NCBI RefSeq assembly: GCF_000332115.1
Contig: NC_020156.1
Location: 2,295,501-2,359,500 of the forward strand
Origin: Nonlabens dokdonensis DSW-6
GTDB lineage: Bacteria; Bacteroidota; Bacteroidia; Flavobacteriales; Flavobacteriaceae
Direction: 5' to 3'
DNA length: 64,000 nucleotides
Part shown: piece by piece, positions 1 through 64,000 of the stretch
Numbering within the stretch: the stretch's first letter is position 1
How the letters are laid out: the number at the start of each line of letters is the position of its first letter
Made by a program: the position numbers and the translations under genes
The notes under the pieces: model-generated
Database searches by the model: none
Told to the model about the DNA's origin: nothing
Seen by the model: the letters and a program-made list of their open reading frames with translations, nothing else

Positions 1-40
1 TATAGTATAGAATTAAGAGGTACGACCTTGCCTGTTTCAT
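1..40 (-). CDS. possible 5' end of a membrane or exported protein (partial)
   Basis: An ATG on the minus strand at 40 opens a frame that runs off the window edge. The 13 visible codons read M-K-Q-A-R-S-Y-L-L-I-L-Y-Y, a basic start followed by hydrophobic residues, as in a signal peptide or first membrane segment. It would be divergent from idi. Thirteen codons are too few to identify a family, and the frame could be fortuitous. Confidence 0.25.
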   Translation of the reverse strand, partial: MKQARSYLLILYY

Positions 41-172
41 AGTTTAAAGCATTTTGCAATTAATTATTTCAATTTTCATTTGATTTTATTGAAAAATAAA
101 TCAGTTGATCTGTAATTATAAATGGTTTTAACTACTTAATAAATGTTTAAGGAATCAGTTCATTTCCTTTTG

Positions 173-180
173 TACTTTTG
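173..180 (+). promoter_or_regulatory. Bacteroidota -7 promoter element upstream of idi
   Basis: TACTTTTG matches the Bacteroidota -7 consensus TAnnTTTG. Transcription would start a few bases downstream, around 185-188. That leaves only about 10-15 nt before codon 198, where homology to the idi N-terminus already begins. Confidence 0.55.
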
Positions 181-248
181 GTTTATAAATTTTAGAAATT
201 ATCGAACAAGTTATTTTAGTAAACGAGAACGACGAGCAAGTTGGTCTT

Positions 249-710
249 ATGGAAAAAATTGAGGCGCATGAAAAAGCTTTATTACATAGAGCTTTTTCTG
301 TTTTTGTAGTAAATGATAAAAACGAAATCATGTTACAACAGCGCGCTTTGGGTAAATATCATTCTCCTGGATTATGGACTAATACTTGTTGCAGCCACCA
401 GCGTGAAGGAGAAACAAATATTGAGGCTGGTAAACGCAGGCTCATGGAAGAAATGGGTTTTGTAACAGAGTTAGAAGAGCTGTTTCACTTTATCTACATT
501 GCACCATTTGATAACGGGCTTACAGAGCACGAGCTTGATCATGTGATGATAGGGCAATATAACGATGCTCCTAATATTAATCCAGACGAAGTTGCTTCTT
601 ACAAATGGATGACTGCTCAAGATATCAAAGACGATATGGAGCGCCAGCCAGATATTTATACCGAATGGTTTAAAATTATTTTTGAAAAATATTATTCCCA
701 CATATCATGA
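249..710 (+). CDS. idi: isopentenyl-diphosphate delta-isomerase, type I (Nudix fold)
   Basis: Interconverts isopentenyl and dimethylallyl diphosphate, the last step before isoprenoid chain building, in the cytosol. From the first ATG the protein has 153 residues. Visible are the Nudix-like segment G-E-x-N-x-E-A-G-K-R-R-L-x-E-E-M, the catalytic-Cys region T-N-T-C-C-S-H (Cys48) and the metal/catalytic Glu region T-E-H-E-L-D-H. The usual family length is about 170-180. The in-frame codons from 198 read I-I-E-Q-V-I-L-V-N-E-N-D-E-Q-V-G-L and align with the known N-terminal strand of Idi (E. coli E-H-V-I-L-L-N), yet contain no ATG, GTG or TTG before the stop at 186. The true start may therefore be a non-canonical ATT at 198. 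Its stop overlaps the next ATG by four bases (ATGA), so the two genes are probably co-translated. Confidence 0.93.
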   Translation: MEKIEAHEKALLHRAFSVFVVNDKNEIMLQQRALGKYHSPGLWTNTCCSHQREGETNIEAGKRRLMEEMGFVTELEELFHFIYIAPFDNGLTEHELDHVMIGQYNDAPNINPDEVASYKWMTAQDIKDDMERQPDIYTEWFKIIFEKYYSHIS

Positions 711-1117
711 GATTAACTGCCTACCGTAAAGCCCATTTTAATGCTGCGCACCGTTTACACCGAGAAGACTGGAGCGATGAAAAGAATCAGCAAATTTTTG
801 GAAAATGCAATAACCCACATTTTCACGGGCATAATTACGACTTAGAAGTAGGAGTTACAGGAGAAGTGGACCCAGAAACAGGCTATTTAATTGATCTTAA
901 AATTCTCAAAGATATTATCAAGGAAGAGGTAGAAGATGCCTTTGATCATAAAAATCTTAATAAGCAGGTCCCAGAATTTGCAAACCTCAATCCTACTGCA
1001 GAAAATATTGCCTTCGTTATTTACAATAAAGTAAAAGCTAAGTTAGATCCTAAATATGATTTAGAAATTAAACTTTTTGAAACAGAACGCAATTTTGTAG
1101 TTTATAGAGGAGAATAA
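707..1117 (+). CDS. queD: 6-pyruvoyl-tetrahydropterin synthase / QueD family protein
   Basis: A 136-aa enzyme of the PTPS/QueD family, which turns 7,8-dihydroneopterin triphosphate into 6-carboxy- or 6-pyruvoyl-tetrahydropterin. Zinc ligands are visible as H15 (A-A-H-R-L) and H40/H42 (H-F-H-G-H-N-Y), with the catalytic-type Cys34 in G-K-C-N-N-P. A D-H-K-N-L-N segment and a terminal E-T-E-R-N segment fit the rest of the active site. The ATG overlaps the idi stop. folE, which makes the substrate, lies at 13056-13727 but is not in this operon. Queuosine versus pterin function cannot be decided here, so the gene symbol is provisional. Confidence 0.85.
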   Translation: MRLTAYRKAHFNAAHRLHREDWSDEKNQQIFGKCNNPHFHGHNYDLEVGVTGEVDPETGYLIDLKILKDIIKEEVEDAFDHKNLNKQVPEFANLNPTAENIAFVIYNKVKAKLDPKYDLEIKLFETERNFVVYRGE

Positions 1118-1126
1118 TAAGTGTAA

Positions 1127-1142
1127 CGCTTTCGCGAAAGCG
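1127..1142. repeat. 16-bp palindrome CGCTTTCGCGAAAGCG, intergenic copy
   Basis: Perfect copy ten bases after the stop of the QueD-like gene. First of sixteen core copies in the window. Confidence 0.95.
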
Positions 1143-1221
1143 AGATACCTACCAATATTGCTATTCAATTTAGAATTATTTCTTAGCATAGAATAATTTA
1201 ATCTGTATCTCTTTTATTCAC

Positions 1222-1229
1222 TATTTTTG
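1222..1229 (+). promoter_or_regulatory. -7 promoter element of the small helical protein gene
   Basis: TATTTTTG fits TAnnTTTG and lies 18 bases before the ATG at 1247, giving a short 5' leader. Confidence 0.6.
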
Positions 1230-1246
1230 CAGCAAATTAAATTATT

Positions 1247-1510
1247 ATGGCAAGTATTAGAGATCTGAAACAAGATATCAATTACGTATTAGGAGATATC
1301 ATAGAGGCTGCTTTGATCACACAGGCAGCAAACCCTGAAAAAACAGAAGCTTCTGAAAAGGTAGTAGACGATTCTATAGATACATTTGACGAGTTAATCG
1401 CTCGTGTTAACGATCGTAAAGTAGAAAATCGCAAAGCACACATTAAAGCAGTACGTGCTGATTTAGAAACTAAAGGAAAAGCACTTATAGAACGCGTTAA
1501 CGCTTTATAA
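1247..1510 (+). CDS. small conserved helical protein of unknown function
   Basis: An 87-aa, charged, cysteine-free protein with no signal peptide or membrane segment. The pattern suggests two or three amphipathic helices, with basic patches near the end (R-K-V-E-N-R-K-A-H, K-G-K-A). I recall similar short proteins as common hypotheticals in flavobacteria but cannot assign a function. It has its own -7 promoter. Its stop overlaps by six bases the stop of the convergent lipoprotein gene. Confidence 0.75.
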   Translation: MASIRDLKQDINYVLGDIIEAALITQAANPEKTEASEKVVDDSIDTFDELIARVNDRKVENRKAHIKAVRADLETKGKALIERVNAL

Positions 1511-2215
1511 GCTACTTTTATTCTTATCAATTAATGCAGACAATTGTTTCCCGTAAACAGTTGTCTGTATTTTTTTTGGCATTTTTTGAAATACGCTATC
1601 TAACAAAGCAGGATTTGCCTCGCTAGCTTCAGTTACTAAAATATAGGGTGCAACTTCCTTGTCCTTATGCAACTGTGCATAGTTGATGGCATACAGTACC
1701 TTTCTCTTCAGGTATTTATCGTACGCATTTTCTATAGAATCAGCTATTTCTGGAGTTCTAGTTTCATCAGTAAGTGACATACTTCTTTTTACGATGTTGG
1801 TATAGACTTTATTAAGCTTGTCATTATTCTCTTTAAAAACTTGGTAAATATCTTGATTTTTAGAACCAGTTATCACGGCATCTTTTTCAAATTGTTCAAG
1901 TGTGGAGTTGATGGTCATTAATGTGTCTTCTGCAAAAAATAGAAAACGATCATTGAACTCTCTACCATCCTTCACATCTAGATGAAGGTACAGCAACTCA
2001 GGTCCACTAATATCAGTTGTTAATGAATAATCAGAGTTGCCATTAAATTCTACAGAATCTACGTCAACTAAAACACTATCTTGGAAACGTTCTAAAAAAA
2101 TCTTTCCCACCTTAACCCCATCTATCGTTCCTGAAACTGAGAAGTTGCTGGAATTAGGTTCACTGCAAGATGCTACAGCAATTATGACGATAAGAAAGAA
2201 AAGTACTTTTTTCAT
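1505..2215 (-). CDS. DUF4369-like lipoprotein
   Basis: A 236-aa predicted lipoprotein. The signal peptide M-K-K-V-L-F-F-L-I-V-I-I-A ends in a lipobox A-S-C with the lipidated Cys around residue 17. The region after it (S-G-T-I-D-G-V-K-V-G-K-I-F-L-E-R) resembles the N-terminal domain that precedes thioredoxin domains in Bacteroidota (DUF4369). No C-x-x-C thioredoxin domain follows; the C-terminal half looks helical. I chose the ATG at 2215 over the one at 2245 because only the former places the signal peptide at the N-terminus. The function is unknown, perhaps an envelope protein related to the thiol-disulfide family. Confidence 0.75.
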   Translation of the reverse strand: MKKVLFFLIVIIAVASCSEPNSSNFSVSGTIDGVKVGKIFLERFQDSVLVDVDSVEFNGNSDYSLTTDISGPELLYLHLDVKDGREFNDRFLFFAEDTLMTINSTLEQFEKDAVITGSKNQDIYQVFKENNDKLNKVYTNIVKRSMSLTDETRTPEIADSIENAYDKYLKRKVLYAINYAQLHKDKEVAPYILVTEASEANPALLDSVFQKMPKKIQTTVYGKQLSALIDKNKSSL

Positions 2216-2275
2216 GGCTAAAATTTTACGGCTGCAAATATGCATTTTATCTTTTAATTTAAGAAGGTAAAATCC

Positions 2276-3604
2276 TTACGAAGTAGCTACGATTTGCATT
2301 AAAATGGTACATGCAATTGCTCCTATAGTTCCTACTACATAACCAAAAACGGCTAGTAAAACTCCTACACTAGTAAGTGAAGGATGAAACTCTGCTGCGA
2401 CAATAGGTGCACTTGCAGCACCACCTACATTTGCTTGAGAGCCTACAGCGAGAAAGAAATAAGGTGATTTAGTAAGTTTTGCAACCAGTATCAGTAGACC
2501 AGCATGAATCGCCATCCATATAATACCCACAAGAATCAATAACGGATTTTCAACTATTTGAGTTAGATCCATTTTCATTCCTATGGTAGCTACTAAAACG
2601 TAGATAAAAATACTACCTATTTTACTTGCTCCGGTTCCTTCATAACTTTTTGCAGGAGTGAATGATAGTGTTATACCGATTAGTGTAGCAATAGAAATCA
2701 TCCAGAAAAACTGGCTGGTTAGAAAGCTTAAATAAATGTTTTTTGCAATGGCATCCATACCGCTCATTGCTTCTGATAAATAATTTGCTCCAAAATGAGC
2801 AATGGCAACCGTACCAAAGCCAATTCCTAACATCACCATATTATCAGTAAATGTTGCTTCACGTTTCACACTTTCTGTATAATCAGATACACGTTTTTTG
2901 AGATCTTCAATGGCTGTACTATCGGCACCAAACCAGCGATCTATTTTTGCAGCTTTTCCTATTCCAAAAAGTAAAATACCCATCCATAAATTGGCTACAA
3001 CTATATCGACAAGAACCATTCCACCATATTTAGCTTGATTAAATTGATATACTTCTAACATGGCTGTTTGATTTGCGCCGCCACCTATCCAGCTTCCAGC
3101 AAGAGTAGAAAGCCCTCGCCATACAGCATCAAAGCCTTCGCCGCCCACAGTTTCTGGAGAAAAAGAACCAACTATAAGAATAGCTATCGGGCCACCGATG
3201 ACAATTCCTATGGTACCAGTCAAAAACATAATTAACGCCTTTGGTCCAAGATTAAAAACGGCTTTTAAATCTATGGAAAGTGTCATTAAAACCAAAGCTG
3301 CTGGCAACAGGTAACGCGATGCCATATAATAAAGAGAAGAACTAGCTTCTGTTACTGTTCCATCTTCTGCAACAGTTTTCCATTCTGGTGCAATAATTCC
3401 CAAAGAGCTTAAAATAGATGGTAATAAATAACACATCAAAAGTGCAGGAACTATTTTATAAAATTTAGACCAAAAACCTTCTTTCATTGAAGAAGAATAG
3501 AATACTAGAGCTAGACATATCATTAATAGTCCAAAAACTATAGTGTCATCGGTAATAAACGGTGTGGAGTCTTTTACCTTCTCTGCTACCTCTTGAAAAA
3601 TCAT
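2276..3604 (-). CDS. DUF819 family integral membrane permease
   Basis: A 442-aa polytopic membrane protein with about ten to twelve hydrophobic segments. It matches the DUF819 (YjcL-like) family by segments such as A-G-S-W-I-G-G-G-A-N-Q-T-A and G-S-Q-A-N-V-G-G-A-A-S-A-P, near-repeated Gly-rich motifs in the two halves that suggest an internally duplicated transporter fold. The substrate is unknown. The gene stands alone between a lipoprotein gene and a hydrolase-like gene on the same strand. Confidence 0.85.
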   Translation of the reverse strand: MIFQEVAEKVKDSTPFITDDTIVFGLLMICLALVFYSSSMKEGFWSKFYKIVPALLMCYLLPSILSSLGIIAPEWKTVAEDGTVTEASSSLYYMASRYLLPAALVLMTLSIDLKAVFNLGPKALIMFLTGTIGIVIGGPIAILIVGSFSPETVGGEGFDAVWRGLSTLAGSWIGGGANQTAMLEVYQFNQAKYGGMVLVDIVVANLWMGILLFGIGKAAKIDRWFGADSTAIEDLKKRVSDYTESVKREATFTDNMVMLGIGFGTVAIAHFGANYLSEAMSGMDAIAKNIYLSFLTSQFFWMISIATLIGITLSFTPAKSYEGTGASKIGSIFIYVLVATIGMKMDLTQIVENPLLILVGIIWMAIHAGLLILVAKLTKSPYFFLAVGSQANVGGAASAPIVAAEFHPSLTSVGVLLAVFGYVVGTIGAIACTILMQIVATS

Positions 3605-3664
3605 ATATTTCTATTTTGATGTGCTGCAAAATACAATTTTATATGAAGTTGTTTGTGAAAGTTT

Positions 3665-3680
3665 CGCTTTCGCGAAAGCG
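3665..3680. repeat. 16-bp palindrome, intergenic copy
   Basis: Perfect CGCTTTCGCGAAAGCG just downstream of the stop (3694) of the hydrolase-like gene and upstream of the DUF819 gene. Confidence 0.95.
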
Positions 3681-3693
3681 GATTTATTACAGC

Positions 3694-4650
3694 TTATTTT
3701 ACGAAGCCCACTATAAGCTCAACAAGTCTGGTGCTTAAAGGAAAGTTGGGATTGATTTTACTTTTAGAGGCTTCTATTTCATCATCTCCTACTATTTTGA
3801 GAACATGATTCATATTTTCGATAATTTCTAAAGTTGCATTAGGAGCGGTATCTTTTAATAGTTGTGCTTCTGTGGGATTGCTCATGCGATTTCTAGAACC
3901 ATTAATGATCACTACTGGGATTTGCAGTTTTTGAATTTCTTCAGCTGGATTATACTTCATCCAGGATTTCATAAACGGTTGCACTCGTGGACCGATAATA
4001 GGATATAAGTCGCGCTCAATAGCAATTACTGGCTTTTCAGATTTTTTTACTCTTTCAAAAGTTTCTGCGGCTACTTTATCGAGACCAGGTTGTTGTTTTG
4101 AAATTTGTTGTACAATCAACGCATCAATAGATTGTCCTGCGCCATTTAAAGAAATGAATCCATCGATGTGCTCATTAACGGCTAGCATTCCTACTAAAGA
4201 ACCTTGTCCGTGACCGGCAATGTAGATTTTTGAAAATCGCTTATCGTTTTTGAAATAGGAAACAACTTCTTTTGCATCGATGATATAGTCACTAAATAGC
4301 GTTTTATCGCTAGGTTTGCGATTTTTCATTTGGGTAAAAATGCGCTTGTCATAACGATAAGTAGCAATTCCATTAGATAAGAGCGAGTCCGCTAGTTGTT
4401 GGTAGGCATTGCTTCTGGTTCTAGGTTCATTACCATTGCGATCTATCGCGCCTTGATCGCCTACTATAATAACTAATGGAACTGGGTTTTTCTTAGAATC
4501 TTTAGGCGTTAGAATGGTGCCTTTAATACTCTCACTGATATTTAATATCGTTAGATTTTCTACAGTTTTTTGAACCGATTGCTTAGAAAATGGATCTTGT
4601 GCGTAAGTAGCAAATGGTAAAAGAAATAAAAGTAAAAGTAACTTTTTCAT
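3694..4650 (-). CDS. secreted alpha/beta-hydrolase-like protein lacking the catalytic serine
   Basis: A 318-aa exported protein. The signal peptide M-K-K-L-L-L-L-L-F-L-L-P-F-A-T-Y-A is cut before Q18, which decides the start at 4650 rather than 4704. The fold is alpha/beta-hydrolase: an oxyanion-side strand P-L-V-I-I-V-G-D-Q-G, then R-Y-D-K-R, then the nucleophile elbow. The elbow reads G-H-G-Q-G (146-150), so the expected Ser148 is Gly (codon GGA). The acid position in N-G-S-R-N (N254) is Asn where Asp is usual, while the His (N-M-N-H, H282) is kept. It may be a binding protein or pseudo-enzyme. It is not frameshifted. Confidence 0.8.
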   Translation of the reverse strand: MKKLLLLLFLLPFATYAQDPFSKQSVQKTVENLTILNISESIKGTILTPKDSKKNPVPLVIIVGDQGAIDRNGNEPRTRSNAYQQLADSLLSNGIATYRYDKRIFTQMKNRKPSDKTLFSDYIIDAKEVVSYFKNDKRFSKIYIAGHGQGSLVGMLAVNEHIDGFISLNGAGQSIDALIVQQISKQQPGLDKVAAETFERVKKSEKPVIAIERDLYPIIGPRVQPFMKSWMKYNPAEEIQKLQIPVVIINGSRNRMSNPTEAQLLKDTAPNATLEIIENMNHVLKIVGDDEIEASKSKINPNFPLSTRLVELIVGFVK

Positions 4651-4733
4651 GATTTGAGTTGGGTCTAAATAACAACGTTCAAATCTAGGCAATACGTATG
4701 CCATTGTAAATAATCTAGTAAAAAAAGTGAGCT

Positions 4734-5033
4734 TTATCTCTTGGCGATCTTATTACCTGTAGATCGCTGCATAGAACATTTAAAACGGCTCATTTCTGGA
4801 TCACGTTGCGCACGGTGTTTTGTAGCACGACCTTGTACACGTTCACGCCACATTCTGAAACTGCTTTCTTTCATCTCGCTGCGCATGATCATGATCACTT
4901 CTTTTTCTGTCACACCAAATTGCGCTTCAATCGCATCAAAAGGAGTGCGATCTTCCCAACCCATTTCTATAATACGGTCTATCTGGCGATCGTTCAAATT
5001 TTCTAAAATGTCTTTTGCTCTTTTTCTAGCCAT
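4734..5033 (-). CDS. TIGR03643/DUF2805 family protein
   Basis: A 99-aa basic cytosolic protein. The text D-R-x-I-E-M-G-W-E-D-R-T-P-F-D-A-I is typical of the DUF2805/TIGR03643 family, followed by a helix-turn-helix-like stretch (I-E-A-Q-F-G-V-T-E-K-E-V-I) and a basic tail K-H-R-A-Q-R-D. The tail has the look of a nucleic-acid binder, but no function is established. I use the ATG at 5033 (M-A-R-K-R-A-K). A longer in-frame start at 5075 adds a hydrophobic stretch not expected for the family. Confidence 0.8.
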   Translation of the reverse strand: MARKRAKDILENLNDRQIDRIIEMGWEDRTPFDAIEAQFGVTEKEVIMIMRSEMKESSFRMWRERVQGRATKHRAQRDPEMSRFKCSMQRSTGNKIAKR

Positions 5034-5162
5034 AATAGTAAAGTCGTTTACGATCGCAATAATTACAAATTTCAATTAAATAGCAACGTATTTATAAATG
5101 AATTAACAGAATGACAATTGCAGATTTTAGTTTGAACTAGCATCACCAACACCCAATTCTTA

Positions 5163-5246
5163 TTTTCCCTCGAGGGAAAACGGTACCATGGGTGATGAAC
5201 AATTTTAACGATATAGCTTTTTAGCTTGGTTTTCCCTCGAGGAAAA
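5163..5246. repeat. paired TTTTCCCTCGAGG(G)AAAA palindromes
   Basis: A perfect 18-bp palindrome TTTTCCCTCGAGGGAAAA at 5163-5180 is repeated with one base missing at 5230-5246. Between and around them, CATCACC (near 5138) and GGTGATG (near 5190) are also inverted. The 276-bp gap 5034-5309 holds no gene that I can support. It may be a small mobile or structural element. Confidence 0.6.
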
Positions 5247-5309
5247 TGTCTGCTAGGACAAAGTGTGTTTTCGATGCAGGTTTTTCTATATCAAGAATAT
5301 TTCTATTAT

Positions 5310-5912
5310 TCACTTAACCACCTTTCTAAAAGTCAAATTGATACGTAAATCTATTTCCCTTTTTGTTTTTGCAATCTGGTGTTTATAGGTATGTTGAGTT
5401 TGATCTTTCATTAATAACAAACTGCCGTTTTCTAATAAAAATTTAAATTTCCAGTCTTTATTTTCATTATGTCTTAAATGAAAAAACCGATCTTGACCTA
5501 GGCTTACAGAAGCAATAGTGGGATTTTGTCCTAACTCTGGTTCGTTGTCTGCATGCCAGCCGTTAGAATCTTGACCGGTGCGGTACTGGTTAAGTAAACA
5601 GACGTTGAACTCAGCTCCTGCTGCTTTTTCTACGTCGGCTTTGATTTGTGCTAGAGTTTCTGTCCACGGCAAAGCTTTGAATTTGATACCGCTATAACCG
5701 TAATCTAGTCCTTCGTCGCCATATAACTGTGTGAGCCTTGGTTCGTTATGTGTTTTACCAAATAGTTTGATTTCGTTTTGTCTCCATGGGGTTTCTTCTA
5801 ACAAAGTGTCTTTTAAATGTTCCGCTTTCGCGAAAGCGTAAAAAGAACCATCATATTCTACAGTAGCGTCTGGTATCTTAGGAAAAGAATCTGGAAATAA
5901 CTTACTATGCAT
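5310..5912 (-). CDS. AlkB-like 2-oxoglutarate/Fe(II) dioxygenase
   Basis: A 200-aa cytosolic enzyme of the AlkB family, which reverses N-alkylation damage in DNA or RNA by oxidative demethylation. The metal site is complete: H120 and D122 in N-G-W-H-A-D-N-E, and H178 in Y-K-H-Q-I. The 2-oxoglutarate arginines are R190 and R196 in R-I-N-L-T-F-R. The L-N-Q-Y-R-T-G-Q-D segment matches ALKBH2/3-like proteins. The ATG at 5912 is preferred over a TTG at 5942. Residues 26-30 (A-F-A-K-A) are encoded by the 16-bp palindrome, before the conserved core. Confidence 0.9.
   Translation of the reverse strand: MHSKLFPDSFPKIPDATVEYDGSFYAFAKAEHLKDTLLEETPWRQNEIKLFGKTHNEPRLTQLYGDEGLDYGYSGIKFKALPWTETLAQIKADVEKAAGAEFNVCLLNQYRTGQDSNGWHADNEPELGQNPTIASVSLGQDRFFHLRHNENKDWKFKFLLENGSLLLMKDQTQHTYKHQIAKTKREIDLRINLTFRKVVK
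5823..5838. repeat. 16-bp palindrome inside the AlkB-like gene
   Basis: Perfect copy, read in frame as A-F-A-K-A in the variable N-terminal part of the protein. Confidence 0.95.
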
Positions 5913-5987
5913 GCATATCAAAATATCGTGTACTGCTAGCAATATACTATGATTGGGGCGTATCTTGCATCTAATTAAAATTTATTT

Positions 5988-6995
5988 ATGTATACTTCTC
6001 GTATCACTGGAATGGGTAAATATGTTCCAGAAAACGTCGTTACTAATGACGATCTTTCTAAAGTAATGGATACTAACGATGCCTGGATCCAAGAACGCAC
6101 CGGTATAAAAGAGCGCCGCCATATTAAAAAAGGTGATGGTAATTCTACTGCTATCATGGGAGTAAAAGCTGCCGAAATCGCTCTGGAACGAGCAAAAGTT
6201 TCTAAGGACGACATCGATATGATCGTTTTTGCGACATTATCACCAGATTATTATTTCCCTGGTTGTGGTGTGCAGGTTCAAAATCTTATGGATATTCATA
6301 CTTGTCCAGCGCTTGATGTGCGTAATCAGTGTAGTGGTTTTATATATGCACTTTCTGTCGCAGACCAATTTATAAAAACTGGAATGTATAAAAACGTTCT
6401 TGTGATAGGATCAGAAAACCATAGTGGTGGACTGGATTTTTCTACTCGCGGCCGTGGTGTAACGGTAATTTTTGGGGATGGAGCAGGAGCAGCGGTAGTT
6501 TCACGATCAGAAAAAGAAGGTCACGGAATTCTTTCTACACATTTACATAGTGAAGGAGAACACGCGCTAGAATTATCATTGAAAGGACCATCAACTAATC
6601 ATTGGGTTCCTCAAATTATAGAGGAGAATCCGCAAGAAGATATTCCTTATTATCCTTATATGAACGGTCAGTTTGTATTCAAAAATGCAGTACGACGTTT
6701 CAGTGAGGTAATTATGGAAGGTTTACAAACCAACCAGCTAGAAGTAAGTGATATTGATATGCTGGTGCCACATCAAGCTAACTTGCGTATTTCTCAATTT
6801 ATCCAGAAGAAATTTCAATTAACAGACGATCAAGTTTACAATAATATCCAGCGATATGGTAACACTACAGCGGCTTCTATTCCTATCGCCCTTTGTGAAG
6901 CATGGGAAGATGGTAAGATAAAAGAAGGCGATACCGTTGTTTTGGCAGCCTTCGGTAGTGGGTTTACTTGGGGTAGTGCGATTATGAAGTGGTAA
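5988..6995 (+). CDS. fabH: beta-ketoacyl-ACP synthase III
   Basis: A 335-aa thiolase-fold enzyme that condenses acetyl-CoA (or a branched primer) with malonyl-ACP to start fatty-acid synthesis. The triad is complete: C115 (N-Q-C-S-G-F), H262 (P-H-Q-A-N-L-R) and N292 (Y-G-N-T-T-A-A-S). Length is normal. It stands alone, divergent from the AlkB-like gene, rather than beside plsX or rpmF, so it may be a second or variant FabH; some FabH-like enzymes act in secondary lipid pathways. Confidence 0.92.
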   Translation: MYTSRITGMGKYVPENVVTNDDLSKVMDTNDAWIQERTGIKERRHIKKGDGNSTAIMGVKAAEIALERAKVSKDDIDMIVFATLSPDYYFPGCGVQVQNLMDIHTCPALDVRNQCSGFIYALSVADQFIKTGMYKNVLVIGSENHSGGLDFSTRGRGVTVIFGDGAGAAVVSRSEKEGHGILSTHLHSEGEHALELSLKGPSTNHWVPQIIEENPQEDIPYYPYMNGQFVFKNAVRRFSEVIMEGLQTNQLEVSDIDMLVPHQANLRISQFIQKKFQLTDDQVYNNIQRYGNTTAASIPIALCEAWEDGKIKEGDTVVLAAFGSGFTWGSAIMKW

Positions 6996-7013
6996 TACGT
7001 ATTCACTTTCACT

Positions 7014-7047
7014 TTCACAGGTGCGGACTCAAGTCCTCAACTGTGAA
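7014..7047. repeat. degenerate REP-like palindrome (copy 1)
   Basis: Starts TTCACAG and ends CTGTGAA around a decayed form of the GTGCGGACTTAAGTCCGCAC core. It lies just after fabH and is related to the copies around the transposase-like gene. Confidence 0.75.
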
Positions 7048-7172
7048 TAATTGACATGATTGATAGAATCGGTATTTGAATAAGGAAGAATACGGATATC
7101 TAATTTTAAGGAAAAAATTGTTTGTAAGCCCTATCTTTAGGTTGCAATCAATTTTAAATAATCTAAAATAAT

Positions 7173-7409
7173 ATGGAAACTAAGTCATTTAGCCTTTTTG
7201 GTAGGAAAATAACAAAGAAGTACTTGTGGATCATCACAACTGTTTGGTTGATAGGTATATCTCTTACCGTACTTGCTGCAACAGATTTGTTTAATCAAAC
7301 AATGTTTCAAAGGAAGTTTGTGCCTGTTGTTTTGTTATCGATACTTTCTACTGTAGTTGTTATTTATGCTCATATTTCGTATAATTCTAATTCTAAGAAG
7401 GTAAATTAA
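7173..7409 (+). CDS. small two-helix membrane protein
   Basis: 78 aa with two predicted membrane helices (about residues 18-36 and 48-68), a basic N-terminus and a polar Asn/Lys tail. The sequence TATCTTTA at 7132-7139 is a near -7 promoter element. I recognise no family. It sits between two REP-like palindromes, upstream of the transposase-like gene, and could be a passenger of that locus or an unrelated membrane peptide. Confidence 0.55.
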   Translation: METKSFSLFGRKITKKYLWIITTVWLIGISLTVLAATDLFNQTMFQRKFVPVVLLSILSTVVVIYAHISYNSNSKKVN

Positions 7410-7421
7410 CAATTCTTTGTA

Positions 7422-7461
7422 ATATTCATAGGTGCGGACTTAAGTCCGCACCTATGAATAT
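7422..7461. repeat. perfect 40-bp REP-like palindrome (copy 2)
   Basis: A perfect palindrome centred on GTGCGGACTTAAGTCCGCAC with TATTCATAG/CTATGAATA arms. It lies 25 bases before the start of the transposase-like gene. Confidence 0.9.
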
Positions 7462-7485
7462 GGTATTATTTGATTATTTTTAGGA

Positions 7486-7890
7486 ATGTCAAAGAATAAT
7501 CTTCAGATTTACCTTCACATTATTTTTAGTACAAAGAGTAGAAATCATTTCATTTCTGATACAATAGAGAAAAAGTTATACCCTTTTATTTGGTCCGTTA
7601 TACAGGATAATGATTGTGTGCCTATTACGATCAATGGAATGCCAGATCATGTCCATGTATTATTAAAAATGGACTCAAAAGTTTCCTTATCTGATTTGAT
7701 GAGATTCATTAAAGGTAAAAGCTCTAGATTTCTCAGTGAGAATTACACATTTTTAGACGGTTTTGAATGGCAGCGTGGTTATGGAGCTTTTTCAGTAAGT
7801 CCAAAAAATGTCGATAAAGTGATAGGATATATTAAAAACCAAAAACAGCATCATAGAGAAGACTCTACTATTGAAGAGTTAGAGCTTTAA
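7486..7890 (+). CDS. IS200-like / REP-associated tyrosine (HUH) transposase
   Basis: A 134-aa Y1-type transposase. It carries the HUH motif H55-V-H57 in P-D-H-V-H-V-L and the nucleophile Tyr115 in Y-I-K-N-Q with Gln119, the Y-x-x-x-Q arrangement of IS200/IS605 TnpA enzymes, which cut single-stranded DNA next to hairpins. Length and residues look intact. Long palindromes of one family flank it on both sides (7422-7461 and 7891-7931), further copies lie at 7014 and 30674, and no tnpB is present. It is therefore either a RAYT with its REP sequences or a minimal IS200-type element; the distant single copies favour RAYT. Confidence 0.9.
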   Translation: MSKNNLQIYLHIIFSTKSRNHFISDTIEKKLYPFIWSVIQDNDCVPITINGMPDHVHVLLKMDSKVSLSDLMRFIKGKSSRFLSENYTFLDGFEWQRGYGAFSVSPKNVDKVIGYIKNQKQHHREDSTIEELEL

Positions 7891-7931
7891 ACTATTCACA
7901 GGTGCGGACTTAAGTCCGCACTGTAAATAGT
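7891..7931. repeat. REP-like palindrome (copy 3) at the transposase gene's 3' end
   Basis: Begins directly after the stop codon. It is an imperfect palindrome with ACTATT/AATAGT arms around the GTGCGGACTTAAGTCCGCAC core. Confidence 0.88.
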
Positions 7932-7957
7932 AAATAGTGAATAGGAAATGACACAAA

Positions 7958-7990
7958 AAACAAAATCCCAAGCCTGCAAGCTTAGGATTT
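7958..7990 (-). terminator. intrinsic terminator, minus strand, no matching gene
   Basis: On the minus strand AAATCCTAAGC pairs with GCTTGGGATTT (one T-G wobble) and is followed by a T-rich tract. On the plus strand no T-run follows. Confidence 0.6.
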
Positions 7991-8090
7991 CTAAATCGTA
8001 CAATAACACTAACCATTAATTATGAACTATACGATTATGTTTGCTGTCAGAAACTTTTAAAGGAGCCTGACAGACTTTAACCTTTTTGAA
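7958..8090 (-). ncRNA. candidate small RNA ending in an orphan terminator
   Basis: Read on the minus strand this gene-free stretch has a hairpin formed by CTGTCAG/CTGACAG (8044-8073). About 55 bases further on comes a strong intrinsic terminator: an 11-bp stem, loop TTGCAG, then TTTTGTTTTTT. No annotated minus-strand gene ends here; the nearest, the symporter, stops at 8534 on the far side of a plus-strand gene. The two-hairpin layout fits a short RNA or leader. The 5' end is a guess, no clear -7 element was found, and no known RNA family is recognised. Confidence 0.35.
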
Positions 8091-8196
8091 TTCTTCTTTT
8101 TCATAAAAATTCACCAAATAAATCAGAAGGGTTTATCATGTCCTTCAACTAAAAGACGATCTATTTCGTATATTGTTACACAGCAAATCATAAAAA

Positions 8197-8559
8197 ATGT
8201 CTAAAAAAACATTAGTATTAGGTGCTTCTCTTAAAGAACAACGCTATTCTAATATTGCCATCTATAGATTACGCAAATTTAATATAGAAACTGTAGCTAT
8301 AGGATTGCGTGAAGGAATGGTAGATGATGTGAAGATCCATAAAGAATTGATCCCTTTTCAGGGAATTAATACCGTTACTTTATATTTAAATCCTACACGC
8401 CAAGAGCAATATTATGATTATATAATAAGTCTTCAACCAGAGCGAGTAATTTTTAATCCTGGAACTGAAAATCCCGAATTATACCAACTACTTTCTGAAA
8501 ATAATATAGAAAGTGAAGTTGCCTGTACACTCGTTATGCTTGGTACAAATCAGTATTAG
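8197..8559 (+). CDS. CoA-binding domain protein
   Basis: A 120-aa single-domain Rossmann protein of the CoA-binding family. The N-terminal strand and turn K-T-L-V-L-G-A-S-L-K-E-Q-R-Y-S-N matches the nucleotide-binding start, and E-R-V-I-F-N-P-G-T-E-N-P-E-L is the usual C-terminal conserved segment. It is cytosolic, and the exact role is unknown. Its 3' end overlaps the convergent symporter gene by 26 bases. Confidence 0.85.
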   Translation: MSKKTLVLGASLKEQRYSNIAIYRLRKFNIETVAIGLREGMVDDVKIHKELIPFQGINTVTLYLNPTRQEQYYDYIISLQPERVIFNPGTENPELYQLLSENNIESEVACTLVMLGTNQY

Positions 8560-10009
8560 AATTTTGATTTGTAAAAGTAGCAGCTAGCAACAAACCTAAA
8601 AAGGTTACAAAACCGTTGAGTAATAAAATAAAGAAACCAAATTCAAATCCATAACGACTCGCTAGACTACTTATTCCAAAAGCAATAAATGGTGATAGAA
8701 TCGCAATAACCGGAGTTATTTTATGGTTTACTTGAAGTTTTGTTAGAATTCCAAAACTGAACAACCCTAACAGCGGTCCATAAGTATAACCAGCAAAAAC
8801 AAATAATTTATTGATCACGCTAGCATCCTTGATCAAATACTCAAAACTTACAATCACAAGTATCAATGTTAGAGAAAATCCTACATGGACTAGTTTTCTA
8901 ATCCAGCGTTGCTTTTTCTCTTCATAGTTTTGCTCTAATCTCAAAATGTCTACAGAGAATGACGTTGTTAAGGAAGTCAGCGCGCTGTCTGCACTGGAAT
9001 AGGCTGCTGCTACTAATCCGAGAATAAAAACCAGTCCTATCCCTATTCCTAGATTTCCATCTAAAGCGATGGCCGCAAATAATTTGTCTTTTGTGGCTGT
9101 TAATTGTTCCGCTTTCGCGAAAGCGGTAAGTAAAACACCTAATCCTAAAAATATAAGATTTACAAAGGTCAATACGATCGTAAACCAAAACATGTTTTTT
9201 TGAGCATCGCCAAGACTGCGACAAGTCAGGTTTTTTTGCATCATATCTTGATCCAGACCAGTCATTACGATAGCGATAAAAGCACCAGCAAAAAACTGTT
9301 TAAAGAAAAACTCTTTGGCTTTCCAATCATCAAAAAAGAAGATCTGGGACAATTCGCTATCAGAAATGAAACCAGTTATCTCGCCAATACCATTAAGGTT
9401 CAAACTGTCAGAAATGTAATAAATCGCTACACTTACAGCAATTAACATGAATAAAGTCTGTAAAGTATCGGTCCAGACTATGGTTTTTATTCCGGACTTG
9501 AATGTGTATAACCAAATCAGAATAACAGTAAAAGTTACCGTTTGCCAAAACTCAACGCCCATACTTTCAAAAACAAATTCTTGTAAGACACCAGCAACCA
9601 GATACAATCTAAAACTGGCACCTACCATACGAGAAAGTATAAAAAAACTAGAACCTGTAAATTGTGCAGCACTGCCATATCTGTCGTTGAGGTAAGAATA
9701 AATAGACGTCAGGTTCATTTTATAATATAGCGGTAAAAGTACCGTACCTATTACCAGGTAACCGACTATGTAACCTAGAACTACTTGAAAATAATTCATC
9801 GCTCCTTCTTCCACAGCGCCAGGAACAGAGATAAAAGTCACTCCACTAAGTGATGCTCCTATCATACCAAAGGCTACAATAAACCAAGGGGAAGATCTAT
9901 TACCTCTAAAAAAAGTTGCATTATCGCTTTTGCGACCTACAATAAAAGAAATTGCTACAAGAACCGCAAAATAGCAAGCAATGGTAATGAGAATTTGGGT
10001 AGAAGTCAC
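8534..10009 (-). CDS. sodium:solute symporter (SSS family)
   Basis: A 491-aa inner-membrane protein with about 13 hydrophobic helices, typical of the SSSF family that couples Na+ entry to uptake of sugars, amino acids or other solutes. Supporting motifs are G-A-S-L-S-G-V-T-F-I-S-V-P-G near the N-terminus and A-A-A-Y-S-S-A-D-S-A-L-T-S-L-T in the middle (Na+-site Ser/Thr). It starts with GTG at 10009; no nearer ATG keeps the first helix. The loop text L-T-A-F-A-K-A-E-Q carries the 16-bp palindrome. The substrate cannot be predicted. Confidence 0.9.
   Translation of the reverse strand: MTSTQILITIACYFAVLVAISFIVGRKSDNATFFRGNRSSPWFIVAFGMIGASLSGVTFISVPGAVEEGAMNYFQVVLGYIVGYLVIGTVLLPLYYKMNLTSIYSYLNDRYGSAAQFTGSSFFILSRMVGASFRLYLVAGVLQEFVFESMGVEFWQTVTFTVILIWLYTFKSGIKTIVWTDTLQTLFMLIAVSVAIYYISDSLNLNGIGEITGFISDSELSQIFFFDDWKAKEFFFKQFFAGAFIAIVMTGLDQDMMQKNLTCRSLGDAQKNMFWFTIVLTFVNLIFLGLGVLLTAFAKAEQLTATKDKLFAAIALDGNLGIGIGLVFILGLVAAAYSSADSALTSLTTSFSVDILRLEQNYEEKKQRWIRKLVHVGFSLTLILVIVSFEYLIKDASVINKLFVFAGYTYGPLLGLFSFGILTKLQVNHKITPVIAILSPFIAFGISSLASRYGFEFGFFILLLNGFVTFLGLLLAATFTNQNSNTDLYQA
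9110..9125. repeat. 16-bp palindrome inside the symporter gene
   Basis: Perfect copy, read in frame as A-F-A-K-A at the end of a membrane helix or in the loop after it. Confidence 0.95.
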
Positions 10010-10110
10010 GTGAATTTATTATTTGCGGCTAAGGTAAGAATATGAACTTGAAATCGAATTTGAAATCGAACTTGAACTAAAATAATAAAAAAGCAAACAC
10101 GAATAGGAGA

Positions 10111-10360
10111 TGTCAGTTCGAGCGCAGCCGAGAACGATTTAGAAATCAAATTATAATATTTATTCAACCGTAAAACCTTTTTGGTTGCTCACTTGACTTC
10201 ATCAAATTCATCGCCAACATGTTTCTTCCTTCAAAAAGGAATATGCTCTTGTTCTTTACGTAAATTTCAGTTTCTTGGTTGTGCGATATTCGAAACCTTT
10301 TGTGATTGATGATAGGCTTACTGCATTGGTAATCGTTTTCGACTGTCGCTCAAACTGACA
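10111..10360. repeat. 250-bp element bounded by about 29-bp inverted repeats
   Basis: The left end (10111-10139) begins TGTCAGTTCGAGCGCAG and the right end (10331-10360), read on the minus strand, begins TGTCAGTTTGAGCGACAG; both run on to a shared AACGATT. The interior has no credible reading frame. Structure and size fit a MITE or paired REP (BIME-like) element. It fills most of the 391-bp gap between the symporter gene and yidD, and I see nothing else in that gap. Confidence 0.7.
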
Positions 10361-10400
10361 AGGAATAGCATACAATTTGAAATAAGCTAATGCAGCAAAT

Positions 10401-10622
10401 CTATGGAACCGGATCATAACCTTTACCGCCCCAAGGATGACAACTAAAAATACGTTTTAACGCTAGCCAGCCACCTTTAAAAGCGCCATGTTTGATTAGA
10501 GCTTCTTTAGAATATTGAGAACAAGTAGGAGAGTAGCGACAACTAGCAGGTGTAAATGGCGATATCACCGATTGATAAAACCTGATGAGTAATAGAAAAG
10601 GATATGCTAGTAATTTTTTCAA
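10401..10622 (-). CDS. yidD: membrane protein insertion efficiency factor
   Basis: A 73-aa protein of the YidD family, which assists insertion of inner-membrane proteins. The signature [24 protein letters not shown] and the C-terminal C-H-P-W-G-G-x-G-Y-D-P-V-P are both present, preceded by an amphipathic N-terminus. The start codon is TTG at 10622; no ATG exists that keeps the conserved N-terminus. It is not next to yidC or rnpA here. The upstream lipoprotein gene ends 29 bases away on the same strand. Confidence 0.95.
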
Positions 10623-10651
10623 TAGTAAACTAAAAAGGTCAATAGTATAAA

Positions 10652-11002
10652 TTAAGGTCGATAGTAGGTGATAGCTTCTTGGTCACCCCATAAAATAAAC
10701 ACCTCTTTTTCATTCAATTTTATAAGCCTGCCAAAATATCTTTTGCTGTTCTTGTAAACAAATATGCTATCTTTTTTCAATTGGTATGGAAAAACTTGGT
10801 TTTTGTTATTTTCTACTTGAAAATCTTCTCTAAATATAGAGTACTCTTTTTTATTTTTCTTGCCATTTGTTAACCATTTCCCTTTAAACAAATCCATGTC
10901 AAATTCTTGTCCTGTAAACATTACTTCCTTTTCTACGGTAGATTTTGATGTTCCACAAGAGAGAAGTGTTAAAGCGACAAATAAAAGAAGATAGTTTTTC
11001 AT
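10652..11002 (-). CDS. small predicted lipoprotein
   Basis: A 116-aa protein with signal peptide [14 protein letters not shown] and lipobox L-S-C (Cys16), followed by a Ser/Thr/Lys linker and a globular part with repeated aromatic and Lys residues. No family is recognised; the pattern (G-K-W-L-T-N-G-K, then short beta-rich text) could be a small barrel or lipocalin-like fold. The ATG at 11002 is chosen because it puts the signal peptide first. It probably shares a transcript with yidD. Confidence 0.65.
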
Positions 11003-11297
11003 AACATAATTTTTTAAACGTAAGCTAATCGATAGACGTTGAAGCATTCCTTGTTCATATCTCGTTGCCTTCTATTACTTCTGAGTACTCAAGTTCGCTT
11101 ATTAGTTATTAATTTCAGATCTCAAAAATCCTGAACATTTAGGGCTTAGGAAAAGTTTTCGTTTTTAAATCATCGACATTTCCGTCAGACTGAAGTCTGC
11201 CGCTTAAGAATTAATTTGTCGCCTAAGGGCATTCTTTTTATTCAGCGAAATGAATTTCGCTTTTTTATTGCTAATTGAATTGAGAATTTCGATTTTT
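11003..11297. other. gene-poor spacer with an orphan plus-strand terminator
   Basis: No reading frame can be supported here. It holds a short inverted repeat CAGACT-GA-AGTCTG (near 11194) and the terminator listed separately. A plus-strand small RNA is possible but unsupported by a promoter match. Confidence 0.4.
11244..11266 (+). terminator. intrinsic terminator, plus strand, no matching gene
   Basis: AGCGAAA-TGAA-TTTCGCT followed by TTTTT. All annotated neighbours are on the minus strand, so its transcript is unknown. Confidence 0.55.
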
Positions 11298-11417
11298 CTT
11301 AACTCTTAACTCTTAACTCTTAACTCTTAACTCTTAACTCTTAACTCTTAACTCTTAACTCTTAACTCTTAACTCTTAACTCTTAACTCTTAACTCTTAA
11401 CTCTTAACTCTTAACTC
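11298..11417. repeat. heptanucleotide tandem repeat (AACTCTT)n, about 17 copies
   Basis: About 120 bp of head-to-tail perfect 7-bp units, ending two bases past the cysS stop codon. In the cysS transcript it would be a purine-rich (GTTAAGA)n 3' untranslated tract. It has no spacers, so it is not a CRISPR array. Confidence 0.95.
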
Positions 11418-11419
11418 TA

Positions 11420-12907
11420 TTACTCCACACTATAACTAGTTCCGTCAACGCCATCTTTAAGGGCAATTCCGGCAGCAGCAAGTTCGTCTCTTATTTTATC
11501 ACTCGTACTCCAGTCTTTATTTGCTCGTGCAGTAGCTCTTAAGTCGATAATCAATTTCATGGCGCCGTCAAGTCCTTTGTTTAAAGAACCACCAGTTTCT
11601 TCTTGAGCAATTTGAAGTCCTAGAATATCATAGAAAAATGCATCCATACTTGTAGAAAGATCATCAAGATCCTCTTTCGTAATAGTAGCATTTCCATCAT
11701 TAATGGTATGAATTATTTTCACCGTGTCAAAAAGCTCTGCAACAAGAATAGGAGTATTGAAATCGTCATTCATGGCAGCATAGCATTTTGCTTTCCAAGC
11801 TGCCACATCTACGGTTGAGGTTTTAGAAACTGGTAATTGATTTATTAACTTCATCGCTTCAGTAAGACGGTTAAAACCTTTTTCGGCTGCAAGTATGGCA
11901 TCGTTACTAAAATCTAAAATCGATCTATAATGAGCTTGCATCATAAAGAAGCGCACCACACTCGGGCTGAAAGCTTTTTGCATGAAATCGTTATCACCAG
12001 TAAAAAGTTCTACAGGTAAAATACTATTTCCAGTTGATTTAGACATTTTCTGACCGTTTAAGGTCAGCATATTAGCATGCATCCAGTAGTTTACTGGGCT
12101 ATGGCCATGTGCTGCTTCACCTTGAGCGATTTCACACTCGTGATGGGGGAATTTAAGGTCCATTCCGCCACCGTGTATATCAAAAGTTTCACCTAGATAT
12201 TTAGAACTCATTACCGTACATTCCAGGTGCCATCCAGGAAAACCATCGCCCCATGGACTAGGCCATCTCATAATATGTTCTGGACTCGCTTTTTTCCAAA
12301 GAGCAAAGTCAGCAGGATTTGATTTATCACTTTGCGCAGCTAGCTCACGAGAATTTGCCATCATATCATCCAGATTACGACCGCTTAGTTTCCCGTAGTG
12401 ATGATCTTCATTAAATTTTACTACATCAAAATAAATGGAGCCATTTTTCTCATAGGCATATCCATTATCGATGATCGTTTTAATAATTTCTATTTGCTCT
12501 ACAATATGGCCAGTTGCCGTAGGTTCAATACTTGGCGGGAACGCATTGAATTGCTTCATCACTGTATGAAAATCGATCGTGTATTGCTGCACGACTTCCA
12601 TAGGCTCGATTTTCTCAAGCCTTGCTTTTTTTGAGATTTTGTCTTCTCCTTGATCGGCATCGTCAGTTAAATGCCCTGCATCAGTAATGTTACGCACATA
12701 ACGCACTTTATATCCTAGGTGTTTTAAGTACCTAAAAATCATATCAAAACTGATGAACGTACGGCAATTTCCTAAATGTACATTGCTGTAAACCGTAGGT
12801 CCACAAACGTACATTCCTATGCGGCCTTCGGTAATCGATTGGAATACCTCTTTTTCGCCGTTCATGGAATTGTAAATCCTTAATTCATTGTCTTGATAAA
12901 GTGCCAT
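11420..12907 (-). CDS. cysS: cysteinyl-tRNA synthetase
   Basis: A 495-aa class Ia synthetase that charges tRNA-Cys. Zinc ligand Cys35 lies in V-C-G-P-T-V-Y, the HIGH motif is H44-L-G-N, and K-M-S-K-S lies near residues 285-289. H-L-E-C-T and H-H-E-C-E-I-A-Q supply the other zinc-site and cysteine-recognition residues. Length is normal. A C-terminal DALR-like helical domain ends in K-D-G-V-D-G-T. The stop codon abuts the heptanucleotide repeat. Confidence 0.97.
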
Positions 12908-12941
12908 GACTTATTTTTTGTGATGTTGATGGTGTTGATCT

Positions 12942-12957
12942 CGCTTTCGCGAAAGCG
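12942..12957. repeat. 16-bp palindrome, intergenic copy
   Basis: Perfect copy between folE (3' end at 13056) and the cysS start codon. Confidence 0.95.
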
Positions 12958-13055
12958 AAACAATCATAAATATGCTCTTCAAAAATAACAGTAATCTTTT
13001 TAAATTACTTGGGTGCAAGTTAAGGCGGAGATATTACTCGAAGATGGAGAATGAT

Positions 13056-13727
13056 TTAAAACTTAGTGTCCATTTTAATATAATCGAGAAACTCTCTCTT
13101 AACAGCTGGGTCTTTAAATTTACCGCCAAATTCCCCTGTCACAGTGCTGCTCTCGATATCTCTTATACCACGACTGTTTACACAAAGGTGTTTTGCATCT
13201 ATGATACAGGCCACATCTTCTGTATTCATGACTTGTTGTAACTCTCTTACAATCTGAATGTTAAGTCGCTCTTGAACTTGTGGTCGTTTTGCATAATAAT
13301 CTACGATGCGATTCATTTTAGAAAGTCCTACCACGCTACCATTTGAGATATAAGCAACGTGTGCACGACCTACAATAGGAAGCAAGTGATGCTCGCAAGT
13401 TGAGTAAACAACGATGTCTTTTTCTACGAGCATTTCATTGTACTTGTATTTATTTTCAAAAGTACTGGCGCTAGGTTTTCTATCCGGGCGTAAGCCTCCA
13501 AAAATCTCGTTGACAAACATTTTTGCAACGCGATTAGGTGTTCCTTTTAGACTGTCATCTGTCATGTCCATACCTAGAGTCTCTAGAATGTTATGTACAT
13601 CTTTTTTAATGGATGCAATTTTATCTGCATCGCTCATATCAAAGGCGTCAGGACGTAATGGGGTTTGCTCGTTAGAAGACAAATGATCATTATCTTCTAT
13701 ATTTTCTAGTAGATCTTCAATTTTCAT
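13056..13727 (-). CDS. folE: GTP cyclohydrolase I
   Basis: A 223-aa cytosolic enzyme converting GTP to 7,8-dihydroneopterin triphosphate, the entry step for folate, pterins and queuosine. The zinc site is complete: Cys and His in S-T-C-E-H-H-L-L-P (about 110-116) and a second Cys in D-A-K-H-L-C (about 182). The V-G-R-A-H-V-A-Y and Y-A-K-R-P-Q-V-Q-E-R-L segments are classic. An N-terminal extension of about 35 residues is acidic and variable. Its product is the substrate of the QueD-like enzyme at 707-1117. Confidence 0.96.
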   Translation of the reverse strand: MKIEDLLENIEDNDHLSSNEQTPLRPDAFDMSDADKIASIKKDVHNILETLGMDMTDDSLKGTPNRVAKMFVNEIFGGLRPDRKPSASTFENKYKYNEMLVEKDIVVYSTCEHHLLPIVGRAHVAYISNGSVVGLSKMNRIVDYYAKRPQVQERLNIQIVRELQQVMNTEDVACIIDAKHLCVNSRGIRDIESSTVTGEFGGKFKDPAVKREFLDYIKMDTKF

Positions 13728-13908
13728 ACAGGAATTACTCTTAAAAGCGGTACTAATTTTTATGCAAATTTACAAATAGAATGCCTTAAAAGCATTATTT
13801 CTTAGCAATTACAGTAAAGTTTTGGCAGTAATCGTTAAGCTAGAGTTAACAAATTTTCTCATATTTGTTTATTACAAAAAAAAGCGCTCATAATTTTCTA
13901 AATTATTA

Positions 13909-16900
13909 ATGATGAAAAGATTTCTCACTCTTTTACTGTTACTTCTCTCTTATTATTCTTATTCGCAGGCAAATATTAATATGCCGCTAGGTACTAATAA
14001 TGGAAATGGCTTTAGATTTATTGGATGCAACAATTCTGCTTTTAATGATAGTGGCGGAAACGCGCCTTATGGAAACAATGAAGATAATATATCGGTATTT
14101 TGTCCTTCAATAGATACGGATAGAATGATACTAGAATTTAGAGTAGTTGATATTCTAGCTGGAGATGTATTAACTATTTACGACGGCGATTCTACTGCTG
14201 CACCTGTTCTGGCTACTATTACAAATTCAACAACACCTTTTGCTTTTCAAGCTAGCGCAACAAATCCAACAGGTTGTTTAACCGTACGGTTTGTATCAAA
14301 TGGATCAGGTACTGCTACAGGCTGGAGAGCATTAAGAAGTTGTTTTAATCCATGTCAAGCTATTTCTACTGTTATCACAACAACACCAGCTACTAGTGTT
14401 GATGGTATTTTAAGGATTTGCCAAGGTGAGACCGTAACTTTTGATGGTTCTGCAAACTTTAACGTAGATGGAACTGGTGCTACTTATGAATGGGATCTTG
14501 CAAATGGTAATGGACTAAATACAGGACAAATTCAAACTGAAACGTATACGATTCCCGGTATTTACCAAACACGCTTTATAGTTACAGATAATACTGGCTG
14601 TCGTGATCGAGACGAAATAGATTTGGTAATTCATGTTTCTACTACTCCAGATTTTACAGGAACCGAGGCAGTTGACGACGAATTATGCTTTGGTGATTCC
14701 ACAGATATCACAGGTGTAGTAAATACTACAGAGTTTGCTATTTCACCTTCTCCACCCATAGCAGGAACAACGTATTTAGAAGATGGAAGTGGTGTAAGTT
14801 ATCAGACCTGTATTAACGTAGATTTATTTCCGACCGGTCAGGGTGTTGCTAGCGCAAGTGACTTGGTAAACATTTTTTTAAACATGGAACATTCATACTT
14901 AGGGGATTTACAAGTTACTCTAACATCGCCTAATGGAAGCTCCGTAGATTTACATGTTTTCTCAAATGGTGGCACTACCAATTTAGGGAATCCAGTTACC
15001 AATGTAGACCGTGTTCCAGGTACCGGATTTGATTATGTATTTAATGAAACTGCGGCGCAAACTTGGGCACAAGCAGCAGGTGGTGTAGCAACTATACCTG
15101 CAGGCGATTATTTACCAGTAGACCCTTTTAGTAATTTTATTGGTTCACCATTGAATGGTCTATGGTGTTTAACTGTGACTGATAACTTGGGAATAGATGA
15201 TGGTTACATTTTTTCCTGGGGTCTTGATTTTAACCCAGCAATTATTCCTGCAGAGCTTTCTTTTACACCAGGAGAGACTTCAGAAATGTGGCAAACAAAT
15301 CCTGATATAACGATGGTTAATGGTAATACTATAACGGTAACTCCATCTGTTGAAGGTCGAAATTGTTATGATTTCCAATTTACGGATAGTTTTGGTTGTA
15401 TCTACATAGAACAAGTCTGTATAAATGTTTTAGCCGAGATTCCTTCTGAGATACCTGAGGATATAATCTTATGTAATACAACTGGTACAACAACCGTAGA
15501 CCTTACTCAAAATGACTCGGTAATTTTAAATGGATTACCATCTTCAGATTATGTAATAACTTATCACAACTCACAAAGCGATGCAGAGAATGGTGTAGGT
15601 GCCATAACTAACGCAACTGCATTTCCCATCGTAATGCCTCCTATGACTGTGTTTTCTGCTATTACTTATACAACTACTAATTGTATTGTGGTAGATAGTT
15701 TTACTGTAGACGTTATAGATTTCAACAATCTGACTATTCCGGATTTTGAACAATGTGGTGCGATTACAAATTTTGATTTGGTTTCATATGTCACTACTGC
15801 CTTAAGTTCAGGAGGAAGTGGAAGTTCTTCTAGCTTTACGTTAGAGTTTTATATTAGTTTAACAGACGCACAAAATCAAACGAATCCTATTTTAAACCCA
15901 ACTATGTTTGACCTGTCTGCAGGCACCGTGACTATTTACGTAAGGATTGTGAGTACAACAGATCCTGGATGTAATTCTATTAACCCTTTTAATATTACAG
16001 CAGGATTTATTCCTGTACCAACTATTCCGCCAAATATGGTTGTTTGCGACGACTTAAGTAATGATGGTCAAGAAATCTTTAATTTGAGCGATCAGGATGC
16101 AATAATATTGAATGGTCAATCAGGAATAACAGTTACCTACCATCTAACTGCAAATGACGCGGCTTCTGGTACATCACCATTAAATGCAGCTGGATATCAA
16201 AACATAAGTAATCCTCAAACAATCTATATAAGATTAGTCAATAATTCTGGATTGATGTGTGATTCAAATACTATTGCGACTTTTGACCTTGTTGTTAATA
16301 GAACTGGAATAGTAAATCCAGTTACTGATCTTATCGCTTGTGATGATGTTAATAATGGAATTGAGCAATTTGATCTTACAACTCAATTACCAGATATTCT
16401 TGGGTCACAAATACCTGCAGAAAATACGGTGACGTTCTACACATCGCAGGCAAATGCTGATGCTAGAACAAATGAGATTATTAATACTTCTATGTATACA
16501 GCTGTTTCTACTACTGGAGCAGTAACCATTTTTGTTAGAGTCGAAAATATAAATGCAACAAACTGTTATACAACAGGCTCATTTGATCTAATTATGAGTG
16601 CTACACCAGTTGCAAATCCAATAGCAGACTTTATAGTTTGTGATGATACGAGCAATGATGGATTTGAAGATTTCGTTTTAGGGAATAATGATGCGCAAAT
16701 ATTACTTGGTCAAGATCCATCAGTGTTTGTAGTAAGCTATTATTCCTCACAGGCAGATGCAGATGCAGGTAACAATCCTTTATCAACAACTTCATACACA
16801 AATGTTGCATCTCCCGAAACAATATTTGTACGTGTAGAAAACACATCCAATACAGATTGTTATGAAACAACTTCATTTGACATAATTGTTAACGAGTTGC

Positions 16901-18456
16901 CTAGGATAAGTACGGCTCCGGATATTTCGCTATGTGATGACCCAAGTGGTGATGGAGTAGAGTCATTTGATTTGACTCAAAACGATGTTGCTGTATTAAA
17001 TGGTCTTGATCCTACAGAATACACAATTGAATACAGCAATGCATCAGGTGTAATTACCTCACCTTATACTAATTCTGGAAGTCCAGAAACGATTACGGTA
17101 ACTGTACAGAACAATTTGACAACTTGTGTGAATACCACGACTTTTGACATTATTGTGAATCCAGTTCCTGCTATAATCACTCCTTTTACAATTGAAGAAT
17201 GTGACGAAGACGGTAATGGATCGGCAGCGTTTACTTTAGGTGATCTCGATAATCAAATTTTGAATGGTCAGTCAGGAACAGTGATTACCTATCACGATTC
17301 TCAAGCAGATGCATTGTCTGACGTGAATCCGCTTGATACGGCACTTTATGAAAATACAAGCGCTATGCAAACCATTTTTTACCGATTAGAATTCAGTGGT
17401 TCGGGATGTTTTTCTATAGGTGAGTTTGTGATAGATTCAGTAGGTGCGCCGCTAGCTATTGTGCCTACACCGCTTGAAGCATGTGACGACGGAAACGGTA
17501 ATGCAACCGTAGACGTGAGTCAAGCAGATGCTGAGGTAACTGCTGGTCAAACAGGTTCTACTGTTGTCTATTATTTAAATCAGTCAGATGCTGATAATGA
17601 AGTAAATGGTATAACAGGTGATTTTGATTACAGCACTAATACCACTTTAATAGCTAGAGTAGATGATGATAACACAGATTGCTTCAGTTTTACGACTTTA
17701 GATTTAATTATTAATCCATTGCCAGCACCATCATTATTAGATCAATACATCCTTTGTTTAGATGAAAATGGTAACCTAGTAAATGGTCCTGTTACTCTTG
17801 ATACTGGTTTAAATGATACCGACTTTACTTTTCAATGGAGTAGGGATGGAGCTCCGATTGCGGCTTCTACGGCTTCCATTGACGTTGTAGAAGGTGGCGA
17901 CTATGAAGTAAGAGCGACGAGAAATTCTACTGGTTGCGAAAATACTGCAATCACTAACGTTAGAGTTTCTAGCGTACCAGATGTTTTTGATATCGATATT
18001 ACAACAGATCCGTTTAATAAAGATCATCAAGTAATTGTTACTGCTGAAGGTCCAGATCAATACTGGTTCCGTCTAGACGATGGTCCTTATGTTAATTCAG
18101 GAATTTTCAATGATGTTTCTCCTGGACCACATACGGTTACTATTGCAGAGCGCAGTGGTTGTGGGGAAATAGTAGTAGATATCTTTGTTTTCGGTTATCC
18201 TGATTATTTTACACCTAATGCTGATGGAATACATGACACATGGAATATTATAGGTGGCGATCTATTGCCAGGCACAAAATTGTACATCTTTGATAGGTAC
18301 GGAAAATTCATTAAACAACTATCTCCTGACGGTATAGGTTGGGATGGTACTTATAATGGACAGCCGCTTCCTAGTAGCGACTATTGGTTCAAAATTGAAT
18401 ATGCATTTGATGGTCAGCAACGAGAAGCGACAGGCCATTTTGCAATGAAGCGATAG
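13909..18456 (+). CDS. giant secreted protein with CUB, PKD, P-domain and type B T9SS C-terminal domain
   Basis: A 1515-aa surface or secreted protein. The signal peptide is M-M-K-R-F-L-T-L-L-L-L-L-L-S-Y-Y-S-Y-S. In order come a CUB-like domain (about 25-130: L-x-I-Y-D-G-D), a PKD-like domain (about 155-240: Y-E-W-D-L), a proprotein-convertase P-domain-like region (about 270-445: S-Y-L-G-D-L-Q-V-T-L, ending G-L-D-F) and about six repeats of 85-100 aa (700-1290). Each repeat begins C-D-D/E-x-x-x-D-G-x-E-x-F-D-L. The last 85 residues (F-T-P-N-A-D-G-I-H-D-T-W to H-F-A-M-K-R) are a gliding-motility-type (type B) T9SS sorting domain. No protease triad is seen, so adhesion or matrix binding is likely. 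Confidence 0.9.
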   Translation: MMKRFLTLLLLLLSYYSYSQANINMPLGTNNGNGFRFIGCNNSAFNDSGGNAPYGNNEDNISVFCPSIDTDRMILEFRVVDILAGDVLTIYDGDSTAAPVLATITNSTTPFAFQASATNPTGCLTVRFVSNGSGTATGWRALRSCFNPCQAISTVITTTPATSVDGILRICQGETVTFDGSANFNVDGTGATYEWDLANGNGLNTGQIQTETYTIPGIYQTRFIVTDNTGCRDRDEIDLVIHVSTTPDFTGTEAVDDELCFGDSTDITGVVNTTEFAISPSPPIAGTTYLEDGSGVSYQTCINVDLFPTGQGVASASDLVNIFLNMEHSYLGDLQVTLTSPNGSSVDLHVFSNGGTTNLGNPVTNVDRVPGTGFDYVFNETAAQTWAQAAGGVATIPAGDYLPVDPFSNFIGSPLNGLWCLTVTDNLGIDDGYIFSWGLDFNPAIIPAELSFTPGETSEMWQTNPDITMVNGNTITVTPSVEGRNCYDFQFTDSFGCIYIEQVCINVLAEIPSEIPEDIILCNTTGTTTVDLTQNDSVILNGLPSSDYVITYHNSQSDAENGVGAITNATAFPIVMPPMTVFSAITYTTTNCIVVDSFTVDVIDFNNLTIPDFEQCGAITNFDLVSYVTTALSSGGSGSSSSFTLEFYISLTDAQNQTNPILNPTMFDLSAGTVTIYVRIVSTTDPGCNSINPFNITAGFIPVPTIPPNMVVCDDLSNDGQEIFNLSDQDAIILNGQSGITVTYHLTANDAASGTSPLNAAGYQNISNPQTIYIRLVNNSGLMCDSNTIATFDLVVNRTGIVNPVTDLIACDDVNNGIEQFDLTTQLPDILGSQIPAENTVTFYTSQANADARTNEIINTSMYTAVSTTGAVTIFVRVENINATNCYTTGSFDLIMSATPVANPIADFIVCDDTSNDGFEDFVLGNNDAQILLGQDPSVFVVSYYSSQADADAGNNPLSTTSYTNVASPETIFVRVENTSNTDCYETTSFDIIVNELPRISTAPDISLCDDPSGDGVESFDLTQNDVAVLNGLDPTEYTIEYSNASGVITSPYTNSGSPETITVTVQNNLTTCVNTTTFDIIVNPVPAIITPFTIEECDEDGNGSAAFTLGDLDNQILNGQSGTVITYHDSQADALSDVNPLDTALYENTSAMQTIFYRLEFSGSGCFSIGEFVIDSVGAPLAIVPTPLEACDDGNGNATVDVSQADAEVTAGQTGSTVVYYLNQSDADNEVNGITGDFDYSTNTTLIARVDDDNTDCFSFTTLDLIINPLPAPSLLDQYILCLDENGNLVNGPVTLDTGLNDTDFTFQWSRDGAPIAASTASIDVVEGGDYEVRATRNSTGCENTAITNVRVSSVPDVFDIDITTDPFNKDHQVIVTAEGPDQYWFRLDDGPYVNSGIFNDVSPGPHTVTIAERSGCGEIVVDIFVFGYPDYFTPNADGIHDTWNIIGGDLLPGTKLYIFDRYGKFIKQLSPDGIGWDGTYNGQPLPSSDYWFKIEYAFDGQQREATGHFAMKR

Positions 18457-18499
18457 TATCAATTTTAATCTGGATACATCAATAAAATCCACAATCATT

Positions 18500-18543
18500 A
18501 AATAACAAGGCTCAAGAACATATTTTCTTGAGCCTTGTTATTT
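18500..18543 (+). terminator. strong intrinsic terminator after the T9SS giant
   Basis: Perfect 19-bp stem (AAATAACAAGGCTCAAGAA and its complement) with a six-base loop. It is symmetric enough to work on either strand. Confidence 0.85.
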
Positions 18544-18603
18544 AATATATAAGTTAGCAGTCATAGAGCTCTCCTGAATGGAATTCTTACTATGTATATG
18601 AAA

Positions 18604-18631
18604 CAAAAAAACCACCTTTCTTGAGGTGGCT
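18604..18631 (-). terminator. intrinsic terminator of the FadL-like operon
   Basis: On the minus strand CCACCT-CAAGAA-AGGTGG followed by a run of seven T. Confidence 0.8.
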
Positions 18632-18641
18632 TTAATAATTC

Positions 18642-18657
18642 CGCTTTCGCGAAAGCG
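18642..18657. repeat. 16-bp palindrome, convergent intergenic copy
   Basis: Perfect copy between the minus-strand terminator and the 3' end of the FadL-like gene. Confidence 0.95.
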
Positions 18658-18671
18658 ACATCTAAAAATGT

Positions 18672-20180
18672 TTACAGATTGAATCCTAAAGTAAACACGA
18701 TGTTATCCATTCTGTTTTGAACACCAGCTTGTGTATCTAGTCCAGTATCAAAAAGTTGTTGTGAAAAGTCTCTTTGTGAACTGTCATAAGAAATGTCTAA
18801 AATAGTTTTACCCCAAGTGTAACCGATACCTAGACTGTAACCTGTCAAATCACCCATAATTGATTCGTTTTCATAAGGAGATTCTTCCATACGATATCCG
18901 CCTCTAAGAGTCCAATTTTTAATTCTATATTCTCCACCTAATCTAATAGAAGCTGCACGTTGTAGGTTTTCGCTTGCAAATCGATTGTTATCTCTGAAAA
19001 GGATATTGTTATCGGGATTGAACCTAAGCTGGCTATAGTCACGAGAACTATAATCAATGCTTATTAAACCTTTACTACCAAAAATATATGCTAAACTACC
19101 AGTTACACTTCCTGGAGAACGTAATCGGTACGGTTCAAATAAATTGAGAATTTCAGGTCTTACTACTGCTGTTGGGCTGTTTAATCCAGATGTTGAGATG
19201 TCTTGTATTTGAGACTCCTCAACCGTGTACCAAGTAGGTGATTCATAAGTAGCTCCTACTCGTAAGCTGTTTGTTAGTTTACCTATAAGACCGAGTTGAA
19301 ATGAAAACCCATTTGCATCAGTAAATAATGAGTTGTTGAATCTAACGTTGTTAATGCTTGCATCAGCATTAGAATTGTTTTCTTGGATACTTGTAAACCG
19401 CTCCATGCTTATAACGTGAGAGTTTAAATTAATTCCTAAACTCCATTTTTTATCAATTTCAAGGGCGCCGTTAAAACTTATTTTACTGTTGTAACCTAGA
19501 GTCTCTACAAAATAGTCTTGATTAAAACTTCCAGTTCCCGTATTACTCACATAACTTGTATTATCTATATCACTAGGATCAGTCGAGTCTAGAACGAAAG
19601 ATTCATATCCTAAGAATCCTTGTTGCGCCCCAAACCCAAAATCTTGCCCTAAGAATTGATAGAGTCCACTTGCTGTTTCTCCTGGTCTTACCACAAAATT
19701 ATCTAGAGCAATTCCATTGGCATTATTGAGAAAGTATTGAGAAACTGAAACAGGACTTACACCTCTAGCGTTTATAAAGTTGTCAAAATTTCTATTGAGA
19801 TCATAATTGAGACTTATAGCAAATTTAGATATTTTACTATTTCCCGCACTTTCAAACACTAAAACTCCTCCAGCTTGATTTAAACTGATTTCATTTGAAG
19901 TTGTATTAGTATTAGTATTGAAATAATTAGTGTCATTTTCATTACCTAAGAATCCTAAAGATACTCCAGCATAATTATTGGCAAACACAACGGAGCTGGC
20001 AGGATTAGACCCTATGGCACTTAAATCTCCACCTAGTGCTCCAAAGGCACCACTTAAACCTCTGTAACGAGCTGTTCCTTGTAAATCTTGACCTGAATAT
20101 AATAGTCCGTCTGCTACAGATTGAGCGTTACTAAAAAGCGCACCAGCAAATAGCGCGCTTAAAATTAAAAACTTTTTCAT
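18672..20180 (-). CDS. FadL/OmpP1-like outer-membrane transport protein
   Basis: A 502-aa outer-membrane beta-barrel with signal peptide M-K-K-F-L-I-L-S-A-L-F-A-G-A-L-F-S-N-A. The mature N-terminus Y-S-G-Q-D-L-Q-G-T-A-R-Y-R-G-L-S-G-A-F-G-A-L-G-G-D-L-S-A-I-G-S-N-P-A is the hatch signature of FadL/TodX-type proteins, which move hydrophobic compounds across the outer membrane. Alternating polar/aromatic strands run to a terminal F-T-L-G-F-N-L. The ATG at 20180 is used because upstream codons overlap the preceding gene and give no signal peptide. The upstream lipoprotein gene ends 22 bases away, so the two probably form an operon. Confidence 0.85.
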   Translation of the reverse strand: MKKFLILSALFAGALFSNAQSVADGLLYSGQDLQGTARYRGLSGAFGALGGDLSAIGSNPASSVVFANNYAGVSLGFLGNENDTNYFNTNTNTTSNEISLNQAGGVLVFESAGNSKISKFAISLNYDLNRNFDNFINARGVSPVSVSQYFLNNANGIALDNFVVRPGETASGLYQFLGQDFGFGAQQGFLGYESFVLDSTDPSDIDNTSYVSNTGTGSFNQDYFVETLGYNSKISFNGALEIDKKWSLGINLNSHVISMERFTSIQENNSNADASINNVRFNNSLFTDANGFSFQLGLIGKLTNSLRVGATYESPTWYTVEESQIQDISTSGLNSPTAVVRPEILNLFEPYRLRSPGSVTGSLAYIFGSKGLISIDYSSRDYSQLRFNPDNNILFRDNNRFASENLQRAASIRLGGEYRIKNWTLRGGYRMEESPYENESIMGDLTGYSLGIGYTWGKTILDISYDSSQRDFSQQLFDTGLDTQAGVQNRMDNIVFTLGFNL

Positions 20181-20202
20181 TTTAAATATGTTTAGTTGAA
20201 TA

Positions 20203-21318
20203 TTATCCTCTTCTACCAGATGATCTTCCTGAAGACCTGCTAGATCCTGATGATCTTGAACTAGATCCACTTGATCTCATAGTACCTGAAGAACGACCTG
20301 ACGATCTTGAAGAACGCATTGTTCCAGACGATCTACTTGATGATGAGCGAGACGATCTCATTGTTCCAGAAGATCTATTAGATGACCTTGAAGACCTCAT
20401 AGTCCCTGAAGATCTATTTGAAGAAGATCTACGAGTTGTAGTGCTTCTGCTCGACCTTGGGTTAGTAGATCTAACTCTTGTGGATGATCTACCATTTGTT
20501 GCAGAGGATCTTCTGTTAGCATTAGAGCTTCTTCCATAGTTGGTACTTCTGCTGTTTGTGACTGCTCTTCCTCTATTGTTATAAGATAATGCTTGTCCTC
20601 TTGCGCTTCTTCCTGTATTTTGATAAGAGTAACCCCTTATATTATTACCTCTAAAACGATTATTCCAGCCCCAACCGCCATTCCATGCATAAGGATTATT
20701 CCATCCGAATCTGTTGTTCCAGCCCCAGCCGCCATTCCATGCGTAAGGGTTATTCCAGCCCCATCCAGCGTTCCAACCGAAGCCACCGCCCCAACCAAAA
20801 CCATTGTTCCATCCAAAGCCATTATTCCAGCCCCAGCCAAAGCCGCCGCCCCAACCGAATCCATTATTCCAACCAAAGCCGTTGTTCCAACCGAATCCAT
20901 TATTCCATCCCCAACCGCTGTTGTAATAATTGACTACTACCTCGCTTGGATTAGTTCCCCATCCTGGTTCTCCACCACCATAACTCGCAGTATAATCAGG
21001 ATTAGACTCGTCGTAGCTGCTAGAAGAATAAGATTCTACATCGGTAAAAACTTCCTCTTCTTGAAAATTATTTCCATGACTTTCTGCTCCTTGTCTAAAA
21101 AGAGTTTCATAGTAAGCTGAAGAACCATCTTCATATGTAACTTCTGCAGATTCTTGCTCTTTTTGATTATATGAATTATTGTTGTTTTCATCATCACCAT
21201 AAATACCGTCATTATAAGAAACGCTTTGATACGAGCCACATGACACTGTTATTACAGCAAGAATTAGCATTGCTGAAATTTTATAGAAAAGCGATTTTTT
21301 AAGAATTATATTTTTCAT
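20203..21318 (-). CDS. low-complexity lipoprotein: acidic, Gly-Trp-Asn-rich and Arg-Ser-rich blocks
   Basis: A 371-aa predicted lipoprotein: M-K-N-I-I-L-K-K start, hydrophobic stretch, lipobox V-S-C. Three compositional blocks follow. The first is acidic and Asn/Ser/Tyr-rich (about 25-125). The second has many G-W-x-N-N-G-F / G-W-G-W-N units (about 130-225). The last is an Arg/Ser-rich tail with R-S-S-G-T-M-R-S-S repeats (about 250-371). DNA-level repeats in the middle block suggest that its length can vary by slippage. No enzyme domain is visible. An envelope-spacer, matrix or polyanion-binding role is possible. The ATG at 21318 is chosen for the signal peptide. Confidence 0.8.
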   Translation of the reverse strand: MKNIILKKSLFYKISAMLILAVITVSCGSYQSVSYNDGIYGDDENNNNSYNQKEQESAEVTYEDGSSAYYETLFRQGAESHGNNFQEEEVFTDVESYSSSSYDESNPDYTASYGGGEPGWGTNPSEVVVNYYNSGWGWNNGFGWNNGFGWNNGFGWGGGFGWGWNNGFGWNNGFGWGGGFGWNAGWGWNNPYAWNGGWGWNNRFGWNNPYAWNGGWGWNNRFRGNNIRGYSYQNTGRSARGQALSYNNRGRAVTNSRSTNYGRSSNANRRSSATNGRSSTRVRSTNPRSSRSTTTRRSSSNRSSGTMRSSRSSNRSSGTMRSSRSSSSRSSGTMRSSRSSGRSSGTMRSSGSSSRSSGSSRSSGRSSGRRG

Positions 21319-21353
21319 GACGATTTTATTTGATAGCGTTTGATAAAAATAAG

Positions 21354-21361
21354 TAGTTTTG
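21354..21361 (+). promoter_or_regulatory. -7 promoter element of proS
   Basis: TAGTTTTG matches TAnnTTTG in the 108-bp divergent region and leaves a leader of about 60 nt. Confidence 0.6.
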
Positions 21362-21426
21362 TCAAGCATTAAAAGCATTTAACAAAGTTACTAGATAGGA
21401 GCAAGTTTTATGCCAAACAAACAATT

Positions 21427-22905
21427 ATGGGTAAAAACCTAACAAGTAGGAGTGAAGATTATTCAAAATGGTACAATGAACTGGTAGTTCACGCAGATCT
21501 AGCTGAAAATAGTGCGGTAAGAGGCTGTATGGTTATAAAGCCCTACGGATATGCTATCTGGGAAAAAATGCAAGCAGAGTTAGACCGTATGTTCAAAGAA
21601 ACTGGTCATCAAAATGCTTATTTCCCTCTGTTTGTCCCTAAAAGTCTTTTTGAGGCCGAAGAAAAAAATGCAGAAGGTTTTGCTAAAGAATGTGCGGTAG
21701 TAACTCACTATAGGTTAGAGAATGATCCAGATAGACCTGGTAAATTAAGAGTTGATCCTAATGCTAAGTTAGAAGAAGAACTGGTAGTGCGACCTACTAG
21801 TGAAGCTATTATTTGGAATACATACAAAGGTTGGATTCAATCTTACAGAGATTTACCATTACTAATTAATCAATGGGCAAATGTCGTGCGTTGGGAAATG
21901 CGTACGAGGTTATTTTTACGTACTGCAGAGTTTTTATGGCAAGAAGGTCATACAGCGCACGCCACAAAGAAAGAAGCATTAATAGAGGCGGAGCAAATGA
22001 ATAACATTTATGCTGAATTTGCTGAAAACTTCATGGCTATTCCAGTTATAAAAGGTCTAAAAACAGAAAGTGAGCGCTTTGCTGGTGCAGATGAAACATA
22101 CTGTATTGAAGCACTAATGCAAGATGGAAAAGCTTTACAAGCAGGAACAAGTCACTTTTTAGGTCAAAATTTTGCAAAAGCCTTTGATGTAAAATTCACT
22201 TCAAAAGAAGGTAAACAAGAATATGTATGGGCGACTTCTTGGGGAGTTTCTACCAGACTTATGGGTGCATTGATCATGACTCATAGTGATGATCAAGGGC
22301 TTGTGTTACCACCTAATCTTGCTCCTAATCAAGTGGTGATCGTTCCTATTTTTAAAAATGAAGAACAACTTGACGCTATTACTAAAGTAGTTGATGGAAT
22401 AGTATCAGACTTAAGGGCTTTAGGTGTTTCTGTAAAATTTGATTCTCGTGATACCTTGAGGCCAGGAGCAAAATTTGCCCAGCATGAGCTTCAAGGAGTT
22501 CCTCTTAGAATTGCAATAGGCTCCAGAGACCTGAATAATGGTACTGTGGAGTTAGCTCGTAGAGATACCTTATCAAAGGAGACTACATCCATAGAAGGGA
22601 TAGCTGGCAAGGTAAAAGATTTACTTGAGGAGATTCAAAACTCTCTGCATAAAAAGGCCTTGGACTATAGAGACGGTCATATCACTGAAGTGAACAGCTT
22701 TGAGGAGTTTAAAGAGGTGCTAGAGGATAAAGGTGGTTTTATTTCGGCTCACTGGGATGGAACAACAGTGACTGAAGATAAGATTAAAGAACTTACTAAA
22801 GCAACGATAAGATGTATTCCTATGGATGCTGTGGAGGAAGCAGGTGCCTGTGTATTAACAGGTAAGCCTTCTACTAAGAGAGTGTTATTTGCAAAAGCAT
22901 ATTAA
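21427..22905 (+). CDS. proS: prolyl-tRNA synthetase (short form)
   Basis: A 492-aa class II synthetase that charges tRNA-Pro. Motif 2 ([26 protein letters not shown]) and motif 3 ([19 protein letters not shown]) are clear, with P-T-S-E at about 124-127. It lacks the editing insertion of E. coli-type ProRS and ends with the extra C-terminal zinc-like domain and terminal Tyr (F-A-K-A-Y), so it is the archaeal/eukaryal-like type. Length is normal for that type. Confidence 0.97.
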
Positions 22906-22952
22906 TTTTTAAATTTTTTTAATTTCTTTGTTGCAGAATTAAAAAAAGTGTT

Positions 22953-22960
22953 TATTTTTG
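22953..22960 (+). promoter_or_regulatory. -33/-7 promoter of tRNA-Glu
   Basis: TATTTTTG (-7) with TTG at 22931-22933, 19 bases upstream, a good Bacteroidota promoter placed about 27 bases before the tRNA. Confidence 0.7.
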
Positions 22961-22986
22961 CAACCGCTTAAACGAGCAAAATTAAT

Positions 22987-23058
22987 GGCCCGTTCGTCTA
23001 TCGGCTAGGACGCATGGTTTTCATCCATGTAAGAGGGGTTCGATTCCCCTACGGGCTA
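22987..23058 (+). tRNA. tRNA-Glu (anticodon TTC)
   Basis: A 72-nt cloverleaf. The acceptor GGCCCGT pairs with ACGGGCT (one G-U pair). The anticodon stem is CATGG/CCATG with loop TTTTCAT, and the T arm AGGGG-TTCGATT-CCCCT is standard. The 3' CCA is not encoded. rpsT follows 41 bases later. Confidence 0.97.
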
Positions 23059-23099
23059 CAAATTAAATCGATCTTTAATTAGATCAAGTTTTATAAGAT

Positions 23100-23354
23100 A
23101 TGGCAAATCACAAAAGTGCTTTAAAAAGAATACGTAGAAACGAAGCTGCTAGAGTAAGAAATAAATACCAGCACAAAACTACGCGTAATGCAATTAAGAA
23201 ATTAAAAGAAACTGAAGACAAGTCTGCAGCTGATAAGCTTCTTGTTGACATTTATTCTATGATTGATAAACTTGCAAAGAAAAACGTTATACATTCTAAC
23301 AAAGCAGGTAACTTAAAATCTAAGTTAACTAAGCATGTGAATGCAATGTCTTAA
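23100..23354 (+). CDS. rpsT: 30S ribosomal protein S20
   Basis: An 84-aa basic helical protein binding 16S rRNA. The N-terminus M-A-N-H-K-S-A-L-K-R-I-R-R-N-E-A-A-R and the C-terminal N-V-I-H-S-N-K-A-G-N-L-K-S-K-L are family signatures. It lies directly after tRNA-Glu and is followed by a strong terminator. Confidence 0.97.
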   Translation: MANHKSALKRIRRNEAARVRNKYQHKTTRNAIKKLKETEDKSAADKLLVDIYSMIDKLAKKNVIHSNKAGNLKSKLTKHVNAMS

Positions 23355-23379
23355 TTGATATTTTACCTTATAGAAAAAA

Positions 23380-23407
23380 CCTTTCAGTTATTGAAAGGCT
23401 TTTTTTG
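23380..23407 (+). terminator. intrinsic terminator of rpsT
   Basis: CCTTTCAG/TTGAAAGG hairpin followed by seven or more T. Confidence 0.88.
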
Positions 23408-23431
23408 TGGAAAGAAGTTGGATTCAGGATT

Positions 23432-23447
23432 CGCTTTCGCGAAAGCG
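23432..23447. repeat. 16-bp palindrome, convergent intergenic copy
   Basis: Perfect copy between the rpsT terminator and the terminator of the opposing beta-barrel gene. Confidence 0.95.
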
Positions 23448-23536
23448 TAACTTACAACCAATACTATCATAAGCACATTACTATTGTTCAGTTAAGATAT
23501 GTTATACTGCAACTGATGTAGATAACTCAAAACGTA

Positions 23537-23564
23537 AAAAGCTCTTGATTCCTCAAGAGCTTTT
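23537..23564 (-). terminator. intrinsic terminator of the sigma-factor/barrel cluster
   Basis: AAAAGCTCTTGA-TTCC-TCAAGAGCTTTT; 12-bp stem, usable on both strands, 26 bases past the stop of the minus-strand gene. Confidence 0.8.
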
Positions 23565-23589
23565 ATTTTAATAATAGTTTTTATATCTC

Positions 23590-24366
23590 TTATCTCAGGC
23601 GTATTCCAAAAGAAACATGTTTTTGCTCTAATGAAGAATTATCTAAGATATTATTCAACCCATAGGTTATAAAAAACTGAGCGTTATTCCATCCAGCATA
23701 GGCGCTTAAACCGTATTGAAACTCATTCACCACAAAATCATTTGTTAGGGTAGAAGTCACATCACGTCCTTCTCGATCAAATTTTACTTCTTGAGATGTC
23801 ATGGTCACGTATCCTATATAACCGCCTATCCCAGCAACAAAAGGATCATCTCCTCCATAACGTTTAATGCCATCTTCATAATCTTTAAGGTCACGACGTC
23901 CTATCTCTATATGAAGCGGTGCGACAAAACTGAATTGTGTAAATCTAGAACGGTCTAAATCAAAAGGAGCATTAACTAAGTTAGTCACGCTGTTTTGTGT
24001 TTCAAAAACGCGATTATCATTAACTCGTAAAGTTTGAGTGCGCAAGTTTAGCCCATAGGTAAGTCTAAATAAATCATCTTCTTTATTTAATCTAGTAGAG
24101 AATTCTAGTCCTACATCAAATATTCCTGAACCCCAGAATCGGTAATCTTCTCCTATACCGTTACCATCGCCTAAAGCTTGATTGAAGCCAAAGGCCACAA
24201 ATAATTTAGTATTAGTAAGAACGGTTTCTTTATCTCTTCTAGAGGAGTCAAATGCATCAAGAAAGTCATAAGGAGCTTCATAAAGTTCATTTTCTTTTTC
24301 ATCTTCTTCTTGTGCAAAGGTAAATGCACTTATTAGTGCCATCGAAATGAGTAGTAGTTTTTTCAT
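23590..24366 (-). CDS. outer-membrane beta-barrel protein (paralogue 1)
   Basis: 258 aa with signal peptide M-K-K-L-L-L-I-S-M-A-L-I-S-A-F-T-F-A and a short acidic linker (E-E-D-E-K-E-N-E), then alternating strand text ending in F-G-I-R-L-R. It shares with the next gene upstream the segment P-L-H-I-E-I-G followed by Y-E-D-G and the ending V-S/A-F-G-I-R, so the two are paralogues. Both lie downstream of an ECF sigma/anti-sigma pair, which probably controls them. The exact function is unknown. Confidence 0.75.
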   Translation of the reverse strand: MKKLLLISMALISAFTFAQEEDEKENELYEAPYDFLDAFDSSRRDKETVLTNTKLFVAFGFNQALGDGNGIGEDYRFWGSGIFDVGLEFSTRLNKEDDLFRLTYGLNLRTQTLRVNDNRVFETQNSVTNLVNAPFDLDRSRFTQFSFVAPLHIEIGRRDLKDYEDGIKRYGGDDPFVAGIGGYIGYVTMTSQEVKFDREGRDVTSTLTNDFVVNEFQYGLSAYAGWNNAQFFITYGLNNILDNSSLEQKHVSFGIRLR

Positions 24367-24444
24367 GTTGTATTATTTTGGATTAAAATTATTATTTAAA
24401 TCAGTTGCATATTAGCTAGTTAACTTATTTTTAACCATGGAAAA

Positions 24445-24463
24445 CTCTTGAACAAGTCAAGAG
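24445..24463 (-). terminator. hairpin between the two barrel genes
   Basis: CTCTTGA...TCAAGAG hairpin with a short T-run on the minus strand; probably a weak or partial terminator that tunes expression of the second barrel gene. Confidence 0.45.
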
Positions 24464-24491
24464 CTTCCCTGGCTAATCTGATATCATATTC

Positions 24492-25538
24492 TTATTGAAT
24501 TCTTATCCCAAAAGCGACATATTGAGCATCAACAGATCCTGATTTGAACACATTGTTTAAGTTCATCCTTCCAAAGACGGTAATATCTCCTTTACCTACA
24601 TAAGCATCCAGACCATAAAGAAATGTTTCATTATCAAAATTATTGACTCTAGTTTCTTTGATTTCTCTTCCATCTAGTTCGTATTTCAGCTTTAATCTGG
24701 AGGACATATTAAAACCTACAAATCCACCAATACCAAATTTCCATTCGTCATAATCTTGAAACCTTACTCGACCATCTTCATATTCCTTTCTTTCACTGCC
24801 ACCTATTTCTAGATGTAATGGGAATACTAACTGGTCTTGTCTAAATTTTGCTTTGTCAGCGTTGAAACCTAAGCTTGCTATTTGTGCTTGATCTCCTTGG
24901 GTAATAAACCTGTTTCCATTTAACTCTGTTCCATGAGATTGATATTCTACTCCATATACTGCTCTAAAATTATTATTCTTGTCTAAACGTGTTTTCCATT
25001 GAAAACCAATGGAGAAGTAGTTGTTATTTGCATAACTAAAGTCATTTATGTCTAGGTTATCTCCATTCATAAAATTATAGGCAAAAGCAATGGTGAGTCC
25101 TATTTCAGTGTTTCTATATTGTTGATATTCTCTATCTTTATTCCTATTGCGGAATCGTATAAACTGCTTCGTTCCTATTTCTAACATAGCGCCACCTTCG
25201 TATGAAAACTTTCCGTTTTTTCTAACATATTCTTCTTCGAGCATGGCATACTGCTCGTAATACTTAATATTTAAGGCTGTACGTTCAGCAGCTGTTTTTT
25301 TAAGTTCTTCAGCTTTTTCTTTAGTGATTTTATTCTTTTCTAGTTTTTCATTGATTGCTTCAATGGTGTATTTTAAAGCTTCTTTTTCGTCTTTAATATT
25401 TTGTTCCTTTTCTTCAAGTAAATCTGCAATTCTTGCATTTATGGAGATGGAATCTTGCTGGATTTCACTCTGCGCGTGCACTTTTACAAATGATGTAAAA
25501 CTTATTATAAAGCTTAAAGTGAGTATTAATTTTTTCAT
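24492..25538 (-). CDS. coiled-coil plus beta-barrel outer-membrane protein (paralogue 2)
   Basis: 348 aa with signal peptide M-K-K-L-I-L-T-L-S-F-I-I-S-F-T-S-F-V-K-V-H-A. Residues about 35-105 are a charged helical, coiled-coil-like segment (L-L-E-E-K-E-Q-N-I-K-D-E-K-E-A-L). A beta-barrel then follows, similar to the downstream paralogue (P-L-H-L-E-I-G, Y-E-D-G, ending V-A-F-G-I-R-I-Q). The helical segment may act as a periplasmic stalk or contact the anti-sigma factor. That is inference from order only. Confidence 0.75.
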   Translation of the reverse strand: MKKLILTLSFIISFTSFVKVHAQSEIQQDSISINARIADLLEEKEQNIKDEKEALKYTIEAINEKLEKNKITKEKAEELKKTAAERTALNIKYYEQYAMLEEEYVRKNGKFSYEGGAMLEIGTKQFIRFRNRNKDREYQQYRNTEIGLTIAFAYNFMNGDNLDINDFSYANNNYFSIGFQWKTRLDKNNNFRAVYGVEYQSHGTELNGNRFITQGDQAQIASLGFNADKAKFRQDQLVFPLHLEIGGSERKEYEDGRVRFQDYDEWKFGIGGFVGFNMSSRLKLKYELDGREIKETRVNNFDNETFLYGLDAYVGKGDITVFGRMNLNNVFKSGSVDAQYVAFGIRIQ

Positions 25539-25615
25539 GAGAATGGATATTTAGATATAGTTTAGGCTGTCCGTTTAGGTAAACAGCTTGATTTTAATTG
25601 TTTATGATTTATTGA

Positions 25616-26389
25616 TTATTTTCTTCCAGTTATGGTTGCGACCGCTTCTTTCTTAAGTTTACCTAATTGGTCATAAAGATAATTGTTGAAGCGATTGCGT
25701 CTATCAGCTTCGATGTCCCATTCGGTCTCTCTTACTAGTTGATCGATGTTGATGTCTTTTACAGCGTACTCTTTCGTTTCTACCTTCTTAATAGCTTCAT
25801 TTAGCAATAGCTCCATTTCTTCTTCGGCAGTGAGTTTTTTAGTGCTTGCCTCAACTACTTCAACCGTTATTGCTGGATCAATAGAACTATCTTCAATAAA
25901 GGTTTTTTCTGGATGGTCAGCAAAAGATATTGCTGTGTTCTTTTTTGAATCTGGAAGGGTAACTCCGGTGTCTTCAATTTTAATATTTTCTTTGTTCTTC
26001 TGTTTTACAGTAGCTTTTGAATTATTATTATTCTCTTCGTTTGTTGCTAAAGCTTCCAGAGAGCTGTTGGTGTTTTTCAACGGATCATTCGTGGTTGGGG
26101 CGACCAGAATTTCGGTTTCTTTATTCTCGTTTGTAATATGTTCTGTTTTAGTTTGATCTATTACAACTTCATTTGACAAGTCTTCTTTAATCACGATATC
26201 AGATGATAGCATAGGATAGATGAATACACCTAAAATCAGTATGGCAGCAATAGCACCCAGCCAAAATAGTACTGGTTTCTTACTTTTCTTTTCTTCTTGA
26301 TCTAATCGCGACTCCAGTTGATCCCATGCATTTGCACTAGGTTCTATCCTGCGATTTTCAAAAGAGTTTTTTATATTATTAAGCTTCAT
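25616..26389 (-). CDS. putative anti-sigma factor, single-pass membrane protein
   Basis: 257 aa. A cytosolic N-terminus of about 40 residues (F-E-N-R-R-I-E-P-S-A-N-A-W-D-Q-L-E) is followed by one membrane helix (about 42-61: L-F-W-L-G-A-I-A-A-I-L-I-L-G-V-F-I-Y), a long Thr/Asn/Glu/Lys-rich periplasmic linker, and a terminal charged segment with a repeated R/N-R-F-N-N-Y-L-Y-D-Q. It overlaps the upstream ECF sigma gene by 11 bases. That coupling, the topology and the N-terminal domain fit an anti-sigma factor of the Bacteroidota type. Confidence 0.8.
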   Translation of the reverse strand: MKLNNIKNSFENRRIEPSANAWDQLESRLDQEEKKSKKPVLFWLGAIAAILILGVFIYPMLSSDIVIKEDLSNEVVIDQTKTEHITNENKETEILVAPTTNDPLKNTNSSLEALATNEENNNNSKATVKQKNKENIKIEDTGVTLPDSKKNTAISFADHPEKTFIEDSSIDPAITVEVVEASTKKLTAEEEMELLLNEAIKKVETKEYAVKDINIDQLVRETEWDIEADRRNRFNNYLYDQLGKLKKEAVATITGRK

Positions 26390-26948
26390 ATTGTTGCTTT
26401 CTTATTCTTAAAATTTGTTCTTGCAATTGTAATCTTGCTTTACGGTATTGGGTCTTACTCGTATTTTCACTTATTTGTAGTGCTTGGGCTATTTCCTTGT
26501 GTTTAAAGCCGTCTATGGCGTACATCACAAAAACACTCTTATAACCATCAGATAAAGCATCAATACATTCTTGTATTAAGTCCAGTGGTAATTCTGACTC
26601 TTCTTCTTGTTCATCTTCACCACAGCCTACTTTTTCCTCGTTGATCTCATCTTTAAATTTAAAAGGGTCTTTTTTCCTCAAATGATCAATACATTCTCTG
26701 ACCATTATTTTTCTTACCCAACCTTCAAAACTACCTTTATGAGTGTACGTATGTAATTTTGTGAATATCTTGAAAAAACCATTTAGCATAATTTCTTCGG
26801 CAGTTTCAACTGGAGAAATGTACTGTCTACAAACGCTCAGCATTTTAGGTGCATGCTTCTCAAAAAGACGCTTCTGGGCTTTTCTATCGTCCTTGGTCGC
26901 TTTTTCAATAAGCTTTTTCTCGTTAGTATAAAGTTGTATCACCTTCAC
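26379..26948 (-). CDS. ECF-type RNA polymerase sigma factor
   Basis: 189 aa with region 2 (A-Q-K-R-L-F-E-K-H-A-P-K-M-L-S-V-C-R-Q-Y-I, then A-E-E-I-M-L-N-G-F-F-K-I-F) and region 4 (L-S-D-G-Y-K-S-V-F-V-M-Y-A-I-D-G-F-K-H-K-E-I-A-Q-A-L-Q-I-S-E-N-T-S-K-T-Q). Between them is an acidic linker. The start codon is GTG. It is translationally coupled to the membrane anti-sigma gene and followed by two barrel paralogues, the likely regulon, suggesting an envelope-sensing circuit. Confidence 0.92.
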   Translation of the reverse strand: MKVIQLYTNEKKLIEKATKDDRKAQKRLFEKHAPKMLSVCRQYISPVETAEEIMLNGFFKIFTKLHTYTHKGSFEGWVRKIMVRECIDHLRKKDPFKFKDEINEEKVGCGEDEQEEESELPLDLIQECIDALSDGYKSVFVMYAIDGFKHKEIAQALQISENTSKTQYRKARLQLQEQILRIRKQQYEA

Positions 26949-27017
26949 AATTTACATGCTTTCTATTTATAAAGACGAGAGAGTTTGTAAAAGGTTGTCT
27001 AGAAAAGTGAAATTTTT

Positions 27018-28154
27018 CTAATCTTCGGTGAATACTTCTAATGCAGGAGTAGTTTTATGATCAAAATCAAACAAAGCAAGGTTTTCCCAACTGCTTCCGT
27101 TCATAAAGCTTTGATCACCTTGATCATGGGCAACCCAATCGGGAGCCCAATAACAAAAGCCTATTCCTTTGTTATCTGGTAAACCTTTAAGCATTGATTT
27201 TAATTTCATCAGGAAATCCTTTTGTCCTGAGAACGACGCAGAATAATTAGGAGCAAGTTGATTATTGAGACCTATGATGTTATTTAAATTATCATTCCAG
27301 TTTAAAGTAAATGGATAAGCAGTCTCTACAATCATAATTTTTTGCTCGATTTCTATTGCAAGTGAGTTTAAATCTGTTTCTATAGTAGACACGTTTGATC
27401 CATGCCACCATGGATAATAACTTAGGCCAGCTGTATCAAAATCGACATTGCGATTATTTAATTGCTCAAAGAAATAACGAGCATTACTTACGCCAGCATG
27501 ATGAATCATTATTTGCGCTTCAGGTAGCGTAGACCGCACTGCACTTATTGCGGCATTAGTTATTTGTACATAGTTGTCAAAATCTTCATTGCCATTTTCA
27601 TAAATTTTACCTAGCGGCCATAATAAACCATTGTTGGTCTCGTTGCCTATTTGAACTATGTCTGGTGCTGTTCCTTGGTTTTTTAATTCGTTAATCACCT
27701 GATTCGTATAAGTGTTTACAGCGACTGATAATTCTTGAATGGTTAAACCTTGCCAAGCAGCTGGTATATTTTGTCTTCCAGGATCTGCCCAAGTGTCTGA
27801 GTAATGAAAATCTAATAGCAAATCCATTCCAGCGGCTTTAATTTTTAAAGCTTGTGTTTTCAGATTTTGTAAATTATATTCTTGATCAAGGTGATTCTCC
27901 CATAATCTTACACGTACGAGGTTGACACCACGACTTGATAAATATGCATAATTGTCATTTATATCTTGATTATTTTCATCTTTGAAAACTACTCCTAGAG
28001 ACTCATTCTCTGGTAAAAAAGAAAGATCCATCCCACGGTAGAGTGAACCTTCAGAAGGATTATTAACCAAATCATAATTTCCTTCATCCTCATTTTGAGA
28101 ATCACAAGAAATAAATAGTAGTAGAATAAGGAGATAAATTAGCTTTTTCTTCAT
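27018..28154 (-). CDS. GH53 endo-beta-1,4-galactanase lipoprotein
   Basis: A 378-aa glycoside hydrolase family 53 enzyme, which cleaves beta-1,4-galactan side chains of pectin-like polysaccharides. The lipobox I-S-C follows a short signal peptide, so it is probably a surface or periplasmic lipoprotein. The fold is TIM barrel: G-M-D-L-S-F at the start, R-V-R-L-W, D-F-H-Y-S-D-T-W-A-D-P-G, acid/base Glu in Q-I-G-N-E-T-N-N-G (about 171), nucleophile Glu in I-V-E-T-A-Y-P (about 277). The ATG at 28154 gives the signal peptide. No SusC/SusD pair accompanies it, which is unusual for a polysaccharide-utilisation enzyme. Confidence 0.93.
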   Translation of the reverse strand: MKKKLIYLLILLLFISCDSQNEDEGNYDLVNNPSEGSLYRGMDLSFLPENESLGVVFKDENNQDINDNYAYLSSRGVNLVRVRLWENHLDQEYNLQNLKTQALKIKAAGMDLLLDFHYSDTWADPGRQNIPAAWQGLTIQELSVAVNTYTNQVINELKNQGTAPDIVQIGNETNNGLLWPLGKIYENGNEDFDNYVQITNAAISAVRSTLPEAQIMIHHAGVSNARYFFEQLNNRNVDFDTAGLSYYPWWHGSNVSTIETDLNSLAIEIEQKIMIVETAYPFTLNWNDNLNNIIGLNNQLAPNYSASFSGQKDFLMKLKSMLKGLPDNKGIGFCYWAPDWVAHDQGDQSFMNGSSWENLALFDFDHKTTPALEVFTED

Positions 28155-28195
28155 TGTATAAAAATACAATAGGAATCATATCAAATCAATGTGAT

Positions 28196-28621
28196 TTAAA
28201 GATCATCTATATATTCAAAGCCTTGGTCTGATTTGAGCTGCGATAACTTATCAAAAAACTTATGAATCCGCTTATGATCGGCCTTTAATTTTACAAAATA
28301 ATTGTCTTTATGAATACTGTATTCTTGAGCGCGACCTTTGTAAATAGTAAGTTTGTAGTACGGTATTGGAAGTGCAAATGTCTCTAGTAAAGAACGGAAT
28401 CTTACAATAATACCCTTTTCCCTGATTTCTACATTGCAAGAATTGGCATTATTATCTAGGATTAATAAATTGTGAATTTGAATGCTACAAGAGGTAATAA
28501 ATAATTTAGGAGAGCCTGATCCCTTCAACTTCCATCTTTCCTTTAAGGTAAGAACAGCACCTACTTCCTCGCTTATTTCACGATCAATTTTTTTATTATT
28601 ATAAGAAACATTGTATAGCAT
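28196..28621 (-). CDS. conserved hypothetical cytosolic protein
   Basis: 141 aa without signal peptide or membrane segment. The middle is beta-rich (K-L-F-I-T-S-C-S-I-Q-I-H-N-L-L-I-L-D, then I-I-V-R-F-R-S-L-L-E-T-F), and a C-terminal helix follows (H-K-R-I-H-K-F-F-D-K-L). The PH-like order of strands and one last helix is suggestive only. I do not recognise the family. It lies 41 bases upstream of the GH53 gene on the same strand. Confidence 0.6.
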   Translation of the reverse strand: MLYNVSYNNKKIDREISEEVGAVLTLKERWKLKGSGSPKLFITSCSIQIHNLLILDNNANSCNVEIREKGIIVRFRSLLETFALPIPYYKLTIYKGRAQEYSIHKDNYFVKLKADHKRIHKFFDKLSQLKSDQGFEYIDDL

Positions 28622-28736
28622 ACTAATTAGTTAAGGTGAAATAGGCTAGTTATTGATTGAAAATAAAGTAGGTCATCAATAATTTAAACCTAGTTAATGA
28701 TTAGTTCGTTAGATTCCATAAGCCTTTCATAATACT

Positions 28737-28744
28737 TATCTTTG
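28737..28744 (+). promoter_or_regulatory. -7 promoter element of argS
   Basis: TATCTTTG, a perfect TAnnTTTG match 20 bases upstream of the start codon. Confidence 0.65.
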
Positions 28745-28764
28745 CAAGCTTAAAATTTGCAATT

Positions 28765-30549
28765 ATGACGCTTTTTCAACAACTAGAAATCGCTACTAAA
28801 AATGCGGTAACCTCTATTTTTTCTGTAACACTGGAAAATGTAGAAATTACGCTTACGCGAAAGGATCAAAACGGAGACTTCACCATCATGGTGTTTCCTA
28901 TGTTGCGTCATATCAAGGGTAATCCTGCAGTTATTGGTGAAAAAATTGGTACTTATTTAAAGGAAAACACCGATTTGATTACCGATATAGAAGTTATTAA
29001 AGGATTCTTGAATGTAAAAGTCTCCTCAAAAGCTTTCTTGGCAGATTTTAACCTCATGCTTAGTGATGAAAATTACGGTACTAAAGGGCAAGACAGTTCA
29101 CAACCAGGAGTAATGGTAGAGTACAGCTCGCCTAATACCAACAAACCTCTTCACCTCGGACACGTTAGAAATAATTTATTAGGTTACTCGGTAGCTAATA
29201 TTATTGAAGCAACTGGTCGTAAAGTCTACAAAACCCAAATCATAAACGATCGAGGAATTCATATTTGTAAATCTATGCTGGCATGGGAACGTTACGGCAA
29301 TGGAGAAACTCCAGCGACTACTGGCTTGAAAGGTGATAAACTCGTTGGGAATTATTATGTAAAGTTTGATCAAGAGTACAAAAAAGAAATAGCACAACTC
29401 ATAGCAGAGGGAAAAACAGAAGATGAAGCAAAAAAGCAAGCTCCTTCACTAATTGCTGCTCAACAAATGCTTCAAAAATGGGAGCAAGGAGATGAAGAAG
29501 TAGTAGCGCTTTGGAAAAAAATGAATGGTTGGGTTTATGATGGTTTTGACATTACTTATAAAAATTTAGGAGTCAATTTTGACAGCCTATATTATGAGAG
29601 TAATACTTATCTATTAGGAAAAGATGTAGTTCAACAAGGATTAGACAAAGGTGTTTTTGAAAAAGATCCTGATGGTTCTGTATGGATAGATCTTACAGAA
29701 GATGGACTAGATCGCAAAATTGTATTGCGTAGTGATGGAACAGCTGTATATATGACGCAAGATATAGGAACAGCTATACAGCGAGTAAAAGATCATCATA
29801 TTAACTCTATGGTATATACAGTAGGAAATGAGCAAGACTACCACTTTAAAGTATTGTTTTTGATTCTTAAAAAATTAGGGTTTGATTGGGCAGAAAACTT
29901 ATACCACCTAAGTTATGGTATGGTAGAATTGCCATCAGGTAAAATGAAATCTCGAGAAGGAACAGTCGTAGATGCAGATGAGTTGATGGAAGAGATGACA
30001 GCAACCGCTAAAGAAATTGCACAAGAACAAGGAAAACTAGAAGGACTTTCTGACTCAGAAAAAGAAAATCTGTATAAGATGATAGGTCTAGGAGCTTTAA
30101 AATACTTTATGCTTAAAGTAGATCCTAAAAAAAGCATGATGTTTGATCCAGAAGAGTCGGTAGATTTTCAAGGGAATACAGGACCATTTATTCAATACAC
30201 GCACGCCCGTATAAAATCTATTCTCAAAAAATCAGGGTTTGATACTAATGCACTTAAAAGCGCTGTGAATTTAGATTTGACCGATAAGGATATTGCGGTA
30301 ATCAAGTCATTACAACAATTTCCTGATGTGATTCAAACTGCTGCAGATAAATACAGTCCAGCACTTGTTGCAAACTATGTTTACGAACTAGTAAAAGAAT
30401 TCAACTCCTTTTATCAAAACGTTCCAAAAATTGTAGAAGAAGAAAATGCCGATTTAAAACAGTTCCGTTTGTTGTTATGTTACAAGACAGCTGCAGTAGT
30501 AAAAAGTGCTTGTTCTTTAATGGGAATTGAGGTTCCCGAACAGATGTAG
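28765..30549 (+). CDS. argS: arginyl-tRNA synthetase
   Basis: A 594-aa class Ia synthetase charging tRNA-Arg. The N-terminal additional domain is present. The HIGH motif is P-L-H-L-G-H-V-R-N-N (about 130), preceded by E-Y-S-S-P-N-T-N-K. The KMSKS region reads S-G-K-M-K-S-R-E-G-T, a normal Bacteroidota variant. The C-terminal DALR anticodon-binding domain ends I-E-V-P-E-Q-M. Bases 28851-28863 hold a one-mismatch version of the 16-bp palindrome core, read L-T-R-K. Confidence 0.97.
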   Translation: MTLFQQLEIATKNAVTSIFSVTLENVEITLTRKDQNGDFTIMVFPMLRHIKGNPAVIGEKIGTYLKENTDLITDIEVIKGFLNVKVSSKAFLADFNLMLSDENYGTKGQDSSQPGVMVEYSSPNTNKPLHLGHVRNNLLGYSVANIIEATGRKVYKTQIINDRGIHICKSMLAWERYGNGETPATTGLKGDKLVGNYYVKFDQEYKKEIAQLIAEGKTEDEAKKQAPSLIAAQQMLQKWEQGDEEVVALWKKMNGWVYDGFDITYKNLGVNFDSLYYESNTYLLGKDVVQQGLDKGVFEKDPDGSVWIDLTEDGLDRKIVLRSDGTAVYMTQDIGTAIQRVKDHHINSMVYTVGNEQDYHFKVLFLILKKLGFDWAENLYHLSYGMVELPSGKMKSREGTVVDADELMEEMTATAKEIAQEQGKLEGLSDSEKENLYKMIGLGALKYFMLKVDPKKSMMFDPEESVDFQGNTGPFIQYTHARIKSILKKSGFDTNALKSAVNLDLTDKDIAVIKSLQQFPDVIQTAADKYSPALVANYVYELVKEFNSFYQNVPKIVEEENADLKQFRLLLCYKTAAVVKSACSLMGIEVPEQM

Positions 30550-30673
30550 AGCGGATTTTAACTAATGTGGTCATCCCAGAAAATATGGCTCGAGAAATTT
30601 TAAATCTTCAATATAGTTTGTCCAAAACTTATTAGGTATCTCTTAATCAGGAAGCAATTTGTAATGTTTGACT

Positions 30674-30709
30674 ATTCATAGATGCGGACTTAAGTCCGCA
30701 CCTATGAAT
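30674..30709. repeat. REP-like palindrome (copy 4), solitary
   Basis: Same core as the palindromes around the transposase-like gene, 23 kb away, with one mismatch between the arms. No transposase gene is nearby. Confidence 0.88.
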
Positions 30710-30718
30710 GTTACATAT

Positions 30719-30883
30719 CTATCTCAAGGCATCCATTTTTTTACCTATCTCATCGGCCTTTGCAAATGCAGCATCACTCGCGGCGCGATCTGTAGTGGAA
30801 AGTCTGTGGTAATCTTTCATTAGTTTCTCGTATTGCTCTTGCAACTTTTCTAACTCTGTTTTCTTTTTAAATAATCCGAACAT
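30719..30883 (-). CDS. Lacal_2735-like small protein
   Basis: A 54-aa protein, M-F-G-L-F-K-K-K-T-E-L-E-K-L-Q-E-Q-Y to K-K-M-D-A-L-R, which I recognise as the small flavobacterial Lacal_2735 family. It is all-helical and charged, with no membrane segment, probably a short coiled coil. ATG at 30883, stop TAG at 30719. The function is unknown. The text A-F-A-K-A occurs here as well, but its codons do not form the palindrome. Confidence 0.8.
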   Translation of the reverse strand: MFGLFKKKTELEKLQEQYEKLMKDYHRLSTTDRAASDAAFAKADEIGKKMDALR

Positions 30884-31080
30884 GGTATATGGTTTTTTAG
30901 GTAGTCGTTATTGAAAAGCTAACTTTCTCCATAAGAAAAAGATTAAGACTTATTTAGGTTTCTATCAAATAGGAATTGCTTCTATCTGCTAAATTGAGCT
31001 TATGATGCTCAAAAAAGTAATTTTTGAATCAAAAATCAGGTAGTTCATTCTAAGAAATTTAATTTTTCCTCATTACTAAT

Positions 31081-32334
31081 TCAAATATTATTTCTAGAAA
31101 TACTCACCGCGTTTGCAAACCATTGAAAGGCAAAAAAGCTTACTAAGAAAGCGGTTACAAAAACATTAGAAATATCACCAGTTGTAAAGGTGAGATACAA
31201 GGCGACTGCTGCAATTATAGTCATCACTCCAGCGGCTAGTGGCATCATAAATTTAGGTTTGGTTTCATTATAAAACATACTCCATGGAATCATTAAAATT
31301 AATCCAGCAATTCCTATCATGAGATACCTAAAATCGTCCAAAATCAAATAAGCGGTTACTCCAGTAAGACCTATGAGAACGCAAATTCCAGTAAATAGAA
31401 CAGAACGTTTTTCTTTCTCATCTAGAAGAAATTTAGCATACTTATTAAAACTGAAAAGCAATTGCGATAATGGTGCTATAACCCATGTGCTCAATGCAAT
31501 AAGAGCTAGTAAAATTACTACTGGTGTCAAGAATGGAGAGAGAGCAGGAACATTATCTGCAACATAGCTCAATCCTTGCATTCCTAAATAAAAACCAATG
31601 ATAAAATACCATTGATATTTTGCTCCCATGTTCCCTAACCAAAACTGATACTTTAAAAACCACCTGTACACAAAATATCGCGCTTGTAAGGCTTGCATCA
31701 TTCCGGCTTGAGCGTAGGAATTATTAGGATTATATCGCAACGATTCCTTGAAATGTTCTAAGGCCGCTTTATGATCGCCCATTTCTAACTTGTTCCAGCC
31801 ATAGTTAGAATGCGTGTAAGAATCCTCTGGATTTTCTCCCAGCGCTCCTTTAAGAGTTTCCTCAGATTCCCTTTTTTTATTCTGTTTCAGTTGTGCCGTA
31901 CTTTTCACATTTAAAGCAAGCAAATTTGCAGGATCTAGAGATAAAGCTTTTTCTGCCAGTTGTTCTGATTCCTTATACCGCTTTCGCGAAAGCGAGATAT
32001 GAGCCAGCATCGCATAATATGAGGCTTCTTGCGCATTGAGTTGAATGGCTTGTTTTAATAGTTCCTCTGCATCATCATACTTTTCTACGTTAAGCATCAC
32101 TTTTGCCTTGGTGGCAAATAAAGCGTCCATGTGCGGCGCTAGTCCTATGGCGATGTCTATAAAGTGTTTTGCCTTTTTAGGATCGTCTTGCGCTAGGTTT
32201 ACCTCGGCGAGCAAGTGCAAACAATATATATTATTTGGGTCTTGAGTAAGTGCTTGATTGAGCAAGTCCTCAGCCTGAGCATATCTATTTTGCTGGTAGA
32301 GTAGGTAGGCTCTATCGTAAATGGCGTCTATCAT
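31081..32334 (-). CDS. TPR protein with C-terminal membrane domain
   Basis: 417 aa. The N-terminal about 225 residues form six or so tetratricopeptide repeats (A-L-T-Q-D-P-N-N, A-L-S-L-D-P-A-N, S-L-R-Y-N-P-N-N marking repeat ends). Then come a basic linker and about six membrane helices (240-415). Its start codon overlaps the stop of the TPR-AAA ATPase by one base, so the two are co-translated and probably work together at the inner membrane. The palindrome at 31979 is read L-S-R-K-R within one repeat. The function is unknown. Confidence 0.8.
   Translation of the reverse strand: MIDAIYDRAYLLYQQNRYAQAEDLLNQALTQDPNNIYCLHLLAEVNLAQDDPKKAKHFIDIAIGLAPHMDALFATKAKVMLNVEKYDDAEELLKQAIQLNAQEASYYAMLAHISLSRKRYKESEQLAEKALSLDPANLLALNVKSTAQLKQNKKRESEETLKGALGENPEDSYTHSNYGWNKLEMGDHKAALEHFKESLRYNPNNSYAQAGMMQALQARYFVYRWFLKYQFWLGNMGAKYQWYFIIGFYLGMQGLSYVADNVPALSPFLTPVVILLALIALSTWVIAPLSQLLFSFNKYAKFLLDEKEKRSVLFTGICVLIGLTGVTAYLILDDFRYLMIGIAGLILMIPWSMFYNETKPKFMMPLAAGVMTIIAAVALYLTFTTGDISNVFVTAFLVSFFAFQWFANAVSISRNNI
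31979..31994. repeat. 16-bp palindrome inside the TPR-membrane gene
   Basis: Perfect copy, read in the frame L-S-R-K-R between two helices of a TPR unit. Confidence 0.95.
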
Positions 32335-33677
32335 TATTTTTTCAATTTCAAATAATGAAGTATATCATCATAAAGCCCAGACTCATTTGCATAAACAGCA
32401 AAATTCTTAGCCGTAGTAAACCATTCTTTAGTACTAGGTTTGTGCTGTTTAAGCGATCTCAAAAGGTCTTTTGTAGTAAGAGGTTGAGGCATTCCAGACT
32501 TTATAGCCTCTTCTAGTTTATTTTCGATTGCAATATCGATAACCGCTTCAATGTCAGCGCCAGAGTATTCGGGAGCCTTTTTTGCCAATGCTCTCGTGTC
32601 AATATCTTTAGTAGGCTTTTCTTCTAGTTTTAAATCAAAAATAGCCTCACGGGCAGGAGCATCTGGTGGCGGCACAAAAAGTATGCGATCAAATCTACCT
32701 GGACGACGGAAAGCCGTATCGAGATGCCACGGCATGTTAGTCGCGCCTAAAATCAATAAACCTTCATTATCATTAGAAATACCATCCAGCTCTTGAAGAA
32801 ACTGATTGATCAAATTTTTACCAGCGCTTTGTTTCATATAACTACGACTTGCGCCTAATGCATCGATCTCATCTATGAATAAAACGCAAGGTGTATTATT
32901 TCTAGCTACTTCAAATATGCGGTGCAAATTCTTTTCAGAATTCCCGATCCACATATCAAGAATATCGTTGAGACTTAAGGAAATAAATTTGGCATTGATT
33001 TGTCCAGCGGTAGCCTTAGCAATATAAGTTTTACCACATCCTGGTGGACCATAAAGTAAAATTCCACCACCTATTTTCTTACCATAAGCTTTATAAATCT
33101 CTGGATGGAGTAGTGGTTGTACGATTTTTAAATCGATCTCGCGCTTCACGTTTTCCATGCCGCCCACATCTTTAAAGTCCATTTCTGGTTTTTCTATAAA
33201 GACACTAGACTCATTGTAGCCATCATCATAATCATCATCATAATCGTCTTCATCTTCCTCATAAACATCTGGAGCGTTAGAAGGCATTCTCAGTTCTTTA
33301 TCCAGTTCACTATCGCTAAAGTCTGGATGGTGTTTCAATAAATCTTGATAGGCATCTATCGCTTGATCTGTATCGTTTGATCTGACTAGAGCTCGTGTGT
33401 AAAATAAATGCGTATCCAGGTCTTTATTTCCTTCCTGAATCAAACTTTCTAAAATAACGATTGCTTTGGAATAGTTTTTCTGCTTGTAAGAGATGAGAGC
33501 GAGACCTATTCTTGCTTTTGGCTCTGCTTTATATTGTAAAATAATCTCGTATTCTTCCTCAGCTTCTTCCAGCATATTAGCCAGACGTAGCGACTCTGCA
33601 AGATGTAATCTCAATGGAATATTATCTGGAGAAAACTCCAGCGCTTCTCTTAAATTTTGAATTGTTTTATCGTCCAT
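32334..33677 (-). CDS. TPR-AAA ATPase of the Cdc48/FtsH-like type
   Basis: 447 aa. TPR-like helices fill residues 1-125, followed by a strongly acidic linker (about 138-155, Asp/Glu/Tyr-rich) and one AAA module. The module has Walker A G-P-P-G-C-G-K-T (about 208-215), Walker B V-L-F-I-D-E-I-D (about 263-270) and the second region of homology with arginine fingers F-R-R-P-G-R-F-D-R (about 318-326). It has no protease domain. The opening D-V-G-G-M-E-N-V-K of the module recalls Cdc48-type AAA proteins. With the coupled TPR-membrane protein it may form an unfoldase or remodelling unit. Confidence 0.85.
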   Translation of the reverse strand: MDDKTIQNLREALEFSPDNIPLRLHLAESLRLANMLEEAEEEYEIILQYKAEPKARIGLALISYKQKNYSKAIVILESLIQEGNKDLDTHLFYTRALVRSNDTDQAIDAYQDLLKHHPDFSDSELDKELRMPSNAPDVYEEDEDDYDDDYDDGYNESSVFIEKPEMDFKDVGGMENVKREIDLKIVQPLLHPEIYKAYGKKIGGGILLYGPPGCGKTYIAKATAGQINAKFISLSLNDILDMWIGNSEKNLHRIFEVARNNTPCVLFIDEIDALGASRSYMKQSAGKNLINQFLQELDGISNDNEGLLILGATNMPWHLDTAFRRPGRFDRILFVPPPDAPAREAIFDLKLEEKPTKDIDTRALAKKAPEYSGADIEAVIDIAIENKLEEAIKSGMPQPLTTKDLLRSLKQHKPSTKEWFTTAKNFAVYANESGLYDDILHYLKLKK

Positions 33678-33718
33678 TTAACTTCTTTAATTTTGTCCTT
33701 CTCCCATTTACAAAGAAT

Positions 33719-34465
33719 CTATTTTATTATTTCAGGTATAAGTTTTTCTTCAATAATTTCTCCATCTTTTTCGTAAACGTAATATGAAAAAGATTTAGCG
33801 TCTGTGGATAAGCTTTTAATAGCTTTTCCATTAATAAAAAGTATACCAGAGTTGTCATCACAAGCATATCCGTTTGTTAGTTTTTTTTCTAAAATATTCT
33901 TGTGGTATAAAGGCTTTCTAGTTTTTTCTGAACTATAATGAGGGCAATGACTAAATTCTAAGAAACCAAGACCTTTAACAATCGATAGCTTTTTAGGTCT
34001 TGAGTCTGTGGTGCCAGCATTGAACCAACAAAGTGAGCCTGCACTTCCACCGGCTATCACTATTCCTTTGTCATAGGCTTTTCTTAGCGCTATATCTATT
34101 TTTTGCGCTTTCCAAATAGCAAGCATATTTAATGTGTTTCCACCACCTACGATTATTGCATCCATTTTTAGAAGCTTTTCTTCAAAAGATTCATTCTGAC
34201 TTGATGAATTAATCCAGACCTCCATTACTTTAGGCTCTATTTTTAAGCCAGAACATATTTCGTACCAGTAATTTATGTAGTAAGGGCTGTCACCTGAGGC
34301 TGTAGGTAAAAAACAGATTTTAGGATTTTCTTTGCCCGTTAGTTTTGCAGTATATGCAATGAAATCCTTATTCACTTGCCCTCCGTAAATAAATAATTTT
34401 TTGTCAATTTCTCCAAGCGCCACATTGAAAGAAAAAAATAGCAGCAATAATAAAATTCTATTCAT
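33719..34465 (-). CDS. exported peptidase E-like (S51) serine peptidase
   Basis: 248 aa. The class I glutamine-amidotransferase-like fold of peptidase S51 is marked by D-A-I-I-V-G-G-G-N-T-L-N-M-L (102-115), the nucleophile elbow G-G-S-A-G-S (Ser141) and the His segment S-H-C-P-H-Y (173-177). PepE cleaves Asp-X dipeptides and cyanophycinase cleaves cyanophycin. Unlike cytosolic E. coli PepE it has a signal peptide (M-N-R-I-L-L-L-L-L-F-F-S-F-N-V-A-L-G), so it acts in the periplasm or outside. It is a separate transcription unit from its neighbours by spacing. Confidence 0.85.
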   Translation of the reverse strand: MNRILLLLLFFSFNVALGEIDKKLFIYGGQVNKDFIAYTAKLTGKENPKICFLPTASGDSPYYINYWYEICSGLKIEPKVMEVWINSSSQNESFEEKLLKMDAIIVGGGNTLNMLAIWKAQKIDIALRKAYDKGIVIAGGSAGSLCWFNAGTTDSRPKKLSIVKGLGFLEFSHCPHYSSEKTRKPLYHKNILEKKLTNGYACDDNSGILFINGKAIKSLSTDAKSFSYYVYEKDGEIIEEKLIPEIIK

Positions 34466-34524
34466 AAATCTATTTTAAAGAATTGTCCTTCATGATAAAC
34501 ATTTAATTCAAAAGTATTCCTAAT

Positions 34525-35358
34525 CTAGCTTTTTAATCTCCAAGCTACAAATCTAGACTCCTTATTTCCAGTAGTCATTTCTACGACTCTGGTTTCGGCA
34601 CCTAATTTTTCTAGTTGTTTCAATGGCTTTTTTAGGTTTTGCTTTCGCGAAAGCAAACACGTAAACCATCCTACTTGACTTTTAAAAGCTACAGATTCTT
34701 TAATCATTCTTTTTATGAATAAGGCTTCTCCACCATTGCACCAAAGTTCGTGCGCGTGACCAGCAAAATTACGACGCTCTTCATAAGTGCCTAATTTTCT
34801 TTGTTTATTCATATTAGCCTTTACTGCTTCTTCTTCACTACCATAAAACGGCGGATTACACATCGTGAAATCAAAGCTCTCGCCTTCACGTATCACATTT
34901 TTGAACAAATTTCTTTTATCTATTTGATGGCGTATTTCTATCGCGTCATTTTTTGAAGTGTTCTTTTTTGCAAACGCAACGCTTTCATCTGCGACGTCAC
35001 AGCCTACCATTTTCCAGTCGTAAATGTTATTTCCTAAGATAGGATAAATGGCGCTTGCACCACAACCTATATCAAGTCCGTTTTTTTCACCTTTACCTAC
35101 TAGATCAGAAATATGATGAATATAATCTGCCCGTCCTGGAATAGGTGGATACAGAGAACCTTCCGGTAATCGCCAGTATTTAACTTTATAGTGGTGTTTT
35201 AATAAAGCAGTATTAAATTCAAGAATAGAAGCCGCGTCACCAAAGTCTATTGTCACAGATCCTGTTGGACTGTTGATAAGGTATTTTTCTAATTCTGGAT
35301 GTGTAGCGGTCAGTTTCTCAAAGTCATAACCGTACCTGTGTATGTTTCTTAAATGCAT
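34525..35358 (-). CDS. rlmF: 23S rRNA (adenine-1618-N6)-methyltransferase
   Basis: A 277-aa SAM-dependent enzyme methylating A1618 of 23S rRNA. It starts M-H-L-R-N-I-H-R-Y-G-Y-D-F, then has the SAM motif G-L-D-I-G-C-G-A-S-A-I-Y-P and the N6-adenine motif N-P-P-F with Y-G-S (about 185-191), all family signatures. Length is normal. Near the C-terminus L-S-R-K-Q is encoded by a TGCTTTCGCGAAAGCA version of the palindrome. Confidence 0.94.
   Translation of the reverse strand: MHLRNIHRYGYDFEKLTATHPELEKYLINSPTGSVTIDFGDAASILEFNTALLKHHYKVKYWRLPEGSLYPPIPGRADYIHHISDLVGKGEKNGLDIGCGASAIYPILGNNIYDWKMVGCDVADESVAFAKKNTSKNDAIEIRHQIDKRNLFKNVIREGESFDFTMCNPPFYGSEEEAVKANMNKQRKLGTYEERRNFAGHAHELWCNGGEALFIKRMIKESVAFKSQVGWFTCLLSRKQNLKKPLKQLEKLGAETRVVEMTTGNKESRFVAWRLKS
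34640..34655. repeat. palindrome variant TGCTTTCGCGAAAGCA inside rlmF
   Basis: The 14-bp core is exact and both outer bases changed together (C/G to T/A), so the palindrome is kept. It is read as L-S-R-K-Q. Confidence 0.9.
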
Positions 35359-35393
35359 GGTGCAAAGATACCGTTAAGTAAAATCTTATTTTT

Positions 35394-35462
35394 AAACTTA
35401 AACTTAAACTTAAACTTAAACTTAAACTTAAACTTAAACTTAAAAGTAAAAGTAAAAGTAAA
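35394..35462. repeat. hexanucleotide tandem repeat (TAAACT)n then (AGTAAA)n
   Basis: About eight units of TAAACT followed by about three AGTAAA-type units in the 193-bp divergent region between rlmF and the DEAD-box gene. It lies upstream of both promoters and could expand or contract. Confidence 0.9.
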
Positions 35463-35528
35463 AAGGGCAGCTCTCTTTCTTCACATTTACACCTAAGTTT
35501 ATGGATGCCTTCGGTTATTTTAAAAAGG

Positions 35529-35536
35529 TATCTTTG
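35529..35536 (+). promoter_or_regulatory. -7 promoter element of the DEAD-box helicase gene
   Basis: TATCTTTG, perfect consensus. A transcription start a few bases on would exclude the ATG at 35501 and supports the ATG at 35552. Confidence 0.7.
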
Positions 35537-35551
35537 CAAAAAATTTATAGT

Positions 35552-36898
35552 ATGAAACCTTTTGCAGATCTGAATCTTAAAACACCGTTGAGAAATGGTA
35601 TTGAGGAGTTAGGTTTTGAAACCATGACTCCTATACAAGAAGAGGCTTTTCCAGTTATTCTTTCTGGTCGTGATATGATAGGTATTGCGCAAACAGGAAC
35701 TGGTAAAACATTAGGTTACATGCTACCGTTACTTCATGAGCTTAAATATGCAAAGGTCGATGACCCTAGAGTTCTTTTGCTGGTTCCTACTCGTGAGCTT
35801 GTGGTGCAAGTTACTCAAAATATTGAAGAGTATTCTAAGTACATGAACTTAAGAGTGCTGGGTATTTATGGTGGAACTAACATCAATACGCAAAAAAAGG
35901 CCTATGCAGAAGGTGTAGATATCCTAGTTGCAACTCCAGGAAGATTGTATGATTTAATCATAAGCAATACCGTTAGTTTTAAAAACTGCAAGAAAGTAGT
36001 GATAGATGAGGTAGATGTGATGCTTGATCTAGGTTTTAGATTCCAGCTTACTAATATTTTTGATCACTTACCTAGAAAGAGACAAAACATCATGTTTTCG
36101 GCAACGATGACTGATCAAATTGAAGATTTCATAAAAGCTTATTTCTATAATCCAGATAAGATCTCTATTGCTGTTTCAGGAACAAGATTAGAAAATATCG
36201 ATCAGACTTGTTATCAAGTAGAGAACTTTTACACTAAGGCTAATTTGCTGATGCATTTATTGAGTGATGCATCTACTTTTCACAAAGTACTAGTTTTTGT
36301 AGGTAATAAAAAAAGTGCCGATAGACTACAAGAAGTTATGAGTCCTCATTACGGTAATGAAATCTCTGTGATTCACTCTAACAAAACTCAAAATTATCGT
36401 TTACGCTCTATCGAACTATTTGATAGTGGAGCCAGTCGCATTCTAGTTTCTACAGATGTTATGGCACGTGGACTAGATCTTGATAAAATATCTCACGTTA
36501 TCAACATCGATGTTCCTGCTTTTCCAGAAAACTACATGCACCGTATAGGAAGAACAGGTCGTGCCGAGGAAAAAGGAAAATCGATTTTATTTTACACAGA
36601 TAACGAAAAAGACAGTAAGGAGCGTATAGAAGAGTTGATGGATTATAAAATTCCGGAACTTGACTTTCCTGAAGAGGTAGAAACTTCCAAAAGAAAAACA
36701 CCAGAAGAGAAAACGGTAGTTAAAGAAATTTTCAATCCGCATAAGGTGATTGAAGAGGAGCGAGGAGACGCATTTCATGAGAAAAGCGAGAAAAACTCCA
36801 AGACTAATCAAGGAGGAAGTTACAGACGTATTATCGCAAAGAAATACAAAAAACCTAAAACGCGAGGAGACAAAGGTGCAAACCGTCGCAGGAAATAA
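35552..36898 (+). CDS. DEAD-box RNA helicase
   Basis: A 448-aa RNA helicase with the Q motif (T-P-I-Q-E-E-A-F-P), Walker A A-Q-T-G-T-G-K-T, P-T-R-E-L, T-P-G-R, motif II D-E-V-D (a common variant of DEAD), S-A-T, and the C-terminal motif VI H-R-I-G-R-T-G-R. The last about 75 residues are Lys/Arg-rich (G-A-N-R-R-R-K), an RNA-binding tail. The start at M-K-P-F-A-D-L is chosen because the promoter lies between it and the earlier ATG. It may act in cold growth or ribosome assembly. Confidence 0.93.
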   Translation: MKPFADLNLKTPLRNGIEELGFETMTPIQEEAFPVILSGRDMIGIAQTGTGKTLGYMLPLLHELKYAKVDDPRVLLLVPTRELVVQVTQNIEEYSKYMNLRVLGIYGGTNINTQKKAYAEGVDILVATPGRLYDLIISNTVSFKNCKKVVIDEVDVMLDLGFRFQLTNIFDHLPRKRQNIMFSATMTDQIEDFIKAYFYNPDKISIAVSGTRLENIDQTCYQVENFYTKANLLMHLLSDASTFHKVLVFVGNKKSADRLQEVMSPHYGNEISVIHSNKTQNYRLRSIELFDSGASRILVSTDVMARGLDLDKISHVINIDVPAFPENYMHRIGRTGRAEEKGKSILFYTDNEKDSKERIEELMDYKIPELDFPEEVETSKRKTPEEKTVVKEIFNPHKVIEEERGDAFHEKSEKNSKTNQGGSYRRIIAKKYKKPKTRGDKGANRRRK

Positions 36899-36906
36899 CA
36901 ACAACA

Positions 36907-36945
36907 AAAAAGCCGTTTGAAACTTTTATCTTCAAACGGCTTTTT
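36907..36945 (+). terminator. intrinsic terminator of the DEAD-box gene
   Basis: AAAAAGCCGTTTGAA pairs with TTCAAACGGCTTTTT. It is bidirectional and shared with the convergent DUF6263-like gene. Confidence 0.88.
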
Positions 36946-36972
36946 AATTAAAATTTAAATGAATTAAAAGGC

Positions 36973-37869
36973 TTACTCAATAACTGTGGTAGTTTTAGTC
37001 TCCATGGTTATTTTCATTTCTTGAGGCATCATTTCAGATTTCTCAATGGTCATAGATCCATCAAGTTCTTGTTCAATCTTTCCTTTCTTTATCCATCCTG
37101 TTTTCCTATCTAAGGTATAAGTCGCTGCGAGAGGTCCTGCAAGGTCTACTTTAGCCTTCAAACCCATCATATCCATTTCAGAATCTTCAGGACTTTGAAT
37201 ATTTGCTTGCGCAGTAATTATGTAATAATCATCAGTTACACTGTCTAATTCATAAGTAGTATTAGTATCAAATTTAACAACTGAATTAATAGTGGCCTCA
37301 CTTTCCCAAATATCACCTAATTTAACCGCGTTATCAGGAAGTATTTTAGTTAGTAAATTGTAATTGACTATTTGATTTTCTGGGTTCATAGACTCTTTCA
37401 TGGCAGCTTCAATTTGAGCAAGTTGTAATTCGGGCATATCTATTCCTTCCGTCATGTTTTCCAGTTGAGCGCTGTTGTCAAATGTCAATATCTCTCCTTT
37501 ATTGTTCATAGTAATTTTGATAGGATCTTTTATCATGTTACTAAAAAGCTTGTTCATAGGATTTGATGCCGCACCTTCAGAATCCATAACTTGTTCTCCC
37601 ATAGGAGTCTTAGTGGTGTTTGACATGCTGTTTACCATAATCTCTATGTGATAAACTCCTTCTACAATATCAATTACTTTATAGTCAGAGTTAGTCGCAA
37701 CAATCGTAGTAACATCCTGTGGTGCACCGTTAATTACTTGAGACTGTTCACTAGTTACCACTTGATTTTGTGGGTAAGTTTTTCCTTTTTCTAAATTGTA
37801 AGTGATTTGGAATTGAGCGGTGGCTAGAATACTGCTACAAAAGGCAATAAGTAGTAATAGGTTTTTCAT
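36973..37869 (-). CDS. DUF6263-like exported protein
   Basis: A 298-aa exported protein with signal peptide M-K-N-L-L-L-L-I-A-F-C-S-S-I-L-A-T-A and a beta-rich body that begins F-Q-I-T-Y-N-L-E-K-G-K-T-Y. The pattern, including I-T-M-N-N-K-G-E-I-L-T-F-D-N and a second half starting about residue 170 (P-D-N-A-V-K-L-G-D-I-W), fits the DUF6263 family of Bacteroidota. Both halves may be repeats of one fold. Function unknown. Confidence 0.75.
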   Translation of the reverse strand: MKNLLLLIAFCSSILATAQFQITYNLEKGKTYPQNQVVTSEQSQVINGAPQDVTTIVATNSDYKVIDIVEGVYHIEIMVNSMSNTTKTPMGEQVMDSEGAASNPMNKLFSNMIKDPIKITMNNKGEILTFDNSAQLENMTEGIDMPELQLAQIEAAMKESMNPENQIVNYNLLTKILPDNAVKLGDIWESEATINSVVKFDTNTTYELDSVTDDYYIITAQANIQSPEDSEMDMMGLKAKVDLAGPLAATYTLDRKTGWIKKGKIEQELDGSMTIEKSEMMPQEMKITMETKTTTVIE

Positions 37870-37958
37870 AGTTTTATTTTTGAATTAAATATAATGATTG
37901 ACATTAGGAATAGATTTGTATTTAACGATAATGTAACTTTTGATAAAAGCTCAAAATT

Positions 37959-40900
37959 TTGAAAATCTTATTTTTACAAAAATTTAAGAGATTGAAACAT
38001 CTATTCCTTTGGCTTCTTTTGGTTATGGGTTCCGCTTTCGCGAAAGCGCAATCAGTAAACACAGCTTACCTATGCCTTGCAAATGGAGATGTTGTCCTGG
38101 CCGATTTGAGCACGTGTAGCTCTACAGTAGTTGCTACAAATAATCAATCGATGTTTGATATTGCCGAAGGTGATACTGCAGACACTCTTTATGGAATTCG
38201 TAATCAAGACTTGTATTTAATTGATTTGAACACTGGTAATTTTTCATTGTTGGGAAATCTAACCATATTGGGTTATTCTGGTAATTTTAGAGTTGACTCT
38301 CTAGTAAAAGAGCAAAATGGTATCTTATTAGGTGTAAATAACGAGATCGGTGGAGAGTTATTTAGAATTGATGTCTCTGCTTTAACAGCTACAGGTTTAG
38401 GGTCTACAGGATTTAGAAGCGCAGGAGATTTGAGTTTTTTTCAAGGAGATTTATATCTAAGTGCTAGAAATAGTGAGCTAGTCAATATTAATATTAATAA
38501 TCCACCAGCGTCCTTTTTAGTAGGAAGTATGGCAAGCGGTGGTTTTTCAAGCGTTTTTGGAGTAGTAACTATTATTACTGCGAATGCCTGTGCAACTAAC
38601 CCTACGATCGAACTGGTAGCGACTGGTGGGCGCACTACAAAATTTGTAAATACAGCAAATGGTGCAACCTCCAATAACTGTACTAATCTTACTAATTCTG
38701 ATATTTTTGGCGCAGCTGAGGTCACCTCAGACATTATTTGCCCAATCGATCTCGAGATATTTGATGATAATCAAATGACTCCTGATCCTACTCCTTATTG
38801 TATTCAAGCAAACACGTTACTTAACGCAAATCCTGATCCTATAACTCCGCAGAACAATTATCTTTATGAATGGAGAGTCTTAGGTAATCCTACTATTATT
38901 GCAACAAGTAGCACATTACCTTTAATGATCAACTCTACGACAACTTATGAATGTACGGTAATCGATACTGGTATAGCAGCGCCAAATAACTTTGCGGTAG
39001 ATCAAATCACTATTACGGTAAATCCTGCTCCCGTATGGACTCCTTTAGCTCCAGTGTTTGCCTATCAATCCTACACATTGCCTTCCATTTCTGGATCTAA
39101 TATTCCTGTAAATAGTGCTTATTATACTGGTCCAAGAGGTGCTGGAATGCAGTTTAATCCTGGAGATATTGTTACCGAAGCAGATTTTACTTCAAATCCT
39201 GTGACTCTTTTTGTTTATGGTGATGAGACTAATGGTTGTGAAGTCGTTGGTCAATTTGATTTAGAATTTATTGATGTTCAAGTGACTATCAATCCAGGTG
39301 GTATTCAGGAAATTTGTGAAGGCGATACATTAACGCTTACCGCAACACCTAATCCGTCAATGCCTATAGGTACTTATACTTATAATTGGACTGATTCTCA
39401 AAATACGGTATATCCCGATACTGCATCCATAACATTTACCGCAACTGTGGATACGACACTTTCAGTTACCGTAAATGATTCTGGTGTTGAAAATGGAACT
39501 GATATGGGCTTTGATATGACAGACTTTATTGTCTTGAGGCCTGTAGATTTGGCTGGTTTAGTAAATCAGAATGCAACTAGCACATATACATTTCCATCTA
39601 TTTTTGGTACTGGATTGACAGGAGGCGAGCGATATTATACCCAGCCTAATGGAATGGGAACTGCGTATGATCCAGGAGATATTGTTAGTCCGGCAGACTT
39701 TAGTTCATTACCAGTTCAGCTATATACTTATGATAACAATGGCAGCTGTGATGACGAACAAAGCTTTTTTCTTGATTTTGATATACCTGTGGCACCTACA
39801 TTAAATGTTTCTAGCTCTACAAATATCATTTGTGCTGGAGAAACAGTACTGATGACTGCGACTGCTATTCCATCCACACCTACAGGCAGTTATACATATG
39901 AATGGCGAGAAGTAGGAACTACTGCTGTTTTATCGGTAACTAATCAGTTGAGTATCGCACCGACAAGTTCAACATCATATGAATGTACCGTCACAGATAC
40001 AGGACTGACGTCAAATAATACAGCAGCAGCTTCAATAACTATTACAGTAGAAGCACAACCACTAATTGATCCACTTGTAGATCAAATAGCCTTTGGTACT
40101 TTTACATTTCCAGTTATAACAGGTACAGATCTTACTGGTGCAGAAAGTTATTATACACAACCTGCAGGAATGGGAACCTCTTATAATGCTGGTGATACTG
40201 TGACCGCAGCAAGTTTTACAACTCTACCAGTATTTATATTTATCTATGATTCTAATGGTAATTGTAATGAGCAAGAAGGTTTTTTATTAGACTTTGATAC
40301 ACCACCGCCTTTATCATTAACTCTTAGAGCTCAGCCGCAAACGATTTGTGAAAGAGAGAATACGACTTTAACAGCAACTCCTAATCCTGCAATTCCTCAA
40401 GGTTCTTATACTTTTGAATGGATAGAACAAGCAACGGGAATTTTTATATCTAATTCTGATACAGTACAAGTTAATCCATCTGTAACTTCTACTTATGAAT
40501 GTACAGTTACAGATACTGGCATATCTACCGGTAATACTGTTACAGCAAGCATAATAATTACAGTAGAAACAGCACCGCAGCTAGCACCAATTGCAGATCA
40601 AAGCATTTTCAATTCCTTTACTTTTCCGACTATTATTGGTACTAATTTGAGTGGTAATGAGAGGTACTATACAGTACCAGATGGTCAAGGAACTTCTTTT
40701 AATGCAGGTGATAATATACTTTTTTCAGACTTTGATTCTTATCCTATCACAATTTATGTTTACGATGTGAATGCGATAGGATGTCAAGATCAAGTAAGTT
40801 TTAACCTCACGATAGAAGAGCTTGAATTATTTATTATTCCTCAATATACGACGCCTAATAGTGATGGTTTTCATGATTTTTGGCAAATTGAGGTGCTTCA

Positions 40901-41099
40901 CCCAGATGTGCTTATTGAAAACATATTCATATTTGATCGTTATGGTAAATTGTTAAAGCAACTTTCTATAGAAGGCCCAGGATGGGATGCCACCTATAAT
41001 AATCAGCCGTTACCATCTTCAACCTATTGGTATAGTTTTGAATATTCATTCAATGGCAACCGATTTGAGGAGAAAGGTTTTTTTGCCGTGAAAAGGTAA
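37959..41099 (+). CDS. second giant secreted protein with type B T9SS C-terminal domain
   Basis: A 1046-aa secreted protein. Start codons available are TTG at 37959 and TTG at 37992; the second gives a compact signal peptide. The signal ends S-A-F-A-K-A-Q, with the palindrome forming the A-K-A cleavage site. Residues 30-270 resemble a beta-propeller-like region (L-Y-G-I-R, L-Y-L-I-D-L-N-T-G). Then follow about three copies of an Ig/PKD-like repeat (I-C-A/E-G-E-T-x-x-L-T-A-T, S-Y-T-Y-E-W, S-T-S-Y-E-C-T-V-T-D-T-G) alternating with an R/S-Y-Y-T-Q-P-x-G-x-G-T unit. The last about 85 residues (Y-T-T-P-N-S-D-G-F-H-D-F-W to F-F-A-V-K-R) are a gliding-type sorting domain close to that at 18456. Confidence 0.9.
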   Translation: MKILFLQKFKRLKHLFLWLLLVMGSAFAKAQSVNTAYLCLANGDVVLADLSTCSSTVVATNNQSMFDIAEGDTADTLYGIRNQDLYLIDLNTGNFSLLGNLTILGYSGNFRVDSLVKEQNGILLGVNNEIGGELFRIDVSALTATGLGSTGFRSAGDLSFFQGDLYLSARNSELVNININNPPASFLVGSMASGGFSSVFGVVTIITANACATNPTIELVATGGRTTKFVNTANGATSNNCTNLTNSDIFGAAEVTSDIICPIDLEIFDDNQMTPDPTPYCIQANTLLNANPDPITPQNNYLYEWRVLGNPTIIATSSTLPLMINSTTTYECTVIDTGIAAPNNFAVDQITITVNPAPVWTPLAPVFAYQSYTLPSISGSNIPVNSAYYTGPRGAGMQFNPGDIVTEADFTSNPVTLFVYGDETNGCEVVGQFDLEFIDVQVTINPGGIQEICEGDTLTLTATPNPSMPIGTYTYNWTDSQNTVYPDTASITFTATVDTTLSVTVNDSGVENGTDMGFDMTDFIVLRPVDLAGLVNQNATSTYTFPSIFGTGLTGGERYYTQPNGMGTAYDPGDIVSPADFSSLPVQLYTYDNNGSCDDEQSFFLDFDIPVAPTLNVSSSTNIICAGETVLMTATAIPSTPTGSYTYEWREVGTTAVLSVTNQLSIAPTSSTSYECTVTDTGLTSNNTAAASITITVEAQPLIDPLVDQIAFGTFTFPVITGTDLTGAESYYTQPAGMGTSYNAGDTVTAASFTTLPVFIFIYDSNGNCNEQEGFLLDFDTPPPLSLTLRAQPQTICERENTTLTATPNPAIPQGSYTFEWIEQATGIFISNSDTVQVNPSVTSTYECTVTDTGISTGNTVTASIIITVETAPQLAPIADQSIFNSFTFPTIIGTNLSGNERYYTVPDGQGTSFNAGDNILFSDFDSYPITIYVYDVNAIGCQDQVSFNLTIEELELFIIPQYTTPNSDGFHDFWQIEVLHPDVLIENIFIFDRYGKLLKQLSIEGPGWDATYNNQPLPSSTYWYSFEYSFNGNRFEEKGFFAVKR
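38033..38048. repeat. 16-bp palindrome at a signal-peptide cleavage site
   Basis: Perfect copy, read A-F-A-K-A immediately before Q-S-V, where signal peptidase should cut. Confidence 0.95.
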
Positions 41100-41125
41100 A
41101 ATATTTTAGAAGAAATTTAGGATTT

Positions 41126-41141
41126 CGCTTTCGCGAAAGCG
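41126..41141. repeat. 16-bp palindrome, intergenic copy
   Basis: Perfect copy 27 bases after the stop of the second T9SS giant. Confidence 0.95.
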
Positions 41142-41274
41142 AGATAAACATCATCATAACATTAATTAACACTTATAAGCCCAAAAGTGGCTCAATAGTT
41201 GAAAAGTGAACCATGAAAATGTCCAAAAGTGTAACTGGACTTAACTATATTGCACACTTTAATTTAAACAGAAA

Positions 41275-41802
41275 ATGAAAAAATTATTATTAGTATTATT
41301 TCTAGCAGCAGGAACAGCAATGGGGCAAACAGCTTATGTAGCCTCAGAAGCATTATTACAATCTATGCCAGAATATCAAGTAGCCCAACAAGAAATTCAA
41401 AAATTAGCAGCATCTCTTCAAGCTGATGATAAAAAGGCAGAGTCCAACGCTAGAGAAAAAATGGCTATCATTCAAAAGAGAGTACAAGAACTTTCTAAAA
41501 CAGCAGCAGATCAAGCAGCGTTTGACAAAGATATAAAACCACTTGAAGATCAGGCTAAAGCGATTGAAACAGAATTAGTGAATAGTAAGAAAAATGCTGA
41601 AAAAAGGCTTGTTGAAATGCAGCAAAAATTTATGGGGCCTATTACCATGAAATTAAATAAAGCCATAGAAAAAGTTTCCATTGCCAAAGGTTTTAAAATG
41701 GTTATAGACATTTCTGCAGTTGCTTATGCTACCGAAGATATCAACATAAGTAAAGATGTAGCATTAGAATTAGGTATTCCACTTGATCCTGAAGGAGAGT
41801 AG
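41275..41802 (+). CDS. OmpH/Skp-family periplasmic chaperone
   Basis: 175 aa with signal peptide M-K-K-L-L-L-V-L-F-L-A-A-G-T-A-M-G. The body starts Y-V-A-S-E-A-L-L-Q-S-M-P-E-Y and continues as a long Lys/Glu/Ala/Gln coiled coil (about 40-130), the tentacle region of Skp/OmpH chaperones that hold unfolded outer-membrane proteins. The end (A-Y-A-T-E-D-I-N-I-S-K-D-V) closes the beta body. Length is typical. No bamA or lpxD is adjacent, so it may be an extra copy. Confidence 0.85.
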   Translation: MKKLLLVLFLAAGTAMGQTAYVASEALLQSMPEYQVAQQEIQKLAASLQADDKKAESNAREKMAIIQKRVQELSKTAADQAAFDKDIKPLEDQAKAIETELVNSKKNAEKRLVEMQQKFMGPITMKLNKAIEKVSIAKGFKMVIDISAVAYATEDINISKDVALELGIPLDPEGE

Positions 41803-41823
41803 TAATATATTCTACATTAATAT

Positions 41824-41857
41824 AAAAAAAAGAGCTTTCACAGAAGCTCTTTTTTTA
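41824..41857 (+). terminator. intrinsic terminator of the OmpH-like gene
   Basis: AAAAAAAGAGCTT-TCACAG-AAGCTCTTTTTTT. Confidence 0.85.
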
Positions 41858-41960
41858 TATCCTTATTTTAAATAAAATGTTTAAATTGCTTGCATAGATA
41901 AATTAGTTTTATAGATATCATTAGACTAGTTTATGATTTTTGAAAAGAACTTGATATTGT

Positions 41961-42287
41961 ATGATTAGTAAATTAAATCAGAATATTTTATTTACCTGTA
42001 CGAGTGTTTTATTTTTAAGTGTATTCCTTATGTGTCAACCGCTGATTGAAACATGCTTAAAATTTGATGATACCGTTTCATTTGTTGAATTAGATGTTGA
42101 TATTGAGAATGAAGTGAAAGACAAAAGTCTTCAAGAATTTGAAAAAGTTTCAAGTTTAAGAAAGGTATTTTCTATAGAATCAATTGATAGAGAAAGCAGT
42201 TTAAATAGCGCAAATATTTGTATTAAATATTATTGGATTAATCAATCTCAAGATATACTCACTCATCCTCCAAAATTAATATCTTAA
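41961..42287 (+). CDS. small exported or membrane-anchored protein of unknown function
   Basis: 108 aa. An N-terminal hydrophobic stretch (about 10-26, I-L-F-T-C-T-S-V-L-F-L-S-V-F-L-M-C) is followed by an acidic middle (V-D-I-E-N-E-V-K-D-K) and a tail ending H-P-P-K-L-I-S. No family is recognised. It lies about 100 bases before the SulP transporter gene on the same strand and could share its transcript, perhaps as an accessory subunit. Confidence 0.55.
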   Translation: MISKLNQNILFTCTSVLFLSVFLMCQPLIETCLKFDDTVSFVELDVDIENEVKDKSLQEFEKVSSLRKVFSIESIDRESSLNSANICIKYYWINQSQDILTHPPKLIS

Positions 42288-42388
42288 TAGTTACATTATA
42301 AATATTGAGATATCAAATCTCACTTTTTTTCATTTCCTGACTTTCAAAGTCGGTAACAAAAGTTCTTTTAAAGGGACAGCAACAATTT

Positions 42389-43996
42389 ATGAATTCTTCA
42401 AATCCATTTAAAAATTTAAAAAAAGATATACCGGCTAGTATTGTCGTTTTCTTTGTGGCACTACCTTTATGTTTAGGTATAGCTCTAGCAAGTGGTGCGC
42501 CACCATTTTCAGGTCTTATAGCTGGAATAATCGGAGGTATCGTAGTAGGCTCACTTAGTAATTCTCAATTAGGAGTAAGTGGTCCTGCAGCTGGTCTTGC
42601 TGCCATAGTCGCCATAGCCATAACAGATTTGGGAGGCTTTGAAATTTTCCTTGTTTCTGTAGTTATTGCTGGTGTTGTTCAAATTGTTTTTGGATTTATG
42701 AAGTTAGGAATAATAGGTTACTATTTTCCGTCTTCGGTAATTAAAGGAATGCTTACGGGAATAGGTATCATTATATTCTTAAAGCAAATCCCACATTTTT
42801 TTGGATTAGATAAGGATCCAGAAGGGGACTGGGACTTTTTTCAAGTGGATGGTGAAACCACTTTTAGTGAAATTTTAAACATAGGTGAGTTTATAAGTCC
42901 AGGAGCGACTCTTATAGGTTGTGTTGCCTTAGCTATTTTACTAATCTGGAGTAATATATTAAGTGGAAGGTCTAAGTTATTTGAAATTATTCAAGGTCCA
43001 CTAGTAGCTGTTGTAATAGGTATTTTATATTATGTTTTTACAATGAATTCGGATTACTGGAGTATTTCTGGTGAGCATTTAGTTAATGTACCTATTCCAG
43101 AGAATATTGATATGTTTATAGGTCAATTTTCTTTTCCCGATTTTAGTCAGATAGGTAATATAGATGTAGTAATAACTGGTTTTACAATTGCTATTGTAGC
43201 TGCTTTAGAAACATTGTTATGTGTCGAGGCAACAGATAAATTAGATCCGCTCAAAAGGGTAACACCTACAAATAGAGAGTTAGTTGCTCAAGGAGTGGGG
43301 AATGTAGCTTCAGGAATGATAGGAGGACTTCCTATCACGCAAGTAATTGTAAGAAGTAGTGCAAATATACAGTCAGGTGGTAGAACTAAAATGAGTGCTA
43401 TTCTACATGGTTTTTTATTATTGGCCTCTATTATCCTTATTCCCACTCTTATGAATAAAATACCACTATCTGTGCTAGCGGCTATTCTTCTAATAGTAGG
43501 ATATAAACTAGCAAAACCATCTCTTTTCAAAGAGATGTGGCAAGCTGGATGGCGACAGTTTGTACCATTTATTGTGACTGTTTTATTATTGCAGATAAAT
43601 TTTTTACTTGGAGTTGGAGTTGGTCTCGCTATAGGAATTGTCATCACTCTATTCCAAAGTTACCAAAATTCACATTTTTTGCACGCGGTTGAAAGTGATG
43701 ATTCTGGAAGACACGAAGTTAAAATGGTTCTCGCAGAGGAAGTAACCTTCTTTAACAAAGCGACTATACTCAAAGAGTTAGATAACCTGCCTAGAAACAC
43801 CTATCTTGAACTAGATGTAAGAAAAACAACTTACCTAGATCACGATGTGATCGAAATTCTGGATGATTTCAGAGAAAAAGCAATCAATAGAGAAATCAAT
43901 ATTAAATTAATTTCAACTAGAGGAACTGTAGAGAATCCTGATAGTTTTGTAGATTTCTTCAAATTAAGACCGCAAGAAGATGTATTCAAATTTTAA
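42389..43996 (+). CDS. SulP-family anion (probable bicarbonate) transporter
   Basis: A 535-aa SLC26/SulP transporter. The N-terminal D-I-P-A-S-I-V-V-F-F-V-A-L-P-L-C-L-G-I-A-L-A-S-G and G-V-S-G-P-A-A-G-L-A-A motifs begin a domain of about 10-12 membrane helices. A STAS domain (about 445-535: T-Y-L-E-L-D-V-R-K-T-T-Y-L-D-H-D-V-I-E-I) closes the protein. A beta-carbonic anhydrase gene follows 10 bases later, so bicarbonate (BicA-like) rather than sulfate is the likely substrate. The pair would supply bicarbonate for anaplerotic carboxylation or pH control. Confidence 0.92.
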   Translation: MNSSNPFKNLKKDIPASIVVFFVALPLCLGIALASGAPPFSGLIAGIIGGIVVGSLSNSQLGVSGPAAGLAAIVAIAITDLGGFEIFLVSVVIAGVVQIVFGFMKLGIIGYYFPSSVIKGMLTGIGIIIFLKQIPHFFGLDKDPEGDWDFFQVDGETTFSEILNIGEFISPGATLIGCVALAILLIWSNILSGRSKLFEIIQGPLVAVVIGILYYVFTMNSDYWSISGEHLVNVPIPENIDMFIGQFSFPDFSQIGNIDVVITGFTIAIVAALETLLCVEATDKLDPLKRVTPTNRELVAQGVGNVASGMIGGLPITQVIVRSSANIQSGGRTKMSAILHGFLLLASIILIPTLMNKIPLSVLAAILLIVGYKLAKPSLFKEMWQAGWRQFVPFIVTVLLLQINFLLGVGVGLAIGIVITLFQSYQNSHFLHAVESDDSGRHEVKMVLAEEVTFFNKATILKELDNLPRNTYLELDVRKTTYLDHDVIEILDDFREKAINREINIKLISTRGTVENPDSFVDFFKLRPQEDVFKF

Positions 43997-44006
43997 ATAG
44001 TAACAA

Positions 44007-44636
44007 ATGAAAGCACATACTAAAGAATCACAATCTACCATGACACCTAAAAAAGCCTTAGCTTTTTTAGAAGAAGGAAATGAGAGGTTTCAAAATAATT
44101 TAAAAGCTAACAGAAATTTATTACAACAAATTAACGATACTCGAGATGGGCAATTTCCCTTTGCAACTATCCTAAGTTGTATCGATTCTAGAGTGTCTGC
44201 AGAGTTAGTTTTTGATCAAGGATTAGGAGATATATTCAGTGTGCGTATTGCAGGAAACTTTGTTAACGAGGATATTTTAGGAAGCATGGAGTTTGCTTGT
44301 AAACTAGCAGGCACAAAACTCATCGTTGTTTTAGGTCATACCAGTTGTGGAGCCATAAAAGGAGCTTGCGATCATGCACGATTGGGTAACCTAACTAAAT
44401 TAATTGAAAAAATTGAGCCTGCAGTCTATGCTGTTGAAGAACCCAAGGATGAAGCTGTACGTAATTCAAAAAATCTGGAATTTGTAGATGCTGTATCTTC
44501 AAAAAACGTCGAGCTTACTATACAAAGAATACGAAGAGAAAGCCCAGTTCTTAAAGAGCTTGAAGATGACGGAGAAATTAAAATAGTAGGAGCAATGTAT
44601 GATATTTCAAATGGCTCAGTTCATTTTTACGAATAA
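44007..44636 (+). CDS. beta-class carbonic anhydrase
   Basis: A 209-aa enzyme interconverting CO2 and bicarbonate. The zinc ligands are C58 (C-I-D-S-R), H111 and C114 (G-H-T-S-C-G), with the D60-R62 dyad intact. The N-terminal 12 residues before M-T-P-K-K-A-L are variable, so the start could be at the second ATG. It has no signal peptide and is therefore cytosolic. It is transcribed together with the SulP transporter gene. Confidence 0.95.
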   Translation: MKAHTKESQSTMTPKKALAFLEEGNERFQNNLKANRNLLQQINDTRDGQFPFATILSCIDSRVSAELVFDQGLGDIFSVRIAGNFVNEDILGSMEFACKLAGTKLIVVLGHTSCGAIKGACDHARLGNLTKLIEKIEPAVYAVEEPKDEAVRNSKNLEFVDAVSSKNVELTIQRIRRESPVLKELEDDGEIKIVGAMYDISNGSVHFYE

Positions 44637-44647
44637 AACAGATACCT

Positions 44648-45409
44648 TTATAGTACTTGTTTCAAAATCTCTGATTGATCAATTGCTTTCAAAGCGGTTT
44701 CATAGCCTATTTTAAAAATATCTTTTAATCCTTTAAAACTAAACAGGCCATAATCATATAACTCTGGTTCTATCAATACGTCACACTGGTGAAACTTAAT
44801 TTTATCTTGGTGATACTGGTTAATAGCATAAGCTCTTCCTGCTACATCATAAGAATGTTTAAGCTTGCGACTTTTAAAATCTACCTTATTAGTATAACTA
44901 CCTATTTTAATATCACAATTATCTAATAAGTCTACAGGAAAATTATTAATTACTCCACCATCTACATACGTATTATTTTCAATTTCTACAGGAGTAAAAA
45001 TACCAGGAAATGCCGCGCTAGCCAGAATAGGTAAATACAATTCACCTGTTTTAAAAATTTTTAGTTCTCCAGAATTAAGATCAGTAGCGGTAACCGTTAA
45101 TGGAATGTGGAGAGATTCAAAACTATTGTCTGGAATAAAGAGAGAAATATGATCTGTAAATACCGAAGAGTTTATAAAACCAGCTTGTCTAAAAGCAAAT
45201 TTTTTAGGGTGAAATAAATTTGACTTTTCAAAAAAATCAAAAATCTCTTCCACACTTATACCTTTAGCAAATAAAGCACCTACCAGTGCTCCGGCACTAG
45301 TTCCAGAAACCTGATGGATCTGTATACCGTTTTCTTGCAAGGCTTCAATAACTCCTGCATGAGCTATACCTCTTGCGCCACCGCCAGAAAGTGCTAACCC
45401 TACTTTCAT
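44648..45409 (-). CDS. patatin-like phospholipase
   Basis: A 253-aa patatin-family lipase or acyl hydrolase. The oxyanion G-G-G-A-R-G (9-14), nucleophile elbow G-T-S-A-G (Ser38) and catalytic Asp150 in D-G-G-V form the Ser-Asp dyad. There is no signal peptide, so it is cytosolic, probably hydrolysing phospholipid or lysophospholipid. The gene begins directly after the stop of the small membrane protein gene, so the two are coupled. Confidence 0.93.
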   Translation of the reverse strand: MKVGLALSGGGARGIAHAGVIEALQENGIQIHQVSGTSAGALVGALFAKGISVEEIFDFFEKSNLFHPKKFAFRQAGFINSSVFTDHISLFIPDNSFESLHIPLTVTATDLNSGELKIFKTGELYLPILASAAFPGIFTPVEIENNTYVDGGVINNFPVDLLDNCDIKIGSYTNKVDFKSRKLKHSYDVAGRAYAINQYHQDKIKFHQCDVLIEPELYDYGLFSFKGLKDIFKIGYETALKAIDQSEILKQVL

Positions 45410-45670
45410 TTATTTGTCTTTCTTCAATGGAACTGTTGGTTCTGGTTTCTTCAAAAATAAATAATATCCATTCACCACTAAAATTCCAACATTAGTAATT
45501 ATAATAGGTAGGTTTGGGGAATCAAATAAGAATCCATAAATTATAAATAATGCACAGCCTAAGGAATTAACCGTTCTTAGAGTATTGATGCTTTTCATAA
45601 AAAATGAGAGCAATACTATAAAACTAGCTGCATATCCTACAAGATCTATCGTTTCAGTACCGAATTCCAT
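45410..45670 (-). CDS. three-helix SemiSWEET/YgjV-like membrane protein
   Basis: 86 aa with three hydrophobic helices (about 9-26, 36-51, 54-73) and a charged C-terminus. The helix order and the text G-Y-A-A-S-F-I-V-L-L-S-F then P-I-I-I-T-N resemble SemiSWEET half-transporters (sugar transport as a dimer) or the related YgjV-type proteins. This is fold-level similarity, not a sure identity. It is immediately upstream of the patatin gene. Confidence 0.6.
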   Translation of the reverse strand: MEFGTETIDLVGYAASFIVLLSFFMKSINTLRTVNSLGCALFIIYGFLFDSPNLPIIITNVGILVVNGYYLFLKKPEPTVPLKKDK

Positions 45671-45737
45671 TGCTATTTTTTAATTTGCAATATTAAAGTT
45701 TATAACTTACAAACGATTAGTTATTGCTACATATCGT

Positions 45738-45745
45738 TAAATTTG
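45738..45745 (+). promoter_or_regulatory. -7 promoter element of hemJ
   Basis: TAAATTTG, consensus match 26 bases before the start codon. Confidence 0.6.
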
Positions 45746-45770
45746 TGAATCTAATTAAGTCCTTGTCAAT

Positions 45771-46310
45771 ATGTACGAATACATAAAGTCTCTACATCTC
45801 ATTTTTGTCGTTACATGGTTTGCTGGGCTTTTTTATATCCCTAGATTATTTGTGTATCAAATTGAGGCTCACGATAAGCCAGAACCAGAGAAGAGTATTT
45901 TACTAAAACAACTCAAAATAATGACCAGCAGGTTATGGTACATCATCACCTGGCCTAGTGCGATACTTGCTACAGCATTTGCTATATGGTTACTCATTCT
46001 AAATCCATACTGGTTACAGGCTTCATGGATGCATGTGAAATTAGGATTTGTTGCTTTGCTATTTATATATCAAGTAAAAACACAATTCATTTATAAAGAA
46101 CTTCAAAACAATGTAGTAAAATGGACCTCAAATAGCATGCGTATATACAATGAAGGAGCTACGCTCATATTATTTGCAGTCGTGTTTCTCGTTATTCTCA
46201 AAAGTGCCATTAATTGGGTTTATGGCGTTGTTGGTCTTCTGGTTTTTGCTATCATATTAATGTTGCTATTTAAACTCTATAAAAGAGTGAGAGAAAAGAA
46301 TAAGGATTAG
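45771..46310 (+). CDS. hemJ: protoporphyrinogen IX oxidase HemJ-like (CopD family)
   Basis: A 179-aa inner-membrane protein with about five helices. The HemJ/CopD-type signatures L-H-L-I-F-V-V-T-W-F-A-G-L-F-Y-I-P-R-L-F-V-Y (H9), W-M-H-V-K-L-G and R-I-Y-N-E are all present. HemJ oxidises protoporphyrinogen to protoporphyrin IX for haem. It is a single gene with its own promoter. CopD-type naming in databases reflects shared ancestry; the HemJ motifs favour haem synthesis. Confidence 0.85.
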   Translation: MYEYIKSLHLIFVVTWFAGLFYIPRLFVYQIEAHDKPEPEKSILLKQLKIMTSRLWYIITWPSAILATAFAIWLLILNPYWLQASWMHVKLGFVALLFIYQVKTQFIYKELQNNVVKWTSNSMRIYNEGATLILFAVVFLVILKSAINWVYGVVGLLVFAIILMLLFKLYKRVREKNKD

Positions 46311-46325
46311 TTTTAATAGTGTTCT

Positions 46326-46341
46326 CGCTTTCGCGAAAGCG
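46326..46341. repeat. 16-bp palindrome, intergenic copy
   Basis: Perfect copy 16 bases after the hemJ stop codon. Confidence 0.95.
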
Positions 46342-46447
46342 TAACTAAAAAAAAACAGTAGAAAACAATACTGATAAAAAACTTATTCTTACCGCAGTTA
46401 AACATTAGTTGTTTTCTCCTACATTTACGTTTTTCAAATTTCTGTAG

Positions 46448-49400
46448 ATGTACAAATCCTTTTCCAGCTTTTTTAGTTCCGTTTTTTTTCTGTTTTTATT
46501 TATTTCTCTTAACGCTCAGGAAAGAGAAAATTATTCTCTTTTGTGGGAAGTTCAAAACCCAAATACTAAAGAAATATCCTATGTATTTGGAACCATGCAC
46601 TTGTCAGACGCTCGTGTATTTGAGTTTAGTGATGCCGTATTTCCTGCAATTCAAAGTACCGAGGCTTTTGCACTGGAGATTGCTCCAGATTCTTTAGAGG
46701 CAGGATTAGAAAAATATATGCTAGTCAAGAAAGATCTGTCTAGATATAAAAAAGTATTAGGAAAAGAAAAATATAAAGAGCTCGACTCAAAAATTCAAGG
46801 TGTTATCGGTATTTCTTTAGATAGTTTACAATACAATTCATTAGAATTTCTATCATCTATTCTAATACCAGATTTAACTAAAGAAAATGATGAAGAAACA
46901 TTTCTAGATTTGTTTTTATACAACGTTGCCTTAAATGAAAATAAAGAGATAAGAGGACTGGAAAAAGTCGAAGATCAAATTATAGATATGGATTTATTAT
47001 CTGATCAAGAACTTAAAGAATCACTTTTAGAGCTTCTAGAAGATCAAGAAGGTTTCTTTAGAAAAGAGCTGGATAATATGGTAGAGATTTATCATGGCGG
47101 CAATATAGAAGAAGTTTATTCTAAATTAAAAGAGTTTGAAACCGAAGAAGATTATGATCTTATCGCTCGCAATCAAGTGATGGCTTCTTCTATTGAGCAA
47201 ATTACAAATCAGCGTACGTTATTTACAGCAATAGGTGTTGCGCATCTTCCAGGAAAGTACGGAGTTCTAGAATTATTGAAAAATAAAGGATTTAGAGTTA
47301 AAAAGTCTAAGGCTACTTTTAATAATCCCAACATGGACCTCATTGCACAAAGTAGTTTTGAATCATGGGAATCATACAGCTATGATAAGGAAGGTTATGA
47401 GTTAATTGCTCCACGTAAGTCTAATACTATAAAGACATCTTTGTCTCAAATCTCCTCTACAGGTACAGGAACAGATCTTATCAATGGTGTTGAAATCGTG
47501 CATTTGTCAATAAAGATTCCTGAAGATAAACTTACGGCTGCAGAAGAGATGATCATTTTAATGACAGACCGTTACAAAACCACTAAGGAAGGTTATGAAT
47601 TTCAAGAACTCGATTCCTATAGTAAGAATGGTGTGGAGTACAATAGTATTTTAGCAACTAAAGAAAATAGGTTAAGTCGTTTAGATCTTTATCTAAGAAA
47701 TGGAAGGGCTTATATTTTTACAGCCGATTTTAAAAATACTGCTAATTCTCAAAAAACAGCGAAACGTTTTTTTGATAGCATCCGTCTTTTTGAGCAAAAA
47801 GAAAAGGCTTTTGAATGGTCTGTTTTAGAACCAGAAAAAGCTGCGTTTAAAGTAGATTTCCCAGTTGACTTCAAAACTATGGAAAAGCAAATAGCAAATC
47901 CACAAGAAGAAAATGGAGATCCTTACAAGCTTACTATTTTTCATGCCGTAAATGCAGAAAAAAAAGAGCAATATCTCGTACGATACAATGATTATCCTTT
48001 AGGTTATTATCTTGAAGATATAGAAGGTGCGACCCAAGAGTATATAGAGCTTATTAAAACTAAAGGATTTAAAATACTAGAAAAAAACAAAACTACTCAT
48101 CTAGGAGCTGTTGCTTATGACCTAGAAATAAAAATACTTGATACCATTCACGGTAGGATGAGAATATTCTATAGAGGTAATAGACTGTACTTACTTTTAA
48201 TTCAAAGTTATGATGTAGATAAAGAAATCTCGATGAAAAACAGGCTCTTTGATACGTTTACTTTTAAAGATTACGTACCTGCAATTTATGATGAGATTGC
48301 TTTAGATGAAGGATACCGTTTTAAATTCCCTAAGTCAAATGTAGTAGCAGTAGATTCTAGTGATTATAATCAAGCAGATCTTCTTTTCTCAAGATTCTAT
48401 CAAGGCTACGATGAGAATTCTGGAAATGCTTTTTCAGTATCGCAAACTAGATTTGGTAAATATTTCAGAACTAATGATAAGGACGTGTACTTCAAAGAAT
48501 ATGAAGATGAGCTTTTTGAAAATGATTCTATTGTTAAAAAAACGCCATTTACTTATAATAACATTTCTGGAATAGAATATTTGATAAATATTCCTTCCTC
48601 AAATATACAGCAGCGATATAGACTTTTTTACAAAGGCCAAAATGTATTTTTATTAGGTACGCATCAAGATAGATCAAATATTTATAGTGCAAATACAGAA
48701 GAGTTTTTTAATGGTTTTGAAACCTCAAATGAAGAAGTTTTTGATATGGAGGCCAGTAAGTCTAAAACATTACTTACTGATTTACTTTCTAATAATGAAG
48801 AAACCTATAATGATGCTCATAATGCCCTAGATTATTATGATTTTGAAAAGAATGATGCAAAAGATCTACTCACTTTTATAAAGAAAGATTACCCAAAAGA
48901 CTCTCTTTATTACGGCACTAAAAATATGCTCATCTATAGTTTAGCTTTAGTAAAAGATCCCGCCTATTTAGATGAGTTTAAAAAGATTTATTTAAGTACA
49001 GGATCTGAATACACAAAGGCAATTATTATTCAATCATTACCTCTTTTTGAATCAGAAAAAGCAATTGAACTGCAAATGAGTTTATTGCAAAACAATGATA
49101 TACCAAAACTTGAAGATTACAGTCTAACTTTTTTAGAGTCTGAAAATGACAGTCTCATAGATTTAACAAAGTATGGGAATCAGATTTGGGACTTACAAAA
49201 GAAATCAGGTTTAAGAGATCTCACTCTCAATTATTTCAATCGCAAGATAACTACTGACGAGAAAACCTTACCGTTTTTAAAAGAAAGGAAACAGGAGCTT
49301 GCAACCTTATTTCAAGAAGATGCGAGTGCCGTTGCTTCTGGTCTTGATGATTATACAAAACACCTTTCACCTTATGAGCTGAGTTCTTATTTTAAGTTAC

Positions 49401-49945
49401 TCGATACACTTGAGGTAAAAGATCAGCAGACCATGAAATATATAAAAGAACTTGTGGCAGTTGAAGTTGATCGAGCTTACGTACATTTAAATGCACTAGA
49501 GCATTATTTAAAATATGAACCTAAAGTTGATAAAAAGCTAGTAAGAGGTTTTATTGAAGACTTATATTTTCGTTTTGAAGGCATGGAACTAATAGCAAAA
49601 AATGGTTACTCTAAGATGATTCCTAAATCATATTTTAAGGATGAAGAATTTGCCAAACTTTCTGTATATAATGCTCTTTACGACTATGACGAGAATATGT
49701 TGATAAAGCATCTAGGCGAGATTGAGGAAAACGAAGCTACTTACATTGTATACCAATTTAATTATACCACTTATGAAGACGATACCAACTACATAGCATT
49801 AGCTCGTAAACATAAAATTGATAAAAATAAACCAGAGCAATTTGAAGTGTGGCTTAGCGGTGATGGGTTTGTGAATAATCAATGGCAAGTAATAGCTCAA
49901 AGCTTGATCGAAGAATGGCAGGCAGAAGAAGTAGATGAAGAATAG
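46448..49945 (+). CDS. exported TraB/GumN-domain protein with a long C-terminal extension
   Basis: A 1165-aa protein with signal peptide (about 1-23, ending L-N-A). Residues 30-285 are a TraB/GumN domain: G48-T-M-H near the N-terminus and G-V-A-H-L-P-G near 263-269, the paired motifs of this putative metallopeptidase (Tiki-like) fold. Then follow three related about 140-160-aa modules (about 300-440, 450-610, 615-775), each ending in a R-x-Y/F strand, Y/F-L/F-L/T and a F-F-D/N-x-F/I-x-F helix. A Glu/Lys-rich helical (HEAT-like) domain fills 780-1165. Family members usually have only the first domain, so this is about four times normal length. Confidence 0.8.
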   Translation: MYKSFSSFFSSVFFLFLFISLNAQERENYSLLWEVQNPNTKEISYVFGTMHLSDARVFEFSDAVFPAIQSTEAFALEIAPDSLEAGLEKYMLVKKDLSRYKKVLGKEKYKELDSKIQGVIGISLDSLQYNSLEFLSSILIPDLTKENDEETFLDLFLYNVALNENKEIRGLEKVEDQIIDMDLLSDQELKESLLELLEDQEGFFRKELDNMVEIYHGGNIEEVYSKLKEFETEEDYDLIARNQVMASSIEQITNQRTLFTAIGVAHLPGKYGVLELLKNKGFRVKKSKATFNNPNMDLIAQSSFESWESYSYDKEGYELIAPRKSNTIKTSLSQISSTGTGTDLINGVEIVHLSIKIPEDKLTAAEEMIILMTDRYKTTKEGYEFQELDSYSKNGVEYNSILATKENRLSRLDLYLRNGRAYIFTADFKNTANSQKTAKRFFDSIRLFEQKEKAFEWSVLEPEKAAFKVDFPVDFKTMEKQIANPQEENGDPYKLTIFHAVNAEKKEQYLVRYNDYPLGYYLEDIEGATQEYIELIKTKGFKILEKNKTTHLGAVAYDLEIKILDTIHGRMRIFYRGNRLYLLLIQSYDVDKEISMKNRLFDTFTFKDYVPAIYDEIALDEGYRFKFPKSNVVAVDSSDYNQADLLFSRFYQGYDENSGNAFSVSQTRFGKYFRTNDKDVYFKEYEDELFENDSIVKKTPFTYNNISGIEYLINIPSSNIQQRYRLFYKGQNVFLLGTHQDRSNIYSANTEEFFNGFETSNEEVFDMEASKSKTLLTDLLSNNEETYNDAHNALDYYDFEKNDAKDLLTFIKKDYPKDSLYYGTKNMLIYSLALVKDPAYLDEFKKIYLSTGSEYTKAIIIQSLPLFESEKAIELQMSLLQNNDIPKLEDYSLTFLESENDSLIDLTKYGNQIWDLQKKSGLRDLTLNYFNRKITTDEKTLPFLKERKQELATLFQEDASAVASGLDDYTKHLSPYELSSYFKLLDTLEVKDQQTMKYIKELVAVEVDRAYVHLNALEHYLKYEPKVDKKLVRGFIEDLYFRFEGMELIAKNGYSKMIPKSYFKDEEFAKLSVYNALYDYDENMLIKHLGEIEENEATYIVYQFNYTTYEDDTNYIALARKHKIDKNKPEQFEVWLSGDGFVNNQWQVIAQSLIEEWQAEEVDEE

Positions 49946-49995
49946 ATTTCTAAAATAGAATCATTTACCGATTTCATGTAGAAATGAAATTATAG

Positions 49996-50028
49996 AAAAA
50001 GCTAGAAAATTACTTTCTAGCTTTTTTT
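49996..50028 (+). terminator. intrinsic terminator of the TraB/GumN gene
   Basis: AAAAAGCTAGAAA-ATTAC-TTTCTAGC followed by a T-run; nearly symmetric, so it can also serve the opposing metal cluster. Confidence 0.85.
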
Positions 50029-50056
50029 AGATCCTCTCATAAACATCATTTGATCG

Positions 50057-50776
50057 TTACGGGAGTAACATCAAGATAGCCATAAGAATCATAATAGCGT
50101 TTTCTATAAAAGTGGCTTCTGTCATTGGTAATTTAAGAGCAGTTCCTAAACACGCACATTGAATAGACTTCTTATCAAGTAATGTTTTAGTAACTCCTAA
50201 GGTCGTGATTCCCAAAATCACAAGAGTAGCAATTAACGCAATTTCTATTTCAAAACGCATCAAAAACATCAACCCTAGAGCCGTCTCGAGAAAAGGATAC
50301 AGCCACCCATAAATAGGTAAAACCTTAGCCAGCGGATCGTACATTCTGAACGATTCGGGAAAACCTTTTAAATCCAACATTTTGAAAAAGCTGAATACGA
50401 TGTAAAACATTCCCATAAAGTCCAGCATAGCTTCATCCCAATATTCACGCTGATAGTTCAATAAAATGGTGGCCACAACGATGTACCCCAGTATTAAAAA
50501 CAATGGTTTTAACTGTTCTAGCTTAGATTTTTTAGGTTCCGCTTTCGCGAAAGCGGAATTATCAAAAACATTCTTTTTTTCTTGAATATCGTACTTGTCT
50601 GGCAACGCTTTTTGAAAGGTTTCTATTGCGATATGAGAGTTCATAGAAATCACCGCTTGCTCGTTTTCTAAAGTAACTGTTGCTTTCAAGACATCTGGAA
50701 CTGCCTGAAGCCTTTTCTCCACATCAGTGCGACAACCGTTGCACGTCATTCCAGATATAGTATAAGTTTGTTTCAT
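50057..50776 (-). CDS. HMA domain fused to a MauE/DoxX-like membrane domain
   Basis: 239 aa. Residues 1-65 are a heavy-metal-associated domain (M-T-C-N-G-C, Cys12 and Cys15, binding Cu+ or Zn2+). A linker of about 20 residues contains A-F-A-K-A from the palindrome, and about four to five helices of the MauE/DoxX type (95-239) follow, with a C-A-C motif in the last third (I-Q-C-A-C-L-G). It is the last gene of a seven-gene metal cluster, and its ATG overlaps the preceding stop by one base. It may pass metal ions or electrons at the inner membrane. Confidence 0.85.
   Translation of the reverse strand: MKQTYTISGMTCNGCRTDVEKRLQAVPDVLKATVTLENEQAVISMNSHIAIETFQKALPDKYDIQEKKNVFDNSAFAKAEPKKSKLEQLKPLFLILGYIVVATILLNYQREYWDEAMLDFMGMFYIVFSFFKMLDLKGFPESFRMYDPLAKVLPIYGWLYPFLETALGLMFLMRFEIEIALIATLVILGITTLGVTKTLLDKKSIQCACLGTALKLPMTEATFIENAIMILMAILMLLP
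50540..50555. repeat. 16-bp palindrome in the HMA-to-membrane linker
   Basis: Perfect copy, read A-F-A-K-A exactly in the variable linker between two domains. Confidence 0.95.
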
Positions 50777-51510
50777 TAATTTTTAGGTAAATAAAGTTCT
50801 AGTTGATTCCCAAATACATTCTCACCAAAAATAGCATCTACATGTCCAGCGATTCCATCTTTAAAATCGGTTTTAAAATGCATATGTAGAAAGGTAGTAT
50901 GATGTGTAAAAACAGCTTTATGCTTCTCTGAATAAAAGCCTATAATTTCTACTTCTTCATTCTCAAAAGTACCATGTGGTCCAGATTCTTGGTGTTTTTT
51001 ATGATTATGCACCATGTCGCCATCTTTCCAATCGATCACATGCCATTTTAACAAAGAAGGTTTTCCTTTAATTAAAAATGGAAAAGGTTTTTCTACGTCC
51101 TTACCTTGCGCGATAGCTGCCGTTTTGATTTGCTTCTCTAGTTGTGAATTTGTGGTAAATTCATTTAATGATATCGCATCACTCCATTCAGGAACCTGAG
51201 CATAAACCAGTAAAGAAGCGTTATGATCATACGTAGGCGCTATTTTGACTTTATTAAACACTTCTTTTTTACTCACAAATGATGCGCCGTCAAAGATTTG
51301 AATTTCACCTTTAAGATTTTCTAATGCTCCTAATGCATAAAGATGAGGTAATGTCTGTAAAGAATCTAGAGACGCTGTCGCCTCTAGATTTCCTGACATA
51401 AGATTCATTAAAGCACCGCTATGGGATACTTCATGCTGTTTTACTTGATTATTTTGGCAAGAGAAGAGCACACTCAATGGTATTATATAAAGCAATAATT
51501 TCTTTTTCAT
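50776..51510 (-). CDS. acetolactate-decarboxylase-like (BudA-fold) lipoprotein
   Basis: A 244-aa predicted lipoprotein (lipobox F-S-C, Cys18). The body matches the alpha-acetolactate decarboxylase fold: L-P-H-L-Y-A-L-G-A-L-E-N-L-K-G-E-I-Q-I-F-D-G (55-75) and the zinc ligands H209, H211 (L-H-M-H-F) and H223 (A-G-H-V-D). The region of the catalytic Arg instead reads W-H-V-I-D-W, and a H-N-H-K-K-H insertion follows, so classical activity is doubtful. A secreted lipid-anchored form inside a metal cluster suggests zinc or copper binding. Its ATG overlaps the permease stop (ATGA). Confidence 0.75.
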   Translation of the reverse strand: MKKKLLLYIIPLSVLFSCQNNQVKQHEVSHSGALMNLMSGNLEATASLDSLQTLPHLYALGALENLKGEIQIFDGASFVSKKEVFNKVKIAPTYDHNASLLVYAQVPEWSDAISLNEFTTNSQLEKQIKTAAIAQGKDVEKPFPFLIKGKPSLLKWHVIDWKDGDMVHNHKKHQESGPHGTFENEEVEIIGFYSEKHKAVFTHHTTFLHMHFKTDFKDGIAGHVDAIFGENVFGNQLELYLPKN

Positions 51511-52736
51511 ATTATAAAGTAATTTATAATTAAACCTCCAGATAACCAGAAGAAGCATGCAAATGCAGTGTATTTCATAATCGATTCTAGGAGCTTGCTT
51601 TTCGGAGCCATTTCACTCATTGAATTTTCAATATTTTTCTTTTTAAAGAAACCTATATAAATTAGATACAATGAGAATAAAATAAAGGCCATATTTAAAT
51701 AAAAGGTGTAATCCAATTTAAAGTATTCTTTATTCTTTACTATGACTTGAGATGGATCTGGTATTATTTCTAATAAATTAAATCCATAGTGTAAGAGTAG
51801 TGATGTCCCTATTAAAGCGGTAAATAATAAAAAGAGAATGAATAATGACATCTTCCACCCATAGTATTTTGCATTAATTCTCAATACTGGAAAAACTACA
51901 AGATCGCTAAATATAAAGGCCATGACGCCAGCAAAACTAACTCCTTTTCCAAAAAGTAATGCTGCTAATGGTATATTACCCATGGAGCCTATAAATGTAA
52001 GAAATGCAGCTATGGGTCCTATAATAACGTGTTGTAGAATTTCCCAAAAACTGAAATCTGTATTGCCTGAACCGCTATTTATAAAAAGTGTTTCAAAAAA
52101 TGAATCAGGCACAAATGACGCAACAATTCCTGCAATAGTAAAGCCTACGGTGACATCTTTCCACACCATTTGCCATTCCATCTTGTATTTTTTTGACACT
52201 CGAGCCCAACTATCTTCATTTAGGATCTTTTCTTTCCAACTTTCAGAACCGTTCTTATTGTGATCACTGCTATCGTCATCTAAATTTTTTCGAGCCTTTT
52301 TGATTAATTTTTTTGGATTTATGAATCGAACTAGCGCCCAACTAATGAGTATCAATAGAACACCACCTACATATTCACCCACCACAAACTGCCAGCCTAA
52401 GAAAATTGAAATAATTATTCCTAATTCAATTACAAGGTTGGTGGAGGCTAGTAAAAAAGCTATAGAACTTATGAAACTGGCACCTTTTTTTAAAATAGAT
52501 TTGGTAGAAGCTAGTGCAGAAAAACTACATGAACTACTTATAAACCCAAAAAATGTTCCAAGTAGGACTCCTTTAAATTCAGATCCACCCATAATTTTTT
52601 GCATCCTACTCTGAGTTACAAAAACTTGAATCATACTACTCAAAATATACCCTAGGATAAAAGCCCATAACGCCATCCAGAAAAACCCTAATGACGTATA
52701 TGCAGCTTCACCCCAACTTTTTAAAAAAGTGTTCAT
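51507..52736 (-). CDS. DUF318/YraQ-like metal-associated permease
   Basis: A 409-aa permease with about 8-10 helices. The paired signature G-F-I-S-S-S-C-S-F-S-A-L-A (about 60-75) and G-S-M-G-N-I-P-L-A-A-L (about 240-250) is that of the DUF318 / ArsP-like permease family found with metal and arsenic genes. A cytosolic acidic loop (K-A-R-K-N-L-D-D-D-S-S-D-H-N) lies in the middle. The ATG at 52736 is used; a TTG at 52745 is possible. Substrate unknown, probably a metal complex or related small molecule. Confidence 0.85.
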   Translation of the reverse strand: MNTFLKSWGEAAYTSLGFFWMALWAFILGYILSSMIQVFVTQSRMQKIMGGSEFKGVLLGTFFGFISSSCSFSALASTKSILKKGASFISSIAFLLASTNLVIELGIIISIFLGWQFVVGEYVGGVLLILISWALVRFINPKKLIKKARKNLDDDSSDHNKNGSESWKEKILNEDSWARVSKKYKMEWQMVWKDVTVGFTIAGIVASFVPDSFFETLFINSGSGNTDFSFWEILQHVIIGPIAAFLTFIGSMGNIPLAALLFGKGVSFAGVMAFIFSDLVVFPVLRINAKYYGWKMSLFILFLLFTALIGTSLLLHYGFNLLEIIPDPSQVIVKNKEYFKLDYTFYLNMAFILFSLYLIYIGFFKKKNIENSMSEMAPKSKLLESIMKYTAFACFFWLSGGLIINYFII

Positions 52737-52751
52737 TGTGATCAATTTTTC

Positions 52752-53678
52752 TTAATGATCGTGATCATCATGATGGTGATCTTCTTTTGTATTGCTTTTA
52801 TCAACAGCTGTTGTATCACCTAATTTAAAAATTACAAGCTCACCTTTACGATAATTTGTAATTAACAACTGTTGGTCCATTACAATTACGTCGGTAGGCT
52901 TATGAATGTTAGTTTCAAGTATTTGCTTAACATTATAATCTAAACCAAAGACTACTATACGATTGTTTTCAAAATCGGTTAAGAATATCTCGTTGTCTGA
53001 AACAAAAATTCCAGTTGCGGCATTAAAATTATCATCTTGACCAAACTGTTCCAAAACTTTTCCAGATTTATCAAAAACTTGTCCTCGATTATTATACGCA
53101 TCTGCAACATAAATTTTATCAGAGGTTATTTGCACATCAGTAGGATAATAAAAATCACCTAAAGCCTTACCTTCTTTACCAAAGCTTATCCATTCCTTAC
53201 CATTATAATAAAGGATTCTGTTGGTATAGAAATCGGCAATAGCAATTTCATTTTTATATACACTTATTCCCGCAGGAGCGTCAAGCGAGTCATTAATTAT
53301 AAGATAATCACGTTTATTATCTCTCATTACAGCAATGGAATCGCGTCCATACTCTGGAATAAAAAGCGCTCTTTCCTTGAGGATTGAGGTAGAAACCTTG
53401 TCGGTTATCTCCATATCTGCCTCGCCGAAATCAATATGCATAGGTCGTTCAAAATCTTCCATGGAAAATAGAATTTCTCCATCTAAGTTTACTTTAACGA
53501 CGCGATTGTGATCACCATCACTTAAGAAAACATCATTTCCGTCGAGCGCGATACCTATAGGGTTAATACCATCAAGTTGAACTACTTTTTTAAATTGCCA
53601 TTCTTGTGACACAGTCTCTTTCTCTTCACAAGAAATGATCCCGATAACTATCGGGATCAAGTATAAAAACTTCTTCAT
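52752..53678 (-). CDS. NHL-repeat lipoprotein with His-rich C-terminus
   Basis: A 308-aa lipoprotein: M-K-K-F-L-Y-L-I-P-I-V-I-G-I-I-S-C. Six or so beta-propeller blades with NHL-type texts (G-I-A-L-D-G-N-D-V-F-L-S-D-G-D-H-N-R-V-V-K-V, I-A-D-F-Y-T-N-R-I, V-A-D-A-Y-N-N-R-G, L-T-D-F-E-N-N-R-I) fill residues 30-285. The last residues are D-H-H-H-D-D-H-D-H, a metal-binding tail. It sits between a two-HMA protein and a permease, so it probably buffers or senses a metal at the outer face. The start at 53678 overlaps the preceding stop by one base. Confidence 0.85.
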   Translation of the reverse strand: MKKFLYLIPIVIGIISCEEKETVSQEWQFKKVVQLDGINPIGIALDGNDVFLSDGDHNRVVKVNLDGEILFSMEDFERPMHIDFGEADMEITDKVSTSILKERALFIPEYGRDSIAVMRDNKRDYLIINDSLDAPAGISVYKNEIAIADFYTNRILYYNGKEWISFGKEGKALGDFYYPTDVQITSDKIYVADAYNNRGQVFDKSGKVLEQFGQDDNFNAATGIFVSDNEIFLTDFENNRIVVFGLDYNVKQILETNIHKPTDVIVMDQQLLITNYRKGELVIFKLGDTTAVDKSNTKEDHHHDDHDH

Positions 53679-54310
53679 TATATCGCTCTTTTGTAGTGAC
53701 AACATGCTGGTAAGGCATCATAGGTAGCATCGTCAGACTTTACCGTTGCGGTATCGTGTCCAGCATTTGCTACTGCTTTTGCTACTGCTTTTTTAGTCGT
53801 TAAACTTGTATCATGATCTAGAGTAAGCATACCGGTTTTCACGTCCCATGTAGCACTTGCTACTCCTGGTAAATCACTTACCGTTTTCTCGATACGTGCT
53901 TTACACATACCACATTTACCGTTTACATAAAGTTCTGAAGTCATTAGATTCTCTTGCTCTACCGCCGCGGTTTCTTTAGCGTTAGTTTCTACCGTACCAT
54001 TTGCTCTTGTTATGGTAGCGAGATTAGGCGTGTAACCAGCTTTTTTAACTTGCTCAACAACTGCGTCCATAGTTAAGTTTTTACTCGCAGGATAGCTGAA
54101 AGAGAAATCCCCAGTTTCAATATCAATAGCTACATTTTTGATCCCTTTAAATTCTTTGAACTTTTTTTCTAATCCGTAGGCACAAAAAGGACATCCTAAT
54201 CCATCCACTTGAACCTCAAATTGATCCATATCTTTATTTTTCTGTGCATCGGCTTTTACAATTGCAAATAATCCAATTACTATACTTAAAATTATTGTTA
54301 CTTGTTTCAT
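53678..54310 (-). CDS. exported double-HMA metallochaperone
   Basis: A 210-aa periplasmic protein with signal peptide (about 1-22, K-A-D-A). HMA domain 1 carries C40-x-x-C43 (G-L-G-C-P-F-C) and HMA domain 2 carries C133-x-x-C136 (G-K-C-G-M-C). The C-terminus has a further C-C-H (203-205). Exported HMA pairs normally pass Cu+ or Zn2+ between proteins. GCGCA repeats lie 16-30 bases upstream of its ATG. It is coupled with the NHL lipoprotein gene by a one-base overlap (TAATG). Confidence 0.88.
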   Translation of the reverse strand: MKQVTIILSIVIGLFAIVKADAQKNKDMDQFEVQVDGLGCPFCAYGLEKKFKEFKGIKNVAIDIETGDFSFSYPASKNLTMDAVVEQVKKAGYTPNLATITRANGTVETNAKETAAVEQENLMTSELYVNGKCGMCKARIEKTVSDLPGVASATWDVKTGMLTLDHDTSLTTKKAVAKAVANAGHDTATVKSDDATYDALPACCHYKRAI

Positions 54311-54322
54311 TTTGTCTTTAAT

Positions 54323-54342
54323 AGTGCGCATTATATGCGCTG
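54323..54342. promoter_or_regulatory. inverted GCGCA/TGCGC pair upstream of the double-HMA gene
   Basis: AGTGCGCATTATATGCGCTG. The half-sites GCGCA (54326) and TGCGC (54336) are about one helical turn apart and 16-30 bases upstream of the ATG. The same motif recurs upstream of the barrel gene. Candidate operator of the metal cluster. Confidence 0.5.
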
Positions 54343-54354
54343 TTATTTTTATTT

Positions 54355-55119
54355 TTAAAAGGTGTATCTAGTTCCTAAAAACACGGAGTAATTCAAGGCA
54401 CGATCAGCATCGATTTCTTGAACTAAAGGTAGTTGTACGGCAAGATCAAACGTAATGTTTTTAAGCGCGTATTGTACTCCTTGCGAATACAACAACTGGT
54501 ACCAGTCACGTTCATGCAACCAGACACTATTATACTCAAAGTAAAGGTTGAGCTGTTTATTAGGATATTGCGGTTTTAAAAGCGGTAACCCAAAACCTAA
54601 TTTAGCTCTAAACTCGTCAAGAGTTCCATTAGGCATTTCGTTATAACCTATTTCTCCAGAAATACCGTATTTGAGGGTTTCCAGTCCAGCTACTACACCG
54701 TAGTATCCAGCATATTTACCTGTAGATATATCCATTACATCAATCTCGTCTCCTGTGGGAAGAGTTAGCAGGGTTTTTGCCACCATACGGAATGTTTTAC
54801 CAGTTCCATCTTTACGATAAAACTGATATTTCCCCATGATTTTAATATCGGCTAGACCACTGCCATCTACATCGCTTAGATTGTAGCTAGTATATGGAAT
54901 ATGTAAGGCTAATAGTATATTATTAGTAGGTAAATAGTGCAGCATGACAGGAGTGTAAACGATCGTTCCACGTTCTGTGTTTCTGATTTCAGTTAATGTT
55001 TTCATTGTGAAGCTTCCGCCTCCTAGCATGATAGGTTTATCTGCTGTTATGGGTGGTCCTTGTGAGTACGCTTTCGCGAAAGCGAAAACAATACCAACCA
55101 CAGTAATTAAATATTTCAT
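54355..55119 (-). CDS. outer-membrane beta-barrel, metal-cluster transporter candidate
   Basis: A 254-aa barrel with signal peptide M-K-Y-L-I-T-V-V-G-I-V-F-A-F-A-K-A-Y-S, in which the palindrome encodes A-F-A-K-A near the cleavage site. Strand-like text with Gly/Tyr/Leu turns runs to a terminal F-L-G-T-R-Y-T-F typical of BAM-dependent barrels. The family is not certain; it resembles small transporter barrels (phenol-degradation MetA-type). Its position as second gene of the metal cluster suggests a role in metal or siderophore passage. Confidence 0.75.
   Translation of the reverse strand: MKYLITVVGIVFAFAKAYSQGPPITADKPIMLGGGSFTMKTLTEIRNTERGTIVYTPVMLHYLPTNNILLALHIPYTSYNLSDVDGSGLADIKIMGKYQFYRKDGTGKTFRMVAKTLLTLPTGDEIDVMDISTGKYAGYYGVVAGLETLKYGISGEIGYNEMPNGTLDEFRAKLGFGLPLLKPQYPNKQLNLYFEYNSVWLHERDWYQLLYSQGVQYALKNITFDLAVQLPLVQEIDADRALNYSVFLGTRYTF
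55069..55084. repeat. 16-bp palindrome in a signal peptide
   Basis: Perfect copy, read A-F-A-K-A in the last part of the signal peptide. Confidence 0.95.
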
Positions 55120-55136
55120 TGTTGTGTAAATTGAAG

Positions 55137-55213
55137 TTGCGCACTGTTTGCGCATATAATAATGATGTAATTGAACGCTTTAATAGCGTTGATACCGCGC
55201 AATTAATGCGCAT
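55137..55213. promoter_or_regulatory. cluster of phased GCGCA repeats upstream of the barrel gene
   Basis: GCGCA occurs at 55139, 55150, 55197 and 55208, two pairs each 11 bases apart. Between them lies the inverted repeat AACGCT/AGCGTT (55174-55190). The whole lies 18-95 bases upstream of the ATG at 55119, between it and the stop of the preceding gene. It may be an operator or a structured leader. Confidence 0.5.
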
Positions 55214-55226
55214 AAAATCAATTTAC

Positions 55227-55640
55227 TTAGATAAGAAAAGACTGGTGCAATACTGGTATGTCCCGTACGACCAGAGGTGGCGAGTAGGTTGTATAAGATG
55301 GGTCTTCTAAATGATTGCCAGAAAATAGAGAGACATAAGAATAAGTAAAGGCAATTAAAAATTGTTGCTGATCGATATCAAAATTAGAAAGAGACAGTTT
55401 TAAATCTTCCTGACCTTTTACTAATTCTACGATGTCATTACAACAGCTATTTTCAATGGATATTTTACAGAGGTCTTTAGGATTATTTGTTTCCATACCA
55501 CACCCATGAGAAGGAACGATAACAGAAACATCTTTTAAAAACGGCCCGCAAAAATGTTTATGTACACTAAAAGATAGGGTAGAGCATAGCACAATTGCTG
55601 CCATGATCGTAATACCTATATTTTTTAACGCTTTAAACAT
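55227..55640 (-). CDS. HYC_CC_PP-like cysteine-containing exported protein
   Basis: 137 aa. A hydrophobic N-terminus (about 6-25) is followed by H27-K-H29-F-C31, then Cys47, Cys58 and the pair C66-C67, and near the end P121-P122. The H-x-C / C-C / P-P layout is that of the HYC_CC_PP protein family, often found in metal clusters of Bacteroidota. Cys/His spacing suggests metal binding at the cell surface or periplasm. It is the first gene of the metal cluster. The function has not been shown. Confidence 0.8.
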   Translation of the reverse strand: MFKALKNIGITIMAAIVLCSTLSFSVHKHFCGPFLKDVSVIVPSHGCGMETNNPKDLCKISIENSCCNDIVELVKGQEDLKLSLSNFDIDQQQFLIAFTYSYVSLFSGNHLEDPSYTTYSPPLVVRDIPVLHQSFLI

Positions 55641-55716
55641 ATCGCAAAGATAAGAAACAGTTAGTACTTCATGTTTTTAAGGGTAAAATCTTAACATAAA
55701 ATAGCAATCACAAATT

Positions 55717-55953
55717 TTAATCCACTTCTTCATTAGAGCCTAAATCTGGTCGGTCTTCATAGAAATCTTTGAAGGTCTTGTCTGTGGTGTAGTCGTCTTT
55801 GAGAACTTTGTAAACGGTTACTACTAGGAGCGCTTGTCCTGCAACAGTTAAATAAAATACCCAACTGAAGGATAGATTAATCGTTGCAAAAATAGTTACA
55901 GTAATTAATATTAAAGTGGTCATTGCAAGCCACTGCATGGCTGTAATTTTCAT
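55717..55953 (-). CDS. small two-helix membrane protein
   Basis: 78 aa with two hydrophobic helices (about 7-26 and 31-50) and an acidic C-terminal tail (K-D-D-Y-T-T-D-K ... E-E-V-D). No family recognised. It lies upstream of the metal cluster on the same strand with a 76-bp gap to the HYC_CC_PP-like gene, so membership is uncertain. Confidence 0.6.
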   Translation of the reverse strand: MKITAMQWLAMTTLILITVTIFATINLSFSWVFYLTVAGQALLVVTVYKVLKDDYTTDKTFKDFYEDRPDLGSNEEVD

Positions 55954-56082
55954 AGGAAATAATTTTTGTTTATAAATTTACTTAAAAAGTTAAACAAAAA
56001 TACTAATGAAATCACAATATAAATTACCTTAGAACCATTGCATTACACTCTTGAACAGGCTGTGAAAGAAGGAATGGTTAAA

Positions 56083-58575
56083 TTACAATCGAGCAATAAG
56101 TCTTAGGTTAAAAACTCGTGGTGTTAAACGCACAGGAACTGCATATTGAGCGCTAGAAGCTACGTCTCTTACCCAAAGATTTGAAATTTGATTTTGACGA
56201 TCAAAGATGTTGAAAATTTGAGCTCCTATGGACAACTCTTCAAAATTTTCTAGCCAGCTGCCTGCTCTTGCTTTTTTCTTATCGTCCACAAGAACATACT
56301 GAATACCTAGGTCTGACCTGAAATAGTCTGATAATCTAAACTGAAAGTCATAAGGGTCTGCATAGCTAGGAGAGCCACCAGGCAATCCAGAGCTGTAAAC
56401 CATATTGATGTAAGCTTTTAAATTAGGAATATTAGGAACATAATCCTGAAACAAGAAAGCAACTTTTAATCGTTGATCTGTAGGGCGTGCTATAAAACCA
56501 CGATCATCAAGGTTTTCTTCTGTTCTTAAATAACCTAATGAAATCCAGCTTTCTGTACCTTTTATAAATTCTCCTGCGAGTCGCACATCGAGCCCATAGG
56601 CAAAGGCTTCGGCATTGTTATTTGCTCGATACCTAATTCTTACATTCTCTAAGGTATAGGTATTTACATCAGTTAAATCTTTGTAGTAAGCCTCACTAGT
56701 CAATTTAAACGGTCTTTTTTCACCATCTTTTGTGGTCCAGTTAAAACTCCAGTCGTTACCTAGCACAAAATGAACAGATTTCTGTGCCTTGACATCTGGT
56801 ATAACCGTTCCTTGCTGGTTTCTCAACTCACGATAGAGTGGTGGCTGGTAATACAGTCCTGTGGAGAATCTAAAGAGCATATTAGTATTCTTCCAGTAAG
56901 GCTTTATCGCCACTTGTCCACGTGGTGAAAACACCGTTTGTGTGGTGCTTTGAATATCTTTTCCATCCACATTCCACGTGTGAGAACGCACACCTGCATT
57001 CCAGTACACTTCATGATCACCTAAATATCCACGACTGCTGTATTGAGCAAAAGCTTGCAATCTCGTTACTTGAACATCATTATCCGCTCTAGCAGATTCA
57101 AAGGATTCTAAAGGAGCAACATAAGAAAAATAAGGCTGGTCATTTGCAGGTACAGATGGTGGTCTTACATTAAAACCTGCGCTGTCTATAACCGTATATT
57201 CTCTCAAGCGATCTCGTATATCTTCTGAGTTAAACTTGATGCCCCAGTCCAACTGATCGTTTTCTTTTTTGTCTAGATTTAATTCTAAAGTTCCTTTATG
57301 TTCTAGACTTACAATTAATGCATCGAGATCATTACGACCATGGTCTAACTCACTTCCTATTCCACGAGTAAAATCAACTTCACCTAGATCATCACCACCT
57401 ATATTTGTGTTAGGTCGTCCTATTCTATAACGTCCCAAAATATCAAAATGCTCCTGCTCTTTAGTGTGGTAAACGCTTGAAATGAATCTCAAATTCAATG
57501 CTTCATTTACATCGTAGCTCGCTTTTACAGCTCCAAAGTAGGTTTCATATTGATCGTCTTCTCCACCGTCGTAATTAATAATTAGTGCTTGTGCATCGTC
57601 TACGGTACCAAAGTTAGTTTGTGAGGTAAGTGGTTCAAATTCGTAACTGTTGATGGCAATATTTCCTAAGAAACTTAATTCAAATTTTGGACTTACTTCA
57701 TAGGTTAAATAGGTTTGAGCATCTACAAATACTGGTCTTGTGATCGCCTCTGTCTCTCTAGAATTTACAAATAAACTGTTGTTTCTGTATCGCACACCTA
57801 GTATTCCTGTTGCGGCTTTCGCGAAAGCGGTACCTTCTACAAATGCGTTAACACCTAAAAAGCTTGCGTCTACTCCTGCGCCAAATTCTGTAGGACGACG
57901 GTAATTGATATCTAAAACAGAGCTCAATTTATCTCCATATTTAGATTGAAATCCACCAGCACTGAAATCAACACTGCGCACCAGATCTGAATTTACAATA
58001 CTCAATCCTTCTTGCTGACCGCTGCGTATGAGAAATGGTCTATACACTTCGATTTCATTGATGTAAACTAGGTTTTCGTCAAAATTACCACCGCGCACGG
58101 TGTATTGAGTACTCAATTCATTGTTAGAAGAAACGCCAGGAAGTGATTTTAATAAATTCTCTACTCCAGGTTGGGCGCCAGGTATAGTCTTTATGACCGT
58201 AGGGCTGATATTAATAATTCCTGCAAACTCTCTTGTTTTAGTGTTGCTGATGTAAACCTCTACTATTTGCTCAATTACTGTACTTAAGACTGGATTAAAT
58301 TCAAAAATGGCTCTACCGTCTAATTCAAAGTTTTGTCTCGCTGTTTTATAAGAAATGGAACTAAAAACAATAGTAATTTTTTGATTTGCTGGCACTACTA
58401 GTCTGTAAAATCCAGTGTCATCTGTTGCGGTTCCTATAGTTGTTCCAGCAACCTTTATACTCGCGTTAGGTATAGGTTGATTATTTTCATTTAAAATAAT
58501 TCCTTGAATGACAGCATTTTGTGCGTGTAAGAATCCGGTTATAAGTAACGCGATGAAAAGTAAGAAGTTCTTCAA
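56083..58575 (-). CDS. TonB-dependent outer-membrane receptor
   Basis: An 830-aa receptor. The signal peptide M-K-N-F-L-L-F-I-A-L-L-I-T-G-F-L-H-A is followed by a carboxypeptidase-D regulatory-like domain (about 20-105: V-I-Q-G-I-I-L-N-E-N-N-Q-P-I-P-N-A-S-I-K-V), a plug domain (about 120-235: G-V-E-N-L-L-K-S-L-P-G-V, Y-T-V-R-G-G-N-F-D-E-N) and a 22-strand barrel. It ends in an aromatic-poor F-N-L-R-L-I-A-R-L. The start codon is TTG. The palindrome-like core at 57815 encodes A-F-A-K-A in the barrel. The M23 gene 9 bases upstream shares the transcript; substrate unknown. Confidence 0.92.
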   Translation of the reverse strand: MKNFLLFIALLITGFLHAQNAVIQGIILNENNQPIPNASIKVAGTTIGTATDDTGFYRLVVPANQKITIVFSSISYKTARQNFELDGRAIFEFNPVLSTVIEQIVEVYISNTKTREFAGIINISPTVIKTIPGAQPGVENLLKSLPGVSSNNELSTQYTVRGGNFDENLVYINEIEVYRPFLIRSGQQEGLSIVNSDLVRSVDFSAGGFQSKYGDKLSSVLDINYRRPTEFGAGVDASFLGVNAFVEGTAFAKAATGILGVRYRNNSLFVNSRETEAITRPVFVDAQTYLTYEVSPKFELSFLGNIAINSYEFEPLTSQTNFGTVDDAQALIINYDGGEDDQYETYFGAVKASYDVNEALNLRFISSVYHTKEQEHFDILGRYRIGRPNTNIGGDDLGEVDFTRGIGSELDHGRNDLDALIVSLEHKGTLELNLDKKENDQLDWGIKFNSEDIRDRLREYTVIDSAGFNVRPPSVPANDQPYFSYVAPLESFESARADNDVQVTRLQAFAQYSSRGYLGDHEVYWNAGVRSHTWNVDGKDIQSTTQTVFSPRGQVAIKPYWKNTNMLFRFSTGLYYQPPLYRELRNQQGTVIPDVKAQKSVHFVLGNDWSFNWTTKDGEKRPFKLTSEAYYKDLTDVNTYTLENVRIRYRANNNAEAFAYGLDVRLAGEFIKGTESWISLGYLRTEENLDDRGFIARPTDQRLKVAFLFQDYVPNIPNLKAYINMVYSSGLPGGSPSYADPYDFQFRLSDYFRSDLGIQYVLVDDKKKARAGSWLENFEELSIGAQIFNIFDRQNQISNLWVRDVASSAQYAVPVRLTPRVFNLRLIARL
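57815..57828. repeat. 14-bp palindrome core inside the TonB receptor gene
   Basis: GCTTTCGCGAAAGC exact, with one outer base changed (G instead of C on the left). Read in frame A-F-A-K-A. Confidence 0.9.
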
Positions 58576-58584
58576 ATTGTAGTA

Positions 58585-60294
58585 TTAGCTTTTACGAAAA
58601 AATGTAGCTTCAAATGTAGTACTATTTCCTACGTTATCGGTAACGATTACTTTGAGCTCATTTTCTGTATCAGTAACGACTCCATCGTCAAAATCGTGTG
58701 TAAGTATTCCAGTTTTATAATCGTATTCCATTAAAATGAATTTACCGTTCACTGTTGCTCGATATGCATCAACTCCAGTATCAGCATCTGCTATTTTGAG
58801 TTTTAGTGTTTTATTTTTAGAAATCCACTGTTTGTTCTTGAAATTAATAGGTTTTATCGTAGGATCAACATCGTCTTTACTGATGGCATAAGTGCCTAAT
58901 GTACGAGTGCTCGCGCTGAGAATGTTTCCTTTTCTTCTCGTATTGACATGATAAACCGCGCCCCAATCTGTCACGCGACCTATGTAGTATTGTTTTAAAT
59001 TGTCGTCCTTTTTTGCACTGGCGTCGTAAGTTATGATCATATTCTTATGTAAAGGAACAATATCACTATGAACTTTTATAGTATCTGAGCTTTGCTGCAA
59101 ATCCAAAAAGACACTTTCATACAAAGCTCCTTTAGGAATCATTAAAGTGTAAGGACCACTACTATTTCTATAAGTCATGTTATGGTCTACAAAGGTAAGC
59201 TGGTCGCCTTGATTAAGAACTATTGAGTCTGGTGCAGCATCGTTCTTAATACTCATATTAATTTGCACTTTATTTTCTTTATAGTCAGCTATTTCAATAC
59301 GATATAAATGTGTTGTACCAGGATCAACTATCTGTAATACTCCATTATTCACATGGTCTTCATAAAGACTAAGCGGGCTATTATTAGGGATATAAAGTCT
59401 AGAAATACGACTTTTAGTTTTCTTGAAATGTTCATAATCGATCAATTGATTGATATGTCTGGATTCACTGAAAGCGTATCGATCAAAGGTCATTTCAAAG
59501 TTTTTAGTCCCGTTAAAAAAGCTAGCAATATGAAAAGTTCCATTTTGATTATTGGCACCGTTTTGTTGATCACTTGTATTCACGCCTATTCCTATGTCAC
59601 CATAAGCACTAAATTCTTCTACTTTGAATTTCCCACCTTTTAAAGGGATAAGACGTAGTAACTGGGCTTCATGTTTACCGTTTATCGTGGAAGTTTTGCT
59701 TAGTGGAAATGCTTTAATTTGTTTTACCAGAGGTCTCTTAGTATCTGGGATTTCAATTCCCATCATCATAGGGTTTAAAGGTCTTGCAGCACTATCTCTT
59801 ATTTCAAAATGTAAATGCGGTCCACCGCTACCACCAGAATTACCACTATAAGCAACCACCTCACCTTGATCGACTCTTAATTCTAGATCTGTAGGGTAGA
59901 GCTGGATGGAGTAACTTTCTTTTGCGTATTGTTTTTTCTTTAAATAAGCCTCTATGCGAGGGGAGAACTTTTTTAAATGGGCATAAACAGTCGTGTAGCC
60001 GTTAGGATGCGTAATGTAAAGCGCTTTCCCGTACCCATATCTTTCAATTTTTATACGGCTCACATAACCAGAAGCACTGGCATAAACTTTTGCACCTGTG
60101 CGCTGATTTGTTTTAATATCTAGACCACTGTGAAAATGATTAGACCTTAATTCTCCAAAAGTACCACTCAATTTCAAATCTATATCAAGCGGATTAACAA
60201 AGTAATCTTGAGGAAGATTTTTAATAGTTTGGCTTTCGCCAAAGCGAGAAATCAATAAAAAAAACGCCAGAAAACAAAATAAGTGTCTTATCAT
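58585..60294 (-). CDS. M23 family metallopeptidase (LytM/peptidoglycan type)
   Basis: A 569-aa exported peptidase. After a signal peptide (M-I-R-H-L-F-C-F-L-A-F-F-L-L-I-S) comes the M23 domain (about 40-180): zinc ligands in H-F-H-S-G-L-D-I-K (H-x-x-x-D) and in P-H-L-H-F-E-I-R-D. The C-terminal 380 residues are beta-rich repeats with D-x-G-V/N-S texts (Ig-like). M23 enzymes cut peptidoglycan cross-links. It lies upstream of a TonB receptor in one operon. A one-mismatch palindrome (60231-60246) encodes R-F-G-E-S after the signal peptide. Confidence 0.9.
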   Translation of the reverse strand: MIRHLFCFLAFFLLISRFGESQTIKNLPQDYFVNPLDIDLKLSGTFGELRSNHFHSGLDIKTNQRTGAKVYASASGYVSRIKIERYGYGKALYITHPNGYTTVYAHLKKFSPRIEAYLKKKQYAKESYSIQLYPTDLELRVDQGEVVAYSGNSGGSGGPHLHFEIRDSAARPLNPMMMGIEIPDTKRPLVKQIKAFPLSKTSTINGKHEAQLLRLIPLKGGKFKVEEFSAYGDIGIGVNTSDQQNGANNQNGTFHIASFFNGTKNFEMTFDRYAFSESRHINQLIDYEHFKKTKSRISRLYIPNNSPLSLYEDHVNNGVLQIVDPGTTHLYRIEIADYKENKVQINMSIKNDAAPDSIVLNQGDQLTFVDHNMTYRNSSGPYTLMIPKGALYESVFLDLQQSSDTIKVHSDIVPLHKNMIITYDASAKKDDNLKQYYIGRVTDWGAVYHVNTRRKGNILSASTRTLGTYAISKDDVDPTIKPINFKNKQWISKNKTLKLKIADADTGVDAYRATVNGKFILMEYDYKTGILTHDFDDGVVTDTENELKVIVTDNVGNSTTFEATFFRKS

Positions 60295-60368
60295 AGGATA
60301 AATATATAGAACTCGTTTGAACTTTTTGAATTTAAGCGAAAATTAAGGATTTTGTGATGTGTTGAAGT

Positions 60369-60409
60369 CATATTTTGCTTGCATAGCATCGTTACGGAAG
60401 TAAAATATG
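60369..60409. repeat. inverted repeat in the M23/ZapB-like divergent region
   Basis: CATATTTT at 60369-60376 pairs with AAAATATG at 60402-60409 in the 290-bp divergent gap. The rest of the gap holds no gene that I can support. Confidence 0.4.
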
Positions 60410-60551
60410 GCAAAGACATAGTGCAAAAAACGAATTTTTTAGCAAATTGAAAAAATTTAAAGGAGTTCATTATGTGAAAGTTATTTAAACGAATTAAATA
60501 AAGCTTTTCAAACTTTGTTCCATAAATATTTGAATTGTCACAAGGTAATCC

Positions 60552-60559
60552 TAGATTTG
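60552..60559 (+). promoter_or_regulatory. -7 promoter element of the coiled-coil/zapA operon
   Basis: TAGATTTG with a TTG 20 bases upstream; consensus Bacteroidota promoter, about 25 bases before the start codon. Confidence 0.65.
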
Positions 60560-60584
60560 TAGTTACAGCATTTAATTAGTACGT

Positions 60585-60872
60585 ATGCCTACATTATCTT
60601 CTCAGATTTCTGAAATAGAACTAAAGATCAAGACTTTAATATCTGAGAACAATAGATTAAAGGCTCAGATGAGTGATAAGGATCAACGCATTTTTGAACT
60701 TGAAAAAGAGAATAATGCGCTTATTACTGCGTTTAAGGAAAGTGAAGATAGAAATGTAGCGCTTAAAACAGCTAATGCGATGCTAGGTAGTGATGATTAC
60801 AAAACAAAAACAAAGCTCAAAATAAATGCACTCATTAGAGAAATCGACCAGTGTATTGCACAATTGACTTAA
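60585..60872 (+). CDS. coiled-coil protein, possible ZapB-like division partner
   Basis: 95 aa, almost entirely heptad-like helix (I-E-L-K-I-K-T-L-I-S-E-N-N-R-L-K-A-Q, I-F-E-L-E-K-E-N-N-A-L), with a short tail after a G-S-D-D kink. The gene is 4 bases upstream of zapA, so the pair resembles the ZapA-ZapB type division module, though sequence identity to ZapB is not claimed. Confidence 0.75.
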   Translation: MPTLSSQISEIELKIKTLISENNRLKAQMSDKDQRIFELEKENNALITAFKESEDRNVALKTANAMLGSDDYKTKTKLKINALIREIDQCIAQLT

Positions 60873-60876
60873 AACA

Positions 60877-61164
60877 GTGGATAAACTTAAAATTAAAATA
60901 TCAGTAGCTGATAGAGTTTATCCTCTTACTATCGATCCTTCTCGTGAAGAAGGTTTGCGTAAAGCAGCAAAAAGTATAGAAGCCATGATAAAGCAACTAG
61001 AACAAAGTTACGCGGTAAGAGATAAACAAGATCTTCTTGCCATGTGTGCTTTACAGTTTGCCGCAAAGTCTGAGCAAATAGTTATAGATGATAGTGCTGA
61101 TGTAGAACAAGCTAGAGAACAATTACAGGTTCTTAATATGTTGCTAGATAAGCAATTGTCATAA
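60877..61164 (+). CDS. zapA: cell division protein ZapA
   Basis: A 95-aa FtsZ-ring-associated protein: I-K-I-S-V-A-D-R-V-Y-P-L-T-I at the start, R-K-A-A-K-S-I-E-A-M-I in the middle and a coiled-coil C-terminus (D-L-L-A-M-C-A-L-Q-F-A). It starts with GTG at 60877, four bases after the previous stop. A 6S RNA follows directly, an arrangement also seen in proteobacteria. Confidence 0.92.
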   Translation: MDKLKIKISVADRVYPLTIDPSREEGLRKAAKSIEAMIKQLEQSYAVRDKQDLLAMCALQFAAKSEQIVIDDSADVEQAREQLQVLNMLLDKQLS

Positions 61165-61188
61165 TCGTTCTTTAAATAAAAACAATTA

Positions 61189-61358
61189 CTACCTACACTT
61201 GTTTCATTTTTTGGTGAACTCAACACATAATTCTTTAAAAAAGGTGAGTCGTGGTTGTAAAAGCAAGCCGAACGTATGAGTCGGATCCTTGATCAGCCAG
61301 TTAGCCTTAAACTTTATTTAAGGAGTTCATACAAAACCCAAACTCGTGTAGGTTTTTT
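61189..61358 (+). ncRNA. ssrS: 6S RNA (flavobacterial type)
   Basis: About 165-nt RNA between zapA and rny. Closing stem ACCTACAC (61191) with GTGTAGGT (61346), inner stem TGAACTC (61215) with GAGTTCA (61323), and a run of T at the end. Position after zapA and the long rod with internal bulges fit 6S RNA, which binds RNA polymerase holoenzyme. Based on structure and location. Confidence 0.78.
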
Positions 61359-61373
61359 TATATACAATAACCA

Positions 61374-62948
61374 ATGGAATCAATGACAATTATAGCCGCA
61401 GTAGTGGCGCTCATAATAGGTCTAGCAATAGGCTTTTTTATAGCAAAATCAATAGTAGAAAAAGGAAAAGCGTCCAGCCTTATTGCAAACGCAAAGAAAG
61501 AAGCAGAGAGCATTCTCAAAGAAGCCGAAGTCAAAGGAGATAAAATTACCAGCGAGAAGCTTTATAGAGGTAAGGAAAAGTTTATGGATCTTAAATCTAA
61601 GCATGAGAAAGAAATCATGGCTAGAGAACAAAAAATGAAAGATTCTGAGAAACGAACAAAAGATAAAGAATCTGCTGTATCTAATGAGCTTTCAAAAAAC
61701 AAAAAATTATCGCAATCTTTAGAGAGCAAACTTAAAGACGTAGAAGGGAAAAGAGAATCTGTCTACAAACGTATGGAAGAAGTGGACAAGCTACATGAAT
61801 CCCAAGTAAAACAGCTTGAAGTCATAAGTGGTATGTCTGGTGAAGATGCAAAAAAGCAACTGGTAGAATCTTTAAAAGATAAAGCCAAAACAGAGGCAAT
61901 GGGAATTATTCAAACGACCATTGAAGAAGCAAAACTTACAGCCCAACAAGAAGCCCGCAAAGTAATTATCAATACGATCCAGCGTATAGGAACAGAAGAA
62001 GCAGTAGAAAACTGTGTATCTGTATTTAATCTAGAAAGCGATGATGTTAAAGGTAGAATTATAGGTCGTGAAGGACGTAATATTAGGGCTATTGAAGCTG
62101 CCACAGGCGTAGAGATTATTGTGGACGATACTCCAGATGCAATTATTCTTTCTTGTTTTGATAGTGTGCGTAGAGAAGTAGCGCGTTTATCATTACATAA
62201 ATTAGTTACTGACGGTCGTATTCACCCAGCACGTATTGAAGAAGTTGTAGCCAAAACTAGAAAGCAAATCGATCAAGAAATTGCAGAGGTAGGAAAGCGC
62301 ACTGTTATCGATTTAGGAATTCATGGTTTACATCCAGAATTGATTAAAATGGTAGGTCGTATGAAATACCGTTCTTCTTATGGACAGAATTTATTACAGC
62401 ACAGTAGAGAAGTAGCAAAGCTTTGTGGAACAATGGCTTCTGAGTTAGGACTTAATCCTAAGTTAGCAAAAAGGGCAGGACTACTCCACGATATTGGTAA
62501 AGTACCAGAAACGGAAGATGAAACGCCGCACGCAATACTAGGTATGAAGCTGGCTGAAAAGCACGGTGAAAAACCAGAAGTATGTAATGCAATAGGAGCA
62601 CACCACGACGAGATAGAAATGACCTCTTTACTATCTCCTATCATACAGGTTTGTGATGCGATAAGCGGTGCACGTCCAGGAGCAAGAAGACAAGTACTCG
62701 ATTCATATATTCAGCGATTAAAAGATTTAGAAGATATCGCTTTTGGATTTAAAGGAGTAGAAAAGGCATATGCGATACAAGCAGGTCGTGAGTTGCGTGT
62801 CATGGTAGAAAGTGAAAAGATTAATGATGATCGTGCTGCACAATTATCATTTGAGATTTCACAAAAAATACAAACAGATATGACCTATCCTGGTCAAGTG
62901 AAAGTTACCGTAATTAGAGAAACACGAGCGGTTAATATTGCTAAGTAA
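61374..62948 (+). CDS. rny: ribonuclease Y
   Basis: A 524-aa endoribonuclease for mRNA turnover. An N-terminal membrane helix (about 5-25), long coiled coil (25-200), KH domain (about 210-275: [13 protein letters not shown]) and HD domain with H-D-I-G-K (about 372) follow in the family order. Length is normal. It lies 15 bases after the 6S RNA gene; shared transcription is possible. Confidence 0.97.
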
Positions 62949-62974
62949 TAGCATCCTAAATACAATTTACAAAC

Positions 62975-63009
62975 GCTCCTTTAAACATTTTGTTTAAGGG
63001 AGTTTTTCT
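62975..63009 (+). terminator. intrinsic terminator of rny
   Basis: CTCCTTTAAAC-ATTTT-GTTTAAGGGAG followed by TTTTT. Confidence 0.85.
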
Positions 63010-63121
63010 TTTACGCAATTTTTAGTAAAAGAAATACAACCTGCTTTGCTATTACATTTACTAGCGATTAGGATTAAATAATTTTAGTTTTAATAATTAT
63101 CTTTCTGTTTTTTATAGAGTT

Positions 63122-63137
63122 AGCTTTCGCGAAAGCG
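63122..63137. repeat. palindrome core, intergenic copy
   Basis: GCTTTCGCGAAAGC exact (63123-63136), left outer base changed to A. It lies between rny and the next secreted protein gene. Confidence 0.9.
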
Positions 63138-63202
63138 AATAAAGCAATAACTTTACCTAACCTTATCATTTCCCCCTTAATAAAACAATTAAATATTTTA
63201 TT

Positions 63203-64000
63203 ATGAGAATGCTCTACGTATTAATGCTATTTACTGCTATTTCAAATGCGCAGTTTTACGGTCCAGATGATTTTAGGATAAGTGATGCTGGTGGTTTTGG
63301 GAACAACCTTATAGCGGTTGATTTTCCAGACATGGCTTATAATCCAGTAACACAAAACTATCTAGTAGTATGGGAAAGTGATGATACTGATCAAATAGGC
63401 GTTGTTGATAATAATACACAAATCGTAGGTCGTTTTGTTGACTTAAATGGAGTTATTCTAGGAAACGATTTCCTGATATCTTCACTTAATTTAGGAGATA
63501 ATATGCTTACAAATACCAGACCTAGAGTAGCTTATAATTCAGTTGATAATAACTTTATGGTTGTTTACGAAGCAGAATTTATGATTGATAGAAGAGAAAT
63601 ATTTGGTGTCATTGTAGACGCAAATGGAGTGATCACTACGCCTGATTTTAGAATAACAAGCACTAGTAATGCCATCAACCCTACAATAAAATCTAGAACT
63701 CCTGCTATATCTTATAATCCAGTGCTTAATGAGTATTTTATGGTTTATGTCTATGTTATAGAATCAACTCCTACAATGCCAGGAACTGTAGAAATAGAAG
63801 GGCAAAGAATATCTTCTAACGGAGCATTGTTAGGTTCTACTATTTTCATTACAGATTCCAGTACCGGTGCCCAGACTAATAGTTCCATTCCAGATGTAAT
63901 TTTTAATTCTCAAACTAATGAATATGTAGTTACTTATTCTGCATCACCGTTACCCTTGGAAGAAGAGGCTTATGTTACAATAGTTAGTCAGAATGGTACT
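63203..64000 (+). CDS. large secreted protein, 5' part only
   Basis: An open frame of 266 codons runs off the window. Signal peptide M-R-M-L-Y-V-L-M-L-F-T-A-I-S-N-A, then a beta-propeller-like or repeat region: Y-N-P-V-T-Q-N-Y-L-V-V-W-E, Y-N-S-V-D-N-N-F-M-V-V-Y-E, Y-N-P-V-L-N-E-Y-F-M-V-Y and F-N-S-Q-T-N-E-Y-V-V-T-Y repeat about every 55-75 residues. It is probably another T9SS cargo, but the C-terminus is outside the window. Confidence 0.85.
   Translation, partial: MRMLYVLMLFTAISNAQFYGPDDFRISDAGGFGNNLIAVDFPDMAYNPVTQNYLVVWESDDTDQIGVVDNNTQIVGRFVDLNGVILGNDFLISSLNLGDNMLTNTRPRVAYNSVDNNFMVVYEAEFMIDRREIFGVIVDANGVITTPDFRITSTSNAINPTIKSRTPAISYNPVLNEYFMVYVYVIESTPTMPGTVEIEGQRISSNGALLGSTIFITDSSTGAQTNSSIPDVIFNSQTNEYVVTYSASPLPLEEEAYVTIVSQNGT

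Follow-up and report, generated by a model that had tools for sequence, protein, structure and literature searches.

A strict, evenly spaced palindrome iterated in the chromosomes of Nonlabens and a second genus: a possible self-DNA uptake signal

Introduction

Several known iterated sequences could serve as models for a motif that recurs throughout a chromosome. Passages of published studies describe the self-DNA uptake signals DUS/USS as evolving gradually in place (PMC1939737), as having AT-tract flanks and being scarce in new segments (PMC7811141), and as having a spacing that matches conversion fragments (PMC2397512). For HIP1 of cyanobacteria, part of one study (PMC4390886) reports that variants deviate most at their ends and presents a model in which repair distance limits density. 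Here we describe GCTTTCGCGAAAGC, a palindrome iterated in the window (the whole 64-kb stretch of DNA that was analyzed) and throughout its 3.91-Mb genome, and compare it with these systems.

The motif resembles DUS/USS, as portrayed in those passages, in having hundreds to ~two thousand copies, in-place evolution and limited density, and in its bias toward tolerant and intergenic sites with a core flanked by AT tracts. It differs from them, on the same partial accounts, in being sparser (one per 4.6 kb versus ~1 kb) and in having much rarer one-off variants, and it is a perfect palindrome of 14-16 bp with symmetric flanks. Like HIP1 and the alternate HIPs, it is highly iterated within and between genes across a clade, but it is longer and has phased flanks, and neither of two methyltransferase families is common to all of its carriers. 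The parS/Noc sites are also palindromes of 14-16 bp with TTTC and GAAA half-sites, and the half-site spacing of their consensus differs by two bases from that of our motif. Unlike parS/Noc sites, copies of the motif number in the hundreds and are uniformly placed. Chi of E. coli has a similar density and is short (8 bp), asymmetric and strand-polar.

Results and discussion

Abundance of the motif and constraint on the DNA

All 16 exact copies listed by the original prediction are present in the window, versus none in 100 dinucleotide shuffles. Fourteen of the 16 starts had been placed one base too low (the first is at 1128, not 1127), and those at 57815 and 63123 were right. Eight copies were said to lie between reading frames and eight inside, which agrees with our calls when ORFs of 150 aa or longer are considered. 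Those between ORFs are at 1128..1141, 3666..3679 (between two minus-strand ORFs), 12943..12956 (adjoining cysS, 11420-12907, minus strand), 18643..18656 (after a type B T9SS-sorted protein), 23433..23446 (downstream of tRNA-Glu, 22987-23059), 41127..41140 (before an OmpH-like ORF, 41275-41802, plus strand), 46327..46340 and 63123..63136. The others are in minus-strand ORFs for a 2OG-Fe(II) oxygenase (5824..5837 in 5310-5942), a sodium/solute symporter (9111..9124 in 8534-10009), a TPR protein (31980..31993 in 31081-32334), an RNA methyltransferase (34641..34654 in 34525-35358), a protein with a MauE/HMA domain (50541..50554 in 50057-50776), an ORF at 54355-55155 (55070..55083) and a CarbopepD_reg/Plug-domain protein (57815..57828 in 56083-58575), and near the start of a plus-strand ORF for a T9SS-B protein (38034..38047 in 37959-41099).

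The genome-wide count that had been proposed as a refuting test gives 857 copies of GCTTTCGCGAAAGC, or one per 4.6 kb, and none of the reversed control. Codon-shuffled genes contain a mean of 0.2 copies and at most 2 in 100 shuffles, compared with 46 observed. Where 81 copies were observed, Markov models of order 2-5 predict fewer than 0.001 if the motif is excluded from training, and an order-5 model with the motif kept in training predicts 0.51. The codon-shuffled and Markov controls rule out an artifact of composition or codon use. Furthermore, 293 ORFs contain 30 AFAKA peptides, every one of which stems from a copy of the motif, indicating that the DNA and not the protein is under constraint.

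Variants and a possible methylation-based origin

The motif is strict. We found seven one-mismatch sites, six of which deviate internally and one at the outermost base, and the abundance of such variants that characterizes DUS/USS was not seen. Of the two one-mismatch relatives named in the original prediction, that at 60232..60245 (GCTTTCGCCAAAGC) does have one mismatch, whereas that in argS (28851..28864) has two. The copy at 34641..34654 does have changed outer bases (T...A), but this, which had been taken as a sign of selection or of copying as a palindrome, does not demonstrate such copying. Among 84 sites of the window's genome, the outer base pair is C/G in 70, A/G in 6, C/A in 3, T/A in 2, T/G in 2 and G/G in 1, so that one-sided changes (12) exceed two-sided ones (2).

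These variants bear on a HIP1-like origin, in which the site would be made and kept by an orphan DNA methyltransferase together with mismatch repair that is methyl-directed. The earlier comparison with HIP1 holds insofar as the motif is a genome-wide, DNA-level, iterated palindrome both within and between genes, and the HIP1 model includes a limit on density set by repair distance. It fails for length, density, flank structure and the positions of deviations, which are internal rather than terminal as in HIP1. TCGCGA outside the motif is not in excess (19 versus 29-36 expected). Among 23 motif-rich genomes, PF00145 is present in 12 and missing from 11, and PF01555 is present in 13; 8 of the 20 Nonlabens and both second-genus genomes tested lack a match to it. 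These two families, of C5 and N6/N4 methyltransferases, are not common to the carriers as a shared cause would be, and we consider a HIP1-like origin unlikely.

Gain and loss of sites in place

Window sites arise and vanish in place through substitution. In 22 aligned comparisons of window sites with five relatives, the site is kept in 13 and differs in 9, with no motif-sized insertion. For example, the copy at 31980..31993 is kept in all five relatives compared, that at 34641..34654 is kept in two of five and is one substitution off in the other three, and that at 55070..55083 is one substitution off in a close relative (G010). This pattern, together with outer bases that mostly change singly, gives no support to the proposal that the palindrome propagates by being copied as a unit.

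A copied mobile or structural repeat, either of the REP/MITE type or a terminator hairpin, would account for a palindrome with an intergenic excess. Two sites in islands of other genera also show a block difference at the homologous place (~24 bp in L033 and ~80 bp in L036), but we read these blocks as other sequence inside the site rather than as an empty site. Within Nonlabens, insertion or copying is unsupported by the 22 comparisons, in which gains and losses at orthologous places leave the length almost unchanged, and the flanks have no common insert boundary. A terminator is expected to have the opposite polarity: TTTT occurs within 15 bases downstream of 5 of 83 sites, and AAAA downstream of 25. 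We consider a copied repeat extremely improbable.

Spacing, footprint and a possible role in chromosome organization

Sites are spaced far more evenly than expected. The coefficient of variation of the gaps is 0.48, compared with 0.90 under an intergenic-weighted null, and none of 5000 simulations was as even. Under the same null 14.3 gaps shorter than 1 kb are expected, and 1 of 63 was found. Around the chromosome, 17 sampled pieces of 20 kb have 3-6 sites each (mean 4.5, variance/mean 0.17). In the window, sites are 4.5-fold denser outside called ORFs (0.67 per kb) than inside (0.15 per kb). The footprint is symmetric and extends over ~50 bp; on either side of the core, positions +4 and +10 to +13 are rich in A, and the flanks are equally strong (mean 6.6 bits each). 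The even spacing, and hundreds of copies per genome in two genera, point to a protein reader, which perhaps serves in recognition of own-kind DNA. It also bears on the question of how iterated sequences attain a fixed density.

The same features make chromosome organization a close rival, and we regard it as a real possibility. A homodimeric nucleoid-associated protein bound every 4-5 kb could arrange the chromosome or partition it into domains, and selection would keep the spacing. The perfect palindrome, equally strong symmetric flanks, even spacing and uniform density would all suit such a protein. However, a 91-kb stretch of the window's genome is tolerated with no site at all; this is the one such region examined, and its giant ORFs look NRPS/PKS-like by eye. 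In addition, copy number in the second genus does not follow genome size (899 in 3.3 Mb and 903 in 5.5 Mb).

There is also no candidate protein. The original prediction had suggested a ParB/Noc-like protein, but all 43 genomes tested have ParB, whether they are rich in the motif or poor in it. It is a single copy in 20 of 23 rich and 16 of 20 poor genomes, a second copy being absent from 17 of 20 Nonlabens and all three other rich genomes. The 17 pieces reveal neither clustering near the origin nor depletion near the terminus of the parS/Noc type. Given no extra ParB in 20 of 23 rich genomes, we reject ParB/Noc.

Distribution among genomes

Every genome examined in two genera carries the motif in large numbers: 288-857 copies per genome in 23 of 23 Nonlabens and 369-905 in 18 of 18 genomes of a second genus, inferred to be Dokdonia. 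In other genera of the family, 391 of 393 sampled genomes have 0-19 copies. In a tree of ParB plus ComEC from 20 genomes, G234 groups with two Dokdonia-type genomes (support 100) and Nonlabens is united (100). A single origin of motif carriage is compatible with this tree and not established by it, because the union of all carriers scores only 38. The density in the window's genome and the hundreds of copies per genome in two genera imply a strict DNA reader that is yet to be discovered. Clusters of the motif in motif-poor genomes are a usable tag for islands plausibly derived from Nonlabens or Dokdonia hosts.

Two near-identical Nonlabens phages, representing one phage type, have no site. This absence, and a density of one per 4.6 kb that is similar to that of E. 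coli Chi, would fit a Chi-like signal for recombination, at which a nuclease of the AddAB/RecBCD type would be halted on self DNA. However, the motif is 14-16 bp long, has flanking preferences on both sides and, being palindromic, lacks strand polarity. A Chi-like role is very unlikely.

A possible signal for uptake of self DNA

Tentatively, we favor the reading that the motif is a DUS/USS-like self-DNA uptake signal of a pilus-independent competence system, recognized through a dimeric reader. The core CGCTTTCGCGAAAGCG and its symmetric A/T-phased flanks (~50 bp in total) would be bound by a dimeric DNA-binding protein, and fragments carrying the motif would be preferentially taken up or recombined during natural transformation. 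Because such fragments would be favored, either molecular drive or selection could spread sites to those positions in shared chromosomal DNA that tolerate them. Accumulation would end when the majority of few-kb fragments already contained a site. In favor of this reading we count the even spacing, the intergenic bias, the gain and loss in place, the phased flanks, and the lack of sites in the 91-kb stretch and in the phage pair.

ComEC is present in all 23 motif-rich genomes tested. The type IV pilus platform PF00482 is present in four and missing from 19, which sets the motif apart from DUS/USS and speaks against classical pilus uptake. The genus Riemerella might provide a model. R. columbina prefers its own DNA, according to part of one report (PMC7965970). 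Portions of another (PMC8459023) state that transformation of R. anatipestifer requires ComEC and DprA as well as an HHH protein of the periplasm and a protein predicted to lie in the outer membrane, whose domain is common among TonB-dependent receptors, and that two new transformation genes are widely distributed in the Flavobacteriaceae. We infer that the reader is dimeric, that the motif is linked to uptake and that the machinery is of the Riemerella pilus-independent type.

An uptake signal would mean that this family, about whose uptake machine little is known, has a self-DNA code, whereas the other readings, if true, could reveal a novel way of folding the chromosome or a novel methyl-directed process. 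Searches of open-access PubMed Central papers showed no account of the motif and none of uptake sequences in either genus; the inner 10-mer TTTCGCGAAA appears there in 10 papers, off topic by title, and neither longer form appears. We also entertain, as a speculation that is somewhat unlikely as a whole, that this is the first palindromic self-DNA uptake sequence, read by a dimeric surface machine of the TonB-receptor type that replaces type IV pili in marine flavobacteria. It would tag DNA released from Nonlabens and Dokdonia cells, mobile islands would retain the tag once they had moved to other genera, and related genera might have their own CTTT-N-AAAG dialects.

Screen for related palindromes in other genera

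We screened 20 motif-poor genera for such dialects, using 20 kb from each. The power of the screen was limited: among six motif-rich control stretches, the motif was evident in five but escaped notice in L046, which has 2 copies. The sole iterated odd palindrome among the 20 genera was CTTTGSCAAAG in G067, with 24 exact and 26 one-mismatch copies over 140 kb, often in close pairs, and it may be one such dialect. G062 has an excess of TTTTCCAAAA that codon use could explain, and the words in excess in G029, G034, G063 and others either formed hairpins or tandem runs or were too scarce for a judgment. Ten more genomes yielded eight usable stretches, two contigs being too short. The top words listed for these eight include no palindrome of the CTTT/AAAG kind, and other repeated words occur in L294, L295 and L297.

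Abundance, strictness and form of the motif

All 16 exact copies of the palindrome GCTTTCGCGAAAGC that the original prediction placed in the window are there, and 100 shuffles contained none. The window's own genome, G000 (one contig, 3,914,632 bp), has 857 copies and 0 of the reversed control. Motif abundance is not predicted by coding sequence. A set of 293 ORFs contains 46 copies; 100 synonymous-codon shuffles average 0.2 and never exceed 2. If the motif is masked in training, Markov models of orders 2-5 expect <0.001 copies where 81 are observed (0.51 for order 5 with the motif left in training). All 30 AFAKA peptides in these ORFs are motif-encoded, and the peptide therefore owes its existence to the DNA.

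In 377 kb of unmasked G000 sequence, with the large motif-free stretch described below (the hole) left out, 83 sites are perfect, 7 have one mismatch and 3 have two. Over-representation drops 594-fold from zero to one mismatch, compared with 92-fold for the H. influenzae uptake sequence and 82-fold for that of N. gonorrhoeae in the available text of one study [PMC1939737]. The steep drop indicates that site losses are rare or quickly repaired. Variants are commoner elsewhere: the ratio of perfect to one-mismatch sites is 25 to 6 in G250 and 11 to 6 in G234, two motif-rich genomes of other genera.

Across 84 G000 sites, with both orientations pooled, the base to the right of the core is G at 0.90 of sites, and A is enriched in the flanks at +3 and +4 (0.56, 0.79) and from +10 to +13 (0.75 at +10). 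Depletion of G extends to about +25. Each half-site carries 1.86 bits of information at position +1, 0.75 bits at +4 and 0.63 bits at +10, fading by about +18. The left and right halves have equal mean scores (6.6 bits each; correlation 0.23), which would fit a symmetric, dimeric DNA-binding protein. Flanks like those of G000 are also present in G250 (25 sites) and, more weakly, in G234 (11 sites).

Placement, spacing and possible function

Site density is 0.67/kb outside and 0.15/kb inside called ORFs (35 and 46 sites, 364 kb; a simple ORF call with a 90-aa minimum, with the masked bases of stretch L023 counted as outside), and 30 of the 46 genic sites lie in the AFAKA reading frame. The gap coefficient of variation (CV) in G000 is 0.42 over 98 gaps, an analysis that leaves out the single 91-kb gap, whereas the minimum in 10,000 random placements is 0.70; 6 of these gaps are shorter than 2 kb, where 35 are expected. 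A null favoring intergenic DNA 4.5-fold gives a CV of 0.90 against an observed 0.48 (63 gaps), and none of 5000 simulations was as even. Sampled chromosome-wide, each of seventeen 20-kb pieces has 3-6 sites, a count that leaves out masked L023 and five pieces over the hole. Evenness exists in other genomes too, mostly weaker than in G000, with CVs of 0.68 in G003 (60 gaps), 0.35 in G018 (21 gaps), 0.62 in a Dokdonia MAG (37 gaps), 0.44 in G250 (9 gaps), 0.63 in G234 (9 gaps) and 0.74 in G825 (99 gaps; evenness matched in 2 of 5000 simulations).

A chromosome-organizing protein would account for the symmetry and evenness as well as DNA uptake would. However, we lean towards uptake because copy number in the genus of G250 does not scale with genome size and because the first 100 sites are interrupted by one large hole, ~90 kb at C1:131,678-222,907 of G000 (L010-L014). 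By eye, the hole is mostly giant ORFs with NRPS/PKS modules, some nearly repeated; the same reading shows a transposase-like ORF close to one end and, just past the other, one resembling a serine recombinase. The hole may have been acquired recently.

We rank first, at somewhat short of an even chance, the possibility that the motif is an uptake signal resembling the DNA uptake sequences (DUS/USS). Like the uptake sequences used for comparison, as described in the available parts of three studies [PMC7811141, PMC2397512, PMC1939737], the motif has a core with phased A/T flanks, in-place evolution, tolerant sites and even spacing with a lower limit, but it differs from them in being palindromic and extremely strict. 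Our caution reflects these two atypical properties, the putative nature of competence in these genera and the equal fit of a chromosome organizer to symmetry and evenness. We place the motif among iterated signals and do not claim membership in the DUS, HIP or parS families. We found no published report of it in the open-access PubMed Central literature.

Evolution of the sites

When window sites are compared with aligned relatives, the exact motif is kept in 13 of 22 cases. For the four more distant relatives the figure is 7 of 15, with blocks that are 68-80% identical; chance survival of 14 free bases at 79% identity is ~4% (0.79 to the 14th power). Single substitutions account for losses at 34641, 41127 and 55070, and no motif-sized insertion was seen in the 22 comparisons. 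As a counter-case, two island sites in other genera (see below) have a block of other sequence at the homologous place. The origin of new uptake sites is itself disputed: the available text of one study attributes many to recombination [PMC2397512], whereas that of another differs [PMC1939737].

At the place of the L041 motif copy, L033 has ~24 bp of other sequence in the site, recalling a dispersed repeat; at that of the L029 copy, L036 has ~80 bp.

Distribution among relatives and mobile elements

Among 58 relatives searched, all 22 Nonlabens besides G000 have 288-787 copies, 1 of 13 family members of other genera has the motif (6 copies), and 0 of 23 same-order genomes has it. A larger family sample comprised 397 genomes, 4 of the same genus and 393 of others. 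Two of the latter are rich (G234, 408 copies; G250, 857 copies), 74 have 1-19 copies and 317 have none. All 18 genomes of the genus of G250 are rich (369-905 copies). It is probably Dokdonia: in a tree, G250 groups with G824, a Dokdonia MAG, and the 610 copies of G824 equal the count in G838. In a phylum sample of 395 genomes, 21 besides G000 have 1-6 copies.

In a 20-genome tree built on ParB and ComEC, G234 groups with the two Dokdonia-type genomes (support 100), but Nonlabens unites with this group at a support of only 38. A selective pattern for one extended form of the motif, which has carriers beyond the 16 rows obtained, gave 15 rows from four Nonlabens species or isolates and one from a Dokdonia MAG. 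The N. xylanidelens locus with this form is 85% identical to sampled G000 sequence over 1010 bp. The T9SS type B sorting domains of G000 and the names of these records put the genome within Nonlabens, Flavobacteriaceae.

Two complete Nonlabens phage records, counted as one because of their 98% similarity over 32 kb, have 0 motif copies and 0 TCGCGA in 71 kb. Eleven virus contigs have 2-7 copies each in 12-40 kb, in a set biased by its choice for matching the motif. IMG/VR contigs (including L234-L239) have host-like motif density and flanks, unlike the cultured phage pair, and the contig with 7 copies is Mu-like by eye.

Islands, motif-bearing stretches in otherwise motif-poor genomes of other genera, were sampled as 15 stretches (L029-L043) from 9 of the 74 sparse genomes, picked for clustered copies. 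Twelve, representing 8 of these 9 genomes, are mutually homologous at 72-97% with common motif sites; L032, L038 and L043 have no homology to other island stretches. L030, the sole island whose ORFs were read, has copper-efflux-like genes by eye. The islands look mobile and may have originated in carrier hosts.

Candidate machinery

In a survey of 43 genomes (20 Nonlabens, 3 further rich genomes and 20 poor ones), carriers were not separated from non-carriers by ParB_N (in all 43; 3 Nonlabens have extra copies), C5 methyltransferases (12/23 rich, 13/20 poor), N6/N4 methyltransferases (some match in 13/23 and 9/20), a pilus/T2S platform (4/23 and 3/20) or ComEC (23/23 and 19/20). The available text on R. 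anatipestifer lists as transformation genes those for ComEC, DprA, RecA, ComF, an HHH periplasmic protein, a DUF1343 protein, a predicted outer-membrane protein (carrying a domain often seen in TonB-dependent receptors) and a predicted surface protein, and names no pilus gene among them; the outer-membrane and surface protein pair is described there as widely distributed in Flavobacteriaceae [PMC8459023]. R. columbina prefers its own DNA, according to the available part of a study that examined words only up to 10 bp [PMC7965970].

Other repeats

In G067, of the same family (L273, L281-L286), there is a different iterated odd palindrome of the AACTTTGSCAAAGTT type: 140 kb contain 24 exact copies of the 11-mer and 26 copies with one mismatch, often paired 18-37 bp apart. 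A tandem AAACTT hexamer run at 35387-35450 of the window, upstream of a DEAD-box helicase ORF, matches many places in Nonlabens. Eight ACAACGGTCT repeats, unrelated to the motif, lie on one strand within 8 kb of G234 (L046, 10672-18713). Within at most 20 kb each, the 12-mer AACAACGTGTAT occurs 12 times in L295 (G089) and the 12-mer GCACAAGTAAAA 8 times in L297 (G175). L268 (G034) has two paired ACCTCACAGG hairpins ~1 kb apart, at 12555-12583 and 13561-13589.
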